Positions 1 to 64,000 of a stretch of 64,000 bases of DNA are shown here, piece after piece. Numbering within the stretch: the stretch's first letter is position 1; every line of letters starts with the position of its first letter. The translations under genes were made by a program, and so were the position numbers. Origin of the DNA: Pelagomonas calceolata (taxonomy: Eukaryota; Sar; Pelagophyceae; Pelagomonadales; Pelagomonadaceae); contig CAKKNE010000003.1 of NCBI GenBank assembly GCA_918797485.1, forward strand, positions 3,782,001 to 3,846,000. The letters are read 5' to 3'. The notes under the pieces were generated by a model that saw only the letters and a program-made list of their open reading frames with translations, had not been told where the DNA came from and searched no databases.

Positions 1-471
1 CATTTGGGCCCCGAGCTGACTGCCGAACTCCGACCCAACCGCCTTCATGGCGTCCACACCTTGTCTCATCGCTTGCTTGAGCTGCGCCGGGTCGTTGAAA
101 GCATCCGATTGCAACAACGCTTCGACCTGCTCGGACGCGCCGGGAATGGCATTAATCAGCGGGTTGTTCTTGATCGTCGCCTTCAGCAGTTCCGGATTGG
201 CGAGCATCTCCTCCATCTCGGGCGAGTCCATCAGGGACTCCCACATGTCGCCCATGCCCGCGAACATGTCCTCGCCGCCCGCGCCGCCCGCGGCGCCCGC
301 TTGTTGGAGATTCTTCACCATGTCGTTGAGCTTGCTAAAGTCCGTGTCGCCGGCGGCGGGGTCCGCCGCGACGGGGGCATCTTTGTCCTTGTTCTTCCGC
401 CGGTTCACCCAGGGGTTTTGGGCCGCTGAGAGGCTGGTGAGGGCCAGCACCAACAAGCACCGCCGCGCCAT
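1..471 (-). CDS. Secreted STI1-domain protein (3' end beyond window)
   Basis: The minus-strand frame is open from an ATG at 471 to base 1, so the C-terminus is missing. The protein starts with a clear signal peptide (MARRCLLVLALTSLSAAQ), then a basic Lys/Arg/Asp-rich stretch. From about residue 55 it has a Met/Pro/Asn-rich helical segment with SPEMEEMLANPELL and NPLINAIPG, which resembles the STI1 (heat-shock chaperonin-binding) repeat of ubiquilin and Sti1/Hop. STI1 repeats bind hydrophobic peptides. The signal peptide suggests work in the ER, plastid or outside rather than in the cytosol. Forward-strand frames over the same bases start at non-ATG codons and lack such features. The domain call is by eye; that the frame is coding is more certain. 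Confidence 0.68.
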   Translation of the reverse strand, partial: MARRCLLVLALTSLSAAQNPWVNRRKNKDKDAPVAADPAAGDTDFSKLNDMVKNLQQAGAAGGAGGEDMFAGMGDMWESLMDSPEMEEMLANPELLKATIKNNPLINAIPGASEQVEALLQSDAFNDPAQLKQAMRQGVDAMKAVGSEFGSQLGAQM

Positions 472-891
472 GATGGTTGCTGTCGTCCTCTTGGATTTCG
501 TGCTGCAACGGACTGCTTTGCACTGCTGCGCAACGCTTTTGTCTTGAGAGTACGCTAGACGGCGGCGATCTCGCTCAATTAGCAAGCTCGTCAATCTCAA
601 TGCAGCCGCCTCCGCGTGGACGCCGGAGCTGGGTCGCGGCGACGGCGACGGAGCCGTCGCAGCACCTCTCGCCGGCGACCGATCGCGGTCCGCAAGGACG
701 CCTCGCGTTCGGTCGTCAACGCGCCCGCGGCGGCCGCGGACGCCAGGGCTCGAGCACTGGCCCCACGCCCGACGCTGTCGACGCGACGCGCCGACTAGTC
801 AGCCCAGACCGACCTGCCAGACGCCGTCATCGAGGCGGCCAGCGGCTCGAGCACTACAACGCCCGCCGCCGGTCGTCGCAACATAAGAAAC
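472..891. other. Intergenic, no gene seen
   Basis: About 420 bases between two minus-strand genes. It is GC-rich with imperfect CG-rich repeats. No domain-bearing frame, RNA gene or promoter motif was recognised. Confidence 0.5.
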
Positions 892-1920
892 CTAGAAGCT
901 TACGCCCCGCGGGTCGTTGTATCTCTTCACAGACTCCCAGAAGTTGCCGGTAGTCCGCAGCGACTCCATCTGGGACGCGTTCGACCGGCGCGACTGGTTG
1001 AACGCTCTAGAAACAGACGTCCGCTCGAGTTCGTAGGCCCGGTTGTATCTTTTCGGGTTCAATACTGAACTTTGATAAAATTTCCCGAAACAGATCTTTT
1101 CCGAGTTGCGCAATCCAGACTCCCGGAACTTCATGTTCGGGTACATGGCTCGCAGCGCGTTCTCCCGGAGTAAATGCGGATTCAGGCTGTAGTGGCAGAG
1201 CCCGTCCGCGTTCCTACCTTTTTCCGCCTTGGCAGCTTCCCGCCCGCGCACCCTATACTGACCATCATCCCCCAATAAATCATCCACAGACTTCAGCCGC
1301 GTGTCCGTGATACCTCTTTGCCTTTTACGCACGACCTCTTCCTTCGACTCCTTCACGCGCAGTAACCAGAGTTCACACCGCCGCAGCCAGTCCAGCCGCA
1401 TCGTCTTGATCTGGAAGGGCGTGTAGTCCTTCTCGCGGATCGACTGGAGCGTCGCGACCGTCTCAGAATCCTTCTTCCGTAAAGAGCGCTGTGTTACGGC
1501 GTCCCGTTGCCGCTTGACGAAGTTCTCCTTGAAGGTCCCTTTCAACGTCCCGGTCGCGAACTCCTTCGCGAGCTGCTTGTAGATCCTCGTTTTTTGTTTA
1601 TCATTGAGCGCGCAGCCCGGTAAGGAGACATCCCGTCGAGGCACGCACAGCGGCCACGTCTGCTTGTGTTCACCGCTCGTAATCGCCGTCCGCAGAAAAT
1701 TCCCCTCCAGCAGCAAGTCCTCGCCCTTCTTTATTAACTCGAAATCGTCGAGTTTTTCGCACTTCTCCCATGCAATCTTTCTCATCAAGAGGTAGTCCGC
1801 CGTCAGGTCGATGCCGTCGCGCAGAAAACCAGCTAAGTACTCTTCTCGGGTCACGCGGCCGTCTCCATCCGCGTCGTACTCGTCGACCACTTCGAGCGTC
1901 GGGGCGTCGCCCCTGCCCAT
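892..1920 (-). CDS. EF-hand domain protein, otherwise unknown
   Basis: A 342-residue frame from an ATG at 1920. Residues about 12-31 form a canonical EF-hand loop, DEYDADGDGRVTREEY, with Asp at loop positions 1, 3 and 5, Gly at 6 and Glu at 12, so calcium binding is likely. The rest is charged and helical, rich in Lys/Arg/Glu, with no other recognised domain. Only one hand is obvious, whereas EF-hands usually come in pairs. No intron is needed. A dispersed GCTAGC/CTAGC motif copy lies about 270 bases upstream, shared with the divergent J-domain gene. Confidence 0.72.
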   Translation of the reverse strand: MGRGDAPTLEVVDEYDADGDGRVTREEYLAGFLRDGIDLTADYLLMRKIAWEKCEKLDDFELIKKGEDLLLEGNFLRTAITSGEHKQTWPLCVPRRDVSLPGCALNDKQKTRIYKQLAKEFATGTLKGTFKENFVKRQRDAVTQRSLRKKDSETVATLQSIREKDYTPFQIKTMRLDWLRRCELWLLRVKESKEEVVRKRQRGITDTRLKSVDDLLGDDGQYRVRGREAAKAEKGRNADGLCHYSLNPHLLRENALRAMYPNMKFRESGLRNSEKICFGKFYQSSVLNPKRYNRAYELERTSVSRAFNQSRRSNASQMESLRTTGNFWESVKRYNDPRGVSF

Positions 1921-2478
1921 GGTTGCTTGGTGCTACTGCTGGGGCAGCCCTTTTTGGTGCGGCTGTCGGCGCGGCTCGTTGCAACGCGGTGCCGTTCTAC
2001 CTTGCGTGGCGTGCGTCGCGGGTCTGCTGCGTCGGTCCGGGCGCGGCGGGATGCGAGTGCTCGTTTATGTCCGGAGAGCTTGCGTTAAAGTCCAGGCTCT
2101 CGCGCCGAGACGCGGCGGACGCGCTCCGCGGCGATGCAGCTATGCGCGAGCGTGCCTTCGACTGCTCTACGGGTTCTTTGGACGGATGCAAGCTAGCGGC
2201 CGGTAAGACACTAGCAACACTGGCAAAGCGAGTCGGGCGTGGGCGCTGCAGCATAGCAATCGCTGCGGGGAGTTTGTGCCTGCTGTGGCATTGATTCGCG
2301 CCAGAGCGAGCTGCGCAACAGGCTGCGAAACTCTCGCGTTGGGAAGGCTGGCCGCATAGACTATCTCCCAGCGCCGACTCGGGAGGCAGCAGCGCCGCAG
2401 CGATCGACGCCGTCGACGCGCCACCTCACAGGACGTCCTACCGCATTAGTCGCAAGGCGCAGGATCGACAGGACGAGC
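1921..2478. other. Divergent intergenic region with one palindromic motif copy
   Basis: About 560 bases between the EF-hand gene (leftward) and the J-domain gene (rightward). The only structured signal seen is the dispersed motif at 2192-2217. Several short frames read through the region but none has recognisable content. Confidence 0.5.
2192..2217 (+). repeat. Dispersed palindromic motif, copy 1
   Basis: GCTAGCGG, then CCGGTAAGACA, then CTAGCAA. The ends form an inverted repeat (GCTAG/CTAGC). It is a clear member of the intergenic motif family that recurs through the window, and lies between two divergent genes. Confidence 0.7.
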
Positions 2479-3594
2479 ATGGCCCAAGTCTGGTGCGTCT
2501 ACGACGTCCAGGGCGACCGCGACGCCGGCGAAAACGCCTTTGAAGTGTTTTGTAGTGATCCGGATGCCCCAACGCTCGCTGAATTGCAACGCTCGTGCCC
2601 CTTCACGTCCACGGGCGGCGACTGGCGCTGGCGGGCGAAGGTGGCTGATGACGTCTTCGGCTACTGCTGGCGCGACGTCCGGGACGCGCACGAGCCTGTG
2701 GGCGCCGAGCAAAGCGGCGATGCGCTCGTCGTGCGCATGCGGGTGGTCGATGTGTCTCCACAAGCCATCGCGCGGCGCCGGCTGAAACCAGGCAGAATGC
2801 CGCGGGCGCGGCGCGCCGCCAAGGGCTACGCCGATGCTCCGACTGGAGGCGGCCGCGCGACGTGGGAGGAAGCGAGTCGCGCGAACGGCTCAAGAGCGCA
2901 CGTGCCGCCGCCCTCGCAAAGAGCGCCGCCGCCGAAGCCGCCTCCTAGAAAACCTTCACTGGACATGGTCGACCTCGGCGCCGCGCCTGAACCACCAAAA
3001 AAGAATGCCCAGTCCCTCTCGCAAGACACCGTCCAACAGCTCGTGAGGGAGGGCAAGATGCGCTGGGACGACGTGGACCAGCGCTACGTCGCCGTCGAGG
3101 TCGTCGAAGAGGTTCGTATCGGTATCCAGGCCGTGTCTATTGGGAACGAGGACTTGTCCTCGAAGGCTCCCGAGGTGCAGCAGGCCATCCTCGAGCGGAG
3201 GCAGGCCTTACAAGATGCGCAGGAGGAGAAGCGGGCTAGACTAAGGGCGCAGCGGTCCGCCGCCGAGAGCGAGGCCGACGCGCAAATCGCTCTCAAAGCG
3301 CAACTGGATCCTCAGTTAAAGCGGTGGAGCGAGGACCACGGCAAGAAGAAGAACATCCGGGCGCTATTGGCGGGCATGGACCAGGTCATGTGGGAGGGGA
3401 GCGGCTGGAAACCCATCTCGATAGGCGACCTGCTCGAGCCGAAGAAGGTCAAGCGGGCCTACTACAAGGCGTCGCGCTTCGTGCACCCGGACAAGCTCGT
3501 TAATTTATCGATCGAGCAGCGCTTCGTCGGGAAGCGGATCTTCGATGCCTTGTCCCAGGCGTACGCGGAGTTCGAGGAGAGCGGGATGGGGTGA
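2479..3594 (+). CDS. Auxilin-like J-domain protein, possible N-terminal DIX domain
   Basis: 371 residues, ATG at 2479. The last 85 residues form an auxilin/GAK-type J domain: KKNIRALLAGMDQVMW, then a helix with KKVKRAYYKASR, the diagnostic HPD loop (RFVHPDKL) and a final helix with FDALSQAYAEF. In this family the J domain recruits Hsc70 to strip clathrin from vesicles. The N-terminal 90 residues (LAELQRSCPF, DDVFGYCWRDV, VVRMRVVDV) resemble a DIX-type polymerisation domain; this is weaker. A Pro-rich linker and a charged coiled-coil stretch (about residues 225-290) lie between. The gene is intronless. A clathrin light chain gene lies 15 kb away. Confidence 0.8.
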   Translation: MAQVWCVYDVQGDRDAGENAFEVFCSDPDAPTLAELQRSCPFTSTGGDWRWRAKVADDVFGYCWRDVRDAHEPVGAEQSGDALVVRMRVVDVSPQAIARRRLKPGRMPRARRAAKGYADAPTGGGRATWEEASRANGSRAHVPPPSQRAPPPKPPPRKPSLDMVDLGAAPEPPKKNAQSLSQDTVQQLVREGKMRWDDVDQRYVAVEVVEEVRIGIQAVSIGNEDLSSKAPEVQQAILERRQALQDAQEEKRARLRAQRSAAESEADAQIALKAQLDPQLKRWSEDHGKKKNIRALLAGMDQVMWEGSGWKPISIGDLLEPKKVKRAYYKASRFVHPDKLVNLSIEQRFVGKRIFDALSQAYAEFEESGMG

Positions 3595-3620
3595 GTAGGT
3601 GTGTGTTGTTTACTTGAATC

Positions 3621-4757
3621 TTACGCGGCGACGTCCTCGCGCTTCATTCGTGCACCCTCGAGAATCGCGAGGGCACGTATTGTCTCCGGGTGATGATTTC
3701 CGAAGACTCGTCGGCGGGCTCTCACCACATCCTCGAGTATTGTCACGGCCTCTAAAACATCAGCTCGGGACGCGCCCGCGTCGCTGTAGAGGGCCTCCGC
3801 AAAGGCCGCGTGGCAGTTCAGCGTCATTACGTGATTGGACCCGAGCGCCCGCCGGCACTGTGGGATGAGCTTGCCCGCAAATTCCTTCGCTTCGGCGTAT
3901 TGCCCTTGCTGAATTAACGAATGTGCAAGGTTGTTGCCGGTGTGAAGCGTACTTTTGTTTGTCGTTCCAAGTAGTTCCTTGCATCTAGCGTAAACATCAC
4001 GCTCCATCGCGAGAGCCTCGTCTAGTCGCCCGAGCGAGTGGAGACAATTGGCAAAATTGGATCTGGTGACGATAATGGGGTATTCTGATATCCCGAGACG
4101 CCTCTGAGTGGCCAACTGGACCTCAACTATAGCCAGCCGCTCCGCGTGACGTTCCGCTGCCCACAACCCATTCCCGAGCACCGTTAGCGCATTGACTCGA
4201 GCCCAATCCGTCTCCGGCCGGCCCACGTACGTCTTCCAGCAAGCCCACCCGAGCGCGCACCACACGAAGCCGTGGTATCGTTGCTCGCAAAGGCCGCACT
4301 CTTCCCAACGCATCCACCTCTTATCAAACGCCTCGCCGTCCAAGTCTGTCTCCTCGCCCTCGTCACACAAAATCTTTGCTTGCCGCGCCAAGCACGACAC
4401 GTGCGCGACGCCCAGTTCCGGAGACGAAACGCCGTCGCGATCTCCGCACGCACATCCGCGCACGAGGCCTTCTCCCGTGTGCGGATGCACGGCCTCGAGA
4501 CAGATGTAGCATTTTTGCCCTTCGTGTCGTCCGCGGCACGCCTCGACCGCGACCGCGACGGCCTCCTTGTATTTTTTGTCGGCGTAGTATTGCTCCGCGT
4601 TGCCGCCGCGGTGTATTTTTTTGCAGATCTGCTTGTGGCCGCGGCGCCAGTGGTCCATCTGGCAAGTTTTGTTACAATATCTTGTGTGACAGCGTATGCA
4701 TCGCGGCGCGTCGTGGGCCAGTGGGGCGGCGCAGGCGGGGCAGGTTGTGAGGATCAT
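3621..4757 (-). CDS. MYND zinc finger, RING-CH-like and TPR protein
   Basis: 378 residues, ATG at 4757, convergent with the J-domain gene 26 bases away. Order: a MYND finger at about residues 8-45 (CPAC, CIRCHTRYC, C-x3-C and final H/C ligands); a second Cys/His cluster at about 80-170 with CYIC, CAC, HVSC and CGLC, spaced like a RING-CH (RINGv) finger; then from about 180 a set of kinesin-light-chain-type TPR repeats (LGRLDEALAMERDVYARCKELLG, QGQYAEAKEF). MYND and TPR regions bind proteins, and RING-CH fingers are E3 ubiquitin ligases that dock E2 enzymes. A role in ubiquitination is plausible but not shown. No intron is needed. Confidence 0.8.
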   Translation of the reverse strand: MILTTCPACAAPLAHDAPRCIRCHTRYCNKTCQMDHWRRGHKQICKKIHRGGNAEQYYADKKYKEAVAVAVEACRGRHEGQKCYICLEAVHPHTGEGLVRGCACGDRDGVSSPELGVAHVSCLARQAKILCDEGEETDLDGEAFDKRWMRWEECGLCEQRYHGFVWCALGWACWKTYVGRPETDWARVNALTVLGNGLWAAERHAERLAIVEVQLATQRRLGISEYPIIVTRSNFANCLHSLGRLDEALAMERDVYARCKELLGTTNKSTLHTGNNLAHSLIQQGQYAEAKEFAGKLIPQCRRALGSNHVMTLNCHAAFAEALYSDAGASRADVLEAVTILEDVVRARRRVFGNHHPETIRALAILEGARMKREDVAA

Positions 4758-4802
4758 TTTTGTGGCGTGAGGCGTTTGGGGTCGCGCGTCGTGATTTTGT
4801 TT

Positions 4803-4823
4803 CTAGTAGCTTACAACGCTAGC
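4803..4823 (-). repeat. Dispersed palindromic motif, degenerate copy
   Basis: CTAGTAGCTTACAACGCTAGC keeps both CTAG ends and the CTTAC core in the reverse orientation. It lies 46 bases upstream of the MYND gene start. It is diverged, so the call is tentative. Confidence 0.4.
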
Positions 4824-4982
4824 TTGGCAATTTTTCAGAACGCGACGGGGGAGCTCTGAGCGGGTCCTCGGTAAGTTGTTGGTGTGTCCCTATTGCGTGC
4901 TCAGGCTCAGGCTAGTTACGTCGCGGGGTCCCCCGTACCCTCCCGGTCCCCCCGGGCCCGCCCGTCCGGCAGGACTACGCAG

Positions 4983-5003
4983 GCTAGTATGTATCGACGC
5001 TAG
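4983..5003 (-). repeat. Dispersed palindromic motif, degenerate copy
   Basis: GCTAGTATGT, then ATCGACGCTAG. It resembles the copy at 62320 and lies about 70 bases upstream of the ER thioredoxin-like gene. The core is changed, so confidence is modest. Confidence 0.35.
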
Positions 5004-5071
5004 GCCGAGGAGATTTCCTCCGCGTGGAGCATCTCCATAAAAATCCAGCCCACGTGCTCACAATCGCAACG

Positions 5072-5909
5072 ATGAAGGCCGCCGCCCTCCTCCTCGCCCT
5101 CGCGGCGTCGACGCATGCCACCGTGCTCACGCCTGACAACTACGACGACCTCACCCAGGACAAGAGCGTGACCCGCGGCGTCCGCGGCGCGCATGCATGC
5201 ATTTTTGTAGCGCGCGCACGTCCGCGTACCCGCACCGCACCAGGCGCATACGCTGCGCGCGCGCGCGGCGCGAAACCGCGACGCGCGCAAAGACTGCGGA
5301 CCCGCTCGACGCGCGCGTAACTCACACGCCATCGCCGCGACCCGCCACAAAACGCAGGTCTTCATCAAGTTCTTCGCGCCCTGGTGCGGCCACTGCAAGA
5401 AGCTGAAACCCACCTGGGACATACTCATAGACGAGTACAAGGGCCACAAGGACATTTTGGTCGCCGACGTCGACTGCACGGCCGAGGGCAAGCCCCTCTG
5501 CGACGCGAATGGAGTGAAAGGATTCCCGACGCTCAAGTACGGCGACCCGAGCGACCTCCAGGACTACCAAGGTGGGAGAGACGAAAAAGACCTCAAAAAG
5601 TTCGCGTCCGAGAAGCTCGGGCCCCAGTGCGGCGTCAAGAATTTGGACCTCTGCTCCGACGAGAAGAAGGCGCAGATCGCTTCGTTCCAAGCGATGGGTG
5701 CCGAGAAATTGGGCGAATTTATTGGAGAGCAGGAGGCGAAGATCAAGGAGCTCAACGAAAACTTCAGCAAGCAAGTGGAAGACCTCCAGAAGCTCTACGA
5801 GGGCTACATGAAGGACAAGGAGGCCGCCGAGGCCGCGCTCAAGGGCCAGGGGCTGGGCCTCGCCAAGGCCGTGCGCAAGTCGCTCGAGGCCACGACGGAC
5901 GAGCTCTGA
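5072..5909 (+). CDS. ER thioredoxin/PDI-like protein with coiled-coil tail
   Basis: Exons 5072-5167 and 5358-5909, giving 215 residues. The intron (190 bases, donor GTGACC, acceptor ACGCAG) is phase 0 and restores the conserved strand before FFAPWCGHCKKLKPTW. The protein has a signal peptide (MKAAALLLALAASTHA), one thioredoxin fold with the PDI-type WCGHC active site and the cis-Pro strand (GFPTLKYG), then a charged helical tail from about residue 145. It ends in TDEL, which fits a KDEL-like ER-retention signal. PDI family members make and shuffle disulfides in the ER; this one has a single catalytic domain, whereas classical PDI has two. The upstream in-frame ATG at 5024 would bury the signal peptide, so 5072 is preferred. 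Confidence 0.88.
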
Positions 5910-6073
5910 GGGGCGCGGGCGTGCGTGTCCTCCCCTATGCCCTATGACGCGGCGGCGGGCCTAGACCGGGTCCGCGGCCGCCGAGCCCCCCGCCGCCCGG
6001 CGCGGCCCCCGCGACCACGCGCCGCCCGCGTAAGGTGCGACTCGTGACATTGTCTCTTATACTCTAGATCGGC

Positions 6074-7525
6074 CTAGCCGACCTTCTTTGCGAAGAATGG
6101 GCCGCCAGCGGCGTAGCCGGAATTGCGATAATATGTAGAAGCTATTGGGCAGCAACCTCCTTCGATGCATGTTATCTCGTCCTCCAATCCGAACCCATTC
6201 GTCGGATAGCTGCGGCCGCCGCCGCCATCGTGGTATGTCCGCGTGTACGTTTCAGAACAGATGGACCACCAGGGGCACAGACCACATCTGAGGCCCGACT
6301 CCGCGTACCGGTCCTCGTCAAGCGCCTTCTTCCTCGTCCAGTAAAAGCACGAAAGTGGCCAAAGCGGAATACACGGGCTGCAACAGCAGCCGCACCAGGT
6401 GCCCGCGAGGTCCCTCGTCTCGACCTTGCGGAAGGGCCGTTTCTGCGAGTGTGGGCGTTTTTTGAAGCCTCCACCGGCCGTTCCATCGGCCGAGAACGTC
6501 ATCCAATCGAAATCATTGGTGCCCGGCTTGCGCGTCAAGACCTTACCATTCGCCCGCGGCCCAATACAAGAAGGGGGAACACAACACACCCACGAATCAA
6601 ACGTCTCGATCGCGTCGGGCCCGAACGGAATCACGGTCTTCGATCTGCAGCATCTCCCGTCCTCACACGGGGCCGAATACTCGCCCGAGATCTCGCCCGT
6701 GCTCAGCAGGCCGTCGTCCGGCGGGCCGGTGTGCAGGTCCTCCGGCGCGAGCGGCGGCGGGCGTCCTGCCCATTTCGATCTGTCGAGGCCTCCGCGCGGT
6801 AGCGTGACGCGGTAGACCGCCATTTGGTCCTGAGCTCCAAAATCCCCCTTATGAAAATCGACGACGCCCTCGAAGCCGGCGAAGCGGATGTTTTCATGCT
6901 TTATGTACTCCAGCCCGACAAGGCCGTGTCGCTGATAGCTCACGTCGTCCGCGCTGGCGGACCAGGAAAGCCGGGCACCCTCTCTCTCGCGACCAATTAC
7001 GAGAATGCCGCTCGGCGCGTTTTTCTGCACGAGCTCTTCGACGAGCCGGCCGAAGGCCACTCGGGCACCCGTGAAATCGTTCCATTCAATGTTCAGACCA
7101 TACTTTAACTTGACGGGCATCGCGCGGTCATCTTTTTTCTCGTGCCAGCGGCCGAGGAACTCGACAGAGCCGACTCCCTCGCCCGCGCCGCCCTCCGCGG
7201 GCGCCTCGCGCTCCATCACCTCACTTACGACCACGGGCTGCGTACTTGCTGCGGGCTCCGCGGGCCTCACGTCGACGGGCTCCGACTCTACGGCCTCCGC
7301 CGCGACGGGCTCCGCAGCGGCAGCGACGGCGGGCCGGTCGTCTGCAGCGTCGCTGTCAAGAAACGCGTTCGTGACGGCGACGAAGCCCGGCCACGCCTGA
7401 AGCACGCCCGGCGTCGCCGGGTACGGGCCCCAGGCGGCGCGCAGCGCGTCGCACTCCGGCCTGTTGTACCAGTCGGCCATGCGATGGTACATCTTTGTCT
7501 CGTCGGCGCTCGCCGCGGGAGCCAT
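6074..7525 (-). CDS. Unknown Cys-rich protein
   Basis: 483 residues, ATG at 7525. Not recognised. The N-terminal 40 residues are Trp/Tyr-rich (MADWYNRPECDALRAAW), followed by an Ala/Glu/Pro low-complexity linker to about residue 115. A middle globular region with many Gly, Asp and aromatic residues comes next. The C-terminal 200 residues are dense in Cys and Trp (WCGCCCSPCIPLW, CGLCPWWSICS, CIEGGCCPIA), suggesting metal binding, disulfides or a lipidated membrane-associated surface. It has no signal peptide. The frame is long, codon use looks like its neighbours, and no intron is needed. Confidence 0.7.
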   Translation of the reverse strand: MAPAASADETKMYHRMADWYNRPECDALRAAWGPYPATPGVLQAWPGFVAVTNAFLDSDAADDRPAVAAAAEPVAAEAVESEPVDVRPAEPAASTQPVVVSEVMEREAPAEGGAGEGVGSVEFLGRWHEKKDDRAMPVKLKYGLNIEWNDFTGARVAFGRLVEELVQKNAPSGILVIGREREGARLSWSASADDVSYQRHGLVGLEYIKHENIRFAGFEGVVDFHKGDFGAQDQMAVYRVTLPRGGLDRSKWAGRPPPLAPEDLHTGPPDDGLLSTGEISGEYSAPCEDGRCCRSKTVIPFGPDAIETFDSWVCCVPPSCIGPRANGKVLTRKPGTNDFDWMTFSADGTAGGGFKKRPHSQKRPFRKVETRDLAGTWCGCCCSPCIPLWPLSCFYWTRKKALDEDRYAESGLRCGLCPWWSICSETYTRTYHDGGGGRSYPTNGFGLEDEITCIEGGCCPIASTYYRNSGYAAGGPFFAKKVG

Positions 7526-7840
7526 CGCGAAGCTGCCCGCGGGAGTCGGTCGCGATGCAAATGGGCTGCCGCCCCGGGGAGCGTCTGGGGCTCGAGGCTC
7601 TCCCGACCCGCGCGAAGACGCGAAGACGAACGAATCAAATCATCATCGCCAGAAGAGTCGCCCGACGCCTCGGCGCGACCCCGGCGCCCCGAGGTGTACA
7701 TGCGAGAGAAGCACAAAACACAAACCAAAGCGCCTCTGGCAGCGCTGTGGCCGTGCGCACGCCATCGACGCGGCCGCCGCGACCCGGGCAGCGCACTCGA
7801 AGACGCGTGCACCAGGCAGCCATCGCAGAGGGCAGCCCCC

Positions 7841-8353
7841 ATGGCCCAGACCGCTGCCGATGCTTTCGACTACAGCGCAATTAATTTGCACATGGCGAAA
7901 CAACTCGTCAAGGACCTGCTCGAGGCCTTCGACGCCGAGGGGAATCGGACGAGGCTGGCCCGGGCGCTCGTGACTGCGCAGGAGAAGACCGATGCGCTGA
8001 TGTTAACCGTCACGCCGCTCGCCGTCGACATTGCGTCCGAAGCCTTATCAAGGTGGGGCATTGTTGAAAACGAGGGCGACGCCTTCGTGCGTGTGATGGA
8101 GCGCATCTCGCTATTAGCTCCTAGAGATGAAGAGTTGTCGTACGACGTGTATCAGCTTCACCAGAAATTTCTGCCCGTACCGCCCAAAGAGTTACTGGAA
8201 GCGGAAGCCAAACGAGTCAAGGAGGAGCTCCGGCAGAAAAAACGAATGGAGCAGCAGGCGAAGGAGGAAGAAGAAGCCGCAGCCGAGGCTCAACGAAAGG
8301 CGGAAGCGAGGCAGTTCGCGCGGGAGACGTTCGGCGAGGGGACGACCGCTTGA
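7841..8353 (+). CDS. Protein C10 (C12orf57-like) family
   Basis: 170 residues, ATG at 7841; the in-frame extension upstream lacks an ATG close by and overlaps the divergent gene's promoter. Residues about 15-110 are all-helical and match the protein C10 pattern as I recall it (AKQLVKDLLEAFDAEGNRTRLARAL, then LTVTPLAVDIASEAL and a closing KFLPVPPKELL). The function of C10 is not established biochemically. The last 55 residues are a charged Glu/Lys/Gln coiled coil that the animal protein lacks. The family call is from memory of the motif pattern and needs a profile search. Confidence 0.62.
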   Translation: MAQTAADAFDYSAINLHMAKQLVKDLLEAFDAEGNRTRLARALVTAQEKTDALMLTVTPLAVDIASEALSRWGIVENEGDAFVRVMERISLLAPRDEELSYDVYQLHQKFLPVPPKELLEAEAKRVKEELRQKKRMEQQAKEEEEAAAEAQRKAEARQFARETFGEGTTA

Positions 8354-8897
8354 GTAAGGTGTTGTTGTGTTGCTCGTAGTGCGGCGACGGCGTCTCTGGC
8401 GGCGTCTCTCGTGGTTCGCGACGGCGCGGCCGGCTTTCGCGGCGAGCCCTGTGCACTTCTCGCCTAAATCTAGAGCCTAAATCGGCGCACGAGTCGCCGT
8501 CGTCGTCGGGCCGCGGCGTGGGCGCGGGCGCGGGCTCGTCGTCCTGTGCGCTGATTAGTTGTGCCTCCGACGCCCAAGCGTCCCGCGGGCAAGCTCGGTA
8601 GTCAAATGCGGAGCTAGGCGTACCCTAGAAGTCCGGGGAGCCGTCTCCCGGACCCGTAGTCGTAATAGAGGTGCCGCGCGCGGCGGCCAATAGCGCCGCT
8701 CTCAAGCTTTGAAACCGGTGCAGAGTTTCGCGCGTGTGCTGCACGCGAGAACGCGAGGCGTTTTGTGCACGCTCGCGTGCCTTTCTAAAGGCCAATTGAC
8801 AGAAATGTGAGCAAATTTTGAGTCTGTTTTACGTTTTTCTGAAAAACGCGCGCTAGCGGCCTGTAAGACACTAGCAAGCCAGCTTTTCGTCCCACAC
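8354..8897. other. Intergenic, one motif copy
   Basis: About 540 bases after the C10 gene. It holds the dispersed motif at 8852-8879 and otherwise no gene, RNA or clear repeat that I can support. An unseen 5' exon of the next gene could lie here, since a CACACAG acceptor-like site ends at 8899. Confidence 0.4.
8852..8879 (+). repeat. Dispersed palindromic motif, copy 2
   Basis: GCTAGCGGCC, then TGTAAGACA, then CTAGCAAGC. A near-exact match to copy 1, placed immediately upstream of the open frame of the CXC gene. Confidence 0.7.
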
Positions 8898-11411
8898 AGG
8901 TCGGCCGCGTACGTCTACGGCCACGGAACCAATAATGCTGCTGCTGGTGTTGTTGTTCGAGACGACAAGCCTGATCCATGGAAGCACAAGCGGGAACTGG
9001 AAGCGCAGCGCAAGACGCTCCAGCCGCACGAGCTGGATGGCCTGAACGAGGCGTCGTTCGCGCAACGGCAGGCCTGGAACCCCAAGGGCGGCTCGTACCC
9101 GCCGCTGGACACGTCCGGGTACGGCCCCATCCAAGAAGCTCTCAAACAAAAGGTCGGCGACGCGTACGTCCGCGTGCTGTCGCCCTCCGCGGGCGCCGCG
9201 CTGAAAAAAGTCGGAGCGGCGTTCCGGGAGAGCGACAAGGGCTGGGGCGGACGAGGATACAGCTTGTCCGAAAATCAGGGCCGCCGCGGCATCCCGTTTC
9301 ACCGTGTCGGGACGGGCGAGCTGACGCCGAGCGGCGAGCATTTGCGCGGCTTGGTGTCCCACGAGCCGTTCGACGTCGTCGAGGACGTCGTGCGGACGCT
9401 CGTCGGCGACGAGTTCCTCGACGATAGCCACACGCGCCTCCTGGTGGCGAACCCGACGCGCGGCGGCGTGCTCTCGCAGGGCCCGCACGCCGACGCCGTC
9501 GTCGTCCACAAGCACAAGGTCGAGGAGGAGGAGACGCACGAGCAGCTGCGCTGGCTCTGGATGAGCGCCATGGCCGTCATCTGCTTCGTCGTCAGCTTCG
9601 AGAACGGCAACTACGGGATCCCGCGCGAAGGCCCGCTCTTCGGGATTTTCGCTTGTGTCACCCTCGAGCTCCCGGCCAGCGCGATCTACGCGCTGACGGC
9701 GCTGCTCGCCGGCCAGAAGCCCTTCGGCTTCGTGCGCATCGACGGCGAGATCTACAAGCTGCGCATCTACCACCTGGTCTTCGGCATCAAGGAGCAGCGC
9801 GCGCTGACGGTGGCGTCGGTCCTCGTCCCGCTCGGCGGCGCCGCCGCGGCGATCGCGGCGGCCGACCGGCGCATCGACGCGCTCGCGCGACGCCTCTCCT
9901 GCGACGACGTGCTCACGGTCGCCGAGCTGTTCCCGCTGCGCGTCGCGCCGTGCGTCGTCGGCGCCGTCAGCGGCCTCCTCGGCCTCGGCGGCGGCAGCGT
10001 GCTCTGCTACGGCGGCGCGCCCGCGGGCGACGCCGACGCCCTGGCGGCGGCCGTGGTTTTGCCGGCGGAGGCGAAGAAGCTGCGGCGCGAGAACCGGCGC
10101 GCGGCGGACGCGGCCCGCGAGGCGTTGCGCGACCTCTTCGTGCGATCGGGCGACGCGCGCGGCGCGCGCGCGCTTCTCGGTTTTAGCGGACACGATACGG
10201 CGGCGCACGACGCGGGCGCGAACGCGCTCGCCGATCTCGAGACGCTGGTCGAGCGCGAGGCGCGGCGAGACGCGCGCGCACGCCGTGAAGCGGAACTGTG
10301 CGCCGCGCACATGCGGCAGTTTAGGCCGTCGGATGAGACGCTAGGGCGTTTCCAGATGCCGACGGATGTGTTCGCGGCGCCGTCGGACGCGGCGTTCGGT
10401 GCTGTTCTGCCGCCGCCCCCACCTTTGCCTGCGCGGCACTTTGTTCTGGATGAGACGCGAAGGCGTTTCCAGGTGCCGACGGATGTGTTCGCGGCGCCGT
10501 CGGACGCGGCGTTCGGTGCTGTTTCGCCGCCGCCCCCACCTCTGCCTCGGACGCTAGGTTTCCAGGAGCAGGGCCCGCGCCTCGCTGATTTAATGGACCA
10601 ATTCTTTCCCAAGGGAGGAACGACGTCCGAGCGGCCGCGGGTCGAGCTGCCGCAGCCAACGACCTTCGAGCGGCCGCGGGTCGAGCTGCCGCCGCCACGG
10701 GACGATGAGCGCCGCGCGAAGGCACCGAGGGCGCCGGGGGTGCCGAAGGAGGTGTGTGCCGCGATGGATTCAGCGCTGGGTAGGCTGGAGCGCCGCCTCG
10801 AGACGCCGGATCAACGCGAGGCGCGGCTGGCGCCGGCGCGGGAGCGGTGGCGAGACGCGCGCGACGCCTTGCGCGAGAAGCACGGGTCCTTCTGCCGCTG
10901 CAAGAACTCCAAGTGCCTCAAGAGGTACTGCGAGTGCTTCGAGCGCGGCGTGCTGTGCGGCGACTCGTGCAAGTGCGAGAACTGCGAGAACATTGCGGGC
11001 TCGGCTTCATTGCGGGAGGCGCGCGCTGCGATCGCGGAGCTCCCGCCGTCGCGCGACGGCTGCACCTGCAAGAATAGTCGCTGCCTCAAGCTCTACTGCG
11101 TCTGCTTTAAGGCCGGCAGCAAATGCGTCGCGGCGTGCAAGTGCGTCGACTGCCAGAACGGCCGGCCCGCCGATGCGCCCATCCCCGCGCCGCCGAAGAA
11201 GCGCCGCGCCGCGCCGTCGAAGAAGGCCGCGCCGCCGAAGAAGCGCCAGAGAGTTGACCGCGCAGCCGACGAGACCGCCGACGATGCTGCTGGGGAGGTT
11301 CGAGGAGGCCTACTGCTCAACGCGGCGCGGCTGGCGGCTCTTAGGGAAGAGTACGCGCGCGAGCGCGAGCGGGCCGCCGCGGGGGCGACGCCGTCGCCGC
11401 CGTCGCAGTGA
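8898..11411 (+). CDS. CXC (tesmin/LIN54-type) protein with membrane-like N-terminus; start unresolved
   Basis: A continuous open frame, but the first in-frame ATG is at 9561; the frame reads as coding from about 8961, so a 5' exon or another start is likely missing. The 3' part has two cysteine-rich CXC motifs, CRCKNSKCLKRYCECF at about 10890 and CTCKNSRCLKLYCVCF at about 11060, each followed by CKC-x2-C. This is the DNA-binding CRC domain of LIN54/TSO1 proteins. A basic, NLS-like PKKRR region follows. The 5' part (about 9560-10010) encodes hydrophobic segments (MSAMAVICFVVSF, VVGAVSGLLGLGGG) unlike a transcription factor. Between them are two copies of a 39-residue unit with a polyproline run. 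This may be one odd fusion or two genes. Confidence 0.72.
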   Translation, partial: RSAAYVYGHGTNNAAAGVVVRDDKPDPWKHKRELEAQRKTLQPHELDGLNEASFAQRQAWNPKGGSYPPLDTSGYGPIQEALKQKVGDAYVRVLSPSAGAALKKVGAAFRESDKGWGGRGYSLSENQGRRGIPFHRVGTGELTPSGEHLRGLVSHEPFDVVEDVVRTLVGDEFLDDSHTRLLVANPTRGGVLSQGPHADAVVVHKHKVEEEETHEQLRWLWMSAMAVICFVVSFENGNYGIPREGPLFGIFACVTLELPASAIYALTALLAGQKPFGFVRIDGEIYKLRIYHLVFGIKEQRALTVASVLVPLGGAAAAIAAADRRIDALARRLSCDDVLTVAELFPLRVAPCVVGAVSGLLGLGGGSVLCYGGAPAGDADALAAAVVLPAEAKKLRRENRRAADAAREALRDLFVRSGDARGARALLGFSGHDTAAHDAGANALADLETLVEREARRDARARREAELCAAHMRQFRPSDETLGRFQMPTDVFAAPSDAAFGAVLPPPPPLPARHFVLDETRRRFQVPTDVFAAPSDAAFGAVSPPPPPLPRTLGFQEQGPRLADLMDQFFPKGGTTSERPRVELPQPTTFERPRVELPPPRDDERRAKAPRAPGVPKEVCAAMDSALGRLERRLETPDQREARLAPARERWRDARDALREKHGSFCRCKNSKCLKRYCECFERGVLCGDSCKCENCENIAGSASLREARAAIAELPPSRDGCTCKNSRCLKLYCVCFKAGSKCVAACKCVDCQNGRPADAPIPAPPKKRRAAPSKKAAPPKKRQRVDRAADETADDAAGEVRGGLLLNAARLAALREEYARERERAAAGATPSPPSQ
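10332..10555 (+). repeat. Two tandem 117-base coding repeats
   Basis: Two in-frame copies, offset 117 bases (39 residues), each with the core PTDVFAAPSDAAFGAV followed by a run of prolines. They differ at only a few positions, which suggests a recent duplication inside the CXC gene. Confidence 0.8.
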
Positions 11412-11658
11412 CGGGCGTCGCGGCGGGCCCGCGGACTATCGCCTGATATGAACGTCGCGGATCCGAGACGTGGGGCGCGCGTCGTGCGCGTCGACCGAAT
11501 CACGATTCCATAACTTGTTGTTCTTTTGGAAGTTGTGCTACGCCGGAAGATCACGCAGTCCTGCTTCCTAGAATCTCAGAGCACGCTAGCTCGCGCTCTC
11601 GTTAAAGTTTAAAACTCAGCAGGCGCCCGCTCGATTTACGAGCGCGCGGTACAAAAGA

Positions 11659-14600
11659 ATGACCGCCCTGGCAATGCCGCACGTCGACAGCGTCCAGAGC
11701 TCAACGCCCACAGCTTGGCGCGCCGCGCGCGGCCGCTCAGCGCGCGGTTTCGGCCAAAAGCCGACTGAGTTTGAAATGTGCACTGCGGAGCGCGCGGGAG
11801 CGCCAGGCGGCCGCGCGGCCCGGCCACGCTGCCGCCACCCGCCCGCCCACACACTCACAGCCTCGCCGCCCCCGCAAAACCGCGCGCACGGAGGACAGCA
11901 CACGCGCCGGCGCACGCCGCGACTCGGAAACTCTGAGCTGGCGCCGGCCGGCCGCCGCGGCGCGCGGACGCCGTGGCCCCGCCGCCGCCGCGGTCCCCGC
12001 CACGCGCACTACGACGAGAGGTCGCACCCACGCCCACCACACGCCGCGACTCAGAATCCCGACGAAACCGCCGACCGCAGGCCCGCGAACCTGTCGAGGG
12101 ACCAGTCCCGCGTCTCCGAGGACGACGACGACATCCACGTCATCAAGCGCAACGGCAAGAAGGAGGTCGTGCGCTACGACAAGATCACGAGCCGCATCAA
12201 AAAGTTATGCTATGGTTTGGACTCCAAGTACATCAAGCCGAACGTCCTGACCCAAAAGGTCATCCAGGGCGTCTACGACGGCGTCACGACCCACGAGCTC
12301 GACGAGCTCGCCGCCCAGACGGCGGCCTACATGGCCACGCAGCACCCGGACTTTTCGCGTTTGGCGGCGAGGATCTCGGTCTCGAACCTCCACAAGTCCA
12401 CCGACAAGGTCTTCAGCGATGTGGTGGAGAAGCTCCACAAGCACGTCCACCCGAAGACGAAGAAGCCCGCGTCGCTCATCGCCGACGACGTCTACGAGGT
12501 CATCATGTGCGTCTCGCGGCGTCCTCGCATCGCGCCCAAAATCACGTCTCCCGTCACGCGACACCGCCGCAGGTCGAACAAGGACAAGATCAACGGGGCG
12601 ATCGTCTACGACCGCGACTTTGAATACGACTACTTCGGCTTCAAGACCCTCGAGAGAAGCTACTTGATGCGCTGCGACGGCGAGATCGCGGAACGGCCCC
12701 AGCACATGATCATGCGCGTGGCGATCGGTATTCACGGGAGTGACGTCGACGCGGCCATCGAGACCTACGAGCTCATGTCCCAGAAGTACTTCACGCACGC
12801 GACGCCGACGCTCTTCAACGCCGGGACGCCGAGACCCCAATTATCTTCCTGTTTCTTATTAGCGATGAAGGAGGACAGCATCGAGGGGATTTACGACACT
12901 TTGAAGAGGTGTGCCTGCATCTCGAAGTACGCCGGCGGCATCGGCCTGTCCGTGCACAACATCCGGGCCACGGATTCTTATATTCGCGGTTCGAACGGTA
13001 CGTCCAACGGCATCGTGCCGATGCTCCGCGTTTACAATGACACTGCGAGATATGTGGACCAGGGCGGCGGCAAGAGGAAAGGGTCGTTCGCCATCTACTT
13101 GGAGCCCTGGCACGCCGACATCGAGACGTTCTTGGATTTGAAGAAGAACCACGGCAACGAGTTGGAACGGGCCCGGGATTTATTTTACGGCCTTTGGATT
13201 CCCGACCTGTTCATGCGTAGAGTGGAGGCGAACGAGCAGTGGTCGCTCATGTGTCCGAATGAGTGCCCGGGCTTGGCGGATTGCCACGGGAAGGAATTTG
13301 AGGAGCTCTATGAAAAATATGAAAAGGAGGGCCGGGCGCGCAAGCAGATCCCGGCTCAACAGTTGTGGTTCGCGATCCTCGATTCGCAAGTCGAGACGGG
13401 CACGCCCTACATGCTCTACAAGGACGCTTGTAATGGGAAGAGCAACCAGAAGCATTTGGGGACGATCAAATCCAGCAACTTGTGCACGGAGATCGTCGAG
13501 TACACGTCGCCCGACGAAGTCGCCGTCTGCAACCTGGCCTCGATCAACCTCACGGCCATGGTCACTGATGATCAGTTCGACTTCAAGCAACTCCGTAAAA
13601 TTGCCAACGTGGTTACTCGTAATTTGAACAAAGTGATTGACGTGAACTACTACCCCGTCCAGGAGGCCGAGAACAGCAACATGCGCCACCGCCCCATCGG
13701 CATCGGCGTGCAAGGTCTCGCGGATGCGTTGGTGAAGCTGCGCCTCCCGTACGAGGGCGACGCCGCGCGCCAGCTCAACAAGGACATCTTCGAGACGATC
13801 TATTACGGCGCGGTGCGGTGTCCTATGCACTTCACGATGACGACGCGACTCGTCTCCAGGAATGATGGAACCGCGTCGTGACTCGATGTCGAACGCAGGC
13901 GCCATGGAGGCCTCGATCCAGCTCGCCAAGGAGCAGGGCACCTACGAGACGTACGAAGGGTCTCCGACGTCCCAAGGCTTGTTACAACCTGATCTGTGGA
14001 ACGTGACGCCCAGCAGCCGCTGGGACTGGGCCCAATTACGTAGAGATCTGGCCGAGCACGGGTGCAGGAACTCGCTCCTCCTCGCCCCGATGCCCACGGC
14101 GTCGACGGCCCAGATCCTCGGGAACAACGAGTCGTTTGAACCTTTTACGAGCAACATGTTCACCAGACGTGTCTTGGCCGGCGAGTTCGCCGTGGTCAAC
14201 AAGTACCTGCTGAACGACTTGATTGCGCGGGGCCTCTGGACGCCGGAGGTCCGCAACCAGATCATCGCGGACAAGGGAAGCGTCCAGGCCGTCGCGGGCA
14301 TTCCCGACGACCTTAAGGCCCTCTACAAGACGACGTGGGAGATCAAGCAGAAGTGCGTGCTCGACATGTCGGCGGATCGGGGCGCGTTCATCTGCCAGTC
14401 GCAGTCCCTCAATTTACATATTGCGGAGCCGTCCCCGGGCAAGCTCACGTCCATGCACTTCTACGCCTGGAAGAAGGGCCTCAAGACGGGCATGTACTAC
14501 CTGCGGACGCGCCCGAAGGCCGACGCCATCGCCTTCACGGTGGACCAGGCCATGGCCGCGAAGTCGCGCGGCGAGAACGCGCTCAAGCCCGTGAACACGG

Positions 14601-14765
14601 AGCCCGAGGAGTGCCTGAGCTGCGGCGCGTTCGTTTCCCGCGTCTTGTGTTTTTCGTTTGCGCGAGATGTACACCCCGCGGACCTCCACGCGGCGATGGC
14701 GTGCACCGCCCGCCGTCACCGCGCTACGCCGTCGCCGCGTCGACGCTCTCGATACACGCAGGTAA
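11659..14765 (+). CDS. RNR1: Ribonucleoside-diphosphate reductase large subunit
   Basis: Class I R1 subunit, which makes deoxyribonucleotides with a small-subunit radical partner. Proposed exons: 11659-12506, 12573-13807, 13899-14628, 14762-14765. An ATP-cone region ([20 protein letters not shown]) is followed by the ten-stranded barrel with the active-site cysteines in QLSSCFLL and VCNLAS, the SNLCTEI motif, and the radical-path tyrosines in GMYYLRTRP. The C-terminus is EECLSCGA with the shuttle cysteine pair. Intron 1 is GT-AG; intron 2 reads best as GC-AG; intron 3 leaves one base plus TAA in the last exon. About 150 Pro/Arg-rich residues precede the ATP cone, so the true start may be further 3' or behind another intron. 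Confidence 0.92.
12507..12572 (+). other. RNR intron 1
   Basis: 66 bases, donor GTGCGT, acceptor CCGCAG, phase 2. It is free of stops, so an unspliced reading hides it; removal rejoins VYEVIM to [10 protein letters not shown] as in other R1 proteins. Confidence 0.8.
13808..13898 (+). other. RNR intron 2, apparent GC-AG intron
   Basis: 91 bases. The only junction that restores [16 protein letters not shown] places the donor at GCGCGG and the acceptor at ACGCAG, phase 1. GCGC occurs at both edges, so the exact cut is ambiguous by a few bases. Confidence 0.65.
14629..14761 (+). other. RNR intron 3
   Basis: 133 bases, donor GTTCGT, acceptor ACGCAG, phase 2. Splicing gives a CGA-stop ending right after the conserved CLSC, which matches the usual R1 C-terminus. 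An alternative cut would add about 15 unconserved residues. Confidence 0.6.
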
Positions 14766-14899
14766 AACTAGGCGCGTACCCCCCTTTCCCCCCATTCTAA
14801 CTTGAACGATTACATTGGCCTCGTCGCCGCGCAGTCAGTCCGCCTTCCGAGTGGCTCTGATGAGTATACAAATCTTACAAAGGGCCGAACGACGACGCG

Positions 14900-15412
14900 C
14901 TACGGGAGGCTCTTCTCGAAGGCCTCGACGGCTTTCAATGAGGGCAGCTCGTGGCTGTACGTCCCCGCGACGACGAAGGGAGCTCCGGCCTGCGGCGCGG
15001 CCTCGACGCGGGGATCGCACAACCGCGCGCAGAGCGCAACACTGGCAACGGCCGCGGCGCCGGCCGCGACGTGCGCCCTCACCTCATCGCTCTCGTCCGC
15101 CGGCACGAGCGCCGACAGGCTCGCGCCGAGCGCCGCTCCTAAAATGCCGCATCTACGTGTACACGCCGCGGCGGCGTCCGCCGACGCCTGGGGCACGAGC
15201 AGCGGGGGCGGCGTCACCACACCTGGCTTGTTCAAAGCCACGGCGGGCGGCTTTGCCTTCTCGGCGGCGAGGCCGAGCTTGCGCATGGCCGCGCGCAGAT
15301 TCTGGCAGGGCAGGCTATCAGCCTTGGAGCAGCCAAGGTCCTCGAAGTCTTTATTGAGGCCGCGGATGGCCATCACCTCGTCGAGGGCGTTGCTGCCGAA
15401 GAGCTTGTCCAT
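14900..15412 (-). CDS. Small Ala-rich protein with membrane segments, unknown
   Basis: 170 residues from the ATG at 15412 (the frame is open five codons further up, to a GTG). Not recognised. The first 60 residues are soluble (MDKLFGSNALDEVMAIRGLNKDFEDLGC), with several Cys. Residues about 90-140 contain Ala/Gly/Val-rich hydrophobic stretches (ILGAALGASLSALVP, VAAGAAAVASVALCARL) that could be one or two membrane helices. It is tail-to-tail with the RNR gene. The opposite strand is also open, but this strand has the better start and composition. Confidence 0.5.
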   Translation of the reverse strand: MDKLFGSNALDEVMAIRGLNKDFEDLGCSKADSLPCQNLRAAMRKLGLAAEKAKPPAVALNKPGVVTPPPLLVPQASADAAAACTRRCGILGAALGASLSALVPADESDEVRAHVAAGAAAVASVALCARLCDPRVEAAPQAGAPFVVAGTYSHELPSLKAVEAFEKSLP

Positions 15413-16178
15413 TCCTGTGTTTGGCACGAGAGCTGTCTCTCACTAGAACGCTCTGTTGCCGCAGTGCCGCGCTTAGCCTAGCCTAGCCTCTGCTTAACCG
15501 ACGGGTTTTTGCGCGCGGTCTTGCGGGACCCCTCCCCGCCCCAGGGGACTCGTCGCAGAGGTCGTGCAGCGATGTGCGGGAAAAAAAGGGGAACCGCCAC
15601 CACACAACCTTGGGTCTGCTGAACGCGGACGCGGAGGCGCTTTGCTTGAGACCCGACCCAGAGCTAGTCAGGGTATTCGGGATCCCGCCGTGCCGCCGCT
15701 CCGTGGAGTCGTGCCCGAGTGCCGCCGCCAAGGAGGCCCCCGTAGCCTAGTGATCCTCGCCGCCGCGCGCACGAGGACCCGACGGGGAGTCGCGAAAAAC
15801 ACACCCGCCAGGTGCCCCGCACGACACGACGACGGGCCCGGGCGGATCTGTCCAAGGAAGCAGCTTGAATTGCTGGGGTGAGTCAACATCGCCAATGAAG
15901 GCCCGTCGACCCGTTGAATTGCGAGGAAGCCGAGGATGAATCGCCTACTTGCCCAACATGTCACGCCACGCCGAACGCCGCCATGACGCGTTCGCGAGGC
16001 CCTCGCGCACGCCCGGCTGGACTTAGAGATCAGAAATCGCGTGGAGATCAGGTGTCGTCGTCCTCCTCCCCATCAGAACTAGATTCAGAGTCAGACGCGG
16101 TCGTGCGATACATGCGAGGAACGACATGCTCGCGTTCCTTCGTCGCCCACGCACCCAACGTCTGCGCTGCGCTGCTGC

Positions 16179-16204
16179 TTGCTAGTGTCTTACAGGCCGC
16201 TAGC
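16179..16204 (-). repeat. Dispersed palindromic motif, copy 3
   Basis: TTGCTAGTGTCTTAC, then AGGCCGCTAGC: the reverse orientation of copy 2 and nearly identical to it. It pairs with the opposite-facing copy 28 bases downstream. Confidence 0.7.
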
Positions 16205-16232
16205 CACGCGAAGCCGCGGCGCCGCGCTGCGG

Positions 16233-16260
16233 GCTAGCGTCCAGTAAGACACTAGCAAGC
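16233..16260 (+). repeat. Dispersed palindromic motif, copy 4
   Basis: GCTAGCGTCCA, then GTAAGACACTAGCAAGC. With copy 3 it forms a long imperfect inverted repeat upstream of the SDR gene. Confidence 0.7.
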
Positions 16261-16430
16261 GGCCGAGGTTGCTGCGACTGCCGCTGCAGCGAACGCTTTG
16301 CTAGAAAACTTTAGAACCACACGGGCTTATCTCTGAGACGCAGCGACCGACGGCGGAAGCGTCCTGTGCCCAGGGGAGCAGTGTTTGACAACTTGCACAA
16401 AAGTGCTCTCTCAACAAGCAGCAACTACAA

Positions 16431-18129
16431 ATGGGCAAGCGCGGCAAGGAGCGCAAGCGCAAGCGCGCCGGGCTGACGCCGGAGCCCGGCGCCGACGCCG
16501 AGATCGATGCCGACGACCCCCTCGGCGGCCTGTCGGAGGCCGACCTAACAACAACGATTCGGACGCTCGAAGTTCTAGGCCGGGACGCGGCCCTCTTCAA
16601 GTCGCGGCCCTTCAAGAAATTACGAGCGGCTTTGGCGCCCTGCGCCCTGGCCTTAATTGGACAGGACGCGACTGACGACCGGCAGCGCAGGAAATTGGAG
16701 CGACCCGTCCAGGACGAAGATGAAAGAAGAAGGGTCATGGACCGCGACGCGAAGAATCGGACGGCGCTGCGGAAAGAACGCTTGGATCGCCTGGCGACGG
16801 CGGGCTTGGTCGCGGACGGTCCGGCCCTCGCTCCACAATTACTCCTCACCGACGGCAAACAAGAGGATTCTCTGAAGCGCGCCGTCGCCTGCTACTGCTG
16901 CAAGGCGCCCTTCTCGGAGCTGCACCACTTCTACGCGGCGCTCTGCCCCGCGTGCGCTTCATTAAATTTCGAAAAGCGGACGCAGACGGCGGATCTAAGA
17001 GGGCGGGGCGCGCTCGTGACGGGCGCGCGCGTCAAGATCGGGTTTCGCGTCGCGCTGAAATTACTAAGGGCCGGCGCGACGGTCGTCGCGACGTCGCGCT
17101 TCCCCGCGGACGCGGCGGCGCGCTACGCGGCCGAGGCCGATGCGGAAGAGTGGCGCGACCGTCTGAGAGTCGTGGGCTGCGACTTCCGGGACTTGGGCGC
17201 CGTCGAGGCGCTGTGCGCGGCCGTGCCGGAGCTGCTGGGGTGTGGACTGGACGTTCTCGTGAACAACGCGTGCCAGACGGTGCGCCGGCCCCCTCAATAC
17301 TACGCGCAGACCGTCGCGCGGGAAGCGAAGCTACGGAAGGCCATCGGCAACGCGTCCTTACCATTACTCGAGGGGCCGGCGATCGCAGACGCGAATGAAC
17401 CGACGGCGGACGTGTCGTTGATGCGCTCCTGGACGGCCAAAGCTCCAACGACGTCGGATCCGGCGTTACGGGCGTTGCTCTGCGTCGCGCCCGGCGACGA
17501 CGTGCGCGACGATGCGGCCTTCCCGGAGGGCCGCACAGACGCGAACGCCGATCTAAGTGAACAGCTCGACCTGCGGCGCGACAACTCGTGGACGCAGAGG
17601 ATCGACGAGATCTCGACGCCCGAATTAGCTGAAGTGTTCGCGATCAACGCCCTGGCGCCCTTCGTCATCAACTCGAAGCTCATACCGGTACTTAAGGATG
17701 GCGCGTCGAACGAAAGACGCCGGTTCGTGGTCAACGTCTCGGCGATGGAGGGCAAGTTCTACCGCCACAAGCAGCCGACGCACCCGCACACGTGCTGACT
17801 CCGTGTCCTATCTACATTTTTGGGCTCGCGTCGACGGCGACTGCTGGTCATCACACAGGAACATGGCCAAGGCCGCGCTCAACATGATGACGCGGACCTG
17901 CGCCGCGGACCTCGCGAAGGCGCACGTGTTCATGACGGCCGTCGACACGGGCTGGATCAACGACGAGAAGCCCACCGGCCGCGCCGTCGAGCACGCCCGG
18001 CGCCACGCCTTCCAGACGCCCCTCGACGAAATAGATGCTGCCGCGCGGATCCTGGACCCGGTCCTCGGCGGCCACGAGCCGCCGCTGCACGGCGTCTTCC
18101 TCAAGGACTACGCGCCGTGCGAGTGGTGA
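16431..18129 (+). CDS. Divergent short-chain dehydrogenase (SDR) with N-terminal zinc-knuckle region
   Basis: Exons 16431-17791 and 17859-18129 (543 residues); the 67-base intron is GTGCTG...ACACAG, phase 2. The N-terminus is very basic (GKRGKERKRKR), possibly nuclear. At about residues 153-180 there are two CxxC pairs (CYCC, CPAC), a likely zinc site. The SDR fold follows: GALVTGARVKIGF (nucleotide loop), VVATSRFP, LVNNA, and VNVSAMEGKFYR. Where SDRs carry Tyr-x3-Lys, this protein reads HPHTNMAKAAL, so Lys is kept and Tyr is Thr. The mature enzyme probably binds NAD(P), but classic SDR catalysis is doubtful. I recall similar HTNMAK proteins elsewhere, so this is likely a real subfamily. Confidence 0.82.
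17792..17858 (+). other. SDR gene intron
   Basis: 67 bases, GTGCTG donor and ACACAG acceptor, phase 2. It contains in-frame stops; its removal joins HPHT to NMAKAALNMM. Confidence 0.75.
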
Positions 18130-18335
18130 GTAAGGGGGTTTGTGTGTCTCACTGTCGCGGGTTTTTCGTCAAAATTTTTGCGTTCGGCGCCGGTCCTTCT
18201 CGCCGCTACGCACGTGGCACGCGCGTCTACGTACCTCAGACGCGTCGTGACGCCCAGCGCTCGCGCGACCGCGCGGAAGCGCTCCAAAAAAAACGTGACC
18301 TGGCAAAGCAGTCTCCTCGAGGTCGTGAAACCAAC

Positions 18336-18788
18336 ATGAACCTCGGCGACGAGCACATGACCGACGAGACGCGCGAGGTGTACCGAGCCAAGGTCGCCGA
18401 GCGCCAGGCGAAGGAGGACGCGCTCGTCCAGAAAAGAATAGAGGAGGCGTCCGACTACGTCGGCACCCGTGTGGAAACCAACCGGTGAGTCGGGTTCACG
18501 AGGAACTGGCATCGCACGGAACGCGTCGCGAATGTCCACACGCAGGTCGGCACGTTCAGGGCGGAACGCGAGACGAAGCTGCGCGACGTGACCATGCCGA
18601 AGAACCGTGAAGGCGAGCACGCGTTCCTCGAGGCGCTCGAGACCGCCGCCGAGTCGGACGCGACATGGGCCCGCGTCCTCTCGCTCGTCGACACGGAGCC
18701 CGACGCCTGGGGCGGCGTGGACCTGGCGCGCCTCCGCGCCGTGCTCATCAAGAAGAAGGCCGAGGAGACGCAGGCGCTCGCCGCGTAG
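18336..18788 (+). CDS. Clathrin light chain (C-terminal region clear)
   Basis: Exons 18336-18458 and 18546-18788 give 120 residues. A charged coiled coil (REVYRAKVAERQAKEDALVQKRIEEA) is followed by TWARVLSLVDT and VDLARLRAVLIKKK. The last matches the conserved light-chain C-terminal signature, in which a D-x-S-R-hydrophobic-R core precedes VLI and lysines. Light chains bind the heavy-chain hub and regulate coat assembly. The usual length is about 200 residues or more, so an N-terminal exon may be missing; the frame stays open upstream without a better ATG. The intron at 18459-18545 is introner-like, with an exact 8-base flank duplication. Confidence 0.6.
18459..18545 (+). mobile_element. Introner-like intron in clathrin light chain gene
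   Basis: 87 bases. It is flanked by an exact 8-base direct repeat, GTCGGCAC (18459-18466 and 18546-18553). The left end reads CCGTGTGGAAACC and the right end GTCCACACGCAG, a decayed inverted pair matching the other elements. Splicing GT...AG removes the element plus one target copy, in phase 0. Confidence 0.75.
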
Positions 18789-18984
18789 GGGCGTAAGCGC
18801 GGATGGCGCCTCGGAGGAGCCGCTGCCGCGGGGCGTGGGCCCGCGACGCAGTAGGTCTCGAGGAAGGGGGAGATACGTCCGCGGTAGACGGCTCTGGTCA
18901 CGCTTAAGCTTCGATGATTGCGTGCGGGTTTTCAGCGGCCGCCCTTTGCAAGCACGCGCACGCCCCGGACAGACGAATAGAGAG

Positions 18985-21900
18985 ATGCCGAGCCTCGCCG
19001 TGGTCGCCGGCGCCCTGCTGCTGCGCTTGGGCAGCGCCGCGCCGCCGCGGGCGCCCGCGCGGGGCGGCATCAAACTGAGCAGCTGCCCCAGGGGCTCGAG
19101 CCCCGCCGCGGCGCACGACGACAGCGAAGCGGCGATCGAAACATTTGCTCGAGACTACGAAATCACCACGTCCTACGAAAACGGCAGCACGTGCGCCGCG
19201 CAAGCCGGCGAGAACGGCCTCGACGGCGCTGCCCCCAAGGCCCTGGCGACGAGCGCCGCAGCGAGGAACACGTGGCTCCAGCTCTACAAGAACAACGGCG
19301 CGGACGGCCTCTACGCCGACGCGTTCGACTCCGAGCCTATCAAAGGCGCGGCGACGACCGAGCTCGACTCGAACAAGTACCAGGCGGGCGGGGTGCACGC
19401 GCTCCACGCCATCGAGCAGACCGTCGGCAGCGACGTGCAATACAAGAACTACCGGTCGGACGGCACCATATTGATGTTGGCGGCCCCGACCAAGGGCGGC
19501 GTCGACGTCTTGGACGTCGCGTCCGCCGAGCTGGCGCCTACGCCCGGCACCACGATGCAGTTCAAGGGCGGCGTCGACGAAGAAGAAGCGGCCCAGAGCT
19601 ACCTTGGGCGGACTTCCTGGTGCATCTTCCAGGTACTCGCTTCGGTGGTTCCGCGGCGCAGTAGCTCGGCGAAGGGCGCGGCCTGGCGCTTGTCCGTCGT
19701 CGGCTACATGGTTATTTGGGACGTCGCCCGCGCTGCACCAAGCTCCATACCGACGACCGGCGCGCCGACGTACTGGACGCCCTGGCCGACACGTCGGCCG
19801 TCGTTTGCGCCGACGTCGACGCCGGCGCCAACCTTGACGCCCGCGCCAACGCGAGCGCCGACGACGCCCGCGCCAACGCGAGCGCCGACACCTGTGCCGA
19901 CGTCGACGCCCGCGCCGACACCTGCACCGACGTCGCTGCCCACCGCGACGCCAGCGCCTACGACGGCTGCGCCTACGGCTACACCCATTGTCGCGGACGA
20001 CAGCACTATTAGAACGGCCGTTTTGCTCTGGTTCTCGGACCGCGCCGCCGCCATCCGCACGTACGGCCACATCTCGACGTGGGAGACATCAGGGGTGACG
20101 GACATGTCCTGCCTATTTGGTACCAATACGTGGTGTGGCGGTAACACAGCCGCAGCGTCCTTTAACGAGGACATCGGCGCGTGGGGCACCTCCGGCGTAA
20201 CGAGGATGTACGGGATGTTCTGGGGCGCCTCGTCGTTCAATCAGAATGTTGGCGGCTGGAGCGTCGAGAACGTGTATGAGATGGGCCAGATGTTCACCTC
20301 CGCCTCGGCCTTTAATCAGGACATCGGCGGCTGGAGCGTCGACAACGTCAGGGATATGCACTACATGTTCCACTACGCCTCGGCCTTCGACCAGGACCTC
20401 AACTGGTGCCTAGGCGACGACGTGAACCTCGACGAGGCGTTTTCCGGCACGCCGTGCGTGTCGACGTCGTGCGGCATCGTGCGGGGCCGTTCTGAGGGTG
20501 GCATATGTGTGACGCTTGCGCCGACATTCTTCGATGGCGCATTTAGCGACGAAAGCATCCGCACGGCAGTCCGAGCCTGGATGGAGGACCGCGCCGCCGC
20601 CGAGGCGACGTACGGCCACATTTCTTCGTGGGAGACCTCCGAGGTGACGGACATGTCGAAGTTGTTTTGCGTGTGGCAGGATTGGATGGGAGGCGAATCG
20701 TGGTATGACGATTGCGTCTCGGAGGCGTCCTTCAACGAGGACATCGGCGCGTGGGACACCTCTGGCGTAACGAGGATGTACGGGATGTTCTGGTACGCCT
20801 CGTCGTTCAATCAGAATATTGGCGGCTGGAGCGTAGGAAACGTCAGGGATATGGTCTACATGTTCAACTACGCCTCGTCGTTCAATCAGAATATAGGCGG
20901 CTGGAACGTCGAAAACGTCAGGGATATGCACCAGATGTTCAGCGGCGCCTCGTCATTTAATCAGGACATCGGCGGCTGGCGCGTCGAGCAGGTCCTAGAT
21001 ATAAGCTACATGTTCCACTATGCCTCGGCCTTCGACCAAGACCTCGGCTGGTGCGTGGGCGACGGCGTCTTTGATGGCGACCTGTACGCTACGTTCGTCG
21101 GCACCCCGTGCGCGTCGACGTCGTGCGGCGTGAGGAAAGTTGCGGGTGGCTGCGCACCATCGCCCGCGCCCACCGCCTCGGCGGCGCCGACCCCGAGCAA
21201 CATTATGAGCGACTCCAGAATCGGCACGGCAGTCCGAGCCTGGGCGGAGGACCGCGCCGCCGCCGAGGCGACGTACGGCCACATCTCGACGTGGGAGACT
21301 GGGGGGGTGACGGACATGTCGTTCTTGTTTTGCGTGCGGCAGGACCATATGGAGGGCGAATCGTGGCATGACTATTGCGTCTTTTCAACGTCGTCCTTTA
21401 ACGAGGACATTGGCGCGTGGGACACCTCTGGCGTCACGTCGATGTCCAGGATGTTCAGCGGCGCCTCGGCCTTCGACCAGGACATCAGCGCCTGGAACGT
21501 CGAAAACGTCAGGGATATGTCCTGGATGTTCGGCTCCGCCTCGTTCTTCAATCAGAACATAGCCGGTTGGAGCGTTGCCCGAGTCATCACTATGCACAAG
21601 ATGTTCCAAGGCGCCTCGGCGTTCAACCAGCCGCTGAACGACTGGCGCGTCGACAACGTCAGGGATATGTCCTGGATGTTCACCAGCGCCTCGTCGTTCA
21701 ATCAGAACATAGGCGGCTGGAACGTCGAACAAGTCACCAATATGAACTGGATGTTCACCTCCGCCTCGGCCTTCGACCAGGACATCAGCGCCTGGAGCGT
21801 CGAACAAGTCACCAATATGCACTGGATGTTCGGACACGCCTCGTCCTTTAATCAGGACATCAGCGGCTGGCGCGTCGAAAACGTCAGGGACATGGACCAT

Positions 21901-24900
21901 ATGTTCCACCACGCCTCGGCCTTCGACCAGGACCTCGGCGGCTGGCGCGTCGAGCAGGTCACGGATATGCACTACATGTTCCACTGGGCCTCGTCCTTCA
22001 GCCAGAACCTCAACTGGTGCCTAGGCGACGACGTGAACCTCGACGAGGCGTTCTCCGGCACGCTGTGCGCGCCGACGTCGTGCGGCGTCCAACAGCGTGC
22101 TGCAGGCAGCTGCGCGCCGTCGCCCGCGCCGACGACGACCGTCCCCACGATCAGTGCCGCCCCCACGATGGACGTCTGCCCATCGATCGGCGAATCCGAC
22201 TACGAGGGCCGCACGCTCTACTGCTTCGAAGCCGGGGGCGAGATTCACAACGTCCTGCGCGTCGAAGATGAACAAACAACCTGCCGCCACACGGACGAGA
22301 ACAGCTGCCCAGACGGCTTCGACATCTGGGTGCCGCGGAACTACGAGCACCTCCAAGCTGTTTACAGCCTCGCGAGAGACTGGTGGCCGCACGAGGACTG
22401 GCGCGCCTACGAGATGATGAACCCAGTGGGCGTCTACCGCGAAGAGAACGGCTGCGGTCCGTGCCACGACTCTGCGATGAACAGCGAGGCGATGGCCGGC
22501 TACACTGGTGTCGCGTGGCAGAGTGTAGCGGGCGATCCGTGGTTCCTGTCGACAAACGGCATCGACGACTGGGGAGAGTACGAAGCCGGCTGTTGGCTCG
22601 GGATCCAGCACTACTGGGATCAGGGATTGAAGCTCTACTCCTCCCATTGCAATATGTGCCAATCGTCTTACCTGTGCTCGACGAACCTGGCCAAGGCAGC
22701 TCCCAGTCCAGCGCCGACGACGGCCGTCCCCACGATCAGCGCGGCGCCAACGATGGACGTCTGCTCTTCTGTTGGCGAGTTCGAGTACGAGGGCCGCACG
22801 CTCTACTGCGTCGAGGCCGAGGGCGAGCTCCACAACGTCCTGCGCGTCGAGGGCGGCCGCAATACGTGCCGCCACACGGACGAGAACAGCTGCCCCGCCG
22901 GCTTCGACATCTGGGTGCCGCGCAGCTACGCGCACGCGTTCGCAGTCGTCGAGGCGACGGGCGGGCAAGACCTCCAGCATCACAACTTCCTCGTCGGCAT
23001 TTACCGCGACGAGGACGGCTGCGGCTCGTGCCAGGACTACGCCATGAACAGCGACGCCATGGCCACATACGGCGGCGTCGGCTGGCGGGGCGTTGCAAGA
23101 GGCGATTGGTTCATGCGGTCGTCGGCCTACCACCAGCCAGATGGCGACTACGAAGCAGGCTGCTGGCTTGGCACGAACGGCTGGACGGCCGACGAGGGCT
23201 TCGAATTCTACGACAGCCAGTGTCACCAGTGCTTCTCGACGTACCTGTGCTCGACGAATACCGTCAAAGCCGCGCCCAGCCCCGCGCCGACGCTCACCCC
23301 GGCGCCGTCAATCAGCCTGGCGCCCACGATTGACATCTGCGCGGCGTCCGGCGAGTTCGAGTACGAGGGCCACACGCTCTACTGCGTCGAGGCTGCGGGC
23401 GAGATCCACAGCGTTCTGCCTGTCAACTTTGGTCAAACGACGTGCCGTTACACGGACGAGAACAGCTGCCCCGCCGGCTTCGACATCTGGGTGCCGCGGA
23501 ACTACGAGCACCTCCAAGCTGTTTACAGCCTCGCGAGAGACTGGTGGCCGCACGAGGACTGGCGTGCCTATGAGATGATGAACCCCGTGGGCGTCTACCG
23601 CGAAGAGAACGGCTGCGGGCCGTGCTGGGAGTACGAGATGAACAGCGAGGCGATGGCCGGCTACACTGGTGTCGCGTGGCAGAGTGTAGCGGGCGATCCG
23701 TGGTTCCTGCGGTCGACGAGCGGCTTGGATCACTGGGACGAGTACGAAGCTGGCTGCTGGCTCGGAGTTCATGGCCACTGGGATCAGGGGCTGGCGTTAT
23801 ACACTAACCGCTGCAATAACTGCCAGTCGTCGTACCTGTGCTCGACGAACCTAGGCAAGGCAGCTCCCAGTCCAGCGCCGACGACGGCCGTCCCCACGAT
23901 CAGCGCCGCGCCCACGATGGACGTCTGCTCTTCTGTTGGCGAGTTCGAGTACGAGGGCCGCACGCTCTACTGCGTCGAGGCCGAGGGCGAGCTCCACAAC
24001 GTCCTGCGCGTCGAGGGCGGCCGCAATACGTGCCGCCACACGGACGAGAACAGCTGCCCCGCCGGCTTCGACATCTGGGTGCCGCGCAGCTACGCGCACG
24101 CGTTCGCAGTCGTCGAGGCGACGGGCGGGCAAGACCTCCAGCATCACAACTTCCTCGTCGGCATTTACCGCGACGAGGACGGCTGCGGCTCGTGCCAGGA
24201 CTACGCCATGAACAGCGACGCCATGGCCACATACGGCGGCGTCGGCTGGCGGGGCGTTGCAAGAGGCGATTGGTTCATGCGGTCGTCGGCCTACCACCAG
24301 CCAGATGGCGACTACGAAGCAGGCTGCTGGCTTGGCACGAACGGCTGGACGGCCGACGAGGGCTTCGAATTCTACGACAGCCAGTGTCACCAGTGCTTCT
24401 CGACGTACCTGTGCTCGACGAATACCGTCAAAGCCGCGCCCAGCCCCGCGCCGACGCTCACCCCGGCGCCGTCAATCAGCCTGGCGCCCACGATCGACAT
24501 CTGCGCGGCGTCCGGCGAGTTCGAGTACGAGGGCCGCACGCTCTACTGCGTCGAGGCAGCGGGCGAGATCCACAGTGTTCTGCCTGTGTTTGGTCAAACG
24601 ACGTGCCGATACACGGACGAGAACAGCTGCCCAGACGGCTTCGACATCTGGGTGCCGCGGAACTACGAGCACCTCCAAGCTGTCTACGGGATCGTGCAAA
24701 GCTTTGAGATGATGAGTCCCGTGGGCGTCTACCGCGAAGAGAATGGCTGCGGGCCGTGCCACGACTATGCGATGAACAGCGAGGCGATGGCCGGCTACAC
24801 TGGTGTTGCTTGGCAGAGCGTCGCGGGCGATCCGTGGTTCCTGCGGTCGACAAGCGGCATCGACGACTGGGGAGAGTACGAGGCCGGCTGTTGGCTCGGC

Positions 24901-27900
24901 CTTCAGCACTACTGGGATCAGGGATTGAAGGTCTACTCCTCCCATTGCAATATGTGCCAGTCGTCGTACCTGTGCTCGACGAACGTGGCCAAGGCCGCGC
25001 CGTCGCCCGCGCCCACCGCCTCGGCGGCGCCGACCCCGAGCAACGTTGTGAGCGACGCCAGAATCCGCATGGCAGTCCGAGCCTGGATGGAGGACCGCGC
25101 CGCCGCCGAGGCGACGTACGGCCACATCTCGACGTGGGAGACTGGCGGGGTGACGGACATGTCGCACTTGTTTTGCGTGCGGCAGGATTGGATGGAAGGC
25201 GAATCGTGGGACGATTGCGTTTCGGAGGCGTCCTTCAACGAAGACATCGGCGCGTGGGACACCTCTGGCGTCACCGATATGAACCACATGTTCGAAGGCG
25301 CCTCGTCGTTCAATCAGGCGATCGGCGTGTGGACGGTCGGCGAAGTCAGGCAGATGCAGGGCATGTTTAAGAGTGCGCATATGTTTGACCAAGACCTAAG
25401 CGCCTGGACTGTCGACAGCGTTACAGATATGGCTTGGATGTTCGCCTGGGCCTCGTCGTTCAATCAGAATATAGGCGGCTGGAGCGTTGCACAAGTCACC
25501 AATATGAACAACATGTTCAGCGGCGCCTCGGCCTTTAATCAGGACATCGGCGGCTGGCGCGTCTACAGCGTCAGGGATATGCACTACATGTTCCACCACG
25601 CCTCGGCCTTCGACCAGGACCTCAGTGCGTGGGAAACCTCTGGTGTTACGAACATGCACCAGATGTTCAGCTGGGCCTCGTCGTTCGACCAGGACATCAG
25701 CGCCTGGAACGTCGAGAACGTCAGGGACATGCACTACATGTTCCACTACGCCTCGGCCTTCGACCAGGACCTCGGCTGGTGCGTCGACAACGACGTGAAC
25801 CTCGACGAGGCGTTCTCCGGCACGCCGTGCGTGTCGACGTCGTGCGGCGTCGTGCAGGGCCGTTCTGAGGGTGGCATATGTGTGACGCTTGCACCGACAT
25901 TCTTCGATGGAGCATTTGGCGACGAAAGTATCCGCACGGCAGTCCGAGCCTGGATGGAGGACCGCGCCGCCGCCGAGGCGATGTACGGCCACATCTCGAC
26001 GTGGGAGACTTCCGGGGTGACAGACATGTCGTATTTGCTTTGCGCGAATCAATGGGATATAAACTGCAACTCGGTCGCGGCGTCTTTTAACGAGGACATC
26101 GGCGCGTGGGACACCTCTGGCGTAACGAGGATGTACGGGATGTTCGGGGACGCCTCGTCGTTCAATCAGAATATAGGCGGTTGGAGCGTTGCCAACGTTC
26201 ATGGGATGGGCCGGATGTTCGAAGGCGCCTCGGCCTTCGACCAGGACATAGGCGGCTGGCGCGTCGAGAACGTCAGGGACATGCACCAGATGTTCAACTC
26301 CGCCTCGGCCTTCAGCCAGAACCTCAACTGGTGCGTAGGCGACGACGTGAACCTCGACGAGGCGTTCTCCGGCACGCTGTGCGCGCCGACGTCGTGCGGC
26401 GTCCAACAGCGTGCTGCAGGCAGCTGCGCGCCGTCGCCCGCGCCGACGACGACCGTCCCCACGATCAGTGCCGCCCCCACGATGGACGTCTGCCCATCGA
26501 TCGGCGAATCCGACTACGAGGGCCGCACGCTCTACTGCTTCGAAGCCGGGGGCGAGATCCATAACATTCTGCGCGTCGAAGATGAACAAACAACCTGCCG
26601 CCACACGGACGAGAACAGCTGCCCAGACGGCTTCGACATCTGGGTGCCGCGGAACTACGAGCACCTCCAAGCTGTTTACAGCCTCGCGAGAGACTGGTGG
26701 CCGCACGAGGACTGGCGCGCCTACGAGATGATGAACCCAGTGGGCGTCTACCGCGAAGAGAACGGCTGCGGTCCGTGCCACGACTCTGCGATGAACAGCG
26801 AGGCGATGGCCGGCTACACTGGTGTCGCTTGGCAGAGCGTCGCGGGCGATCCGTGGTTCCTGCGGTCGACGGGCGGCATCGACGACTGGGGAGAGTACGA
26901 AGCCGGCTGTTGGCTCGGGATCCAGCACTACTGGGATCAGGGATTGAAGGTCTACTCCTCCCATTGCAATATGTGCCAGTCGTCGTACCTGTGCTCCACG
27001 AACCTGGCCAAGGCAGCTCCCAGTCCCGCGCCGACGACGGCCGTCCCCACGATCAGCGCTGCGCCAACGATGGACGTCTGCTCTTCTGTTGGCGAATTCG
27101 ACTACGAGGGCCGCACGCTGCACTGCGTCGAGGCCGAGGGCGAGATCCACAACGTCCTGCGCGTCGAGGGCGGCCGCAATACGTGCCGCCACACGGACGA
27201 GAACAGCTGCCCCGCCGGCTTCGACATCTGGGTGCCGCGCAGCTACGCGCACGCGTTCGCAGTCGTCGAGGCAACGGGCTGGCAGGACCTCCAGCATCAC
27301 AACTTCCTCGTCGGCATTTACCGCGACGAGGACGGCTGCGGTTCGTGCCAGGACTACGCGATGAACAGCGACGCCATGGCCACATACGGCGGCGTCGGCT
27401 GGCGGGGCGTTGCAAGAGGCGATTGGTTCATGCGGTCGTCGGCCTACCACCGGCCAGATGGCGACTACGAAGCCGGCTGCTGGCTTGGCACGCACGGCTG
27501 GACGGCCGACGAGGGCTTCGAGTTCGAAGACAGCCAGTGTCACCGGTGCTTCTCGACGTACCTGTGCTCGACGAATACCGCAAAGGCCGCGCCCAGTCCC
27601 GCGCCGACGATCACGCCGCGGCCGACGGTGACCGCTGCGCCGACTGTCGAGATTTGTTCGACAACCGGCGAGTTCGAGCACGAGGGCCACACACTCTACT
27701 GCGTCGAGGCAGCGGGCGAGATCCACAGCGTCCTGCCTGTCAACTTTGGTCAAACGACCTGCCGATACACGGACGAGAACAGCTGCCCAGACGGCTTCGA
27801 CATCTGGGTGCCGCGCAGCTACGAGCACCTCCGGGCGGTCTACGATCTCGCGAGAGAGGAGTGGCGCGCCTTCGAGACGATGAGGCCCGTGGGTATCTAC

Positions 27901-30900
27901 CGCGATGGGGACGGCTGCGGCTCGTGCGGCGACTACGCGATGAACAGCGACGCCATGGCGGACTACGACGGCGTCGGCTGGCGGAGCGTCGCGGGCGATC
28001 CGTGGTTCCTGCGGTCGACAAACGGCTTGGAAAACCATGGCGAGTACGAGGCCGGCTGCTGGCTCGGGTTTCATGGCCACTGGGATCAGGGGCTGGCACT
28101 ATACACTTCCCACTGCAATAACTGCCAGTCGTCGTACCTGTGCTCGACGAACCTAGCCAAGGCAGCTCCCAGTCCCGCGCCGACGACGGCCGTCCCCACG
28201 ATCAGTGTCGCACCCACGATGGATGTGTGCTCTTCTGTTGGCGAGTTCGACTACGAGGGCCGCACGCTGCACTGCGTCGAGGCCGAGGGCGAGATCCACA
28301 ACGTCCTGCGCGTCGAGGGCGGCCGCGATACGTGCCGCCACACGGACGAGAACAGCTGCCCCGCCGGCTTCGACATCTGGGTGCCGCGCAGCTACGCGCA
28401 CGCGTTCGCAGTCCTCGAGGCAACGGGCTGGCAGGACCTCCACCACGAGCACTTTCTCGTCGGCATTTACCGCGACGAGGACGGCTGCGGCTCGTGCCAG
28501 GACTACGCGATGAACAGCGACGCCATGGCCACGTACAGCGGCGTCGGCTGGCAAAGCGTTGCCGGGGATCCGTGGTTCATGCGGTCGTCGACCTACAGCG
28601 AGCCAAACGGCGACTACGAAGCCGGCTGCTGGCTTCGTACGAACGGCTGGACGGCCGGCGAGGGCTTCGAGTTCAACGATGCGACCTGTAATTATTGCTT
28701 CTCGACGTACCTGTGCTCGACGAATACCGCAAAGGCAGCGCCCAGTCCCGCGCCGACGCTCACGCTGGGGCCGACCGCGACCGCGGTGCCGACTGTCGAG
28801 ATGTGTTCTTCTTCCGGCGAGTTCGCGTACGAGGGCCACACGCTCTACTGCGTCGAGGCAGCGGGCGAGATCCACAGCGTTTTGCCCGTCAACTTTGGTC
28901 GCACGACGTGCCGTTACACGGACGAGAACAGCTGCCCAGACGGCTTCGACATCTGGGTGCCGCGGAACTACGAGCACCTCCAAGCTGTCTACGGGATCGT
29001 GCAAAGCTTTGAGATGATGAGTCCCGTGGGCGTCTACCGCGAAGAGAATGGCTGCGGGCCGTGCCACGACTATGCGATGAACAGCAAGGCGATGGCCGGC
29101 TACACTGGTGTTGCTTGGCAGAGCGTCGCGGGCGATCCGTGGTTCCTGCGGTCGACAAGCGGCATCGACGACTGGGGAGAGTACGAGGCCGGCTGTTGGA
29201 TCGGGGTTCATGGCCACTGGGATCAGGGGCTGGCGTTATACACTTCCCACTGCAATATGTGCCAGTCGTCGTACCTGTGCTCGACGAACGTGGCCAAGGC
29301 CGCGCCGTCGCCCGCGCCCACCGCCTCGGCGGCGCCGACCCCGAGCAACATTATGAGCGACGCCAGAATCCGCACGGCAGTCCGAGCCTGGGCGGAGGAC
29401 CGCGCCGCCGCCGAGGCGACGTACGGCCACATCTCGACGTGGGACACATCAGGAGTGACGGACATGTCGTATTTGTTTTGCGTGCGGCAGGATTGGATGG
29501 AAGGCCAATCGTGGTATGACGATTGCGTCTCGGAGGCGTCCTTCAACGAGGACATCGGCGCGTGGGACACCTCTGGCGTAACGAGGATGTACGGGATGTT
29601 CTGGGGCGCCTCATCGTTCAATCAGAATATTGGCGGCTGGAGCGTCGAGAACGTTGATGAGATGGGCCACATGTTCACCTCCGCCTCGGCCTTCGACCAG
29701 GACATCAGTGGTTGGGCGGTCCAAAGCGTCACGACGATGTACAGGATGTTCGCCGGCGCCTCGTCGTTCAATCAGAATATAGGCGGCTGGAGCGTTGCAC
29801 AAGTCACCAATATGAACAACATGTTCAGCGGCGCCTCGGCCTTTAATCAGGACATCGGCGGCTGGAGCGTCGAGAACGTCAGGGACATGCACTACATGTT
29901 CCACTACGCCTCGGCCTTCGACCAGGACCTCGGCTGGTGCGTCGACAACGACGTGAACCTCGACGAGGCGTTCTCCGGCACGCCGTGCGTGTCGACGTCG
30001 TGCGGAATCGTGCGGGGCCGTTCTGAGGGTGGCATATGTGTGACACTTGCGCCGACATTCTTCGATGGCGCATTTGGTGACGAAAGTATCCGCACGGCAG
30101 TCCGAGCCTGGATGGAGGACCGCGCCGCCCCCGAGGCGACGTACGGCCACATCTCGACGTGGGAGACATCGGGGGTGACGGACATGTCGCATTTGTTTTG
30201 CGTGCGGCAGGATTGGATGGAAGGCGAACCGTGGTATGACGATTGCGTCTTATCGACGTCGTCCTTCAACGAGGACATCGGCGCGTGGGACACCTCCGGC
30301 GTAACGAGGATGTACGGGATGTTCTGGGGCGCCTCGTCGTTCAATCAGAATATTGGCGGCTGGAGCGTCGAGAACGTTGATGAGATGGGCCACATGTTCA
30401 CCTCCGCCTCGGCCTTCGACCAGGACATCAGTGGTTGGGCGGTCCAAAGCGTCACGACGATGTACAGGATGTTCGCCGGCGCCTCGTCGTTCAATCAGAA
30501 CATAGGCGGCTGGAACGTCGAACAAGTCACCAATATGCACTGGATGTTCGGACACGCCTCGTCCTTTAATCAGAACATTGGCGGCTGGAGCGTCGAGAAG
30601 GTCACGGATATGCACTACATGTTCCACCACGCCTCGGCCTTCGACCAGGACCTCGGCTGGTGTGTCGACAACGATGTATACCTCGACGAGGCGTTCTCCG
30701 GCAGCGGGTGCTGCTCAATGTCCTGCGGCGTCGCTCAAAAGGACGAAACCGGCGACTGCCAAATCATAGATTCGTGGGGCTGCTACTACTACTACGACGA
30801 CGACGACGACGACGACGATGGGGCCACGGAACTCGTCATGTCAACGGGACTCGCGGCGATTGGCATCACGTTCACGGGCCTCACCATCGCGGCGATCGCG

Positions 30901-31143
30901 AATGCGGTCCAGGAACAATGCGCCCTGGGCCCCACGATCGTCTACGAAGCCGGCACGACGCACCCGTACTACATCTCACCAAATCTATGCACCATCGGGA
31001 CCAAGACCTTTTCGTCGGACAAGACAGTTCGCGACGCGTCTCCGCGCAAGGTCTGCCGCAAGTTCTGCGAGGCTGCATCGGAGAAGGGCAAACTGGCGCT
31101 CAAGCACGTCCAGGGCCTGACGTGCTACTGCAAACGGAGGTAG
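18985..31143 (+). CDS. Giant modular surface protein: DUF285/BspA-type repeats and Cys-rich modules
   Basis: 4052 residues without a stop; ATG at 18985 precedes a signal peptide (MPSLAVVAGALLLRLGSA). Order: an N-terminal domain of about 230 residues; a Pro/Thr-rich linker (19736-19990); a block of 24-residue DUF285/BspA-type units (SAFNQDIGGWSVENVRDMHYMF pattern); five Cys-rich modules of about 170 residues; two repeat blocks; five more Cys-rich modules; two repeat blocks; then four Tyr, eight Asp, a membrane helix (about 30836-30900) and a Cys-containing tail. Repeat blocks each open with IRTAVRAW and end with a CG-containing closing segment. DUF285 repeats in bacteria and protists are surface or adhesion proteins. 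Role here: cell-surface or wall binding, inferred. The absence of stops across recent duplications argues for a functional gene. Confidence 0.85.
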   Translation: MPSLAVVAGALLLRLGSAAPPRAPARGGIKLSSCPRGSSPAAAHDDSEAAIETFARDYEITTSYENGSTCAAQAGENGLDGAAPKALATSAAARNTWLQLYKNNGADGLYADAFDSEPIKGAATTELDSNKYQAGGVHALHAIEQTVGSDVQYKNYRSDGTILMLAAPTKGGVDVLDVASAELAPTPGTTMQFKGGVDEEEAAQSYLGRTSWCIFQVLASVVPRRSSSAKGAAWRLSVVGYMVIWDVARAAPSSIPTTGAPTYWTPWPTRRPSFAPTSTPAPTLTPAPTRAPTTPAPTRAPTPVPTSTPAPTPAPTSLPTATPAPTTAAPTATPIVADDSTIRTAVLLWFSDRAAAIRTYGHISTWETSGVTDMSCLFGTNTWCGGNTAAASFNEDIGAWGTSGVTRMYGMFWGASSFNQNVGGWSVENVYEMGQMFTSASAFNQDIGGWSVDNVRDMHYMFHYASAFDQDLNWCLGDDVNLDEAFSGTPCVSTSCGIVRGRSEGGICVTLAPTFFDGAFSDESIRTAVRAWMEDRAAAEATYGHISSWETSEVTDMSKLFCVWQDWMGGESWYDDCVSEASFNEDIGAWDTSGVTRMYGMFWYASSFNQNIGGWSVGNVRDMVYMFNYASSFNQNIGGWNVENVRDMHQMFSGASSFNQDIGGWRVEQVLDISYMFHYASAFDQDLGWCVGDGVFDGDLYATFVGTPCASTSCGVRKVAGGCAPSPAPTASAAPTPSNIMSDSRIGTAVRAWAEDRAAAEATYGHISTWETGGVTDMSFLFCVRQDHMEGESWHDYCVFSTSSFNEDIGAWDTSGVTSMSRMFSGASAFDQDISAWNVENVRDMSWMFGSASFFNQNIAGWSVARVITMHKMFQGASAFNQPLNDWRVDNVRDMSWMFTSASSFNQNIGGWNVEQVTNMNWMFTSASAFDQDISAWSVEQVTNMHWMFGHASSFNQDISGWRVENVRDMDHMFHHASAFDQDLGGWRVEQVTDMHYMFHWASSFSQNLNWCLGDDVNLDEAFSGTLCAPTSCGVQQRAAGSCAPSPAPTTTVPTISAAPTMDVCPSIGESDYEGRTLYCFEAGGEIHNVLRVEDEQTTCRHTDENSCPDGFDIWVPRNYEHLQAVYSLARDWWPHEDWRAYEMMNPVGVYREENGCGPCHDSAMNSEAMAGYTGVAWQSVAGDPWFLSTNGIDDWGEYEAGCWLGIQHYWDQGLKLYSSHCNMCQSSYLCSTNLAKAAPSPAPTTAVPTISAAPTMDVCSSVGEFEYEGRTLYCVEAEGELHNVLRVEGGRNTCRHTDENSCPAGFDIWVPRSYAHAFAVVEATGGQDLQHHNFLVGIYRDEDGCGSCQDYAMNSDAMATYGGVGWRGVARGDWFMRSSAYHQPDGDYEAGCWLGTNGWTADEGFEFYDSQCHQCFSTYLCSTNTVKAAPSPAPTLTPAPSISLAPTIDICAASGEFEYEGHTLYCVEAAGEIHSVLPVNFGQTTCRYTDENSCPAGFDIWVPRNYEHLQAVYSLARDWWPHEDWRAYEMMNPVGVYREENGCGPCWEYEMNSEAMAGYTGVAWQSVAGDPWFLRSTSGLDHWDEYEAGCWLGVHGHWDQGLALYTNRCNNCQSSYLCSTNLGKAAPSPAPTTAVPTISAAPTMDVCSSVGEFEYEGRTLYCVEAEGELHNVLRVEGGRNTCRHTDENSCPAGFDIWVPRSYAHAFAVVEATGGQDLQHHNFLVGIYRDEDGCGSCQDYAMNSDAMATYGGVGWRGVARGDWFMRSSAYHQPDGDYEAGCWLGTNGWTADEGFEFYDSQCHQCFSTYLCSTNTVKAAPSPAPTLTPAPSISLAPTIDICAASGEFEYEGRTLYCVEAAGEIHSVLPVFGQTTCRYTDENSCPDGFDIWVPRNYEHLQAVYGIVQSFEMMSPVGVYREENGCGPCHDYAMNSEAMAGYTGVAWQSVAGDPWFLRSTSGIDDWGEYEAGCWLGLQHYWDQGLKVYSSHCNMCQSSYLCSTNVAKAAPSPAPTASAAPTPSNVVSDARIRMAVRAWMEDRAAAEATYGHISTWETGGVTDMSHLFCVRQDWMEGESWDDCVSEASFNEDIGAWDTSGVTDMNHMFEGASSFNQAIGVWTVGEVRQMQGMFKSAHMFDQDLSAWTVDSVTDMAWMFAWASSFNQNIGGWSVAQVTNMNNMFSGASAFNQDIGGWRVYSVRDMHYMFHHASAFDQDLSAWETSGVTNMHQMFSWASSFDQDISAWNVENVRDMHYMFHYASAFDQDLGWCVDNDVNLDEAFSGTPCVSTSCGVVQGRSEGGICVTLAPTFFDGAFGDESIRTAVRAWMEDRAAAEAMYGHISTWETSGVTDMSYLLCANQWDINCNSVAASFNEDIGAWDTSGVTRMYGMFGDASSFNQNIGGWSVANVHGMGRMFEGASAFDQDIGGWRVENVRDMHQMFNSASAFSQNLNWCVGDDVNLDEAFSGTLCAPTSCGVQQRAAGSCAPSPAPTTTVPTISAAPTMDVCPSIGESDYEGRTLYCFEAGGEIHNILRVEDEQTTCRHTDENSCPDGFDIWVPRNYEHLQAVYSLARDWWPHEDWRAYEMMNPVGVYREENGCGPCHDSAMNSEAMAGYTGVAWQSVAGDPWFLRSTGGIDDWGEYEAGCWLGIQHYWDQGLKVYSSHCNMCQSSYLCSTNLAKAAPSPAPTTAVPTISAAPTMDVCSSVGEFDYEGRTLHCVEAEGEIHNVLRVEGGRNTCRHTDENSCPAGFDIWVPRSYAHAFAVVEATGWQDLQHHNFLVGIYRDEDGCGSCQDYAMNSDAMATYGGVGWRGVARGDWFMRSSAYHRPDGDYEAGCWLGTHGWTADEGFEFEDSQCHRCFSTYLCSTNTAKAAPSPAPTITPRPTVTAAPTVEICSTTGEFEHEGHTLYCVEAAGEIHSVLPVNFGQTTCRYTDENSCPDGFDIWVPRSYEHLRAVYDLAREEWRAFETMRPVGIYRDGDGCGSCGDYAMNSDAMADYDGVGWRSVAGDPWFLRSTNGLENHGEYEAGCWLGFHGHWDQGLALYTSHCNNCQSSYLCSTNLAKAAPSPAPTTAVPTISVAPTMDVCSSVGEFDYEGRTLHCVEAEGEIHNVLRVEGGRDTCRHTDENSCPAGFDIWVPRSYAHAFAVLEATGWQDLHHEHFLVGIYRDEDGCGSCQDYAMNSDAMATYSGVGWQSVAGDPWFMRSSTYSEPNGDYEAGCWLRTNGWTAGEGFEFNDATCNYCFSTYLCSTNTAKAAPSPAPTLTLGPTATAVPTVEMCSSSGEFAYEGHTLYCVEAAGEIHSVLPVNFGRTTCRYTDENSCPDGFDIWVPRNYEHLQAVYGIVQSFEMMSPVGVYREENGCGPCHDYAMNSKAMAGYTGVAWQSVAGDPWFLRSTSGIDDWGEYEAGCWIGVHGHWDQGLALYTSHCNMCQSSYLCSTNVAKAAPSPAPTASAAPTPSNIMSDARIRTAVRAWAEDRAAAEATYGHISTWDTSGVTDMSYLFCVRQDWMEGQSWYDDCVSEASFNEDIGAWDTSGVTRMYGMFWGASSFNQNIGGWSVENVDEMGHMFTSASAFDQDISGWAVQSVTTMYRMFAGASSFNQNIGGWSVAQVTNMNNMFSGASAFNQDIGGWSVENVRDMHYMFHYASAFDQDLGWCVDNDVNLDEAFSGTPCVSTSCGIVRGRSEGGICVTLAPTFFDGAFGDESIRTAVRAWMEDRAAPEATYGHISTWETSGVTDMSHLFCVRQDWMEGEPWYDDCVLSTSSFNEDIGAWDTSGVTRMYGMFWGASSFNQNIGGWSVENVDEMGHMFTSASAFDQDISGWAVQSVTTMYRMFAGASSFNQNIGGWNVEQVTNMHWMFGHASSFNQNIGGWSVEKVTDMHYMFHHASAFDQDLGWCVDNDVYLDEAFSGSGCCSMSCGVAQKDETGDCQIIDSWGCYYYYDDDDDDDDGATELVMSTGLAAIGITFTGLTIAAIANAVQEQCALGPTIVYEAGTTHPYYISPNLCTIGTKTFSSDKTVRDASPRKVCRKFCEAASEKGKLALKHVQGLTCYCKRR
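19736..19990 (+). repeat. Pro/Thr/Ala-rich linker repeat
   Basis: Degenerate tandem GCGCCGACG-type units encode PAPT and RAPT repeats inside the giant gene. Such linkers are usually extended and O-glycosylated. Shorter versions separate each Cys-rich module. Confidence 0.8.
20005..22110 (+). repeat. DUF285-type repeat block A1-A3
   Basis: Three sub-blocks (about 20005-20485, 20535-21135, 21205-22110) made of 72-base units coding for a FNQDIGGW/VTDMxxMF pattern. Each sub-block starts with IRTAVRAW or its equivalent and ends with a closing segment containing Cys pairs. Confidence 0.85.
22160..25005 (+). repeat. Cys-rich module cassette 1 (five modules)
   Basis: Modules at about 22160, 22750, 23320, 23915 and 24485, in the order type 1, 2, 3, 2, 3. 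Each has EGRTLYC, TDENSCP-x-GFDIWVPR, a GC-x2-C motif, YEAGCW and a final YLCSTN. The two type 2 modules (22705-23330 and 23869-24494) look identical over nearly 600 bases. Confidence 0.85.
25045..26415 (+). repeat. DUF285-type repeat block A4-A5
   Basis: Two sub-blocks (about 25045-25865 and 25905-26415) with the same 72-base unit and the same opening and closing segments as the first block. Confidence 0.85.
26474..29319 (+). repeat. Cys-rich module cassette 2 (five modules)
   Basis: The same module order (1, 2, 3, 2, 3) as cassette 1, offset about 4.3 kb, which points to duplication of the whole cassette. The first module is almost base-for-base the same as the one at 22160; later modules have diverged more. 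Confidence 0.85.
29350..30750 (+). repeat. DUF285-type repeat block A6-A7
   Basis: Two sub-blocks before the acidic run and membrane helix. Long stretches at about 29560-29770 and 30290-30490 are nearly identical to each other. Confidence 0.85.
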
Positions 31144-31250
31144 AGCCTCGCCCCCCCCTCCCCAATAGACTGCCGACGCCTGGGAGATGTAAGGCATGGT
31201 ATAATTATGCTATGTGGCTAGTCACAAGAATTTAGTTCACAACGGGTCGC

Positions 31251-33424
31251 TCACGCGCCGGGCAGGCGGACGCGCTTCATCGGCCCCCCGGGCACCGTGG
31301 GGTTCGGCGCGCACCACGCCCGCCGCAGCGCCGGGCACGCGTCGGCGACGGGCGGCCAGCTCCCACCGTTCTTAACCGATCGGACCTCCTCCACCGTCCG
31401 CGGACAGAGCGACAGGTTCTCGACGCCGTCGGCCCGAACTAAGACGTCGTCCTCGAGTCGCACGCCCCCAAAACCCCGGAACTCTCGCAGTCGGTCGGCG
31501 TTCAGGAACTTTGCGAGAGAAGGGTCCTTGAGCGCGTCGTCCAACAACCGGTCGATGAAGTAGCAGCCCGGCTCCACAGTGAGCATCATACCCTCCTCGA
31601 CGATCCGCGCCGTTCTCAATTTATTGAGGCCCGGTCTCTGCGGTCGGTCCGGGTTGCCGTCCAGGTAGCCGCCGACCTGCGCGGACGTCGAACTTCGGGC
31701 GCCCCGCGGCGTCGACGCGACGCCGTGACCGTACGAACCTAACTCACCGCGTGATTTCCACACCGGCACACACGTCGTGCGTGTCCAGCCCGATCAGGTG
31801 CCCGAGGCCGTGCGGCATGAAGGTCGAGCCCAGGTCGGCCGCCAGCATCTCCTCAATATCGCCCGCGAGGACGCCTCCCCTGGTTAAGTGTTCCAGGATC
31901 GTCCGCTCGGCGAGGCGGTGCATGTCCGGCCACGCGACCTGTGTGGAAATCAACCAGTGTGTTGCGTGCACTTCTCGGCGATGACGCGGCCGTGCTGGCT
32001 CCGTCGAGCGGTAAGGAACCGGCATCGCCACGCCATCGAGCAGGCGTCGCGTCGAGAACGCGCCGTAAAATTTTGATTTCCACACAGCACGCGACGCCCG
32101 GCTTCAAGGCACCAATGACCGCCACCTGCGCCGCCAGCACGGCCTCGTGGACCAAAATTTGATCCGACGTGAAGTCCGAGGAGATGGGGAAGCTGCACGT
32201 GATGTCGCTGGCATAACAATGGTACTCCGCGCCCATGTCCAATAGCGCCTGGTCGCCCTCTTTAAGTAACCGCGCGTTCGGCGCGCCTGCGTGGTCATCG
32301 ACTCTACGCGCCGTCGCGCGGACGGTTCCCACGCGGAGCCCGCGCCCGCGTGGCCGTAGTGCAGCACGGCCGGGTTCGGGCCACAAGCACAGATGCACGT
32401 GTACGCCATGTGGCGACACCCCCCGTGCGTGTACGTGTGGTGCATGAACAGCGACTCGAGCTGGTACTCCATCTGGCCCGGCCTCGCGTACCGCATCACC
32501 TCCGAGTGCGCCATGGAAGAGACCTGTGTGCTGGATCGTCGCGTCGACCTCCACGCCATCGACGCGACGCCTGCTCGATAGCGTGGCGGTGCCGGTTCCT
32601 CACTGCTCGACGGAGCCAGCGCAGCCGCGCCATCGCCGAGAAAATGAGCACCCGACGCACTGGTTGATTTCCACGCCGGACGACACCCAGTTGACGTACC
32701 GCATGACCTCGACCTCGGCCGCCGTTTTTCTGGTCCTCAAGTCGGCGATGGCGTCGAATAATGTGGTAAGGTCCCGTCGCTCGCGAAAAACGTCGTCGCC
32801 GTCGAAGGAAGCCGGCGCCGCGTAGTTGCCGCTGTCGCTGTTCCGCCCGTGCAACAAGTACACCTTAGCTGTGTCGTCCGTCGCGATCGCGTCCGCGAGC
32901 CAGTTCTGGAGGCTGCCCGTGAAGTAGCACGCATCGACCGCGTACTTTTCGACAAACGCTGCGCACGACGGCGCCCTACCACAAAAGACCTCGTAGGCCT
33001 CGCTGCGTAGATCGGGCACAAATAGAGTCGCGGAGCCGTCCTGCAAGTTTACTGCACCGTAGCAACCCGGCTCGGAGACCCCGAACAGCCACTGGAAGTA
33101 CGACTCCTGGCGGAAGACGGGTTCATGGTCCGTGTCGTACCTCAATTGCTGGTCGCCGCCCTGCACTAACACAACGCCTCGATGCGCCTTCATGCGGTCG
33201 CAGAGCCTCGCCCTATTCAGCGCATGCAGCGCCATCGGCACGCGGTAGGTATCTAACCCTTGGTCGTACTTCGCGCCGATCTGGCCCGTTTCGAGGCACG
33301 TGCGGCACTCGGCCTCGCTGATGGAGCGCCGGTCCGCGAGCGAGGGCATGCGACCCCTCGCCGCGAGGGCTTCCGTTTGCGCGTGCAGCAGGGCTAACAG
33401 GAGCCAGCTGCGGAGGCTTGGCAT
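31251..33424 (-). CDS. PEPD: Xaa-Pro dipeptidase (prolidase)
   Basis: Five exons on the minus strand: 33424-32687, 32523-32346, 32286-32096, 31938-31774, 31676-31251, together 565 residues. It hydrolyses X-Pro dipeptides with two metal ions. All five ligands are visible after splicing: two Asp in YASDITCSF and the following FTSDQ region, His in MPHGLGH, Glu in TVEPGCYF and Glu in VRLEDDV. The N-terminal half matches the aminopeptidase-P N domain ([20 protein letters not shown]). The first residues ([21 protein letters not shown]) look like a signal peptide, unusual for a normally cytosolic enzyme. Three introns are introner-like; one reads best as GC-AG. Length is about 70 residues above the animal enzyme, mostly N-terminal. 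Confidence 0.93.
31677..31773 (-). mobile_element. Introner-like intron, prolidase intron 4
   Basis: 97 bases, phase 0, between HD and VGGYLDG. On the gene strand it begins GTGTGTGCC, then GGTGTGGAAATCAC, which is the shared terminal sequence. The other end (CGCGCAG) has decayed, and the flank duplication is no longer clear. Confidence 0.6.
31939..32095 (-). mobile_element. Introner element, prolidase intron 3 (best preserved)
   Basis: 157 bases. Perfect 15-base terminal inverted repeats (CTGTGTGGAAATCAA) are flanked by an exact 8-base duplication, GTCGCGTG. The intron starts at the GT of the first duplicate and ends at the AG of the terminal repeat, restoring KPGVAWPDMH in phase 0. An inner hairpin-like CTGCTCGATGG segment is shared with other copies. 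Confidence 0.9.
32287..32345 (-). other. Prolidase intron 2, apparent GC-AG intron
   Basis: 59 bases, phase 1. Restoring [13 protein letters not shown] requires a donor GCGCGG and an acceptor ACGCAG. GCGCG is present on both sides, as in RNR intron 2. Confidence 0.65.
32524..32686 (-). mobile_element. Introner element, prolidase intron 1
   Basis: 163 bases, phase 0, restoring [14 protein letters not shown]. One end reads GGCGTGGAAATCAACC, the other CACACAG. Flanks GTGTCGTCC and GTCTCTTCC match at 7 of 9. Its inner sequence runs opposite to that of intron 3, so the element was inserted in the other orientation yet still splices. Confidence 0.8.
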
Positions 33425-33647
33425 GCTTGCTCTGTGCGCAGGTAGAAAGAAGACGAAGCGCTCGAGAAAACCAGGGTGAGTGAGTAGTGTGGTGTTTTGC
33501 GAGCACGTTATGTGCAGAATAGCTTGAATAGCTTCACCAGCGTGTGTTTTGCGTTTTGCTCTGCCGCTAGTAGGCCGCGCATGGTCAAACCAGCTCGCAG
33601 TTCGGTGCGACTTGCATCTCGACGCGCTGACGCAGCCAATCCCACCA

Positions 33648-34490
33648 ATGCGCACCCTCCTCCTCGTGTGCTCGACGGCTGCCGCCTTGCGGAGCCCGGC
33701 GCACCGCGTACGGCTCCCCAGCTTGCAGAGGGCCGCCGCGCCGGCCGCACCGCCCGCACCGGTGGCCGCCGCGGGCAACAAGGTCCAGAAGCGCCTCATC
33801 GCTCTCCTATCCTTCAACGCGGGCGTGGCGGACGTCGTGCTCTTCAAGAAGCACGGCTGCTTCGCGACGATGATGACCGGCAACCTCATCAAGGGCACGT
33901 GCGCCTTAGTGGATGCGAAGTGGGCGGACGCGCGATTCTTTGGATGTATGATCCTGAGTTATCTCGCCGGTTGCAGCGGCCAGCGCATTTTGGACCAACG
34001 CGCGACGCCGCGCACGAAGTCGCGAGTCATCGCGCTGGCGACGTTCCTGCTGTTCCGGTGCTCGGACGTGTTCGGCGGCGCGTCGGCGAGGCGGGGCGCG
34101 TTGTGGCTCGCGGCCGGCTTCGGCCTCGTGAACGCGGTCTCCGTCGACGTATTATTAACGATCACGTGGATGCTCACGATCCACATGCAAAAACTTACAA
34201 ATTACGCGACGGACGCGATTGGGTTATCTGGCGCGAAGGCCAAGGCGTCGGCGAAGTTTGGGCCCGTCCTGCGGCGGTCCTGCGTCGTGCTCGCTCTCTT
34301 CGCCGCGGGCATCGGCGCGGGCCACTACTTCTGCGAGGCCTGCTTGGACATGGCGGGCTTCTCCACGTTGTTCGGCGCGTGGTACGCGCTCATCGTCCTC
34401 AGCCACGACCAGGGCCGCGTCGGCCTCGACTCGCTCGGCAAGGCGCTGCTGCTGAACAAGAACGCGAACCCGGGGCTGCTGGACGAGTGA
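33648..34490 (+). CDS. DUF1275 (YoaK-like) membrane protein
   Basis: 280 residues from ATG 33648, divergent from prolidase (224 bases apart). After a leader (MRTLLLVCSTAAALRSP) comes the DUF1275 opening, FNAGVADVVLFKKHGCFATMMTGNLIK, in which a membrane helix carries the conserved Gly/Asp and the TGN motif. Five or six further hydrophobic segments follow, including a central long linker. The family consists of small multi-pass membrane proteins of unknown substrate, common in bacteria and algae. The leader suggests the plastid or secretory route. No intron is needed. Confidence 0.78.
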   Translation: MRTLLLVCSTAAALRSPAHRVRLPSLQRAAAPAAPPAPVAAAGNKVQKRLIALLSFNAGVADVVLFKKHGCFATMMTGNLIKGTCALVDAKWADARFFGCMILSYLAGCSGQRILDQRATPRTKSRVIALATFLLFRCSDVFGGASARRGALWLAAGFGLVNAVSVDVLLTITWMLTIHMQKLTNYATDAIGLSGAKAKASAKFGPVLRRSCVVLALFAAGIGAGHYFCEACLDMAGFSTLFGAWYALIVLSHDQGRVGLDSLGKALLLNKNANPGLLDE

Positions 34491-34695
34491 GTAAGTACCA
34501 AGTCTAGGACGGTCGCGTCGTGAACTGCACGGCATGCCAGTAGCAAGGGTCCTTTAAATGGGCGCACGACCCTTCGTCGCCGCTGCGTCGCACAAAGCCG
34601 CGGCGCGGTGGTATTCGCGCGGTCACTGGCATAGCGACCAGCCCGCAGCGAAAGCGTCGACGCGGCGCCGCGCATGGCTAGGAAAACACCCACTC

Positions 34696-35694
34696 TTAGT
34701 AGTAGCCCGCGATGGCGGTACCTTGCCGCCGGAGCGCGTCGCGCCTTCGCTCGGCCGACGCGGCGGACTTTTGGGACCACGACGGCGTCCGTCGCATGAT
34801 TGGCGACGCGGGCCGTTTTTTACGAAGGGCGTCCATGAGCCGCTGGTACGCGATCGACCGGAGCGCGAGGTGGTGCCGTTTCAGGCCACTCTTCAAGCGC
34901 CACAACCCCCGGTCGACCTCCGCCGCCCGCAACGCGACGGCGCAGTCCGCGGCGAACTTGCGATGTGTTAATTGCTGGTTGGAGAGTTCTTGCGCGTAGT
35001 GCGTCGCCCGTTGCCGCTCCTCGCGCTGCGTTTCTCGAGCTTTCGTTAATTGGAGCGAGGCCGAATCCAGCCGCTCCTCGACCGTCTCACTAAGGACGCG
35101 GTCGCGACTTCGCGACCGTCGTAACACAGCAATGCCGCGGCGGCTCGCGCGCCGCTCGGCGCGCAACCCGGCGAGCTCCGCGTCGAGCGTGGCAGTCCTC
35201 TTCGTCAACCCGTGGTACGTCGCCTGCGTCGCGTCGCGCGCGGCGCGCGCCGCTTGTGCCGCATCTTGGGCCACCTTCGCGTCGTCGAGGGCTTTGTCGC
35301 GCTCGGAGTTTGCGGTTTTCGCGCTCTCGTCGGACAAGGCCGCCCTCCTTTCAGCGTCGGCCCGCGCGCTCTCCGCTTCCAGCCTTAATTCGCGCTCGCG
35401 CATGGCCGCAGACCGCAGCTCCGCGGCCCGCGCCGCCGCCTCCCTCAATAGGTCGGGCAGCGCCGCATCGGGCGAGGGCTGCTCGCCGCCACTCAAAGCA
35501 GCGACGAGGCGCCGCGCGACGGACGTGGCCGCCTCCAGGTCGCGCCGCAGGGCGCCGCCCGGCGAGAGCGCCGCGTCGGGCAGCGCGGCGCGCCGCGCGG
35601 GCCGGGGGGTGGGTGTTGGGAGCAGCCGCCGTCTCGGCGTCGCACTCGTCGCCGCCGTCGGCGGCGTGGCGTGGCGCCGGGCGGAGGCGGCCAT
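34696..35694 (-). CDS. Coiled-coil protein, unknown
   Basis: 332 residues, ATG at 35694, tail-to-tail with the DUF1275 gene. The N-terminal 60 residues are Ala/Pro/Arg-rich and disordered. Residues about 75-250 form a long Ala/Glu/Arg coiled coil (ELRLEAESARADAERRAALSD, AAQAARAARDATQ), and the last 80 are basic (RKKRPASPIMRR). No family was recognised. A structural or scaffold role is a guess from composition only. Confidence 0.62.
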   Translation of the reverse strand: MAASARRHATPPTAATSATPRRRLLPTPTPRPARRAALPDAALSPGGALRRDLEAATSVARRLVAALSGGEQPSPDAALPDLLREAAARAAELRSAAMRERELRLEAESARADAERRAALSDESAKTANSERDKALDDAKVAQDAAQAARAARDATQATYHGLTKRTATLDAELAGLRAERRASRRGIAVLRRSRSRDRVLSETVEERLDSASLQLTKARETQREERQRATHYAQELSNQQLTHRKFAADCAVALRAAEVDRGLWRLKSGLKRHHLALRSIAYQRLMDALRKKRPASPIMRRTPSWSQKSAASAERRRDALRRQGTAIAGYY

Positions 35695-35962
35695 CAGTAG
35701 ACCACGAATGCGGACGGCTGCGGGCCTACGACGCCCGTGAGGCGCAAACGCGCACCGCCAAGGCTGCCCATCGTTCTACTGCTAGTGCCCCTACCGCTTA
35801 GCTCCCCGACACGAATAACGGCTCCCAGCCGTACCACCCACCGGTCCGTGGAGGCGCCCCCGCCCCAAGCGTCCCGAACCGCGCCGCGGCGCTCCTGTGC
35901 GCTCTGACGTCGCGCGTTGGTCCTTGGAATCAAGAGCTCGCAACCACGCGCCGCGCGACGCC

Positions 35963-36907
35963 ATGGCCGCCGCCGCGACGCTGCCGCCGCGCGTCTCCAC
36001 TCTAGGCCATGGCCCACGGGTCCTGGGGGCAGCCGCGCCCGCCGCGGAGGCCCTCGGGCTCGGGGCAGCCATGCGAGACCGGCCGCTGGGCCCGCTGAGC
36101 CCGAACCCCGACGACTGGGGCCAGTACGTCGACGACGACGATCTACAAACATCGGAGGACGATGGGTATGCGTCTACTGTTTCTCTCGTCCGCGGCTCGC
36201 AGGACAATTTGAGCCGCGACGTCTCGTCGCAGTCGCTCGACTCGCTCTGCGAGCTCGCGGCGGCGAAGCAATCGCGCTCGCCGAGCGACGCGAGCGACGC
36301 GCCGGCGCGGGAGCACTGCCTCTCGACCTTACATCAGCTCGTCGCCGAGGACCTTTCGGACGAGGACACCGTTTTAGTGGTGGCGCGGGGCCCCGGGTCC
36401 GCGCGCTTCGAGCAGGAGCGCTGGTCGAGTGAAGCTCATAACGGCTGCGCCGTGCCCCGCTCCGCTTCTTACTCACCGGCAACAGCTCCAAGCGTGTGGT
36501 CGCGCGAGTTCGAGCACGGCGTCGTCGTCGGCTGCAGCCTCGGCGGCATCCGCGTGCGGCGGGAACGCCTCTGGCATTACGCGTCTTATAGACTGTTGGT
36601 CTCGACGGAGGCGACGTGCACGGAGCGCTGGCTGCGCCACTCCGATTTGCGGGCGTTGCATAGTGCGCTGCCCGCTACCGCCGCCTTCGACCGCGTGCGG
36701 TCGCTGTGGAACGAGGCTGAATGTAGCAGAAAACGGTGGCGGTCCCTAGATTTGAGCTACCTCGTCCAGCGGCGGCGCTTCTACGAGGCGTATATTGCCG
36801 AACTGGTTTTCGCCGTGTCGTCGCCGGACGAGTTGGCTTTTTACTTGGGTAGTGGGCGGTCGGCGGCGGCGCGCGTGGCGCCGAGAGCCGCGCGCGAGGC
36901 GAGGTAA
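35963..36907 (+). CDS. PX-domain-like protein
   Basis: 314 residues from the first in-frame ATG, 35963. The N-terminal half is Ser/Asp-rich and disordered (DDDDLQTSEDDGY, LSRDVSSQSLDSLCE). The C-terminal 120 residues follow the PX pattern: a beta part (YRLLVSTEATCTERWLRHSDL) in the place where PX domains have the R-Y-S-D-F lipid-binding strand, then LRALHSALP, a loop, and helices LDLSYLVQRRRFYEAYI and DELAFYLGS. PX domains bind phosphoinositides on endosomes. The key Arg-Arg/Tyr pair is only partly kept (RHSDL), so lipid binding is uncertain. It is divergent from the coiled-coil gene. Confidence 0.6.
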   Translation: MAAAATLPPRVSTLGHGPRVLGAAAPAAEALGLGAAMRDRPLGPLSPNPDDWGQYVDDDDLQTSEDDGYASTVSLVRGSQDNLSRDVSSQSLDSLCELAAAKQSRSPSDASDAPAREHCLSTLHQLVAEDLSDEDTVLVVARGPGSARFEQERWSSEAHNGCAVPRSASYSPATAPSVWSREFEHGVVVGCSLGGIRVRRERLWHYASYRLLVSTEATCTERWLRHSDLRALHSALPATAAFDRVRSLWNEAECSRKRWRSLDLSYLVQRRRFYEAYIAELVFAVSSPDELAFYLGSGRSAAARVAPRAAREAR

Positions 36908-36982
36908 CAACATGTTTTAACTATCTACATTGCGGACGCCCCGGGGTTCGCCGCGACGACAGCACGCCATCGCCGCGACACG

Positions 36983-38017
36983 TCACGCGATCTTCTCCTT
37001 CGCAGAGTCCTCGAAGTCCGCAAAGAACGCGACCCAAACAAGTAGAGGCACCAGGACAAAAACCACGACGAGCGACGTGTACAACACGTCCGTCGCGCCC
37101 TTCTCCGCCGCCTGGCACAACGCTTCATCAAAAAAGAAGGCGAGGACGAAGCGGTCGCCACTCGTCACGTCTTCGCCCCCGTGCTTCAGGCGCGCCCCGT
37201 GGACCACGGCGCCACCCATCTCCGGCGAGAAGACGACGTCCCTCAGTGACGAGAAGCGCGTGCCGCCGCCGTCAAAGTCGTAGGCGTCATTTTCACGTGT
37301 CGTCAACGTGGACGCGCAGACCCCACAATCACACTTCGTCCGTAGATGCGGCTCGACCTCGTCGCAGCTCTGGCCCAGACAACTCAAAGGGCAGAACTCG
37401 TCGTATGTTAACAGAGGATATTCTGGAGAGAAGTGTTCTCTTGAGAAGGTTCGCTCGGGAAACGCCGCGTTGCACGTCTCGTTCGCGAAGCCGCGCTTTC
37501 TCAGTTCACAAGTCTGCGGTTCTAAGGAAGCGTAGTCCGGCACGTTGACGCCGCTCAAACGCGGGCGACGCAGCGCGACCGTCGCCGAATACCTCCCGCC
37601 GTCGCCGTGCTGCTCGAGGCCGGCCTGTCTTGACGTGGAATATTTGATGACGAAGCCATCATGTAGAACTGGGTCGGTGGCGCCGCAGCGATGTATGAGG
37701 TCGTCGATGGTGGCGTTTCTGGCTTTGTGGACCGCTCTCTTCGCGGCCGCGGCCTGCGCACCGCCGTCGGCGTAGACTGTTGATACGGGAAGATCGACCG
37801 TCGCGTAGTACGTGTGGCGGCTCGACGTGTAGTTGCGTTTCGCTGCGGCGGCCTCGGTCGCCTCGATTATTGCTGCCGTTTCGGCCGCGGTCAAAATGGC
37901 TGGCAGCAGCCGCGGCAAACATAGCGCTCGCTCGTCGAACTGGTGGTGCGGGCAGCGGGAGTGCGCTTTCAGGGCGACGGTGATCAGTGACCACCAGTGC
38001 GTGAGCAGGGCGAGCAT
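36983..38017 (-). CDS. Prolyl 4-hydroxylase-like 2OG-Fe(II) oxygenase with C-terminal membrane anchor
   Basis: 344 residues from ATG 38017. The core carries the Fe(II) motif His-x-Asp in EQHGDGGRYS, preceded by FVIKYSTSRQ. It ends with GGAVVHGARLKHGGEDVTSGDRFVLAFFF, where the distal His and a basic 2-oxoglutarate-binding residue are expected. A Cys-rich insertion (TCELRKRGF to CDCGVCASTL) sits between the two halves. A hydrophobic helix (VLYTSLVVVFVLVPLLVWVAFF) near the C-terminus makes it membrane-bound. An N-terminal hydrophobic stretch may be a signal anchor. It probably hydroxylates secreted proteins in the ER or Golgi; the substrate is unknown. Confidence 0.75.
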   Translation of the reverse strand: MLALLTHWWSLITVALKAHSRCPHHQFDERALCLPRLLPAILTAAETAAIIEATEAAAAKRNYTSSRHTYYATVDLPVSTVYADGGAQAAAAKRAVHKARNATIDDLIHRCGATDPVLHDGFVIKYSTSRQAGLEQHGDGGRYSATVALRRPRLSGVNVPDYASLEPQTCELRKRGFANETCNAAFPERTFSREHFSPEYPLLTYDEFCPLSCLGQSCDEVEPHLRTKCDCGVCASTLTTRENDAYDFDGGGTRFSSLRDVVFSPEMGGAVVHGARLKHGGEDVTSGDRFVLAFFFDEALCQAAEKGATDVLYTSLVVVFVLVPLLVWVAFFADFEDSAKEKIA

Positions 38018-38435
38018 GTTGCTGTACAGTGGCAAGGGCTGGTGGTTGCTTGCCTCAAAGCGGCGCGAGCGGTGCAATTTTCTGGCTTGTATGGCTTCGC
38101 CGAGCAGTTGTGTGGCTCTGGACGACGGCTTGTCTCAATGCGCCGCGCTGCGGCGGCGTTTCGAGCACAGATGCACAAATGCAGCCTGCGGAGCAGCGCC
38201 GCCTCCCAGGTCCTAGCTCGTCGTGCACGGCAGCACGAATGGCACGAATGCCTCCTTGAGCTCTTGTGGGCCTCTTGATCCTGCTGCAAGCGTGAAGCGA
38301 TCGGACGAGGCGCTGCGTGGCCGCACCGGCAAGGTGCCCTGTGAGCCAGCCTGCAGTGCTGCCTTGACGCCGTCGCGGCGGGCCCACCGGTGGTGCGAGC
38401 CACACTGCGTTGACGCCGTCGCTGCGGCGCACACT
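38018..38435. other. Divergent intergenic region, nothing recognised
   Basis: About 420 bases between the oxygenase and nucleoside hydrolase starts. Open frames cross it, but none has an ATG with recognisable content, and no copy of the dispersed motif was seen. Confidence 0.4.
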
Positions 38436-39527
38436 ATGACTCTCGGCGACGTATGGCTCGACTTCGACCCCGCGGCCCTCGTCGCAACGGGATTAGACGT
38501 CGACGACGATCTCGCATTCCTGGCGCTGCTGGCGCTGCAGCGCCGCGGCCGCCTGAACTTGATAGGAGTGTCGGTGACGGCGGGGAACGCCGCGCTGCGC
38601 GACACGTTGGCAAACGCGAAAAGTCTCCTGCGCCTCGCGGGTGTGAAGCTCGAGCCGGCGGCCGGCGCGTCCTATCGTGATATGCACGTACCCTGGCCGT
38701 GGGTCCGGCGCCTCCACAACGTGCGCGGCGACGTCGCGTCCTCGCCCGACGCCGTCGATGCGATCCGATCTGCGGTGCTGGCGCGGCCGCCGCACTCGCT
38801 GACGATCGTAGCCCTCGGGCCGCTGACGAACGTCGCGGCCGCGTTAATGGATTCAGACGTCGCGGGCCGCGTCGGCCGCGTCGTGTCCATGGGCGGCGCC
38901 CTCGACGGCAAGAGGCTCGACCTGAACTGGCTGTCGGACCGGGCCGCGGCGCGCGCCGTCGTCGCGTCTCGGGTGCCGCTGACGGTCGCGCCCGTGGAGC
39001 TCTGCGCGCAGGCCGCCGTGCAGCCAGAGGACGTCGACCGGCTCGTGGAGAGGTGCTGCCCGGGCGCTGCCGTTTGTTCATTGGCTCGGGCTATGCGGCG
39101 GCAGTGCGCGTTCTCGCGGCGCTTTGTTAATAAGGGGCTCGTGGCCCGCGTGTCAAATGCACACACTGCCCTAAAAAGCGACGCCTTCGTGCCGTGGGAC
39201 GTCGTGGCGGTCCTCGCGGTTGCAGAGCCGGAGCTGTTTGGGGAGTGGCGCGAATTCGACGTCGCCGTGCCGCCGTGTGTTTCGGGCGAGCCGTGCGACG
39301 GCACTGTCGTAGTCCGGAACGGGTCGGGGGTCCTGGCGCCGACGCGGCTCGCGCCCGGCGGCGTCGTCGACGCGCTGGTCGACCTGGTCTGTGACGTGCC
39401 GGCCGTCGGGCCGGCGCCGGGTATTGTTGGCGCGCCGGTGCTTTTCGGTTCAGTCGCTGTCGCGGTTTTGGTGCCCTTGTTGTTGTTGAGAGGAGTAGTG
39501 AGTAAGTTTAGATCAAAGACCAGCTAG
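38436..39527 (+). CDS. Nucleoside hydrolase (IunH-type) with C-terminal membrane segment
   Basis: 363 residues from ATG 38436. The N-terminal calcium-binding motif is present as VATGLDVDDDLAFLALL; the family also shows IVALGPLTNVAAAL and VVSMGGAL, all here. These enzymes cleave nucleosides to base and ribose for salvage. The usual length is about 310-340, and the extra part is a hydrophobic helix (VLFGSVAVAVLVPLLLLRGVV) at the C-terminus with a short basic tail, suggesting membrane anchoring. The extension upstream of 38436 lacks an ATG. The stop codon TAG lies inside a copy of the dispersed motif. Confidence 0.82.
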   Translation: MTLGDVWLDFDPAALVATGLDVDDDLAFLALLALQRRGRLNLIGVSVTAGNAALRDTLANAKSLLRLAGVKLEPAAGASYRDMHVPWPWVRRLHNVRGDVASSPDAVDAIRSAVLARPPHSLTIVALGPLTNVAAALMDSDVAGRVGRVVSMGGALDGKRLDLNWLSDRAAARAVVASRVPLTVAPVELCAQAAVQPEDVDRLVERCCPGAAVCSLARAMRRQCAFSRRFVNKGLVARVSNAHTALKSDAFVPWDVVAVLAVAEPELFGEWREFDVAVPPCVSGEPCDGTVVVRNGSGVLAPTRLAPGGVVDALVDLVCDVPAVGPAPGIVGAPVLFGSVAVAVLVPLLLLRGVVSKFRSKTS

Positions 39528-39547
39528 CGGCATGTAACACACTAGCA
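39523..39547 (+). repeat. Dispersed palindromic motif, copy 5
   Basis: GCTAGCGGCATGTAACACACTAGCA. The core differs (AACACA for AAGACA). It contains the stop codon of the nucleoside hydrolase gene and lies 115 bases upstream of the next start. Confidence 0.65.
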
Positions 39548-39661
39548 CCATCACATTTTTCTAGACGCCGCTGCGCCGCCTATAAGCCAAAGGCTGCCCA
39601 AAAATAATGCCATGACCCCTTCGCATCGCTAACTTAGTCCAACGCGGCCGAATTCGCATCG

Positions 39662-41341
39662 ATGAGTGCGGCAAAACGCCTGCCCGCCTGGGCAGCAGCC
39701 TGCCTCCTCGTGGCCGCCGCGACCGATGAATGTCATGCGCCGGTCGCGAACACCTACACCATGGACCCGCCGGCGGCCACCTACCCGGCGCGACCGCTGC
39801 GCGAACTCACGACGCCGCTGACAACTGTAATTCGCTGGCTCGGTAACGACGAGGCCCAACTCGCGGCCTCCCTCGGCACGCTGCGCGCGACGCTGCCGCG
39901 GGCGCGCATCACCATTGCTGCGCGCGATATGGAGCGAGCGCGCCGCGTCGGCGCGCGCTTCGAGGTCGAGCGCGTCGTCGGCGTCGATGCCGTTCCGACG
40001 CTCACTACCGGACAGGTTGTCGTGGCCGACGCGTCGGTCGTATTCCAGCCCGACGCGACGCGGACTCGACTCGTCGCCATGAAGGGCTGCGCGGCGGCGG
40101 GCCGTCGCTTCGCAGTCGGTGATGCACAGAGCGTCGCGGGGTGGCTCCGCGGCGGCGACTGCTCGGAATCGACCACCGGTCTTATTCTAGCAAATGGCTG
40201 CGCGCATTCAAACGCCTTCGGCGAGGTCGTCTCAGAGAATGAGCTCCCCTACTTCGCTCTGTTACATCCGAGCGCGGACTGCCCCTGGCGCTCCACATTA
40301 ACGGCGCGTTTACAAACCTTCTCCGCCGTCTGCGCCAAGCCGCCCTGCGCCGTGCCGCTGTCGCGCGTCAAGAACCGGAAGCGGACGCAGCAGCTACTTG
40401 ACACGCACGGGCTGAATGATAAGACCGGCGCCGACGCGGCTTTATTATTGCGAAAGCGGCGGCCGCTCTTCGCTGAACCATATCATAATGAAACGCCGAC
40501 GACGGACTGCCTCTTGATGGGCGCCGGCGACTACAAGGATCCCCAGGTTTATGCGACGTTCCTGCGGAGCCTCCGCGAGGCCGGGTCGGCCTGCGACGTG
40601 ACGCTCTTCACGAACGACGCCGCCTCTCCAGATATTCAATCTATTTTCAACAAATTCAACGCGAGGTGGCACCGCTTTCTACCGGTAGTGGACGGGCTCT
40701 CGAGCGACGACGTCGCGAGACAAGCCTTCCAGACCGCACCCGGATTGGGTAGGTTAGCGTCGACTTTACGGTTCCGCATCTTCCGCAGCTATTTAATGGG
40801 AGAATCGCGCCATACGTATGTGGGCTGGGCCGACGTCCGCGACGTCTTTTTCCAGAGCTGTCCGTTTTCTCGCCTCAGAAGTGGCGCCTTGCACGTCTTC
40901 TCGGAGACGGCTCTGCTCACCCTAGCGCATAAACGGCGCGTCTACCTCGAGTGGTCGCGGCGGGCGTGGGGTTTTGACTGCTCTGATGAGTACGAAACGT
41001 ATCACGACGCGCCGCCGGTCAATCTAGGCGTCGTGCTCGGTGCCCGATCCTCAGTGTTGCAGGCGTTGGATACTTTAATATGTCAATTGGAGAGGTGCGG
41101 CGGCTGGGACCAGTTTTTGTGGAGCAAGTTGGTTTACGAGAGGACGATCGGAGCGACGGCTCATATTGGAGACGACGACGCGGCCGTCGCGAACCTGTGC
41201 GCGAATCTTGACGTGGAGGTCGGCGACGCGTCGCGCGTCGTGTCGAGTCGAGGTGAGCCTTATTCGATCGTGCACCAATATGATCGGTACGACGGCGTGG
41301 TGCGCGCGGTGGCTTCGAGGTGGCCGTTTGCGGCTGCTTGA
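39662..41341 (+). CDS. Secreted/Golgi glycosyltransferase-like protein
   Basis: 559 residues, ATG 39662, signal peptide (MSAAKRLPAWAAACLLVAAA). The C-terminal half looks like a GT-A-type nucleotide-sugar transferase: CDVTLFTND, FRIFRSYLMG, and YVGWADVRDVFFQ, where ADVRD could serve as the metal-binding D-x-D equivalent. NLGVVLGARSSVLQALD and a conserved WDQFLW follow. Similar domain layouts occur in many algal secretory proteins. The N-terminal 250 residues also show a sugar-transferase-like strand order (VIRWLGNDEAQLAASL) and may be a second, degenerate domain. Donor and acceptor are unknown. No intron is needed. Confidence 0.65.
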   Translation: MSAAKRLPAWAAACLLVAAATDECHAPVANTYTMDPPAATYPARPLRELTTPLTTVIRWLGNDEAQLAASLGTLRATLPRARITIAARDMERARRVGARFEVERVVGVDAVPTLTTGQVVVADASVVFQPDATRTRLVAMKGCAAAGRRFAVGDAQSVAGWLRGGDCSESTTGLILANGCAHSNAFGEVVSENELPYFALLHPSADCPWRSTLTARLQTFSAVCAKPPCAVPLSRVKNRKRTQQLLDTHGLNDKTGADAALLLRKRRPLFAEPYHNETPTTDCLLMGAGDYKDPQVYATFLRSLREAGSACDVTLFTNDAASPDIQSIFNKFNARWHRFLPVVDGLSSDDVARQAFQTAPGLGRLASTLRFRIFRSYLMGESRHTYVGWADVRDVFFQSCPFSRLRSGALHVFSETALLTLAHKRRVYLEWSRRAWGFDCSDEYETYHDAPPVNLGVVLGARSSVLQALDTLICQLERCGGWDQFLWSKLVYERTIGATAHIGDDDAAVANLCANLDVEVGDASRVVSSRGEPYSIVHQYDRYDGVVRAVASRWPFAAA

Positions 41342-41527
41342 GGCGTCGGCGTAGGTGTGTTCTTGTTACTATAGCCTTGTTTTGGGAGTCGTCCGCCTCG
41401 CCGCGCGGACGTGCGTGCGGGTGACCCTGAAGGGGAGAGATGTCGTCTCCCGTCGTTTGGTCGCGGTTTGTACACGCTATAGTTGTCCGCGCGCCGCGCA
41501 GCCGCTGTCATCGCACTCCATAGATCA

Positions 41528-43210
41528 ATGGAGCAGCAGCCCGAGGACGAGCGCCGCGGCCGGCGCGCCGGCCGGCCCCCCATCCGCTTGCCTCTCCACA
41601 GAAACAGCTTCAGGCGCAGCCGGAGCCTCTCGCCGTTCTGGCACGACGACGACGCCAACATGTATGCTCTGAGCAGACCCGCCGGTGAAGCGGGTGATTC
41701 TGGAGACGAGCCATTGCTGGTCCGCGAGACGGCGCCGACGACGCGCGCAGAAGAACCGATGGCATTGTCGCGGCCCCAATGGAACGCAGCTCCGATGGAA
41801 CGCGGCCTCGATGGAATGCCCCGCGCGTCGTTTGATCCCAACAGCGACAACCTGCCGTTCACGGGAGGCCGGGACCACTTCGATGTTGGACTTGAGCTTC
41901 AGAAGCTGCGCGGTATGAACGGGCCGGAGATGGAGAGATACATTAATGACGAGATGGATAGAGCCGATCTTGCAACCATGTTAGTTGAAACTAGGATGTG
42001 GATTCACTGGGGATTTGATGGGGCTCGCCGCGCCATGGAAGAAGGCAGGCCCGGCCTTTTCAATTTCCCCGACGAGCCACGGGGGCACACGAGCCGTATT
42101 CCAGACCAGTCGTCGCAGGGCTCCGCGCCCGGCGGCGTTCCCCAGAAATCCGCGCCGGCCCGGCCCGCGGCCTCCGACCGGCGCCAGAAGCAGACGGACG
42201 CCCAGTCGAAGGCCTGCGACGCTAGATTTGCGATGGGCCGCACTTCCTCGCCCGCGGACGCCGACGCGGACTCCTACCCGCCGGACCAGGAGGACTCGCC
42301 GCCGCTGCGGGTCTCGCGACTCTCGCCGCCGCCGCGGCGCGTCGTCGACCGCCCGCTGCAGCGGGATGGGGATCATTACCGCCCGTCGCCGCCGCGAGAT
42401 GATGTTCTCGATGATATTGGGCCCGCCCTCGCCTACGCCGACTCCATGCGGGTTCACTTTAGAGGCCTCGCTTCCAGAGAGGCACTTAATAGCACGGGCC
42501 TCACGGCTCGAACTGGGGCCGCCCAGGCTTGGATGCACGCACATCTTGCTATCCAGAGACAGCAGGCCCAGGAGATGGTCAATGGCTTCTCGGAGTCGTC
42601 GCCGCCCCCGGCCAATCCGGGCAATGCTCCTCCTCCTCCTCAAGGTCCTACTCCTGCTGTTTCCGACAATAGCCCCTTACCCTTCAACCAGAGTGATTGT
42701 GATTTTGGAGCTGTCATGCAGAAACTCCGAGGCATGGATTGGCCAGAGGCGGCGGCTTGGGCCAAAGCCGAAACGGATAGGGCTGGGCTTGCTAAGGCGT
42801 TGATTATGAATAGGATGTATTGCTATGCCCATCAAGAGTCTGAACGGCGAATTATCAATAATATGACCTCCGGCGGAGATACGAGGGGCCCGGTGTTCCA
42901 CGCTACCGACGATACTCTACCGCTTTGGGATAGCTGTGAGCGGCCAGGACCACATTTGAACCACCCGCGTCAGGACCACGGCGCCGCCTGCCAGGATCCA
43001 GGCATCTCGCCGGCACTGGCGTTGGGGCCGACGCCGGACCAAGTGGAGCTCGCCAAGTGCCGACGGGCGCTCGCCGCGGCCAAGCGAGCTCTAGAAGACA
43101 ACGCGCCCCTGGAACCCTCGAGTCCAGAATACTTCTGGGCGAGCGCGCGCGCCAGGGCCGCGTCGGCCCTCGCCGAGATCTCCAAGGTACTAGAGGGGGA
43201 AGAACTCTAG
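41528..43210 (+). CDS. Unknown protein with an internal duplication
   Basis: 560 residues from ATG 41528. Not recognised. Two related segments, at about residues 110-170 (LPFTGG, LQKLRGMNGPEMERYINDEMDRADLATMLVETRMW) and 385-440 (LPFNQS, MQKLRGMDWPEAAAWAKAETDRAGLAKALIMNRMY), indicate an ancient duplication of a helical unit of about 50 residues. The stretch between them is Pro/Ser/Arg-rich and disordered. The C-terminus is an Ala-rich helix. There is no signal peptide or membrane segment. Confidence 0.6.
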   Translation: MEQQPEDERRGRRAGRPPIRLPLHRNSFRRSRSLSPFWHDDDANMYALSRPAGEAGDSGDEPLLVRETAPTTRAEEPMALSRPQWNAAPMERGLDGMPRASFDPNSDNLPFTGGRDHFDVGLELQKLRGMNGPEMERYINDEMDRADLATMLVETRMWIHWGFDGARRAMEEGRPGLFNFPDEPRGHTSRIPDQSSQGSAPGGVPQKSAPARPAASDRRQKQTDAQSKACDARFAMGRTSSPADADADSYPPDQEDSPPLRVSRLSPPPRRVVDRPLQRDGDHYRPSPPRDDVLDDIGPALAYADSMRVHFRGLASREALNSTGLTARTGAAQAWMHAHLAIQRQQAQEMVNGFSESSPPPANPGNAPPPPQGPTPAVSDNSPLPFNQSDCDFGAVMQKLRGMDWPEAAAWAKAETDRAGLAKALIMNRMYCYAHQESERRIINNMTSGGDTRGPVFHATDDTLPLWDSCERPGPHLNHPRQDHGAACQDPGISPALALGPTPDQVELAKCRRALAAAKRALEDNAPLEPSSPEYFWASARARAASALAEISKVLEGEEL

Positions 43211-43492
43211 GGACCCTGTAAAACAAGAAGAATCGTATATCACGTTTCTGCCTAAGGATCGCTACACAGCGATCGCAAAACCCGTTTTGCAATTAGATCA
43301 TTTTGCGGGGGAGACACACACACTTGCACAGGACGCAAAAAGCGTAACAGAGGGCCGCAGCGCTCCTCAAACGACGCGCACGTTGGCGTTTCGAACCGCT
43401 GCGTCGCCCGTCTGCCATAACATTGATCGCTAAGCAAGGCAACCAACCGGGGCTGCTGAAGCAGCACTGACTGCAACGCAGCATCGCAATAA

Positions 43493-44449
43493 ATGCGCCG
43501 CTGCGCAGCCGTGCTGGCAATGCTGCGGGCCGCGGCGATCGTGCCGCGCACCCGCTGGCAGCCGCAAGCCGAGCGCCACCTCGCGAGGGTCACGAAGCTG
43601 CTCGGCGCTGCACCGGACGTCGCCGCGGCGCGGTCGCGCGACGACCCGTTGCTGAATTTCGTATTTACGTATTACGGTAGCGACTTGGGCGCAGCCGCGA
43701 ATCTCGGGCGATGGTGCCCGCCGGTAGGTGTGGCCATCGAAGCATCACAGGACGACCGCGAACGGCTCTGGCGCGGCATCGAGAGCAGCGGCTCGTACGA
43801 TCCGCGAAAGCTCCCCAAGAAGCGCCTCGCGGCCTTGGAGCGCGGCCGCGCCGCTCTCGCCGCGACGCGCAAACGGCCGCCGATCTGGCACTGCTACGGG
43901 CTCCACGAGTGGGCGATGCTCTACCGGCCCGACGGTGCCCCGCAACCGCACAAGCACCAGTCGCTACCGCTCCGCGTCGACCAGGCGACGATTAATCGCG
44001 TCGTCGAGGCGGACGAGATCAAGTGCACGCACTTTGACGCCTTTCGCTTCTTCGCGCCCGAAGCCACGGACAAGAACCGCCACGCGCTGACGCGGCAGAC
44101 GCAGCTCGACCACGAGCAGCCGGCCTGCGTCCACGCGAACATGGATTTACTACGGTACGCGCTGCGGCTGGCGCCCTTCGTCGACGCTAGTCTCATCGGC
44201 GACGCGCTGGACGTCGCGTTGCAGGCGCGGGACTTGGACATTCGCGCGTCGCCCTATTTGCTCGCCGGCGCCGTGCCGGTGGAAGTCGAGACCACGGCCG
44301 GGCGAAAGGAGTACGTCCGACGCCAAGCCGCGGTCCACGACGCCGCCGCACCCGTCAGAGACCGCCTGCTTGCGGCCTACGACGACTTCTTCCTCGCACA
44401 CGCGCTCGTGCCGGACGCTCGCGCGGAGGAGGCTAAACTTGTTGTATAG
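43493..44449 (+). CDS. Conserved protein of a bacteria-type family, function uncertain
   Basis: 318 residues, ATG 43493. The protein carries several strongly patterned motifs: PIWHCYGLHEWAMLYR, SLPLRVDQATINRVVE, CTHFDAFRFF, and DHEQPACVHANMDLLRYA, with ASPYLLAGAVPVEVETTAGR near the end. From memory these match a bacterial (notably actinobacterial) family that databases often label 3-methyladenine DNA glycosylase; I cannot confirm the label, and it may be a mis-annotation. His and Glu/Asp residues in the motifs suggest an enzyme. There is no clear signal peptide, although the N-terminus is Arg/Ala-rich and could target an organelle. Confidence 0.62.
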   Translation: MRRCAAVLAMLRAAAIVPRTRWQPQAERHLARVTKLLGAAPDVAAARSRDDPLLNFVFTYYGSDLGAAANLGRWCPPVGVAIEASQDDRERLWRGIESSGSYDPRKLPKKRLAALERGRAALAATRKRPPIWHCYGLHEWAMLYRPDGAPQPHKHQSLPLRVDQATINRVVEADEIKCTHFDAFRFFAPEATDKNRHALTRQTQLDHEQPACVHANMDLLRYALRLAPFVDASLIGDALDVALQARDLDIRASPYLLAGAVPVEVETTAGRKEYVRRQAAVHDAAAPVRDRLLAAYDDFFLAHALVPDARAEEAKLVV

Positions 44450-44740
44450 ACTATTTTCAACTTTGTGGTATTTTTTTTAGCGGAACAGGCGGGGGATTTT
44501 GATTTTGAGGAGTACACACAGGGTCTTGGGCGTGATTTTGAGGACCGATTTTCAGAGAAAGATCGTTCAGAGAAAGATCGGTTGCCTGTGTGGGAACGAC
44601 ACAGTCACGAAACGACCGCGGCTCTCTCACGAGGCATGTAGACTCTCATGCGGCCGCATCGACGGCGTCGAGGCGGTGCGGCACCGCGTCGACGCCATCG
44701 CCGCGACCACGTCATGTTGAAGCTCATTTTATGCTCTGAG

Positions 44741-45500
44741 TCAGCACCATCCGGGCGGCTTGTGCTTGCAGGCCTTGGAGTGTGCGACCTGTGTAGAAAT
44801 GAAGTCTCGCGCTGAATCATATGGCTTGATTTCCACACAGGCGCCAGACGGCGGCGGGTGCGTGCCCGAAGACTCGGCCACACTTGTGCGCGCAGGGATA
44901 GTTCCCATCAGCGTCTTGGGGAGGCTTCGACATCGCCTGGTGGTTGCGTCGGAAGCGCGAGGGGGCGAACGGCCGCGGGGCCGACGACGCCTTGGGCGCG
45001 CGTCGGGGCGGGGCCGGTGCTTGCGGTAAGGCCTTGCGCGGCGGCTTGAGGGATAAAAGGAGCCAGGCGGCGCGGTTGGGGTTCTCGTCGAGAATGCGCA
45101 CGGCATCTAATTGGGAGGGCTTGACGGGCTCGTAGAGGAGCTCGGGCGTCCGGTAGACGGCTCCCGGCGAAGCCACGGCCGCGAGGAGCTCGCGCTTCTC
45201 GACGCCGGGCGTCGGCGGGAGCCGCGCCGCGGAGGCGGCGCGCGGGGAAGCTTCATCGTCCGAGGAGCTCACCTTCGGTACCGGCGCTTCGACAGTGACG
45301 CGGACGCCCGGCGGCCACGCGGGGAGCGCGGCGTCCGGGCGGCGGCCCGAGGGGCTGCGTTGCTCCGGCGGCGTCACCGTTCCCGCTCGTACGAGAGCCG
45401 ACGGCACGACGACGCTCATCTTGGCGGCGGGGGGTGCCTTGGCGAGGGCCGGGGCGGCCGACGCGATCTTCGTGGTGCTTGCGGTGGGCGCGGGTGTCAT
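44741..45500 (-). CDS. Small C2HC zinc-finger protein
   Basis: Exons 45500-44850 and 44788-44741 (232 residues). The unspliced frame would end in WRLCGNQAI; splicing the 61-base element instead gives YPCAHKCGRVFGHAPAAVAHSKACKH, a complete Cys-x3-Cys...His-x4-Cys finger, which supports the intron. The remaining N-terminal part is Ala/Pro/Arg-rich, with one conserved-looking patch (YEPVKPSQLDAVRILDENPN). This type of finger often binds RNA or proteins. Function unknown. Confidence 0.65.
44789..44849 (-). mobile_element. Short introner-like intron in zinc-finger gene
   Basis: 61 bases. Ends CTGTGTGGAAATCAAG and, at the other end, the inverse of CTGTGTAGAAATGAAG (13 of 15 paired). Almost no inner sequence remains, so this is the minimal form. 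Phase 0; the next exon starts GTC. The 8-base flanks have diverged. Confidence 0.8.
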
Positions 45501-46128
45501 GGTGAATAGTAGTCGCCTCTTGAATTAAAACGACTTTTGAGGTCCTGGCAGCACCGCGCGGCGGCCCGGTGGCAGCTAGGATGGTATGGAAGGCGCACAC
45601 CGCCTTTGGCGTGCGTACGATGCGAATTGCGGCGGTGCGCAGCTGCCTCAAATGGGGAGAGTGCCTCGCTTGACCTGGCATCGATTTACTTTAGTTAGGC
45701 TAGCCGCCCCCGCACGTCATTCACTCAGAATTTTGAAATAGTCCATTCGACGAGACTCCGGTCGGCCTGGGGGAGGCGCCCGGCCACTACCTGGTCACTG
45801 CCCAGTCATCGAAGGTACGAGGAAGGGGCTGCCCCATCGCACCGTAAAAAAACGGGGGCTCTTCCGCCGTTCTTACGCTCCCGACCCGTCCTCGGCAGCC
45901 CTGGTACTCCGCTTCGAGGCCTCGCGCGGGCGGCGGGGGACCGAAAAACAGGTTGGGCAGCCAGCCAGGCGAACGCTAAAAAACCGCGTCCAGCGCGCCC
46001 GCCGCCGCGAGTGTTGACGAGTCAGCCCAGTCACCAGTCACCCGTCACCCGTCCACAGCGAGTCGCGCTGCTTACAAGGCGCACCGCCGCGCAGCAGGCG
46101 AGCTCGAGACCAGGGCTGCTGCAGCGCC
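45501..46128. other. Divergent intergenic region, nothing recognised
   Basis: About 630 bases between the zinc-finger and EamA genes. No domain-bearing frame, RNA gene or clear motif was seen. Confidence 0.4.
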
Positions 46129-47211
46129 ATGGCGCCGACGCACAAGGGCTCGATCCCCTCGCCCGCAAGGGTCCACGGCGCGTTAGGACTCTGCCAGGTC
46201 TTGTTTGGCGCCGGCGCCGTCGTCGGCGCGCTGGGGCTCCCTGCATTCAATCCATTAGTTTTCGCTTTACTGAGGGAAGCGCTAGCCGCACCTCTATTAG
46301 CAACAGCAGCCTACCTGACAACAAGAACGACATTCACCGACGTCGCGCCCTATAGCCGATTGTTCGGCGAGTGCGGCACTCTTATTTTTGGAAATCAAGT
46401 GCTGTTCGTCGTCGGCCTCAAGCTCTCGAATCCGGTAGCAGGAGCCATCTGGCAGCCTTCGCAGCCCATCTTCACGGCGGCTTTGGCCTCGTTCATCGGC
46501 GCGGAGACGCCGTCTCCTCTACGCTTTGCTGGCGTGGCATTGGCGTTCCTAGGTTGCGCGACGATGGTCTCGTTTCGCGCCCACGAGACGCACACGAGCG
46601 GCGGGAACCTCACGAGGGAGCTCTGCGGCCACGTGTGTTTCTTCGGCAACTGCCTCTGCACGTCCGGATATGTGTTGCGGTCGAAGCAGTTGCTTCGAAG
46701 GTTCCCGGCGCTCTGCGTGACCGCTGGAAGCTATGTGGTGGCCGCTCTGTGCATGCTGGTGACCTGCGTGTTGCTCAACTCGAACGCGTATATCGTGGAG
46801 TTCTTGTGTCCCGATTGTACGAGTGCCTGGGCGGTACCTAGAGGCGCATGGCTACCTTTGCTGTATTGGGTCCTGTGCCAGTCGTGCGCCGCCTACGCGT
46901 TGATGACCTGGGCGAACCGGGTGGCGTCCGCGTCATTGGTGTCAGGCTACTCCGCGCTGCAACCGGTGACCGCGGCCGTGCTCGCGGCGGTCGCCGTCGC
47001 GCTGGAGTGGGCGCCGGCCTGCACGCCTCTGAGTAGAGGTGGGTCCTGTTTGGCCTATCCTGGTGTGGGTGATCTCGGTGCGGTGGGCGTGTTCGCGGGA
47101 CTTTATCTGGTCGTCGCGTCGGAGCCGGCGGCGACGTCGTCGCGGGATCCCGTCGACCCGGCGCCCCTACTATCGGCGGAGAAGAGTTCCTCCGAGGCGT
47201 TGGGGCCCTGA
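46129..47211 (+). CDS. EamA/DMT-family transporter
   Basis: 360 residues, ATG 46129, with about ten hydrophobic helices. The two EamA halves are visible: the first with FNPLVFALLREALAAPLLA, VGLKLSNPVAGAIWQPSQPIFTAALA and RFAGVALAFLGCATMVSF, the second with YALMTWANRVASASLVSGYSALQPVTAAVLAAV. Members move metabolites, nucleotide sugars or amino acids across membranes; the substrate cannot be told from sequence here. There is a short acidic-Ser tail. It is convergent with the kinase gene (50 bases apart). Confidence 0.85.
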   Translation: MAPTHKGSIPSPARVHGALGLCQVLFGAGAVVGALGLPAFNPLVFALLREALAAPLLATAAYLTTRTTFTDVAPYSRLFGECGTLIFGNQVLFVVGLKLSNPVAGAIWQPSQPIFTAALASFIGAETPSPLRFAGVALAFLGCATMVSFRAHETHTSGGNLTRELCGHVCFFGNCLCTSGYVLRSKQLLRRFPALCVTAGSYVVAALCMLVTCVLLNSNAYIVEFLCPDCTSAWAVPRGAWLPLLYWVLCQSCAAYALMTWANRVASASLVSGYSALQPVTAAVLAAVAVALEWAPACTPLSRGGSCLAYPGVGDLGAVGVFAGLYLVVASEPAATSSRDPVDPAPLLSAEKSSSEALGP

Positions 47212-47261
47212 GTGTCCTTTGGTTTTGATTTTTGTGTGAACTAAATTTCCAAGCTTATAGA

Positions 47262-48092
47262 TTACGACTCCGTCGCCAGCGCGAGGACCTCCTGCGCCGA
47301 GTGCCCCAATAACAAATCGACGGCGGCCGCTTCATCATTGTTCGAAATAGACAACGCGGCCTCGCAGACCTGCTGCGACCAGCCCATCGCGACGAGCCGC
47401 GCGACCGCACCGTCAGCCGAAGACGGCGGCGGCGGCGGCTTCAGCGCGTCAACAGGAACCTCGTCAAGAACGCCCCGCAGGTCCACGGCCAGCGCGAGTG
47501 ATTGGGGCGACCAGTCCCCCTCAACAGACCAGACCCGGTCCTGGGTAGGGTCCTCGAACTTCCTCTGAAAGTCGTCGACGACGGCCTTGGAAGCAGGGAC
47601 CGGAGGTAAGGTTTTGTGGTTCTTCCTCTGTAGAACTCTTTGTTTGCACGTCTCCACATCTTCATCCAAGTGGAGTACTAATGCCACGGCGTTCTTGTCC
47701 TTTGGGGCGTGTTTTTTCATGAGCTCGACCCAGAGGTCCCTTTGTTGGTTCGTGTGGTTGCATCGATCCACCACACACCGTCTTCCTCTCTTCATCAGGT
47801 CCGTCACGGCGTCCTCGCACGCTTGTCTTGATCCTAGTGAATCTTGGCACACGAGCGAGAATCCTCTAGCTCGCAACTGGGCGGCTAGGAGTGATTTACC
47901 ACTGCCAGGCAGGCCCGTCAGTACGACCAGTAATAAGTAAGGCGGCGGGTCCTCCTTTTCCGCCAATTGCTGCATCATGAACCGCGCGCCGGACCGCTCC
48001 CACGCGTGGTCCGCGGCCACACGCCAGGCCGGCTTTTTATTGGCCTGGCGCTCCTTGCGCGCCTGGGCGGGCTGGACCTGCCACTCGCTCAT
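47262..48092 (-). CDS. P-loop polynucleotide-kinase-like protein with C-terminal UBA domain
   Basis: 276 residues, ATG 48092. A Walker A loop (VVLTGLPGSGKSLLAAQL) and VVDRCNHTNQQRDLWVEL place it in the AAA_33/PNK-like kinase group, which phosphorylates 5' ends of nucleic acids or small molecules. The LID-like basic patch is CKQRVLQRKNHKTLPP. After a Pro linker, the last 45 residues (VARLVAMGWSQQVCEAALSISNNDEAAAVDLLLGH) form a UBA domain with the MGW/F-type loop that binds ubiquitin. Related fusions with other ubiquitin-binding domains exist (N4BP2 has a CUE domain), so a role in ubiquitin-linked RNA or DNA quality control is possible. Confidence 0.82.
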   Translation of the reverse strand: MSEWQVQPAQARKERQANKKPAWRVAADHAWERSGARFMMQQLAEKEDPPPYLLLVVLTGLPGSGKSLLAAQLRARGFSLVCQDSLGSRQACEDAVTDLMKRGRRCVVDRCNHTNQQRDLWVELMKKHAPKDKNAVALVLHLDEDVETCKQRVLQRKNHKTLPPVPASKAVVDDFQRKFEDPTQDRVWSVEGDWSPQSLALAVDLRGVLDEVPVDALKPPPPPSSADGAVARLVAMGWSQQVCEAALSISNNDEAAAVDLLLGHSAQEVLALATES

Positions 48093-48454
48093 GGCTGCGT
48101 GCGCTCGCGGCGGCTGGCGTCCAGGTGTCCTATGCGCGCGGCGCGGTGCGTCGGCGGCGTCCCAAGTGTCCTGTGCGCGTGCGCGGCGCGTCGGCGGCGG
48201 GGGCTTCCAAGAGGTCCAAGAGGGCAGGGCTCCTATATGACTGCGCGGCAGAAGCTGCGCTGCAGGGCTGGGCGGAGAGGTCCCGCAGGCCTTGTTATTC
48301 TTGCAAAATGGCTACGGCAGCGTCCAAGCGGCGGCGTCTGGCTCGAGCCGGCGGCTTGCTAGTGTCTTACAGCGCTAGTTAAAGTGCCTTAACGAAGATG
48401 GCGACGGCGTAATATAATAAGCGACGCCGTTCGAGGGTAGCGACGGCGTCCCGC
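48093..48454. other. Intergenic, one motif copy
   Basis: About 360 bases between the kinase start and the 3' end of the small membrane protein gene. It contains the motif at 48356 and no supported gene. Confidence 0.4.
48356..48379 (-). repeat. Dispersed palindromic motif, copy 6
   Basis: TTGCTAGTGTCTTACAGCGCTAG. It keeps the core exactly but is two bases shorter. It lies 5' of the kinase gene. Confidence 0.65.
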
Positions 48455-48847
48455 TCAGCGGCGCTTCTTCTCCGGCGCCTCCTGGACGGCGACGGCCCCG
48501 GCGAGCGAGAGCGCGAGCATGAGGCCCTCCGGGACGTAGTGCATCGGGTACTTGAGCGGGAGATTCGGCGTGAGGTAGCCGAATCTCGCGTTCCAGGGGT
48601 AGAGGATGCCGATACCGACGGACGCCGCCAGCGCGGCCTTGGCCGCGACGGCCGTCTCAACGTTCATCATCAGGAAGACCTCGCAGAAGATGGTCACGGC
48701 GTGGCCGCGGATCCAGAACTCCATCTCCGGCGTCGACGCGATGTCCCAGTGGTCCGTGACCATGCCGCCGGGATTGAGGAGCATCATGACCCCATAGACA
48801 CCGAAGATGGCGCACGACGCCTTGACGTAGGTCGCCGCGAAGCCCAT
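48455..48847 (-). CDS. Small membrane protein, four predicted helices, unknown
   Basis: 130 residues from ATG 48847; the open frame runs further up without an ATG. Hydrophobic helices at about residues 8-25 (ASCAIFGVYGVMMLL), 45-65 (AVTIFCEVFLMMNV), 68-85 and 108-122. A conserved-looking turn, NPGGMVTDHWDI, and PEMEFWIRGHAV lie between the first two. I do not recognise a named family. There is no signal peptide beyond the first helix. The C-terminus ends EKKRR, which could be an ER-type basic tail. Confidence 0.65.
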   Translation of the reverse strand: MGFAATYVKASCAIFGVYGVMMLLNPGGMVTDHWDIASTPEMEFWIRGHAVTIFCEVFLMMNVETAVAAKAALAASVGIGILYPWNARFGYLTPNLPLKYPMHYVPEGLMLALSLAGAVAVQEAPEKKRR

Positions 48848-49157
48848 AGTTGCGTCCGGGTGCGGCTTGCGTGCAAAGGCAGCGATTGATGCGCGGCACC
48901 GATCTGTTCTCTCGTTCCTCAAGGGGGGCTAAGTTTGCCCCCCATGCGTTCCTGTCGCGTGCAGCTAGCTGCTGTAAAGACACTAGCAAGGCCAGACACT
49001 GTCATGCCCGCCGTTACTTGTGTCGGTCGCCCCTGGGAGCGCTCTTGATTAGTATTAGCCTAGTATACCCATCAGAAAGCCGCCGGCCTGGTTGTCCTTG
49101 CCCGTCTTGCCATGTGCCGCCGTCGACCGATTGCCAAATATAGTACAACACTCATAC
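48848..49157. other. Intergenic, one motif copy
   Basis: About 310 bases; the motif at 48964 is the only signal recognised. Confidence 0.4.
48964..48990 (+). repeat. Dispersed palindromic motif, copy 7
   Basis: GCTAGCTGCT, then GTAAAGACACTAGCAAG; one base is inserted in the core. It lies 117 bases upstream of the small membrane protein start. Confidence 0.65.
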
Positions 49158-51320
49158 TTAACGCGAGTCACTACGACGCCGGCGCCCGCGGTCGCGCGAG
49201 CGCGAACGGTCTCGACGCCGCCGCCCTCGCGACCGCGACCGCGAGCGATCCGCATACGCCCCGGGCGGCGGCGGGCCGGACGGCATCTGCGGCGGCGCGA
49301 CGCCTTGCGTCTCGGACATCCAGGCCGGCCGGTTGTCGACGCCGCGGCCGCGCCCGCCACCGCCGCCGCCGCCGTAGTGCCCGTTGCCGCCGCTATCGCC
49401 GTAGTGCCCATTACTGCCGCCGCCATCCCCATAATGCCCGTTGCCGCCGCCGCCCTGGCCGCGGCGGCCGCCGCCAGACGAGAACTGCATCGACGAGCCC
49501 ATGTGCCCACCGCCGCGAACCATGGCCCTTAATTCATCAGGAACTTGTTGACCGGCGTCCTCCATCAGCTTAACTAACGGACCGGCCTTCCGGTCGTCCC
49601 GTTGCGTGAAGAAGGTGTAGGCGTTGCCCGTGGCGCCCGCTCTCCCAGTACGACCAATTCGATGCACGTAGTCCTCCACGTTGCCCGGAAAGTCGTAATT
49701 TATGACAGCGCGCACATCTTTAATATCCAAGCCCCGCGCCGCGACGTCCGTCGCGATGAGCACGGGACAGATGCCCACTTTAAAGGCCTCGATCGTTTGT
49801 GTTCTCTGATACTGGTCCTTGTCGCCGTGCATCGCTGAGCAGCGCAACTGCAGCAGGCGCGGCATGGACCGCTCGAGCTGGTCACATAAGCGCTTCGAAT
49901 TCGCAAAAACAATAATCCGACACGTTTGACCTTGAGCGGCCTCTACTTCTTTCCGCACGCACTCCGCGAGTAGTCTATCTTTATCCTGCGGTGATCTCGT
50001 CACGAAGACGTGCTGCGTCACGTCACTATTAGCTTTCAGCGAGCCCGACGTATCTCCGACATATATCACAACCTGTGTGAAAATCAAAATTTTACGGCAC
50101 GCCATCGACGCGACGCCTGCTCGATGGCACCCGACGCACTGGTTGATTTCCACACAGATCACCACGGGCTCACTCAAAAACTCCGACGCCAGCGACCGCA
50201 CCTCGCGCGGCCACGTCGCCGTGAAGAATAACGTCTGCCGCCGGTCGGGGCAGCGTTGTACGATGCGCCGAATTTGGGGCTCGAAGCCCATGTCGAGCAT
50301 CCTATCGGCCTCGTCAAAGACCAGGTAGCGACACGCGTACAGGTCGACCATCCCGGCCTCGAGGAAGTCGTTCAGGCGCCCGGGCGTGGCGATGCACACG
50401 TGCGCGCCTTGTCGTAAAGCAGCCATCTGCGGGCCTTTTGGGGCGCCCCCGTAGCAGCAGACGCTTTTCACGCCGAGCGGGCCGCCAAATTTCCGCGCCT
50501 CGTCCTCGATCTGCGTCGCGAGCTCGCGCGTCGGGGCCAAGACCAAGACCTTCGGCGCGCAGGCCTGGCACGGCCGCGGGTAGCCCTCGCCGCAAAGTAA
50601 TTTGAACGCCGGCACGAGGAAGCCTAACGTTTTGCCGCTGCCCGTTTTTGCGACGCCAATAACGTCTCTCCCTTGAAGGGCCGGAGGCCAGGCCTGGCCC
50701 TGGATGGGCGACGGCGTGGCGAAGCCGGCGGCTTTCAGCGAGGTATACAAGGCGGGCAGCAACGGCGCGTCCTCGAAGCGAGGAAAACAAGAATCGCAGC
50801 CGCCCGCGACCGTGATGTCCCGCTCGCGTCGCCACCGGAGCACGTCGGGCGGGCTCTCCAAATCTTTTTTTAACGAAGAGAGGTCCCCGCCGCGCTTCTT
50901 CGGTTGTGTAGAAGGCACGGAAAACTGCGGCGGCGGCCTTCCCATGCGCGACGCCGCGATGTGCGCCTGCACGGCGTCCCACGCGTCCTGGGCCTCCTCG
51001 GGCAAGGTCTGGGCCGAGGCGCCCTCGTAGTTCTGCGGTACCTGGGTTGAGGGCGGCAAGGGTTGTGCCGAGGCCGCTACGACGGGTTCCGGTGCTTTCG
51101 GCGGCGTCCACGAGACCTTGCCCGTGCTATGTTCGTAGAAGTAGGTGTTGCCCGTCGTCGGGCAGCGGGCCGGCGACCAGCCTGCCGGGAGGCCGGGCAT
51201 CGCTGGTGGCGGCGGTGGCTGCGCGGCCTGCTGCGGCTGCGCGTAGCTCTGCGGCGCTTGCCCGGCGTAGGCGGCCTGCTGTTGACCATAACTGGCGCCG
51301 TTGGCGTAGCCGCCGTACAT
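49158..51320 (-). CDS. DEAD-box RNA helicase with WW domain (DDX5/DBP2-like)
   Basis: Exons 51320-50166 and 50072-49158, 689 residues. The N-terminus is Gln/Ala/Tyr-rich, then a WW domain (GLPAGWSPARCPTTGNTYFYEHSTGKVSW) as in plant DRH1-type helicases. Helicase motifs in order: Q motif (PSPIQGQAWP), AKTGSGKT, PTRELA, VFDEADRMLD, FTATWP in place of SAT, RGLDI, and HRIGRTGR. The C-terminus is a Gly/Tyr/Arg-rich RGG region, then an Arg/Ser tail, both RNA-binding. Likely roles are RNA unwinding in transcription, splicing or ribosome assembly. Removing the 93-base in-frame element restores SEPVVIYVGDTSG. Confidence 0.94.
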   Translation of the reverse strand: MYGGYANGASYGQQQAAYAGQAPQSYAQPQQAAQPPPPPAMPGLPAGWSPARCPTTGNTYFYEHSTGKVSWTPPKAPEPVVAASAQPLPPSTQVPQNYEGASAQTLPEEAQDAWDAVQAHIAASRMGRPPPQFSVPSTQPKKRGGDLSSLKKDLESPPDVLRWRRERDITVAGGCDSCFPRFEDAPLLPALYTSLKAAGFATPSPIQGQAWPPALQGRDVIGVAKTGSGKTLGFLVPAFKLLCGEGYPRPCQACAPKVLVLAPTRELATQIEDEARKFGGPLGVKSVCCYGGAPKGPQMAALRQGAHVCIATPGRLNDFLEAGMVDLYACRYLVFDEADRMLDMGFEPQIRRIVQRCPDRRQTLFFTATWPREVRSLASEFLSEPVVICVEINQCVGCHRAGVASMACRKILIFTQVVIYVGDTSGSLKANSDVTQHVFVTRSPQDKDRLLAECVRKEVEAAQGQTCRIIVFANSKRLCDQLERSMPRLLQLRCSAMHGDKDQYQRTQTIEAFKVGICPVLIATDVAARGLDIKDVRAVINYDFPGNVEDYVHRIGRTGRAGATGNAYTFFTQRDDRKAGPLVKLMEDAGQQVPDELRAMVRGGGHMGSSMQFSSGGGRRGQGGGGNGHYGDGGGSNGHYGDSGGNGHYGGGGGGGRGRGVDNRPAWMSETQGVAPPQMPSGPPPPGAYADRSRSRSRGRRRRDRSRSRDRGRRRRSDSR
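50073..50165 (-). mobile_element. Introner element in DEAD-box gene
   Basis: 93 bases with ends CTGTGTGGAAATCAA and its inverse (14 of 15). Flanks GTGGTGAT and GTTGTGAT match at 7 of 8. Phase 0. It has no in-frame stop, so an unspliced reading looks like a 31-residue insertion. The inner sequence shares CAGTGCGTCGGGTGC with prolidase intron 1 in the same orientation. Confidence 0.88.
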
Positions 51321-51834
51321 TGTTATTGGAGCTGTTATGCGTGCCGCGCTGGCGGCGTCTGAGCAGTTCTTTGAGCAATGCGCGCTGGCGTCGCGTCGGC
51401 GTCGCGTGTGTGCTGCTCGTTCAGCGGTCTGGATAATGTAATATATTGCGACAGCGCTCGAGAAATGCAAGAGCTACTGCGGTATTGAATGAATTCGATA
51501 GTTTCTCAGTTTTGAGGACGTGTGCGCGTGATGCGCGGCCGTCGTCGACGATGCCAAGGCAAAGCTAGTATCGATACTACGCTAGCAAAATCGCGCGAAG
51601 CCGACGCTTCGAGCAGGCGATGGACTCCTCCAGATTCGACTGACTCCTCCTCGGCTGGCTTGCTGCTCCTTTGGTAAAGGTCTCACATCTCGCCAACGAG
51701 GATAAAAAACGAGCTGTCCTACACCCTCGCGGCCGCATAGCTGGATTCAAGGGTCGGCAGTGATCATAGACTTGCCAAAGTTCGCCGCGGGCAAACAACC
51801 ACTGCAAAAAACGCATCGATAAGCGACTCCAGCC
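51321..51834. other. Divergent intergenic region with a degenerate motif
   Basis: About 510 bases between the helicase and pyruvate kinase starts. A degenerate copy of the dispersed motif is at 51564-51586; nothing else was recognised. Confidence 0.4.
51564..51586 (-). repeat. Dispersed palindromic motif, degenerate copy
   Basis: GCTAGT, ATCGATACTAC, GCTAGC. The ends and spacing are kept but the core is different. Confidence 0.35.
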
Positions 51835-53322
51835 ATGCTGCGCTCACCCCTGCTGCGAGCGGCCGCCGCCTCGCGCATTGCCGAGCGAGCCGCGACGCGC
51901 GTCACCACGAGACAAGCGTCGTTAACAAAGTTAGTGGCCACGATCGGCCCCGCGTCGGAAGAGGCCGAGCCGCTCCAGAAGTGCGTTACGGCTGGCATGC
52001 ACGTCATGCGGTTGAATTTTAGTCATGCCACGCCCGAGGAGTTCTTTTTGAGAGTGAACAACCTGGCCGCGTCGGAAGGCGGTGACTACGTCGCCAAGTT
52101 ACTGGATACGCGCGGCCCCGAGGTGCGGCTCGGCGGCCTCGCGATCTGCAAAGAAACGGACAATCGCAAGGCGAAAGTCTTGCTCGAGCAGGGCAATGAA
52201 CTGAAATTAACCACGGATCCGGCGTACGACGGCGCCGGCGACGCCCAGACGATGTACGTGAATTATGAAAGGATCGCGGCCAAGGTCAAGGTCGGCGACC
52301 AGGTGTTGTTAGATGACGGGTTGGTCACGCTCGACGTCACCGCGACGGACGGCAGCACGACGGTGACCACCAAAATAGCCAACACGAACGAAATTGGCGA
52401 GAGGAAGGGCGTGAATCTGCCGGGCGTGGCCCTAGATCTACCCGCGCTCAGTGCGAAGGACGAGAAGGACGTGGCCTTCGGCATCGAGAACGGCATCGAT
52501 GTGGTGGCGGCCTCCTTTGTCAGAGACGGGGCCGGTGTCGACGCCATCAGACAATTTATTGATAAAGAAGTAGCAAAACATCCGTCCGTGTACCCCGACG
52601 GCGACACGGTCCACATTTGTAGCAAAATAGAGTCGTTGGACGCGTTGCAGAACATCGACGACATCATCGAGAAGAGCGACGGGATCATGGTCGCGCGCGG
52701 CGACTTGGGGGTCGAGGTCCCGCTCGCCCAGATCGCCACGTGGCAGAAGACCGTCGTCGCCAAGTGCCGAGAGGCGGGCAAGCCCGTGGTGGTCGCGACG
52801 CAGATGCTCGAGTCGATGCAGAAGAACCCGCGGCCGACGCGCGCGGAGGTTGCGGACGTGACCAATGCCGCTCTGGACCTGGCCGACGCCGTCATGCTTT
52901 CAGGGGAGTCTGCAAATGGGGACTACCCGGATCTGGCTATCAGGACGCAGCAGGATATCCTCGAGGCGGCCGAGGCGTGGGACGACGAGCTCTATGAACC
53001 TGATTTAGATGAGTTATCACCAGAGTATGCTTTAGCGAGGGCTTGTGTCGAGGCGCAACGAGTGTCAGATGCTGATTCGATCGTGGTCATCGACACGGAG
53101 CGGGGCGACATGACGCGGCGCGTCGCTGCCCTCGCTCCGGACGTGCCGGTCATTTCATTGGTGGAGTCGATGCGCGTCGGGCGCCAGCTCAACATGTCGC
53201 GGGGCGTCGCGCCGCAGTGCGTCGACGATCTGGGGTTGTCGAGCGACGCGGCGGCGCAGTACGCTTCTGGTACCGTCGTTGTGTACAAATCGGACGGCGT
53301 GTCGCTGCACGAGAAGCCGTAA
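51835..53322 (+). CDS. PK: Pyruvate kinase
   Basis: 495 residues, ATG 51835. It transfers phosphate from phosphoenolpyruvate to ADP, the last step of glycolysis. Motifs in order: KLVATIGPAS, GMHVMRLNFSHA, LLDTRGPEVR, the B-domain, KDVAFGIENGIDVVAASFVR, the catalytic SDGIMVARGDLGVEVP, VVATQMLESM and DAVMLSGES. The C-domain is short and complete, which is normal for many protist isozymes. The first 28 residues (MLRSPLLRAAAASRIAERAATR) are Arg/Ala/Ser-rich without acids and fit a mitochondrial or plastid presequence. Intronless. Confidence 0.96.
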   Translation: MLRSPLLRAAAASRIAERAATRVTTRQASLTKLVATIGPASEEAEPLQKCVTAGMHVMRLNFSHATPEEFFLRVNNLAASEGGDYVAKLLDTRGPEVRLGGLAICKETDNRKAKVLLEQGNELKLTTDPAYDGAGDAQTMYVNYERIAAKVKVGDQVLLDDGLVTLDVTATDGSTTVTTKIANTNEIGERKGVNLPGVALDLPALSAKDEKDVAFGIENGIDVVAASFVRDGAGVDAIRQFIDKEVAKHPSVYPDGDTVHICSKIESLDALQNIDDIIEKSDGIMVARGDLGVEVPLAQIATWQKTVVAKCREAGKPVVVATQMLESMQKNPRPTRAEVADVTNAALDLADAVMLSGESANGDYPDLAIRTQQDILEAAEAWDDELYEPDLDELSPEYALARACVEAQRVSDADSIVVIDTERGDMTRRVAALAPDVPVISLVESMRVGRQLNMSRGVAPQCVDDLGLSSDAAAQYASGTVVVYKSDGVSLHEKP

Positions 53323-54476
53323 GAAGTTTAGGTAATTATCTTAGTAATGGGGCGAAACCCGTCTTGCTGACCGCGCACAGTGTGCGGAATTCGGGCAACC
53401 TGAACCCGATTTTTGGGCACAGCCAGTGACAAAAACCGACGAGCCGCGGCACGTAGTCACGGTTTTGATAAGAAGAAGTCATCATCATATATAGCGGACG
53501 CTACGGTAGAGAACCGCAACGACCGGAAAACCGCACAAACTCGACAAATGGCCATGCACCTGAAGCGCTCGCGCCACGCGGGCCGCGTGTCGCACCGGTA
53601 CTCCACCATATCGGAGGCCGCCACTTGCTAGGGCCGCAGGCCCAGGACGCCGTCGCGCCTGATGAGGCCGGCGGCGCCCGCCGACTCATGTCGGTACTTT
53701 CGACGCCGTCGACGCTAGAGCGGACGGCGTCGACAAATTTTTAGACGACCTTGTGTCAAAACTCTCGTGGCAGCCCGTCGACCTCTTGAGGACGACGGTG
53801 TCGCCGCACACCCTCTTCGTCCGCCGACCTATGCCGGCAGGCGTCATTGAGTGCGCTCAGACGACCTGGACGCACACCACACGCTGACGACGTGTGGACC
53901 ATCTAGTCGCCGCCGGCCGCGCAAGCGGCCGGCGGCGGCGCCAACACGGCAAAAGACAAGGAAGGCGATTTGCCGCGCGCACACCATCAAGCCTCCATGG
54001 CGCCGCCGAGCCGAGCAGACGCGACGCTGGACGCGCTCAGATGACCTGGACGCAAACCACACGCTGACGACGTGTGGCACCACCACCCAATCGATGCCCT
54101 CCCCTCGACTACTACGAGAACCGCGGCGGTTTCGGTGGACGCGCTGCGTCCTCCGTCGCCATGATGTTTCGTACGAGGGTGCCGTGTCGCCGCCGCACCA
54201 GGGAGCCGCCGTCGCCCGGTTCCAGGGCGCCGACTGCTCTTCGGCGCGGCAAAAAAGATAAGCCGCTCTCTCGATGCGATGATCCATCCCCTTGCTGTTC
54301 AAATCCCCCCCGACGTCCCCAAAGGCACCCCCACGAAATTGAGCTCGCGAGGATGCCTTGTCGGAACACGAGTACCGCTCTTTGACGGCGCATGCCGTCT
54401 AGCACTTGAAGCCACCTCTCCCGCCGAACGCGCGGTGCCCTGCTCACGACACACCAAGTGGAGTAAAGTGTGAATC
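53323..54476. repeat. Gene-poor stretch with a spaced direct repeat
   Basis: Two copies of about 48 bases, at about 53851-53897 and 54031-54078, share GCGCTCAGA, GACCTGGACGCA and CCACACGCTGACGACGTGTGG, 181 bases apart. The last part is itself an inverted repeat (CCACAC...GTGTGG). Frames on both strands run through but consist largely of the translated repeat, so no gene is called. Confidence 0.6.
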
Positions 54477-56000
54477 TAAAATCGTAGTCTACGCGACGAC
54501 TGCGTCTTGAGGGATAGTTAAGCGGGCCCCCCTATACAAAGAAGAGCCAAACCGAGCTAGCGTATATCGACACACTAGTAAATTTAAAGATACGCCTCGA
54601 TAGCGTCAAAAGAAGGGCCCAAATTCAGAATACATCCTAGTCGTTCGGCGCGACCAAAGATTTCAAACTAGCGGCCCGGGAACATACCCTCGCGCCTCCC
54701 GGAAGGCACCGCCCGCGACATTCCCGGATGAGTCTTACGGCTCGCCAAATTACACCAGCGATTGATGGCGCCTTCTACCGTCCAAATGGGACATTATATC
54801 AACTCCAGCCCAGTTTTCATACATAATCGACGGAACCGGAGCCGACGGCCCGCGCTCGGAGGGCGGGAGAAGAGTTTTACTAGACAACTCCCGAGTTTAT
54901 GTTCGTTTCCATCCGTTTGTTAGTGGTAGAGTCCATCCAGCCCGCCTCAACATTTACTGAGCCCAGTCTCTTGATCCGTACGAGCCGCGGGATTCGGCGA
55001 CTTTGGTACCGCGCATTTATATACAAACGGGTAAATCAGTAGAACCCGCGAGTATCAGCGACGCAACCATCCAGATGGACCGTAACGCCGTTGTTCTATT
55101 CACAATCGACTGACTTGCCCGTTCTCCGCGGACGACGGTGTGTACGCGGGGCACTGAATTGGCCCCAGACCGGTGAGTTGTGAAATAAATTCGCGTTTCA
55201 GGCGCTTCGGTTCTAGGACGGTCCATCCATTTGGGCTGGACGGCTACCACATTGCTCCGAGACCCCAAGATGCTCCGCGCGGCTCGGCCATCCCGAGAGC
55301 CCACTATCTCTTTCATTTTGGCACAACACCTAGTCCTGCGGCCATCAGCGCGTGTACCTTCACCATGGACCATGACGCGATCATTTATTCCATGACCGAC
55401 GGACTTCCGCGAGGTCCAGATCAAGATGTTCACGTCCCGAGCGTTGGCAGTCCAAAGTACCCTTCTCGTGGTGTAGATGTCATATACTTGTAATTGACTA
55501 TCGCTGGGGTAGTATGGGGTCCAACGAGACCGCTACGGCGACTACTGGAGGCCCTCGGGTAATTGACGTTTTTTACGGGAACGGGGCGCCATCGGGTCCA
55601 AATTATTTACTTTTTTCGGATGTATATCGGCTCGCAGACTCCCTCCGGGATAGGTCTGGGGTCGGTTAGTCGCCTACACCGCAAGCGCAAGCGCTTGGGG
55701 CTCCCCAGAGAGCTCTGGATCCAAAACTTTGGGGGATCATGGTGGAGATCTGTGGGCAGTTGAGCACCTGTCCCGATATGTCTATACCGATGGAAGCCTT
55801 GGCGCATGCGGTGTAGACCACCACCCACGTCTAGTAACGACCTAGGCGACCCCGGGGAGACCTCAGGACAACGAATCGACAGGATTCCACCGACACGGCC
55901 GTCATGCTGTGACCGTCAATATCGCGAGTTAAAAAAATTAATTTTTTCGCCCCCCAGTAAGTGTCCCATTGATCTCTTTGGACCAGTAGCGAACTGAAGG
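54477..56000. other. Compositionally distinct, gene-free island
   Basis: About 1.5 kb with GC near 45-50 % by eye, against over 60 % on both sides. No frame beyond about 138 codons and no recognisable protein, RNA or repeat apart from one degenerate motif. It looks almost random in base order. Confidence 0.6.
54555..54579 (+). repeat. Dispersed palindromic motif, degenerate copy
   Basis: GCTAGCGTATATCGACACACTAGTA matches the motif ends and the ACACTAG side but lacks GTAAG. It lies inside the low-GC island. Confidence 0.35.
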
Positions 56001-56035
56001 ATACTCGAAAAGCTGCATGGCACATTTCGTTTTGC

Positions 56036-56061
56036 TTGCTAGTGTCTTACGAGACGCTAGC
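56036..56061 (-). repeat. Dispersed palindromic motif, copy 8
   Basis: TTGCTAGTGTCTTACGAG, then ACGCTAGC. Core exact. It lies 75 bases before the fucosyltransferase ATG. Confidence 0.7.
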
Positions 56062-56135
56062 ATCAAAAAGCGCATCGACCGAGAAAAGGCAGCCCATCGA
56101 TCGCGTGGGGACGCGGGGCAGCCCCACCGACACAT

Positions 56136-57488
56136 ATGCGCAACAGAGTCGCCGCGGCGGCGGCCATCGTTCTCGCAATCGTCCTCCTCCGCCGCCAGCG
56201 CAGCCGGACCATTACAGCACACCGGCGGGACCTGGCGCATGTCAAATTCGAGGTCCATCTCCTGGAAAAGCAGCTCGAGCTCGCGGGGCTCGAGGCCGAC
56301 GCATCGCGCGCCCGCCACGAGCGGGACCTCCGGCAGGCGGCCGTCGACGCAGCACAAGAGCTGTCGAGCGCGCCCGCGGCGGCCGCGCAACCGCCCGCGG
56401 CGCCAGCGGCGCGGGCGCCGCCGCCGCCGGTGGCGCCCGCGCCGCCGCCGCCGCGTCCACCAGCGACGCCGGCGGCGCCCGCGCCGCCGCCCGCGACACC
56501 ACGGCCACCACCAGCAACGGGCCCGCTGACCTACCTGCGGGACCCCGCGTCGAATGCCCCGCGCCGCCGCATCACGGTCGTCGTCTACAACAAAATTAGG
56601 GGCTACCTCGACTGGCTCCGGCCGGACTTCGTGAACGACGCCCGCACAAAGTGCTCGACGGAGTGCGTTTTCACGGACCGACGGACGGCGCACGACGGCC
56701 TATTGTTCCACGCGAAAACTCATTCCGCACGAGACTTTCCCCGCGGCAAGAAGTCCGCGAAGTATCTACTGGTAAGTCTAGAACAGGACAAGTACGCGCC
56801 ACTACTGCGAAATCCGAACTACGTCTCGCGTTTCGACTACGTCATGACCTACAACCTCGATTCGCACCTGCCGATGATCACGGTGCACCCGCACTGGAAC
56901 GCTTCCGTGTACTTCGCGGCGCAAGGTGTACCCTGGGCGCAGAAGAAGAATGCGGTTGCGGCATTTGTGTCGAATTGTAGGAATGCCGGCGCGGAGCAGC
57001 GGCTGAAATTGCTCGAGGAACTCGGCAAGCACTACGAGGTCCATTCTTATGGAAGATGCTTACATAATCGGGACGAACCGCCGCTCAAAAAGGGCGAAAG
57101 CCGCGGCGAAGCCAAAAGGCGTCTATTGGCGTCGTACAAATTCTCATTAGCGTTCGAAAATGCCGTCGTCGGCGATTATGTGTCCGAGAAGGTCTACGAC
57201 GCGTTGCTGGCGGGTTCTCTACCGTTGTATAGGGGTGCAAAAAGAGTCGACGACCTGCTGCCGTCTCCGAAATCTGTGGTCAAATTCAGTGATTTCCAAG
57301 ACGACGCGCGGAAGCTCGCGGGCCATTTGGAGTACCTCGCTTCCAATGAACAGGCGTACGAGGAGTACTTCGCGTGGAAGCGGACTGGTGATATGGCGGC
57401 CTTCGACCGGGTCCTGGACATGACGGCTTATAAATATACGGCGCTGTGTCGAGTGTGCGCGCGGCTCGCGCAAGATCTACCTGTGTAA
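56136..57488 (+). CDS. GT10 alpha-1,3-fucosyltransferase-like protein
   Basis: 450 residues, ATG 56136. A type II membrane anchor (VAAAAAIVLAIVLL) is followed by a helical stem and a long Ala/Pro linker to about residue 130. The C-terminal half has the GT10 acceptor/donor signature: YKFSLAFENAVVGDYVSEKVYDALLAGSLPLYRG, close to the canonical F-E-N...D-Y-V-T-E-K pattern, and upstream FVSNCRNAGAEQRLKLLEEL. It would transfer fucose from GDP-fucose to glycans in the Golgi. No intron is needed. It is convergent with the next gene, 18 bases apart. Confidence 0.87.
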   Translation: MRNRVAAAAAIVLAIVLLRRQRSRTITAHRRDLAHVKFEVHLLEKQLELAGLEADASRARHERDLRQAAVDAAQELSSAPAAAAQPPAAPAARAPPPPVAPAPPPPRPPATPAAPAPPPATPRPPPATGPLTYLRDPASNAPRRRITVVVYNKIRGYLDWLRPDFVNDARTKCSTECVFTDRRTAHDGLLFHAKTHSARDFPRGKKSAKYLLVSLEQDKYAPLLRNPNYVSRFDYVMTYNLDSHLPMITVHPHWNASVYFAAQGVPWAQKKNAVAAFVSNCRNAGAEQRLKLLEELGKHYEVHSYGRCLHNRDEPPLKKGESRGEAKRRLLASYKFSLAFENAVVGDYVSEKVYDALLAGSLPLYRGAKRVDDLLPSPKSVVKFSDFQDDARKLAGHLEYLASNEQAYEEYFAWKRTGDMAAFDRVLDMTAYKYTALCRVCARLAQDLPV

Positions 57489-57506
57489 CACAATGTAGTA
57501 TACTTA

Positions 57507-58682
57507 CTAGGCGTTCTCGAGCGCGCAGACGACCTCGCCGAGCGTCGCGCCGCGCGCCATCGCGGCGTCGACGGCCGCGACGGCCGCGTCGTCCTTTCTT
57601 GATCGTTTTCCGTAGAGCACGCCGTAGGCGTTGAGGCACGCGCGCCGCGTCGCCGACTGCTGCTCGGCCGGCGTCAGGGGCGGCTGGACGCGGTCGAAGA
57701 TGTCCTGGAGGTCCGCGAAGTCTTGTTGCGCTCCTTTGGCTTGGCCGAAGGCCTCGCATTCGCCGACGGCGCCCGAGAGCGCCACGCAGGCCAAAGCTTC
57801 GGCATCGTCGCGCGTGTATGTACCGGTCTTGTAGTAGAATTCAACCCTTGGCCGGTCACCCGCTGAGTACTCGGCGACGGGCAGGCCGAGCCGGTAGCCC
57901 GCCACCAGATGCGCCGACTCGTGCCGGCGGCGGCGCTCCGAGGCGGCGAGGTCTTCAGCGGCACCGCGGACGATACCGTACAGCGCGACTATTACTCCAG
58001 GTGAACTGCTGCCGACACCAAGAAACACAATGGGTAGCACAGCAAATATGTACGTGAACGAGGCACCAACATTCCCTCCTATCAGAGCGCCTGACGCAAT
58101 CGCCAGAATTGCGGAGACGACGAACACACCCGCCGTCAACGCCCCGAGCTGGTCGTTCGAGACCTCCTCCTGGCTGAGAAGATCTTTTGCGCCGTTGATG
58201 CCCGTGGCGGCTCGAACCCTCGCCTCCGTGGGATTCTCCGCGCCGTCAGCGACGAGAGCGGCGCTGTTCCACTTCGTCGCTTGGCCCGCCTCCTTCAACG
58301 AACTAAGGGTGGACACGAAAGCCTCCCGCGACTTGTCGATGCCGGCGAACGCCGACGGCGCGAGGCCCGGCGTCGCGACGGCGACGGTCGCGGCCGGTGT
58401 GAGCGCCGCGGTCGCCGCCGCTGCCTTCTGTTCCGCCGCCGCCGCCACCGCAGCAGCTTTCTGTTGTTCCACGCGTGCTGATTCGAGGGCTACAGCCTCG
58501 GCTTGGGCTTCGGTTTCGAGCGCCGCGGCCTCGGCGCGAAGCTTATTCGCGGCTTCCAGCAATGCGGCGGCATCGTCATCGGCGCCTCGCAGCAGCGTAT
58601 GCCTTCGAGGCTGGACAAAGCGTGCTGGTGGCAGCAATGCGACCGTGGTGGCGAGCATGCATGTCACAGTCAGGAGCTGCAT
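57507..58682 (-). CDS. Plastid membrane protein with HExxH, FtsH/M41-like C-terminal domain
   Basis: 391 residues, ATG 58682. The start (MQLLTVTCMLATTVALLPPARFV) looks like a bipartite plastid leader: signal peptide, then a phenylalanine-containing transit start. A coiled coil of Ala/Glu/Gln follows (residues 38-85), then two or three membrane helices (ALTAGVFVVSAILAIASGAL, FTYIFAVLPIVFLGVG). The C-terminal part has ERRRRHESAHLVAGYRLGLPV, an HExxH zinc site in the M41/FtsH context, and an Asp-containing helix further on. No AAA ATPase is present. This resembles plastid FtsH-like pseudo- or lone-protease proteins. Substrate unknown. Confidence 0.75.
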   Translation of the reverse strand: MQLLTVTCMLATTVALLPPARFVQPRRHTLLRGADDDAAALLEAANKLRAEAAALETEAQAEAVALESARVEQQKAAAVAAAAEQKAAAATAALTPAATVAVATPGLAPSAFAGIDKSREAFVSTLSSLKEAGQATKWNSAALVADGAENPTEARVRAATGINGAKDLLSQEEVSNDQLGALTAGVFVVSAILAIASGALIGGNVGASFTYIFAVLPIVFLGVGSSSPGVIVALYGIVRGAAEDLAASERRRRHESAHLVAGYRLGLPVAEYSAGDRPRVEFYYKTGTYTRDDAEALACVALSGAVGECEAFGQAKGAQQDFADLQDIFDRVQPPLTPAEQQSATRRACLNAYGVLYGKRSRKDDAAVAAVDAAMARGATLGEVVCALENA

Positions 58683-59027
58683 GCTTTATGCAGCTTGTCA
58701 GACTCAATTTATGCAAGGCTGATTCACGAAGCCGTGCAAGGATGATTGAGAACGGATTATAATAACGTGTTCGGCGTTGCCAGCTTGCGTGATCGTGTGC
58801 TGTCGCGCCTGACGTGTCAAAAAGGTTCGAGCTTGAGGCGTGCTAGAGGGGCTATAGCGCTAGCTCGGTTCGCGGGAAAGCGGGGGAGGCAGTTGGGAAG
58901 AGATATAAATGCAATACAATATCGACAAAAATGGATCTCGGCCGCGAAGACAGAGCACGCCGCGCACCGCGACACGAGAAACCAAGGATCGATATATGCT
59001 AAACTTATAAATAAAACGCCCCAGTCC
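58683..59027. other. Intergenic with a degenerate motif
   Basis: About 345 bases between two minus-strand genes. A weak GCTAG...GCTAGC element at 58842-58864 may be a decayed copy of the dispersed motif. Nothing else. Confidence 0.35.
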
Positions 59028-60746
59028 TCAGAGCTCCACGACGGCCGCGGCCTCGTCGTCGTCGTCCGCCTCCTCGACAACCCCCCGCTGCTGCGACCGC
59101 ACGTACGCCAGCCGCGCGTCCCTATAAACGTCGGACCCGCCGGCCATGTTCGCCAATATAGTACTTCCGCGCGTGCGGCCGCTCTTGGACGACTCCTCGA
59201 CGTGCTTGTTCGGGTCGGAAGGGGGCGTGAAGCCCCAAACATCAGACTCGAACGGTAAAACCATGCCGTCGCGGTTCGTATCCTGGGAGGGAAGCGGCGC
59301 CAAGGGCTTGACCGCGCCGGACCGCCGCGCGTGCTCCATTTGGAGCTGCTGGTACAGCGTCGAGCCCTTGGCGACGCGCTTCCGGAAGGACTCGGCCGGC
59401 GGCCGCCGCGACAGGTTGCGCGGCTTCGGCGGTTGTTGGTACTCGGGCACGAGCTTCCGCGGCGTCGTCGTGCGCGGCGTGAGCGTCGTTGTAGGCGCGC
59501 GGCGCTCGGGGGATCTCAAACCGGTTTGTAGATTGTTCCGGGGCTTCGGCGCGAAGGTCCGCCGCCGCAGCTCGGCGGCGGCGCGGTTCCTTGCTTCGAA
59601 CGCGCCCGCTACCGAATTCTCCGGGGTGGTGATGCGTGGCTTTTGGTAGGGCGTCGGGCCGAAGCCCGGCGCCCGGTAGGGCCGCGGGGCCGCGGTCGGC
59701 GGCGCGTAGGGCGCCGGGGCCGCGGGCGGCGGCCGCGCCGGGTACGCGGGCGCGGCCGGCGGCGCGTAGGCGGCCGGCGGCGGCTGGCGCGGGTAGACCG
59801 GCACCGCGGCCGGCGGCACCGAAGGCGGCGCCACCGGCGCGGCGGCCGGCGCCGTCGACAGGTCCCGCAGCTGGCGCACCTCGGCCTTGGCGCCTCTACG
59901 TAGCCGCTCGCGCTTCGCGACCTCCTCGGCGAGCTCCGTCGCGTTGCGCTTCTGTGCGACGAGCTCGAGGCGCAGCCGCTCGTTCGCCGCGCGGAGGTCG
60001 CGCTGCGCTGACCGCAGCGCGTCGATCTCGACCCTCAAGGCCGCGACGGTGGCGCGGAGCGCGTCATCATCATCACCGTCAAAGGTACGGCGCGCCGCGC
60101 CGTAGCGCTCGCCATTTGAGGTTGGAGCGAGGGGCGGGCCGCGGAAGAGGCCGCGCGCGGGGCCGAAGACGGGCTGCGTCGTCACGGTGCCGGGTCGCGG
60201 CGGCGGCGGCGGCGCCGCGGCGGGCGGTGCGGTCCACGGCGGCGGCGCCGCGGCGGGCGCGCGCAGGAACGGCACCGCCGGGGGCGGCGGCGCCTCGCAG
60301 GGCGCCGCGCGCGCGTCGCTCCGCAGGAACGGCGACGCCTTCGAGGAGAACGCGGCCGCCGCGGCCGTCCGAGGCGCCGCGGCCGGCGGCGGCGCCGCGG
60401 GCCGCCCCGGCGGGGCGGCCGGCGCGGGACTGCGGCCGCCCCTGGCGCCGGGGAAGCCGGGCACGGCGGCCGTCGAGAGCCGGGGCAGCAGGACGCAGAG
60501 CCGCAGCAGGCGCGCGGCGCCGGAGCGGGTGCCGGCCGGCCGGCGGTGGTGCGGCGGCGCGGCGGCGTGCGGCCGCCGCGGGGGCTGTCGCGCTGGGGAC
60601 ATGCATTGCGGCGGCGAGCCAGCGCACGCGCGGCCCCCGCGCGCGCAGGTATTTGCTGTATCGACTGCAGCGCTGCTGCAGGCCTGTGCGCCGCGCGCTG
60701 GCGTAGCGCGGCAGCCCGCGCTCGGTCGCATCGGTTCAGTATCCAT
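59028..60746 (-). CDS. Proline-rich coiled-coil protein, unknown
   Basis: 572 residues, ATG 60746 (a later start is possible). The first 220 residues are Ala/Pro/Arg-rich low complexity with a possible hydrophobic run (LLRLCVLLPRLSTAAV). Residues about 225-300 form a coiled coil (LRATVAALRVEIDALRSAQRDLRAANERLRLEL). A second Pro/Ala/Tyr-rich region follows, and the last 170 are basic to acidic with short motifs (SFRKRVAKGSTLYQQLQMEHARR, SDVYRDARLAYVRSQQRG). No family was recognised; a cytoskeletal or scaffold role is a guess. The GC-rich N-terminal part might hide an intron. Confidence 0.55.
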   Translation of the reverse strand: MDTEPMRPSAGCRATPARGAQACSSAAVDTANTCARGGRACAGSPPQCMSPARQPPRRPHAAAPPHHRRPAGTRSGAARLLRLCVLLPRLSTAAVPGFPGARGGRSPAPAAPPGRPAAPPPAAAPRTAAAAAFSSKASPFLRSDARAAPCEAPPPPAVPFLRAPAAAPPPWTAPPAAAPPPPPRPGTVTTQPVFGPARGLFRGPPLAPTSNGERYGAARRTFDGDDDDALRATVAALRVEIDALRSAQRDLRAANERLRLELVAQKRNATELAEEVAKRERLRRGAKAEVRQLRDLSTAPAAAPVAPPSVPPAAVPVYPRQPPPAAYAPPAAPAYPARPPPAAPAPYAPPTAAPRPYRAPGFGPTPYQKPRITTPENSVAGAFEARNRAAAELRRRTFAPKPRNNLQTGLRSPERRAPTTTLTPRTTTPRKLVPEYQQPPKPRNLSRRPPAESFRKRVAKGSTLYQQLQMEHARRSGAVKPLAPLPSQDTNRDGMVLPFESDVWGFTPPSDPNKHVEESSKSGRTRGSTILANMAGGSDVYRDARLAYVRSQQRGVVEEADDDDEAAAVVEL

Positions 60747-61220
60747 GCCTAAGGCTTGCTAGCGTTATATAGCCATGCGGAAGTGGTCTAGCGGCGCGTT
60801 TATCGACTTCCCGCTTAAAATCGCAGCAGCCGTTAGTGCGGGTTTTGCGGCTAAATCGTAAGTCCCCCCAGAGTCGGACACCGGCCGGAGTACCCCTGGA
60901 CCAACACGGAAGAGCGTGGGCAGCCCTTTTAGTGCGGCAACGCCCAGGCTCGCGCTCGTGTGACGCGCCGACTCCGACGGTGTCGCAGGTATGCTGCCCA
61001 TTTTGGAGCAGCCGCGAGTATGATGCCGGTTCATATATCTATTCGCCCCGACGGTACCTGCCGGCCGGGTCCGGGCCCGGGAAAGCCGCCGAAACGCCCT
61101 CGGCGACGGGCAGCCGACGGCACGGGTCGTCTCTTGGCCCCAATCTACCCCCAGACCCAGTTCTGGCGCCAACGAGGCGCAAGATATACGCCACCGAGGA
61201 GAAAGCACACACACAATACG
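60747..61220. other. Intergenic, partial motif, nothing else recognised
   Basis: About 470 bases. A partial dispersed motif (TTGCTAGCGTTATAT) is at about 60756. A tRNA-like start near 60779 was examined and rejected. Confidence 0.35.
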
Positions 61221-62195
61221 TTAAGAGGCCGGCGGCGCCCCGACAAAAAAGCCGCTCCGCCGCACCGGCGGGGCCACGCGCATGGTAGGCCGCTCCAGCA
61301 AAGGCGGGGGGCCCACATGGATCCCCCGTCGCCGATGCAGATGCCTATGACGATGGTGGTGCCGCGCCGGCGTGTTTGAAAAGAAGTCCAGCACGTCGAC
61401 CACCGACGGGCCCCTCATATCATTACTGGAAGGCCGCGCCAGATCATTAAACGTATGGGCCATCGTTTTATGTAAACACGCCGTCGTATTTGCTCTACAA
61501 CTCACACCGACGCGGCACGTCGCGTGCGTGCTCTCCACCACATTGTATGAAGCGCATCTATTCACGCGGAGCCACCGCTCGTAGACGCCGAAAAAATGAA
61601 CACATTCATCTGACCTCTCATCTATGTTACAGCAGCACTTGGCACCGCTACAACAACCAGTAACCTTGACCACGCCGTCCTTCAACCCGTGGTGCATGGT
61701 TATCGGCGTCGGTCGCGTCGTGTTCAGGTGCGTTTGGTGGCCGCCCCACGGCGAAATGCCGTCAAATAGATGGGCGGCTTTCGAGACCATATACCCACCG
61801 TTCGAGAAGCCAGCCCCAAACACGCGGTCCGCTCCTGTTCTATCTCGTACGTCTTCGACGAGCTTCTGGAGGAAGCCCACGTCGTCCAAATTCTGCTTTG
61901 CGGCGTCGCCGCAGCAGGCCCCGCCGTTCCACGACTTGTGATGACCATAAGGTGCGGCCGCGGCCCAGCCCCGGGACTGGACTAGTTTCGCCGTGCGCGC
62001 CCAGGCCCTTAATGGCGTGCCGCCGAAGCCGTGAATGAGGACTACCACTACCGGCGCGTGGCCACAAACGCCGTGGGCCCGTGGTCTCCATAAATGGTAG
62101 CGCCGCACGCCTAAGTGCAGAGCTTCGACGCAGTTGTGGTCGGTGTCCTGCGCGCGGGCCGCCGCGACGAGGGCTAGCAGGCTGAGATTGCGCAT
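61221..62195 (-). CDS. PHB-depolymerase/feruloyl-esterase-type secreted hydrolase
   Basis: 324 residues, ATG 62195, signal peptide MRNLSLLALVAAARAQ. Alpha/beta-hydrolase features: the oxyanion strand VVVVLIHGFGG, the family-typical SWNGGACCG loop and DDVGFLQKLVEDV, then the nucleophile elbow GFSNGGYM (Ser). The Asp is in HHGLKDGVV and the likely His in HKTMAHTFND. Such esterases cut polyhydroxyalkanoate oligomers or feruloyl esters, outside the cell or in vacuoles. The last 70 residues (HHHRHRHLHRRR and on) look unlike the family, so a 3' intron or earlier end is possible. Confidence 0.8.
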   Translation of the reverse strand: MRNLSLLALVAAARAQDTDHNCVEALHLGVRRYHLWRPRAHGVCGHAPVVVVLIHGFGGTPLRAWARTAKLVQSRGWAAAAPYGHHKSWNGGACCGDAAKQNLDDVGFLQKLVEDVRDRTGADRVFGAGFSNGGYMVSKAAHLFDGISPWGGHQTHLNTTRPTPITMHHGLKDGVVKVTGCCSGAKCCCNIDERSDECVHFFGVYERWLRVNRCASYNVVESTHATCRVGVSCRANTTACLHKTMAHTFNDLARPSSNDMRGPSVVDVLDFFSNTPARHHHRHRHLHRRRGIHVGPPPLLERPTMRVAPPVRRSGFFVGAPPAS

Positions 62196-62566
62196 GTCTC
62201 GCGCTCGGTCGCGTCGAAGGCGTGGGGAGGCCAGAGCAAGGGTTCCGCAGCTGCTCTTCCTAGGCTCTGCCGAGCTCTAAAGCCCCAAATGAGGCTGCCC
62301 AAGGCCAAAAACCACAAGGTTGCTAGTATGTTACCGGACGCTAGCATCGCTTTGCAGCACGAAACAAAAAGAGCAGGAAGCGCGGCCGTGATCGCCGCAA
62401 ATACACGCGGGAGGGCCGACCGTACGCACGTTGCCGCTGTGCTCAAAAAGAGCGACGAGTTTGCGTCGACTAGCAAATCACTGCACGCTGCACTGCGCTG
62501 CAGCGGGCGATACCGCGGCGGAACGCCGGCGACGCGACGTAGACACAACAGGACCACCAGTGAACC
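62196..62566. other. Divergent intergenic region, one motif copy
   Basis: About 370 bases between the esterase and NOL12-like starts. The motif at 62320 is the only signal recognised. Confidence 0.4.
62320..62345 (-). repeat. Dispersed palindromic motif, copy 9
   Basis: TTGCTAGTATGTTACCGG, then ACGCTAGC. The ends are exact and the core differs at two positions. Confidence 0.6.
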
Positions 62567-63172
62567 ATGGGCCGCTCGCAGCGCAGCAACCGCCCACCAA
62601 AAATGGTCACGGAAGCCACATTCGACGTCGAGGCGCGAAAAGATTGGCTCCAAGGGTTCCGGAAGCGGAAGCGCGAGCGGCGCCTCACGGGCCTGGCCCA
62701 CGGCGCGCTCAAGGCGCGGAAGCAGAAGCTCGCCGACCGCGCGGCGCGGCGGTCGATGCGGCCGCCGCCGGCGCCCGAGCCCGTCGTCCTGGACGAGGCG
62801 CCGGCGACGCGCGAGACCGTCGTGCTCACTGACAGCAATGTCGTGGAGCAGTGGGGCGCCGCGGTCACGGTCACGACCACTGTGGGAGGTTTAGACGTGG
62901 ACGCCGAAGACGCGGACGCGGCCGAGGCTTTGTTACGCGGAGCCCACGCTCCGCCTCCGAAAAAACGCGTCGACGCGGCCCAGGTCGAAGCGGGCACGCT
63001 CGAAGCCGCTCGACGAAAGGTCGCCCACCTCGGCGCGCAGTCCGCGAAACGCCAGCGCCGCGCCGCCCGGAAACGGGACGCGAACCCGCATTTCAAGGGC
63101 GGCGGCCGCGGCGCGGCGCGCGCGCTACTGGACGGTGCGGCGGCGAAGCGCGGCGCCAAGCGTAAGAAATAA
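62567..63172 (+). CDS. NOL12: Nucleolar protein 12 (NOL12/Rrp17) family
   Basis: 201 residues, ATG 62567. The N-terminal motif FDVEARKDWLQGFRKRKRERR matches the NOL12/Rrp17 hallmark (F-D-x2-A/S-R-K-x-F/Y-L-x-G-F-x-K-R-K-x-E-R). These proteins trim pre-rRNA in the nucleolus. A central acidic part and a basic C-terminal region (SAKRQRRAARKR, KRGAKRKK) that may be a nucleolar signal follow. Size and layout fit the family. It ends 12 bases from the convergent WD40 gene. Confidence 0.75.
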   Translation: MGRSQRSNRPPKMVTEATFDVEARKDWLQGFRKRKRERRLTGLAHGALKARKQKLADRAARRSMRPPPAPEPVVLDEAPATRETVVLTDSNVVEQWGAAVTVTTTVGGLDVDAEDADAAEALLRGAHAPPPKKRVDAAQVEAGTLEAARRKVAHLGAQSAKRQRRAARKRDANPHFKGGGRGAARALLDGAAAKRGAKRKK

Positions 63173-63184
63173 GTAGTAGTAGTC

Positions 63185-64000
63185 TTACATCACATTTTTT
63201 GGGTCGGTGGCTTTATCGAAGATCAGTGGTGGCGGCGGCGCCGCCGCGACGGCAGGCGGCGGCGCCACGCGGAAGGCGACGACGTCGCCGCACTCGTAGA
63301 CGGCGGCGACCACGTCGGGGCCAAGCCATCCCAAAAAGGCCGGTCTTTCCGAGGCCCCGGACGGGTGCGCCGCGTCGAGTTGCGGGAACAGGAAGAACTG
63401 CGGTTTCATATCTTCCGGCCGCTGCGGGTGGCCCTGGCCGCCCTTCTTCAGCCGGCCCCGCAGGTTCCAGAGCCGCACCACACCCGTTGAATCGGCGGTG
63501 GCCAGGATCGCGCCGCCCGGCGCCCACGCGACGCACCGCTCGCGCGACCCGTCCTGGAAGCCCAACACCCTAGGGATGTAGTCCGGCCCGTCGCCCCGGT
63601 CCCGTCGATAGGGGTGCGGTGGCCGGTCGCCCGAGAAGTCGAAGCATGCTGCGCGTGCGCCCGTCACCGCAAGAAATGCACCGTCCGCGCTCCAGGCCAG
63701 CGCTTCGCCGTCGCTCTGGCAAAACGACTGGAGCGACGCCGCGAGATCCTCGCCGCCCCAGACCTGGACCGCCCCGTCGAAGGTGCCCGCCGCCACAAAG
63801 TCCCCTCGGGCCAGGAGCGACCGCAGCGGCCTCTGGGAAGCGTAGCGCCAGTTGACCTCGCCGTCGCGCTGCACCAGCACGCAGACGCAGCCGTGCGCGA
63901 CCGCGTAGCCTCGGAACAGACCCGCGGACGCGTCGCAGAGCGCGCGCACCGGCGCCTCGAAGGTTACGGCATGGATCAAATCGCCGGTCAACGAGCAGCA
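63185..64000 (-). CDS. WD40-repeat protein (5' end beyond window)
   Basis: The frame runs from a stop at 63185 to the end of the window, so the N-terminus is missing; about 270 residues are visible. At least three beta-propeller blades can be seen: SLLARGDFVAAGTFDGAVQVWGG, ALAWSADGAFLAVTGA and CVAWAPGGAILATADSTGVVRLWNLRG, with the GH/WD-like ends. A final blade, FLGWLGPDVVAAVYECGDVVAFRV, follows. Propellers bind partner proteins; without the N-terminus no specific complex can be named. Confidence 0.75.
   Translation of the reverse strand, partial: CCSLTGDLIHAVTFEAPVRALCDASAGLFRGYAVAHGCVCVLVQRDGEVNWRYASQRPLRSLLARGDFVAAGTFDGAVQVWGGEDLAASLQSFCQSDGEALAWSADGAFLAVTGARAACFDFSGDRPPHPYRRDRGDGPDYIPRVLGFQDGSRERCVAWAPGGAILATADSTGVVRLWNLRGRLKKGGQGHPQRPEDMKPQFFLFPQLDAAHPSGASERPAFLGWLGPDVVAAVYECGDVVAFRVAPPPAVAAAPPPPLIFDKATDPKNVM

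What the first reader, a model, noticed from the sequence alone, without database searches (positions are those of the whole stretch)
2192..62345. A dispersed 25-base palindromic intergenic motif, nearly always 5' of a gene
Seen: nine clear copies (2192, 8852, 16179, 16233, 39523, 48356, 48964, 56036, 62320) and about six degenerate ones. Consensus: GCTAGC at one end, GTAAGACA in the middle, CTAGCAA at the other; only intergenic, apart from one overlapping a stop codon. Most lie about 50-370 bases before a start codon. Candidates: a palindromic transcription-factor site, a core promoter element, a tiny mobile element, or a leader/splice signal (GTAAG and, reversed, CTTACAG look like splice sites). 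I know of no described element that matches.
Basis: seen in the sequence. Interest (0 to 1): 0.85.

Follow-up and report, generated by a model that had tools for sequence, protein, structure and literature searches.

The report
Long promoter element in a pelagophyte
A nearly fixed 26-base DNA word sits in roughly a third of the promoters sampled from a tiny ocean alga, midway between divergent genes and kept in a related lineage; it is most likely the docking site of an unknown widely used promoter protein.

Summary
The element is GCTAGCG-N4-GTAAGACACTAGCAA, an imperfect palindrome with a spacer of 0-5 bases. The window's genome matches Pelagomonas calceolata. There the 15-base core occurs 1,104 times exactly and 3,466 times within two mismatches; the reversed control gave 0 and 8. 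In 184 kb sampled, 30 copies fell 0 times in 128 kb of predicted coding sequence, 0 times in 29 tail-to-tail gaps, in 11 of 28 head-to-head gaps and in 15 of 42 tandem gaps. Orientation relative to the gene is random (15:13). In divergent gaps the element sits near the middle, just outside the zone depleted of upstream ATGs. Nine copies were found in contigs of a second Pelagomonas-like lineage, misbinned in a bacterial metagenome bin. All nine orthologous promoters here carry the element: six in place (91% identity against 53% in flanks) and three moved or inverted. No target-site duplication was seen. This rejects a splice or leader signal and argues against a mobile element. Best reading: the binding site of an unidentified general promoter factor, functionally like yeast Reb1/Abf1 or human ZNF143 sites but with no sequence kinship shown. 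About 34 bits of specificity, against about 14 needed, is unexplained.

The parts
2192..2217 (+). element copy, exact consensus (GCTAGCGGCCGGTAAGACACTAGCAA), mid-gap between divergent genes 892-1920(-) and 2479-3594(+)
4800..4823 (-). degenerate copy (GCTAGCGTTGTAAGCTACTAGAAA, spacer 2), about 57 bases upstream of gene 3621-4757(-)
8852..8877 (+). element copy, exact consensus, about 700 bases upstream of the predicted start of gene 9561-11411(+)
11565..11590 (-). weak, possible copy (5 mismatches), about 80 bases upstream of gene 11659-13881(+)
16179..16204 (-). element copy, exact consensus, upstream of gene 16431-17798(+); first of an inverted pair
16233..16258 (+). element copy, exact consensus, upstream of gene 16431-17798(+); second of the inverted pair
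39523..39548 (+). element copy (2 mismatches) overlapping the stop codon of ORF 38436-39527(+), about 114 bases upstream of gene 39662-41341(+)
48356..48379 (-). element copy with spacer 2, exact 15-base core, about 265 bases upstream of gene 47262-48092(-)
48964..48989 (+). element copy (3 mismatches; one-base shift inside), about 117 bases upstream of gene 48455-48847(-)
51564..51588 (+). related variant GCTAGTATCGATACTACGCTAGCAA with the same two CTAG arms, mid-gap between divergent genes 49158-51320(-) and 51835-53322(+)
54556..54581 (+). weak copy (5 mismatches), GCTAGCGTATATCGACACACTAGTAA, in the long gap before gene 56136-57488(+)
56036..56061 (-). element copy, exact consensus, about 75 bases upstream of gene 56136-57488(+)
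62320..62345 (-). element copy (2 mismatches), mid-gap between divergent genes 61221-62195(-) and 62567-63172(+)

Best explanation
The element is a promoter-proximal, double-stranded DNA binding site for one sequence-specific nuclear protein, not identified here. That protein would contact both CTAG arms (GCTAGYG inverted, arm starts 16-18 bp apart) and the inner GTAAGA, probably as a dimer or a multi-domain protein with a flexible middle. It would mark and open the middle of the promoter in roughly a third of genes, serving one or both flanking genes whichever way the site points, as yeast general regulatory factors (Reb1, Abf1) or human ZNF143 do. Shown by sequence: promoter-only placement, orientation independence, centrality in divergent gaps, position just outside the inferred 5' untranslated regions, and conservation between two lineages. 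Inferred: that a protein binds it, that binding affects chromatin or initiation, and the dimer.
For: Exact 15-base core 1,104 copies, 551 and 553 by strand, control 0; 3,466 within 2 mismatches, control 8. In 184 kb: 30 copies, 0 in 128 kb coding, 0/29 tail-to-tail gaps, 11/28 head-to-head, 15/42 tandem. In 120 kb taken without regard to the motif: 18 copies, 8/19 head-to-head, 8/26 tandem, 0/20 tail-to-tail. In 18 divergent gaps the relative position has mean 0.46, sd 0.10, against 0.29 if uniform; no uniform draw in 100,000 was as tight. Tandem-gap orientation 15:13, p=0.85. Upstream ATGs are depleted to about -160 and the element peaks at -200 to -240; depletion starts about 20 bases outside the element. 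Nine of nine sites in a second lineage have the element in the orthologous promoter here; six aligned sites are 91% identical against 53% in flanks, p=6e-21. It is the strongest over-represented word family in promoters. CTAG-CTAG spacing peaks at 16-18. Flanking genes are functionally mixed.
Against: No RNA, chromatin or binding data exist here, and no protein is identified. The pattern carries about 34 bits where about 14 would suffice to pick the sites, more than typical factor sites. Spacer length varies from 0 to 5. Three of nine orthologous promoters hold the element moved or inverted, which a simple conserved site need not show. Two of 37 loci (L016, L023) have no predicted gene 5' end next to the element.
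Confidence: 0.7

Rival explanations
1. A core promoter element at or next to the transcription start site (initiator-like), read by the basal machinery rather than by an upstream factor.
For: Upstream-ATG depletion already begins about 20 bases from the element edge, so start sites may lie at or very near it. A third of promoters is a plausible share for a core element.
Against: Orientation is random in tandem promoters (15:13) and one copy sits midway between two divergent genes; core elements are normally directional. The distance to ATG is broad (5-95% range 84-280).
Confidence: 0.12
2. A very small mobile element, or the remnant of one (for example a solo terminal repeat), that inserts preferentially in promoters.
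For: Copies are more uniform than a binding site requires (34 against 14 bits). Some orthologous promoters hold it moved or inverted. A subfamily of about 170 copies carries an extra GGGATGCC module in either orientation.
Against: No target-site duplication (mean match 1.71 against 1.55, sd 0.13). Conservation ends abruptly at both edges. No excess of decayed copies beyond 5-6 mismatches and none in coding or tail-to-tail DNA. Six of nine copies are conserved in place between lineages while flanks are half diverged. No gene-coding parent element was found, though none was systematically sought.
Confidence: 0.08
3. An architectural, insulator or replication-origin site (CTCF-like or origin-complex-like) that happens to be kept in intergenic gaps.
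For: Long motif with two half-sites, orientation independence and central position in gaps; such factors often sit at promoters (own knowledge).
Against: Absent from all 29 tail-to-tail gaps, though these are short. The distance to the start codon is constrained even in tandem gaps (median 203). One copy per about 7 kb is dense for origins.
Confidence: 0.08
4. An RNA-level signal: 5' splice site, spliced-leader acceptor or UTR hairpin.
For: Contains GTAAG. Read from the CTAGTGTCTTAC strand, the arms can pair with one G-U wobble and a loop of variable length (sequence inspection).
Against: Strand relative to the gene is random (15:13). Copies lie at the middle of divergent gaps, outside most inferred UTRs. 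Arm positions are invariant, so compensatory change cannot be shown.
Confidence: 0.02

Closest known systems
Yeast general regulatory factor sites (Reb1, Abf1)
   Same: Sites lie in promoters of many unrelated genes, including divergent ones, and organise flanking nucleosomes on either side whatever the motif orientation (PMC8163841).
   Different: Those motifs are shorter (own knowledge); the sequence is unrelated; no binding or nucleosome data exist here.
Human ZNF143 / THAP11 (Ronin) promoter site
   Same: Long promoter motif (29 bases for ZNF143), found in bidirectionally transcribed promoters of diverse genes (PMC11118474); the Ronin site is described as a hyperconserved promoter sequence (PMC5695914).
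   Different: Different sequence; not a two-armed CTAG palindrome with variable spacing; no orthologous factor tested here.
Oomycete INR, FPR and DPEP core promoter elements
   Same: Stramenopile promoter elements found by over-representation in a fraction of genes (PMC3599244).
   Different: Located at the start site; the INR+FPR block is 16-19 nt; different sequence by my reading; only INR seemed present in the non-oomycete stramenopile that paper examined.
Introner elements of pelagophytes
   Same: High-copy dispersed elements; introns with the introner-like length peak of about 210 bp are reported for P. calceolata (PMC9481584).
   Different: Introners lie inside genes as introns; this element is 26 nt, promoter-only and strand-random.

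Membership tests
Promoter-proximal factor binding site (general regulatory factor type) | Confined to promoters, absent from coding and tail-to-tail gaps | tested here: met
   0 in 128 kb coding, 0/29 tail-to-tail, 26 of 70 gaps that hold a 5' end
Promoter-proximal factor binding site (general regulatory factor type) | Works in either orientation | tested here: met
   Placement only, not function: 15 same, 13 opposite in tandem gaps
Promoter-proximal factor binding site (general regulatory factor type) | Conserved more than surrounding DNA in a related lineage | tested here: met
   91% against 53% identity at six aligned sites; element present in 9/9 orthologous promoters
Promoter-proximal factor binding site (general regulatory factor type) | Bound by a specific protein that clears or phases nucleosomes | not testable with these tools
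   No protein, ChIP, ATAC or MNase data available
Transposable element (MITE or solo terminal repeat) | Target-site duplication | tested here: not met
   1.71 against 1.55, sd 0.13 with shuffled partners
Transposable element (MITE or solo terminal repeat) | Graded decay of copies, including outside selected sites | tested here: not met
   No excess over shuffles at 7 or more mismatches; none in coding DNA
Transposable element (MITE or solo terminal repeat) | Presence/absence polymorphism with empty sites | not testable with these tools
   No second strain of the same species held; 9/9 orthologous promoters occupied in the second lineage
Introner element | Lies inside genes as an intron, sense-oriented | tested here: not met
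   0 in coding DNA and random strand
5' splice site or spliced-leader signal | On the sense strand of the transcript | tested here: not met
   15:13 orientation
Core promoter (initiator) element | Fixed position at the transcription start site, directional | tested here: inconclusive
   Orientation random, but start sites only inferred from ATG depletion

The most novel reading that the evidence does not exclude
The element is kept uniform not only by selection but by an active copying or short-inversion process acting at its CTAG arms, making it a self-propagating promoter module that has spread through thousands of promoters and has been co-opted as the genome's commonest promoter signal. 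This would explain the 34-bit uniformity, the moved and inverted copies in orthologous promoters, and a GGGATGCC module attached in both orientations.
Probability: 0.1. Interest if true: 0.9.

Novelty: new member of a known kind. Interest (0 to 1): 0.62.

Why it matters
I found no description of a promoter element for pelagophytes; the searches covered open-access full text only. If confirmed, this one word would mark a large share of promoters in an abundant open-ocean alga (estimated 4,900 copies from an 18-copy sample; the paper counts 16,667 genes). It would give a handle for promoter annotation and transgene design, and a bait for finding the main promoter factor of a stramenopile lineage. 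Its excess specificity also makes testable how such a long site is kept uniform across thousands of places.

Tried and rejected
Target-site duplications: none beyond shuffled pairing. RNA hairpin with covariation: arms nearly invariant, and the outer G/C pair shows no compensatory pattern, so no test is possible; strand randomness argues against it anyway. Regulon: Pfam on 30 genes next to copies gave mixed functions with no common theme, many without hits. Viral contigs: 0 exact matches. Prokaryote genomes: one hit, which proved to be a misbinned pelagophyte contig and became the comparison lineage. Second CTAG-armed class with a GTACTACG core: only 8 copies. An apparent special link of the two-base-longer variant to divergent gaps (8 of 8 loci) rests on 8 copies and was not pursued.

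Full report
Observation. The element is GCTAGCG-N4-GTAAGACACTAGCAA, 26 nt, an imperfect palindrome: the left arm GCTAGCG and the reversed right arm GCTAGTG enclose an asymmetric GTAAGA. The spacer is 4 bases in 49 of 86 collected copies and 0, 2, 3 or 5 in the rest. Conservation ends abruptly at both edges. The window has 9 core matches with at most 2 mismatches; Markov shuffles gave 0.

Genome. The window lies in a 32.4 Mb, 8-contig assembly. The exact 15-base core occurs 1,104 times (551 and 553 by strand; reversed control 0), and 3,466 times within two mismatches (control 8).

Placement. Genes were predicted by a simple codon-usage scorer trained on long ORFs of the window, so gene starts are approximate. 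Among 37 distinct places around exact copies, none was inside a gene and nearly all lay next to one or two predicted gene starts. In 184 kb (window plus twelve 10-kb stretches chosen without regard to the motif) 30 copies were found: 0 in 128 kb coding, 0 in 29 tail-to-tail gaps, in 11 of 28 head-to-head gaps and 15 of 42 tandem gaps; two copies lay at stretch ends. The twelve stretches alone gave 18 copies in 120 kb, with 8/19 head-to-head, 8/26 tandem and 0/20 tail-to-tail gaps occupied; scaled up, that is about 4,900 copies, with wide error from 18. Tail-to-tail gaps are short (median 56 bp), so their emptiness alone is modest evidence; the empty coding DNA is not.

Geometry. In tandem gaps the element points with or against the gene equally (15:13, p=0.85). 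In 18 divergent gaps its relative position is 0.46 with sd 0.10, where uniform placement gives 0.29; no draw in 100,000 was as tight. The median distance from element edge to start codon is 183, 5-95% range 84-280. Sense ATGs upstream of starts are depleted to about -160 and return to background beyond, while the element peaks at -200 to -240. Counted from the element outward, depletion sets in after about 20 bases. So start sites probably lie from just outside the element to about 120 bases away, on one or both sides. This is inference from sequence; no RNA data were available.

Comparison lineage. A scan of prokaryote genomes for the element gave one contig, in a metagenome bin named Spirochaeta sp. 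MED672. It is collinear with G000 contig 6 at 83-94% identity, so it is a misbinned contig of a Pelagomonas-like lineage. The same bin holds further such contigs. Nine element copies from that bin were checked against the orthologous promoters here, and all nine promoters hold the element. Six align in place: 140 of 154 positions identical in the element against 380 of 720 in the 60-base flanks (p=6e-21, treating positions as independent). In one of these the spacer differs by a two-base indel, so spacing 2 and 4 are interchangeable there. In the other three the element is in the same promoter but moved, or in one case inverted (L051:5362 plus against L052 minus). Choice was made on the other lineage's copies, so presence here was not pre-selected.

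Nature of the pattern. Unbiased word counts in promoter gaps put pieces of this element at the top. CTAG pairs in promoters peak sharply at 16, 17 and 18 bases start to start (8, 11, 18 cases against 0-4 at other spacings), matching two contacted arms with limited freedom between them. The pattern carries about 34 bits outside the spacer, where about 14 would pick 4,300 sites from this genome. That excess is unusual and I have no settled explanation; a large interface or a copying process would both give it.

Mechanism. The best reading is the site of one widely used promoter protein that binds the centre of the promoter whichever way the site points and serves one or both neighbours. Shown: placement, symmetry of use, position relative to inferred untranslated regions, conservation. 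Inferred: the protein, its dimeric or multi-domain contact, and any effect on nucleosomes or initiation. Rivals are given with their tests; a start-site element is the most serious.

Known relatives. Functionally it resembles yeast Reb1/Abf1 sites (PMC8163841) and the 29-base ZNF143 site of human promoters (PMC11118474). No sequence kinship was shown and no factor identified, so it is filed under the kind, not under any family. Oomycete core elements (PMC3599244) differ in position and sequence. Searches of open-access text found no description of this element. The search for the literal sequence found 471 papers that hold a short piece of it; the 20 listed were unrelated to algal promoters and none held a 12-base core string. 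Subscription papers and preprints were largely not searchable.

Noticed in passing
G000, for example C1:3605215 and C2:631155; L061:1562-1587 region: About 170 copies carry an 8-base module directly after the CACTA arm, GGGATGCC in some and its reverse complement GGCATCCC in others. One such site is conserved in the second lineage.
   Followed up: partly
window 18985-31143 (+): A 4,052-aa open frame with 12 DUF285 matches and long internal repeats of about 75 and about 570 bases. DUF285 genes with a conserved upstream motif are mentioned for the Aureococcus giant virus (PMC5917014).
   Followed up: partly
window 31935-32682 and 50073-50160: An inverted-repeat element: 84-base arms 92% complementary with 503 bases between them, and a further partial copy 18 kb away. 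Looks like a non-coding transposable element.
   Followed up: no
L051:299-455; L057:1432-1545, 2251-2400, 5890-5998; L060:3-113: Short dispersed repeats of about 60-160 bases with dozens of copies in G000 at about 75-97% identity, shared by both lineages. Possibly introner-like; not tested.
   Followed up: no
G001 contigs C141, C182, C146, C169, C170, C18: A deposited bacterial metagenome bin (Spirochaeta sp. MED672) contains several contigs of a Pelagomonas-like alga, a contamination worth flagging.
   Followed up: partly
window 51564-51588; G000 8 copies: A rare sister pattern, GCTAGTNNCGRTACTACGCTAGC, with the same CTAG arms and a different core.
   Followed up: partly
window 9561-11411 (+): A predicted tesmin/TSO1-like CXC-domain protein, a family of DNA-binding regulators, lies downstream of the exact copy at 8852. 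No link to the element is shown.
   Followed up: no
L001-L008 centre: The eight fetched copies of the variant with two extra bases before CTAGCAA are all in head-to-head gaps; too few to conclude.
   Followed up: no
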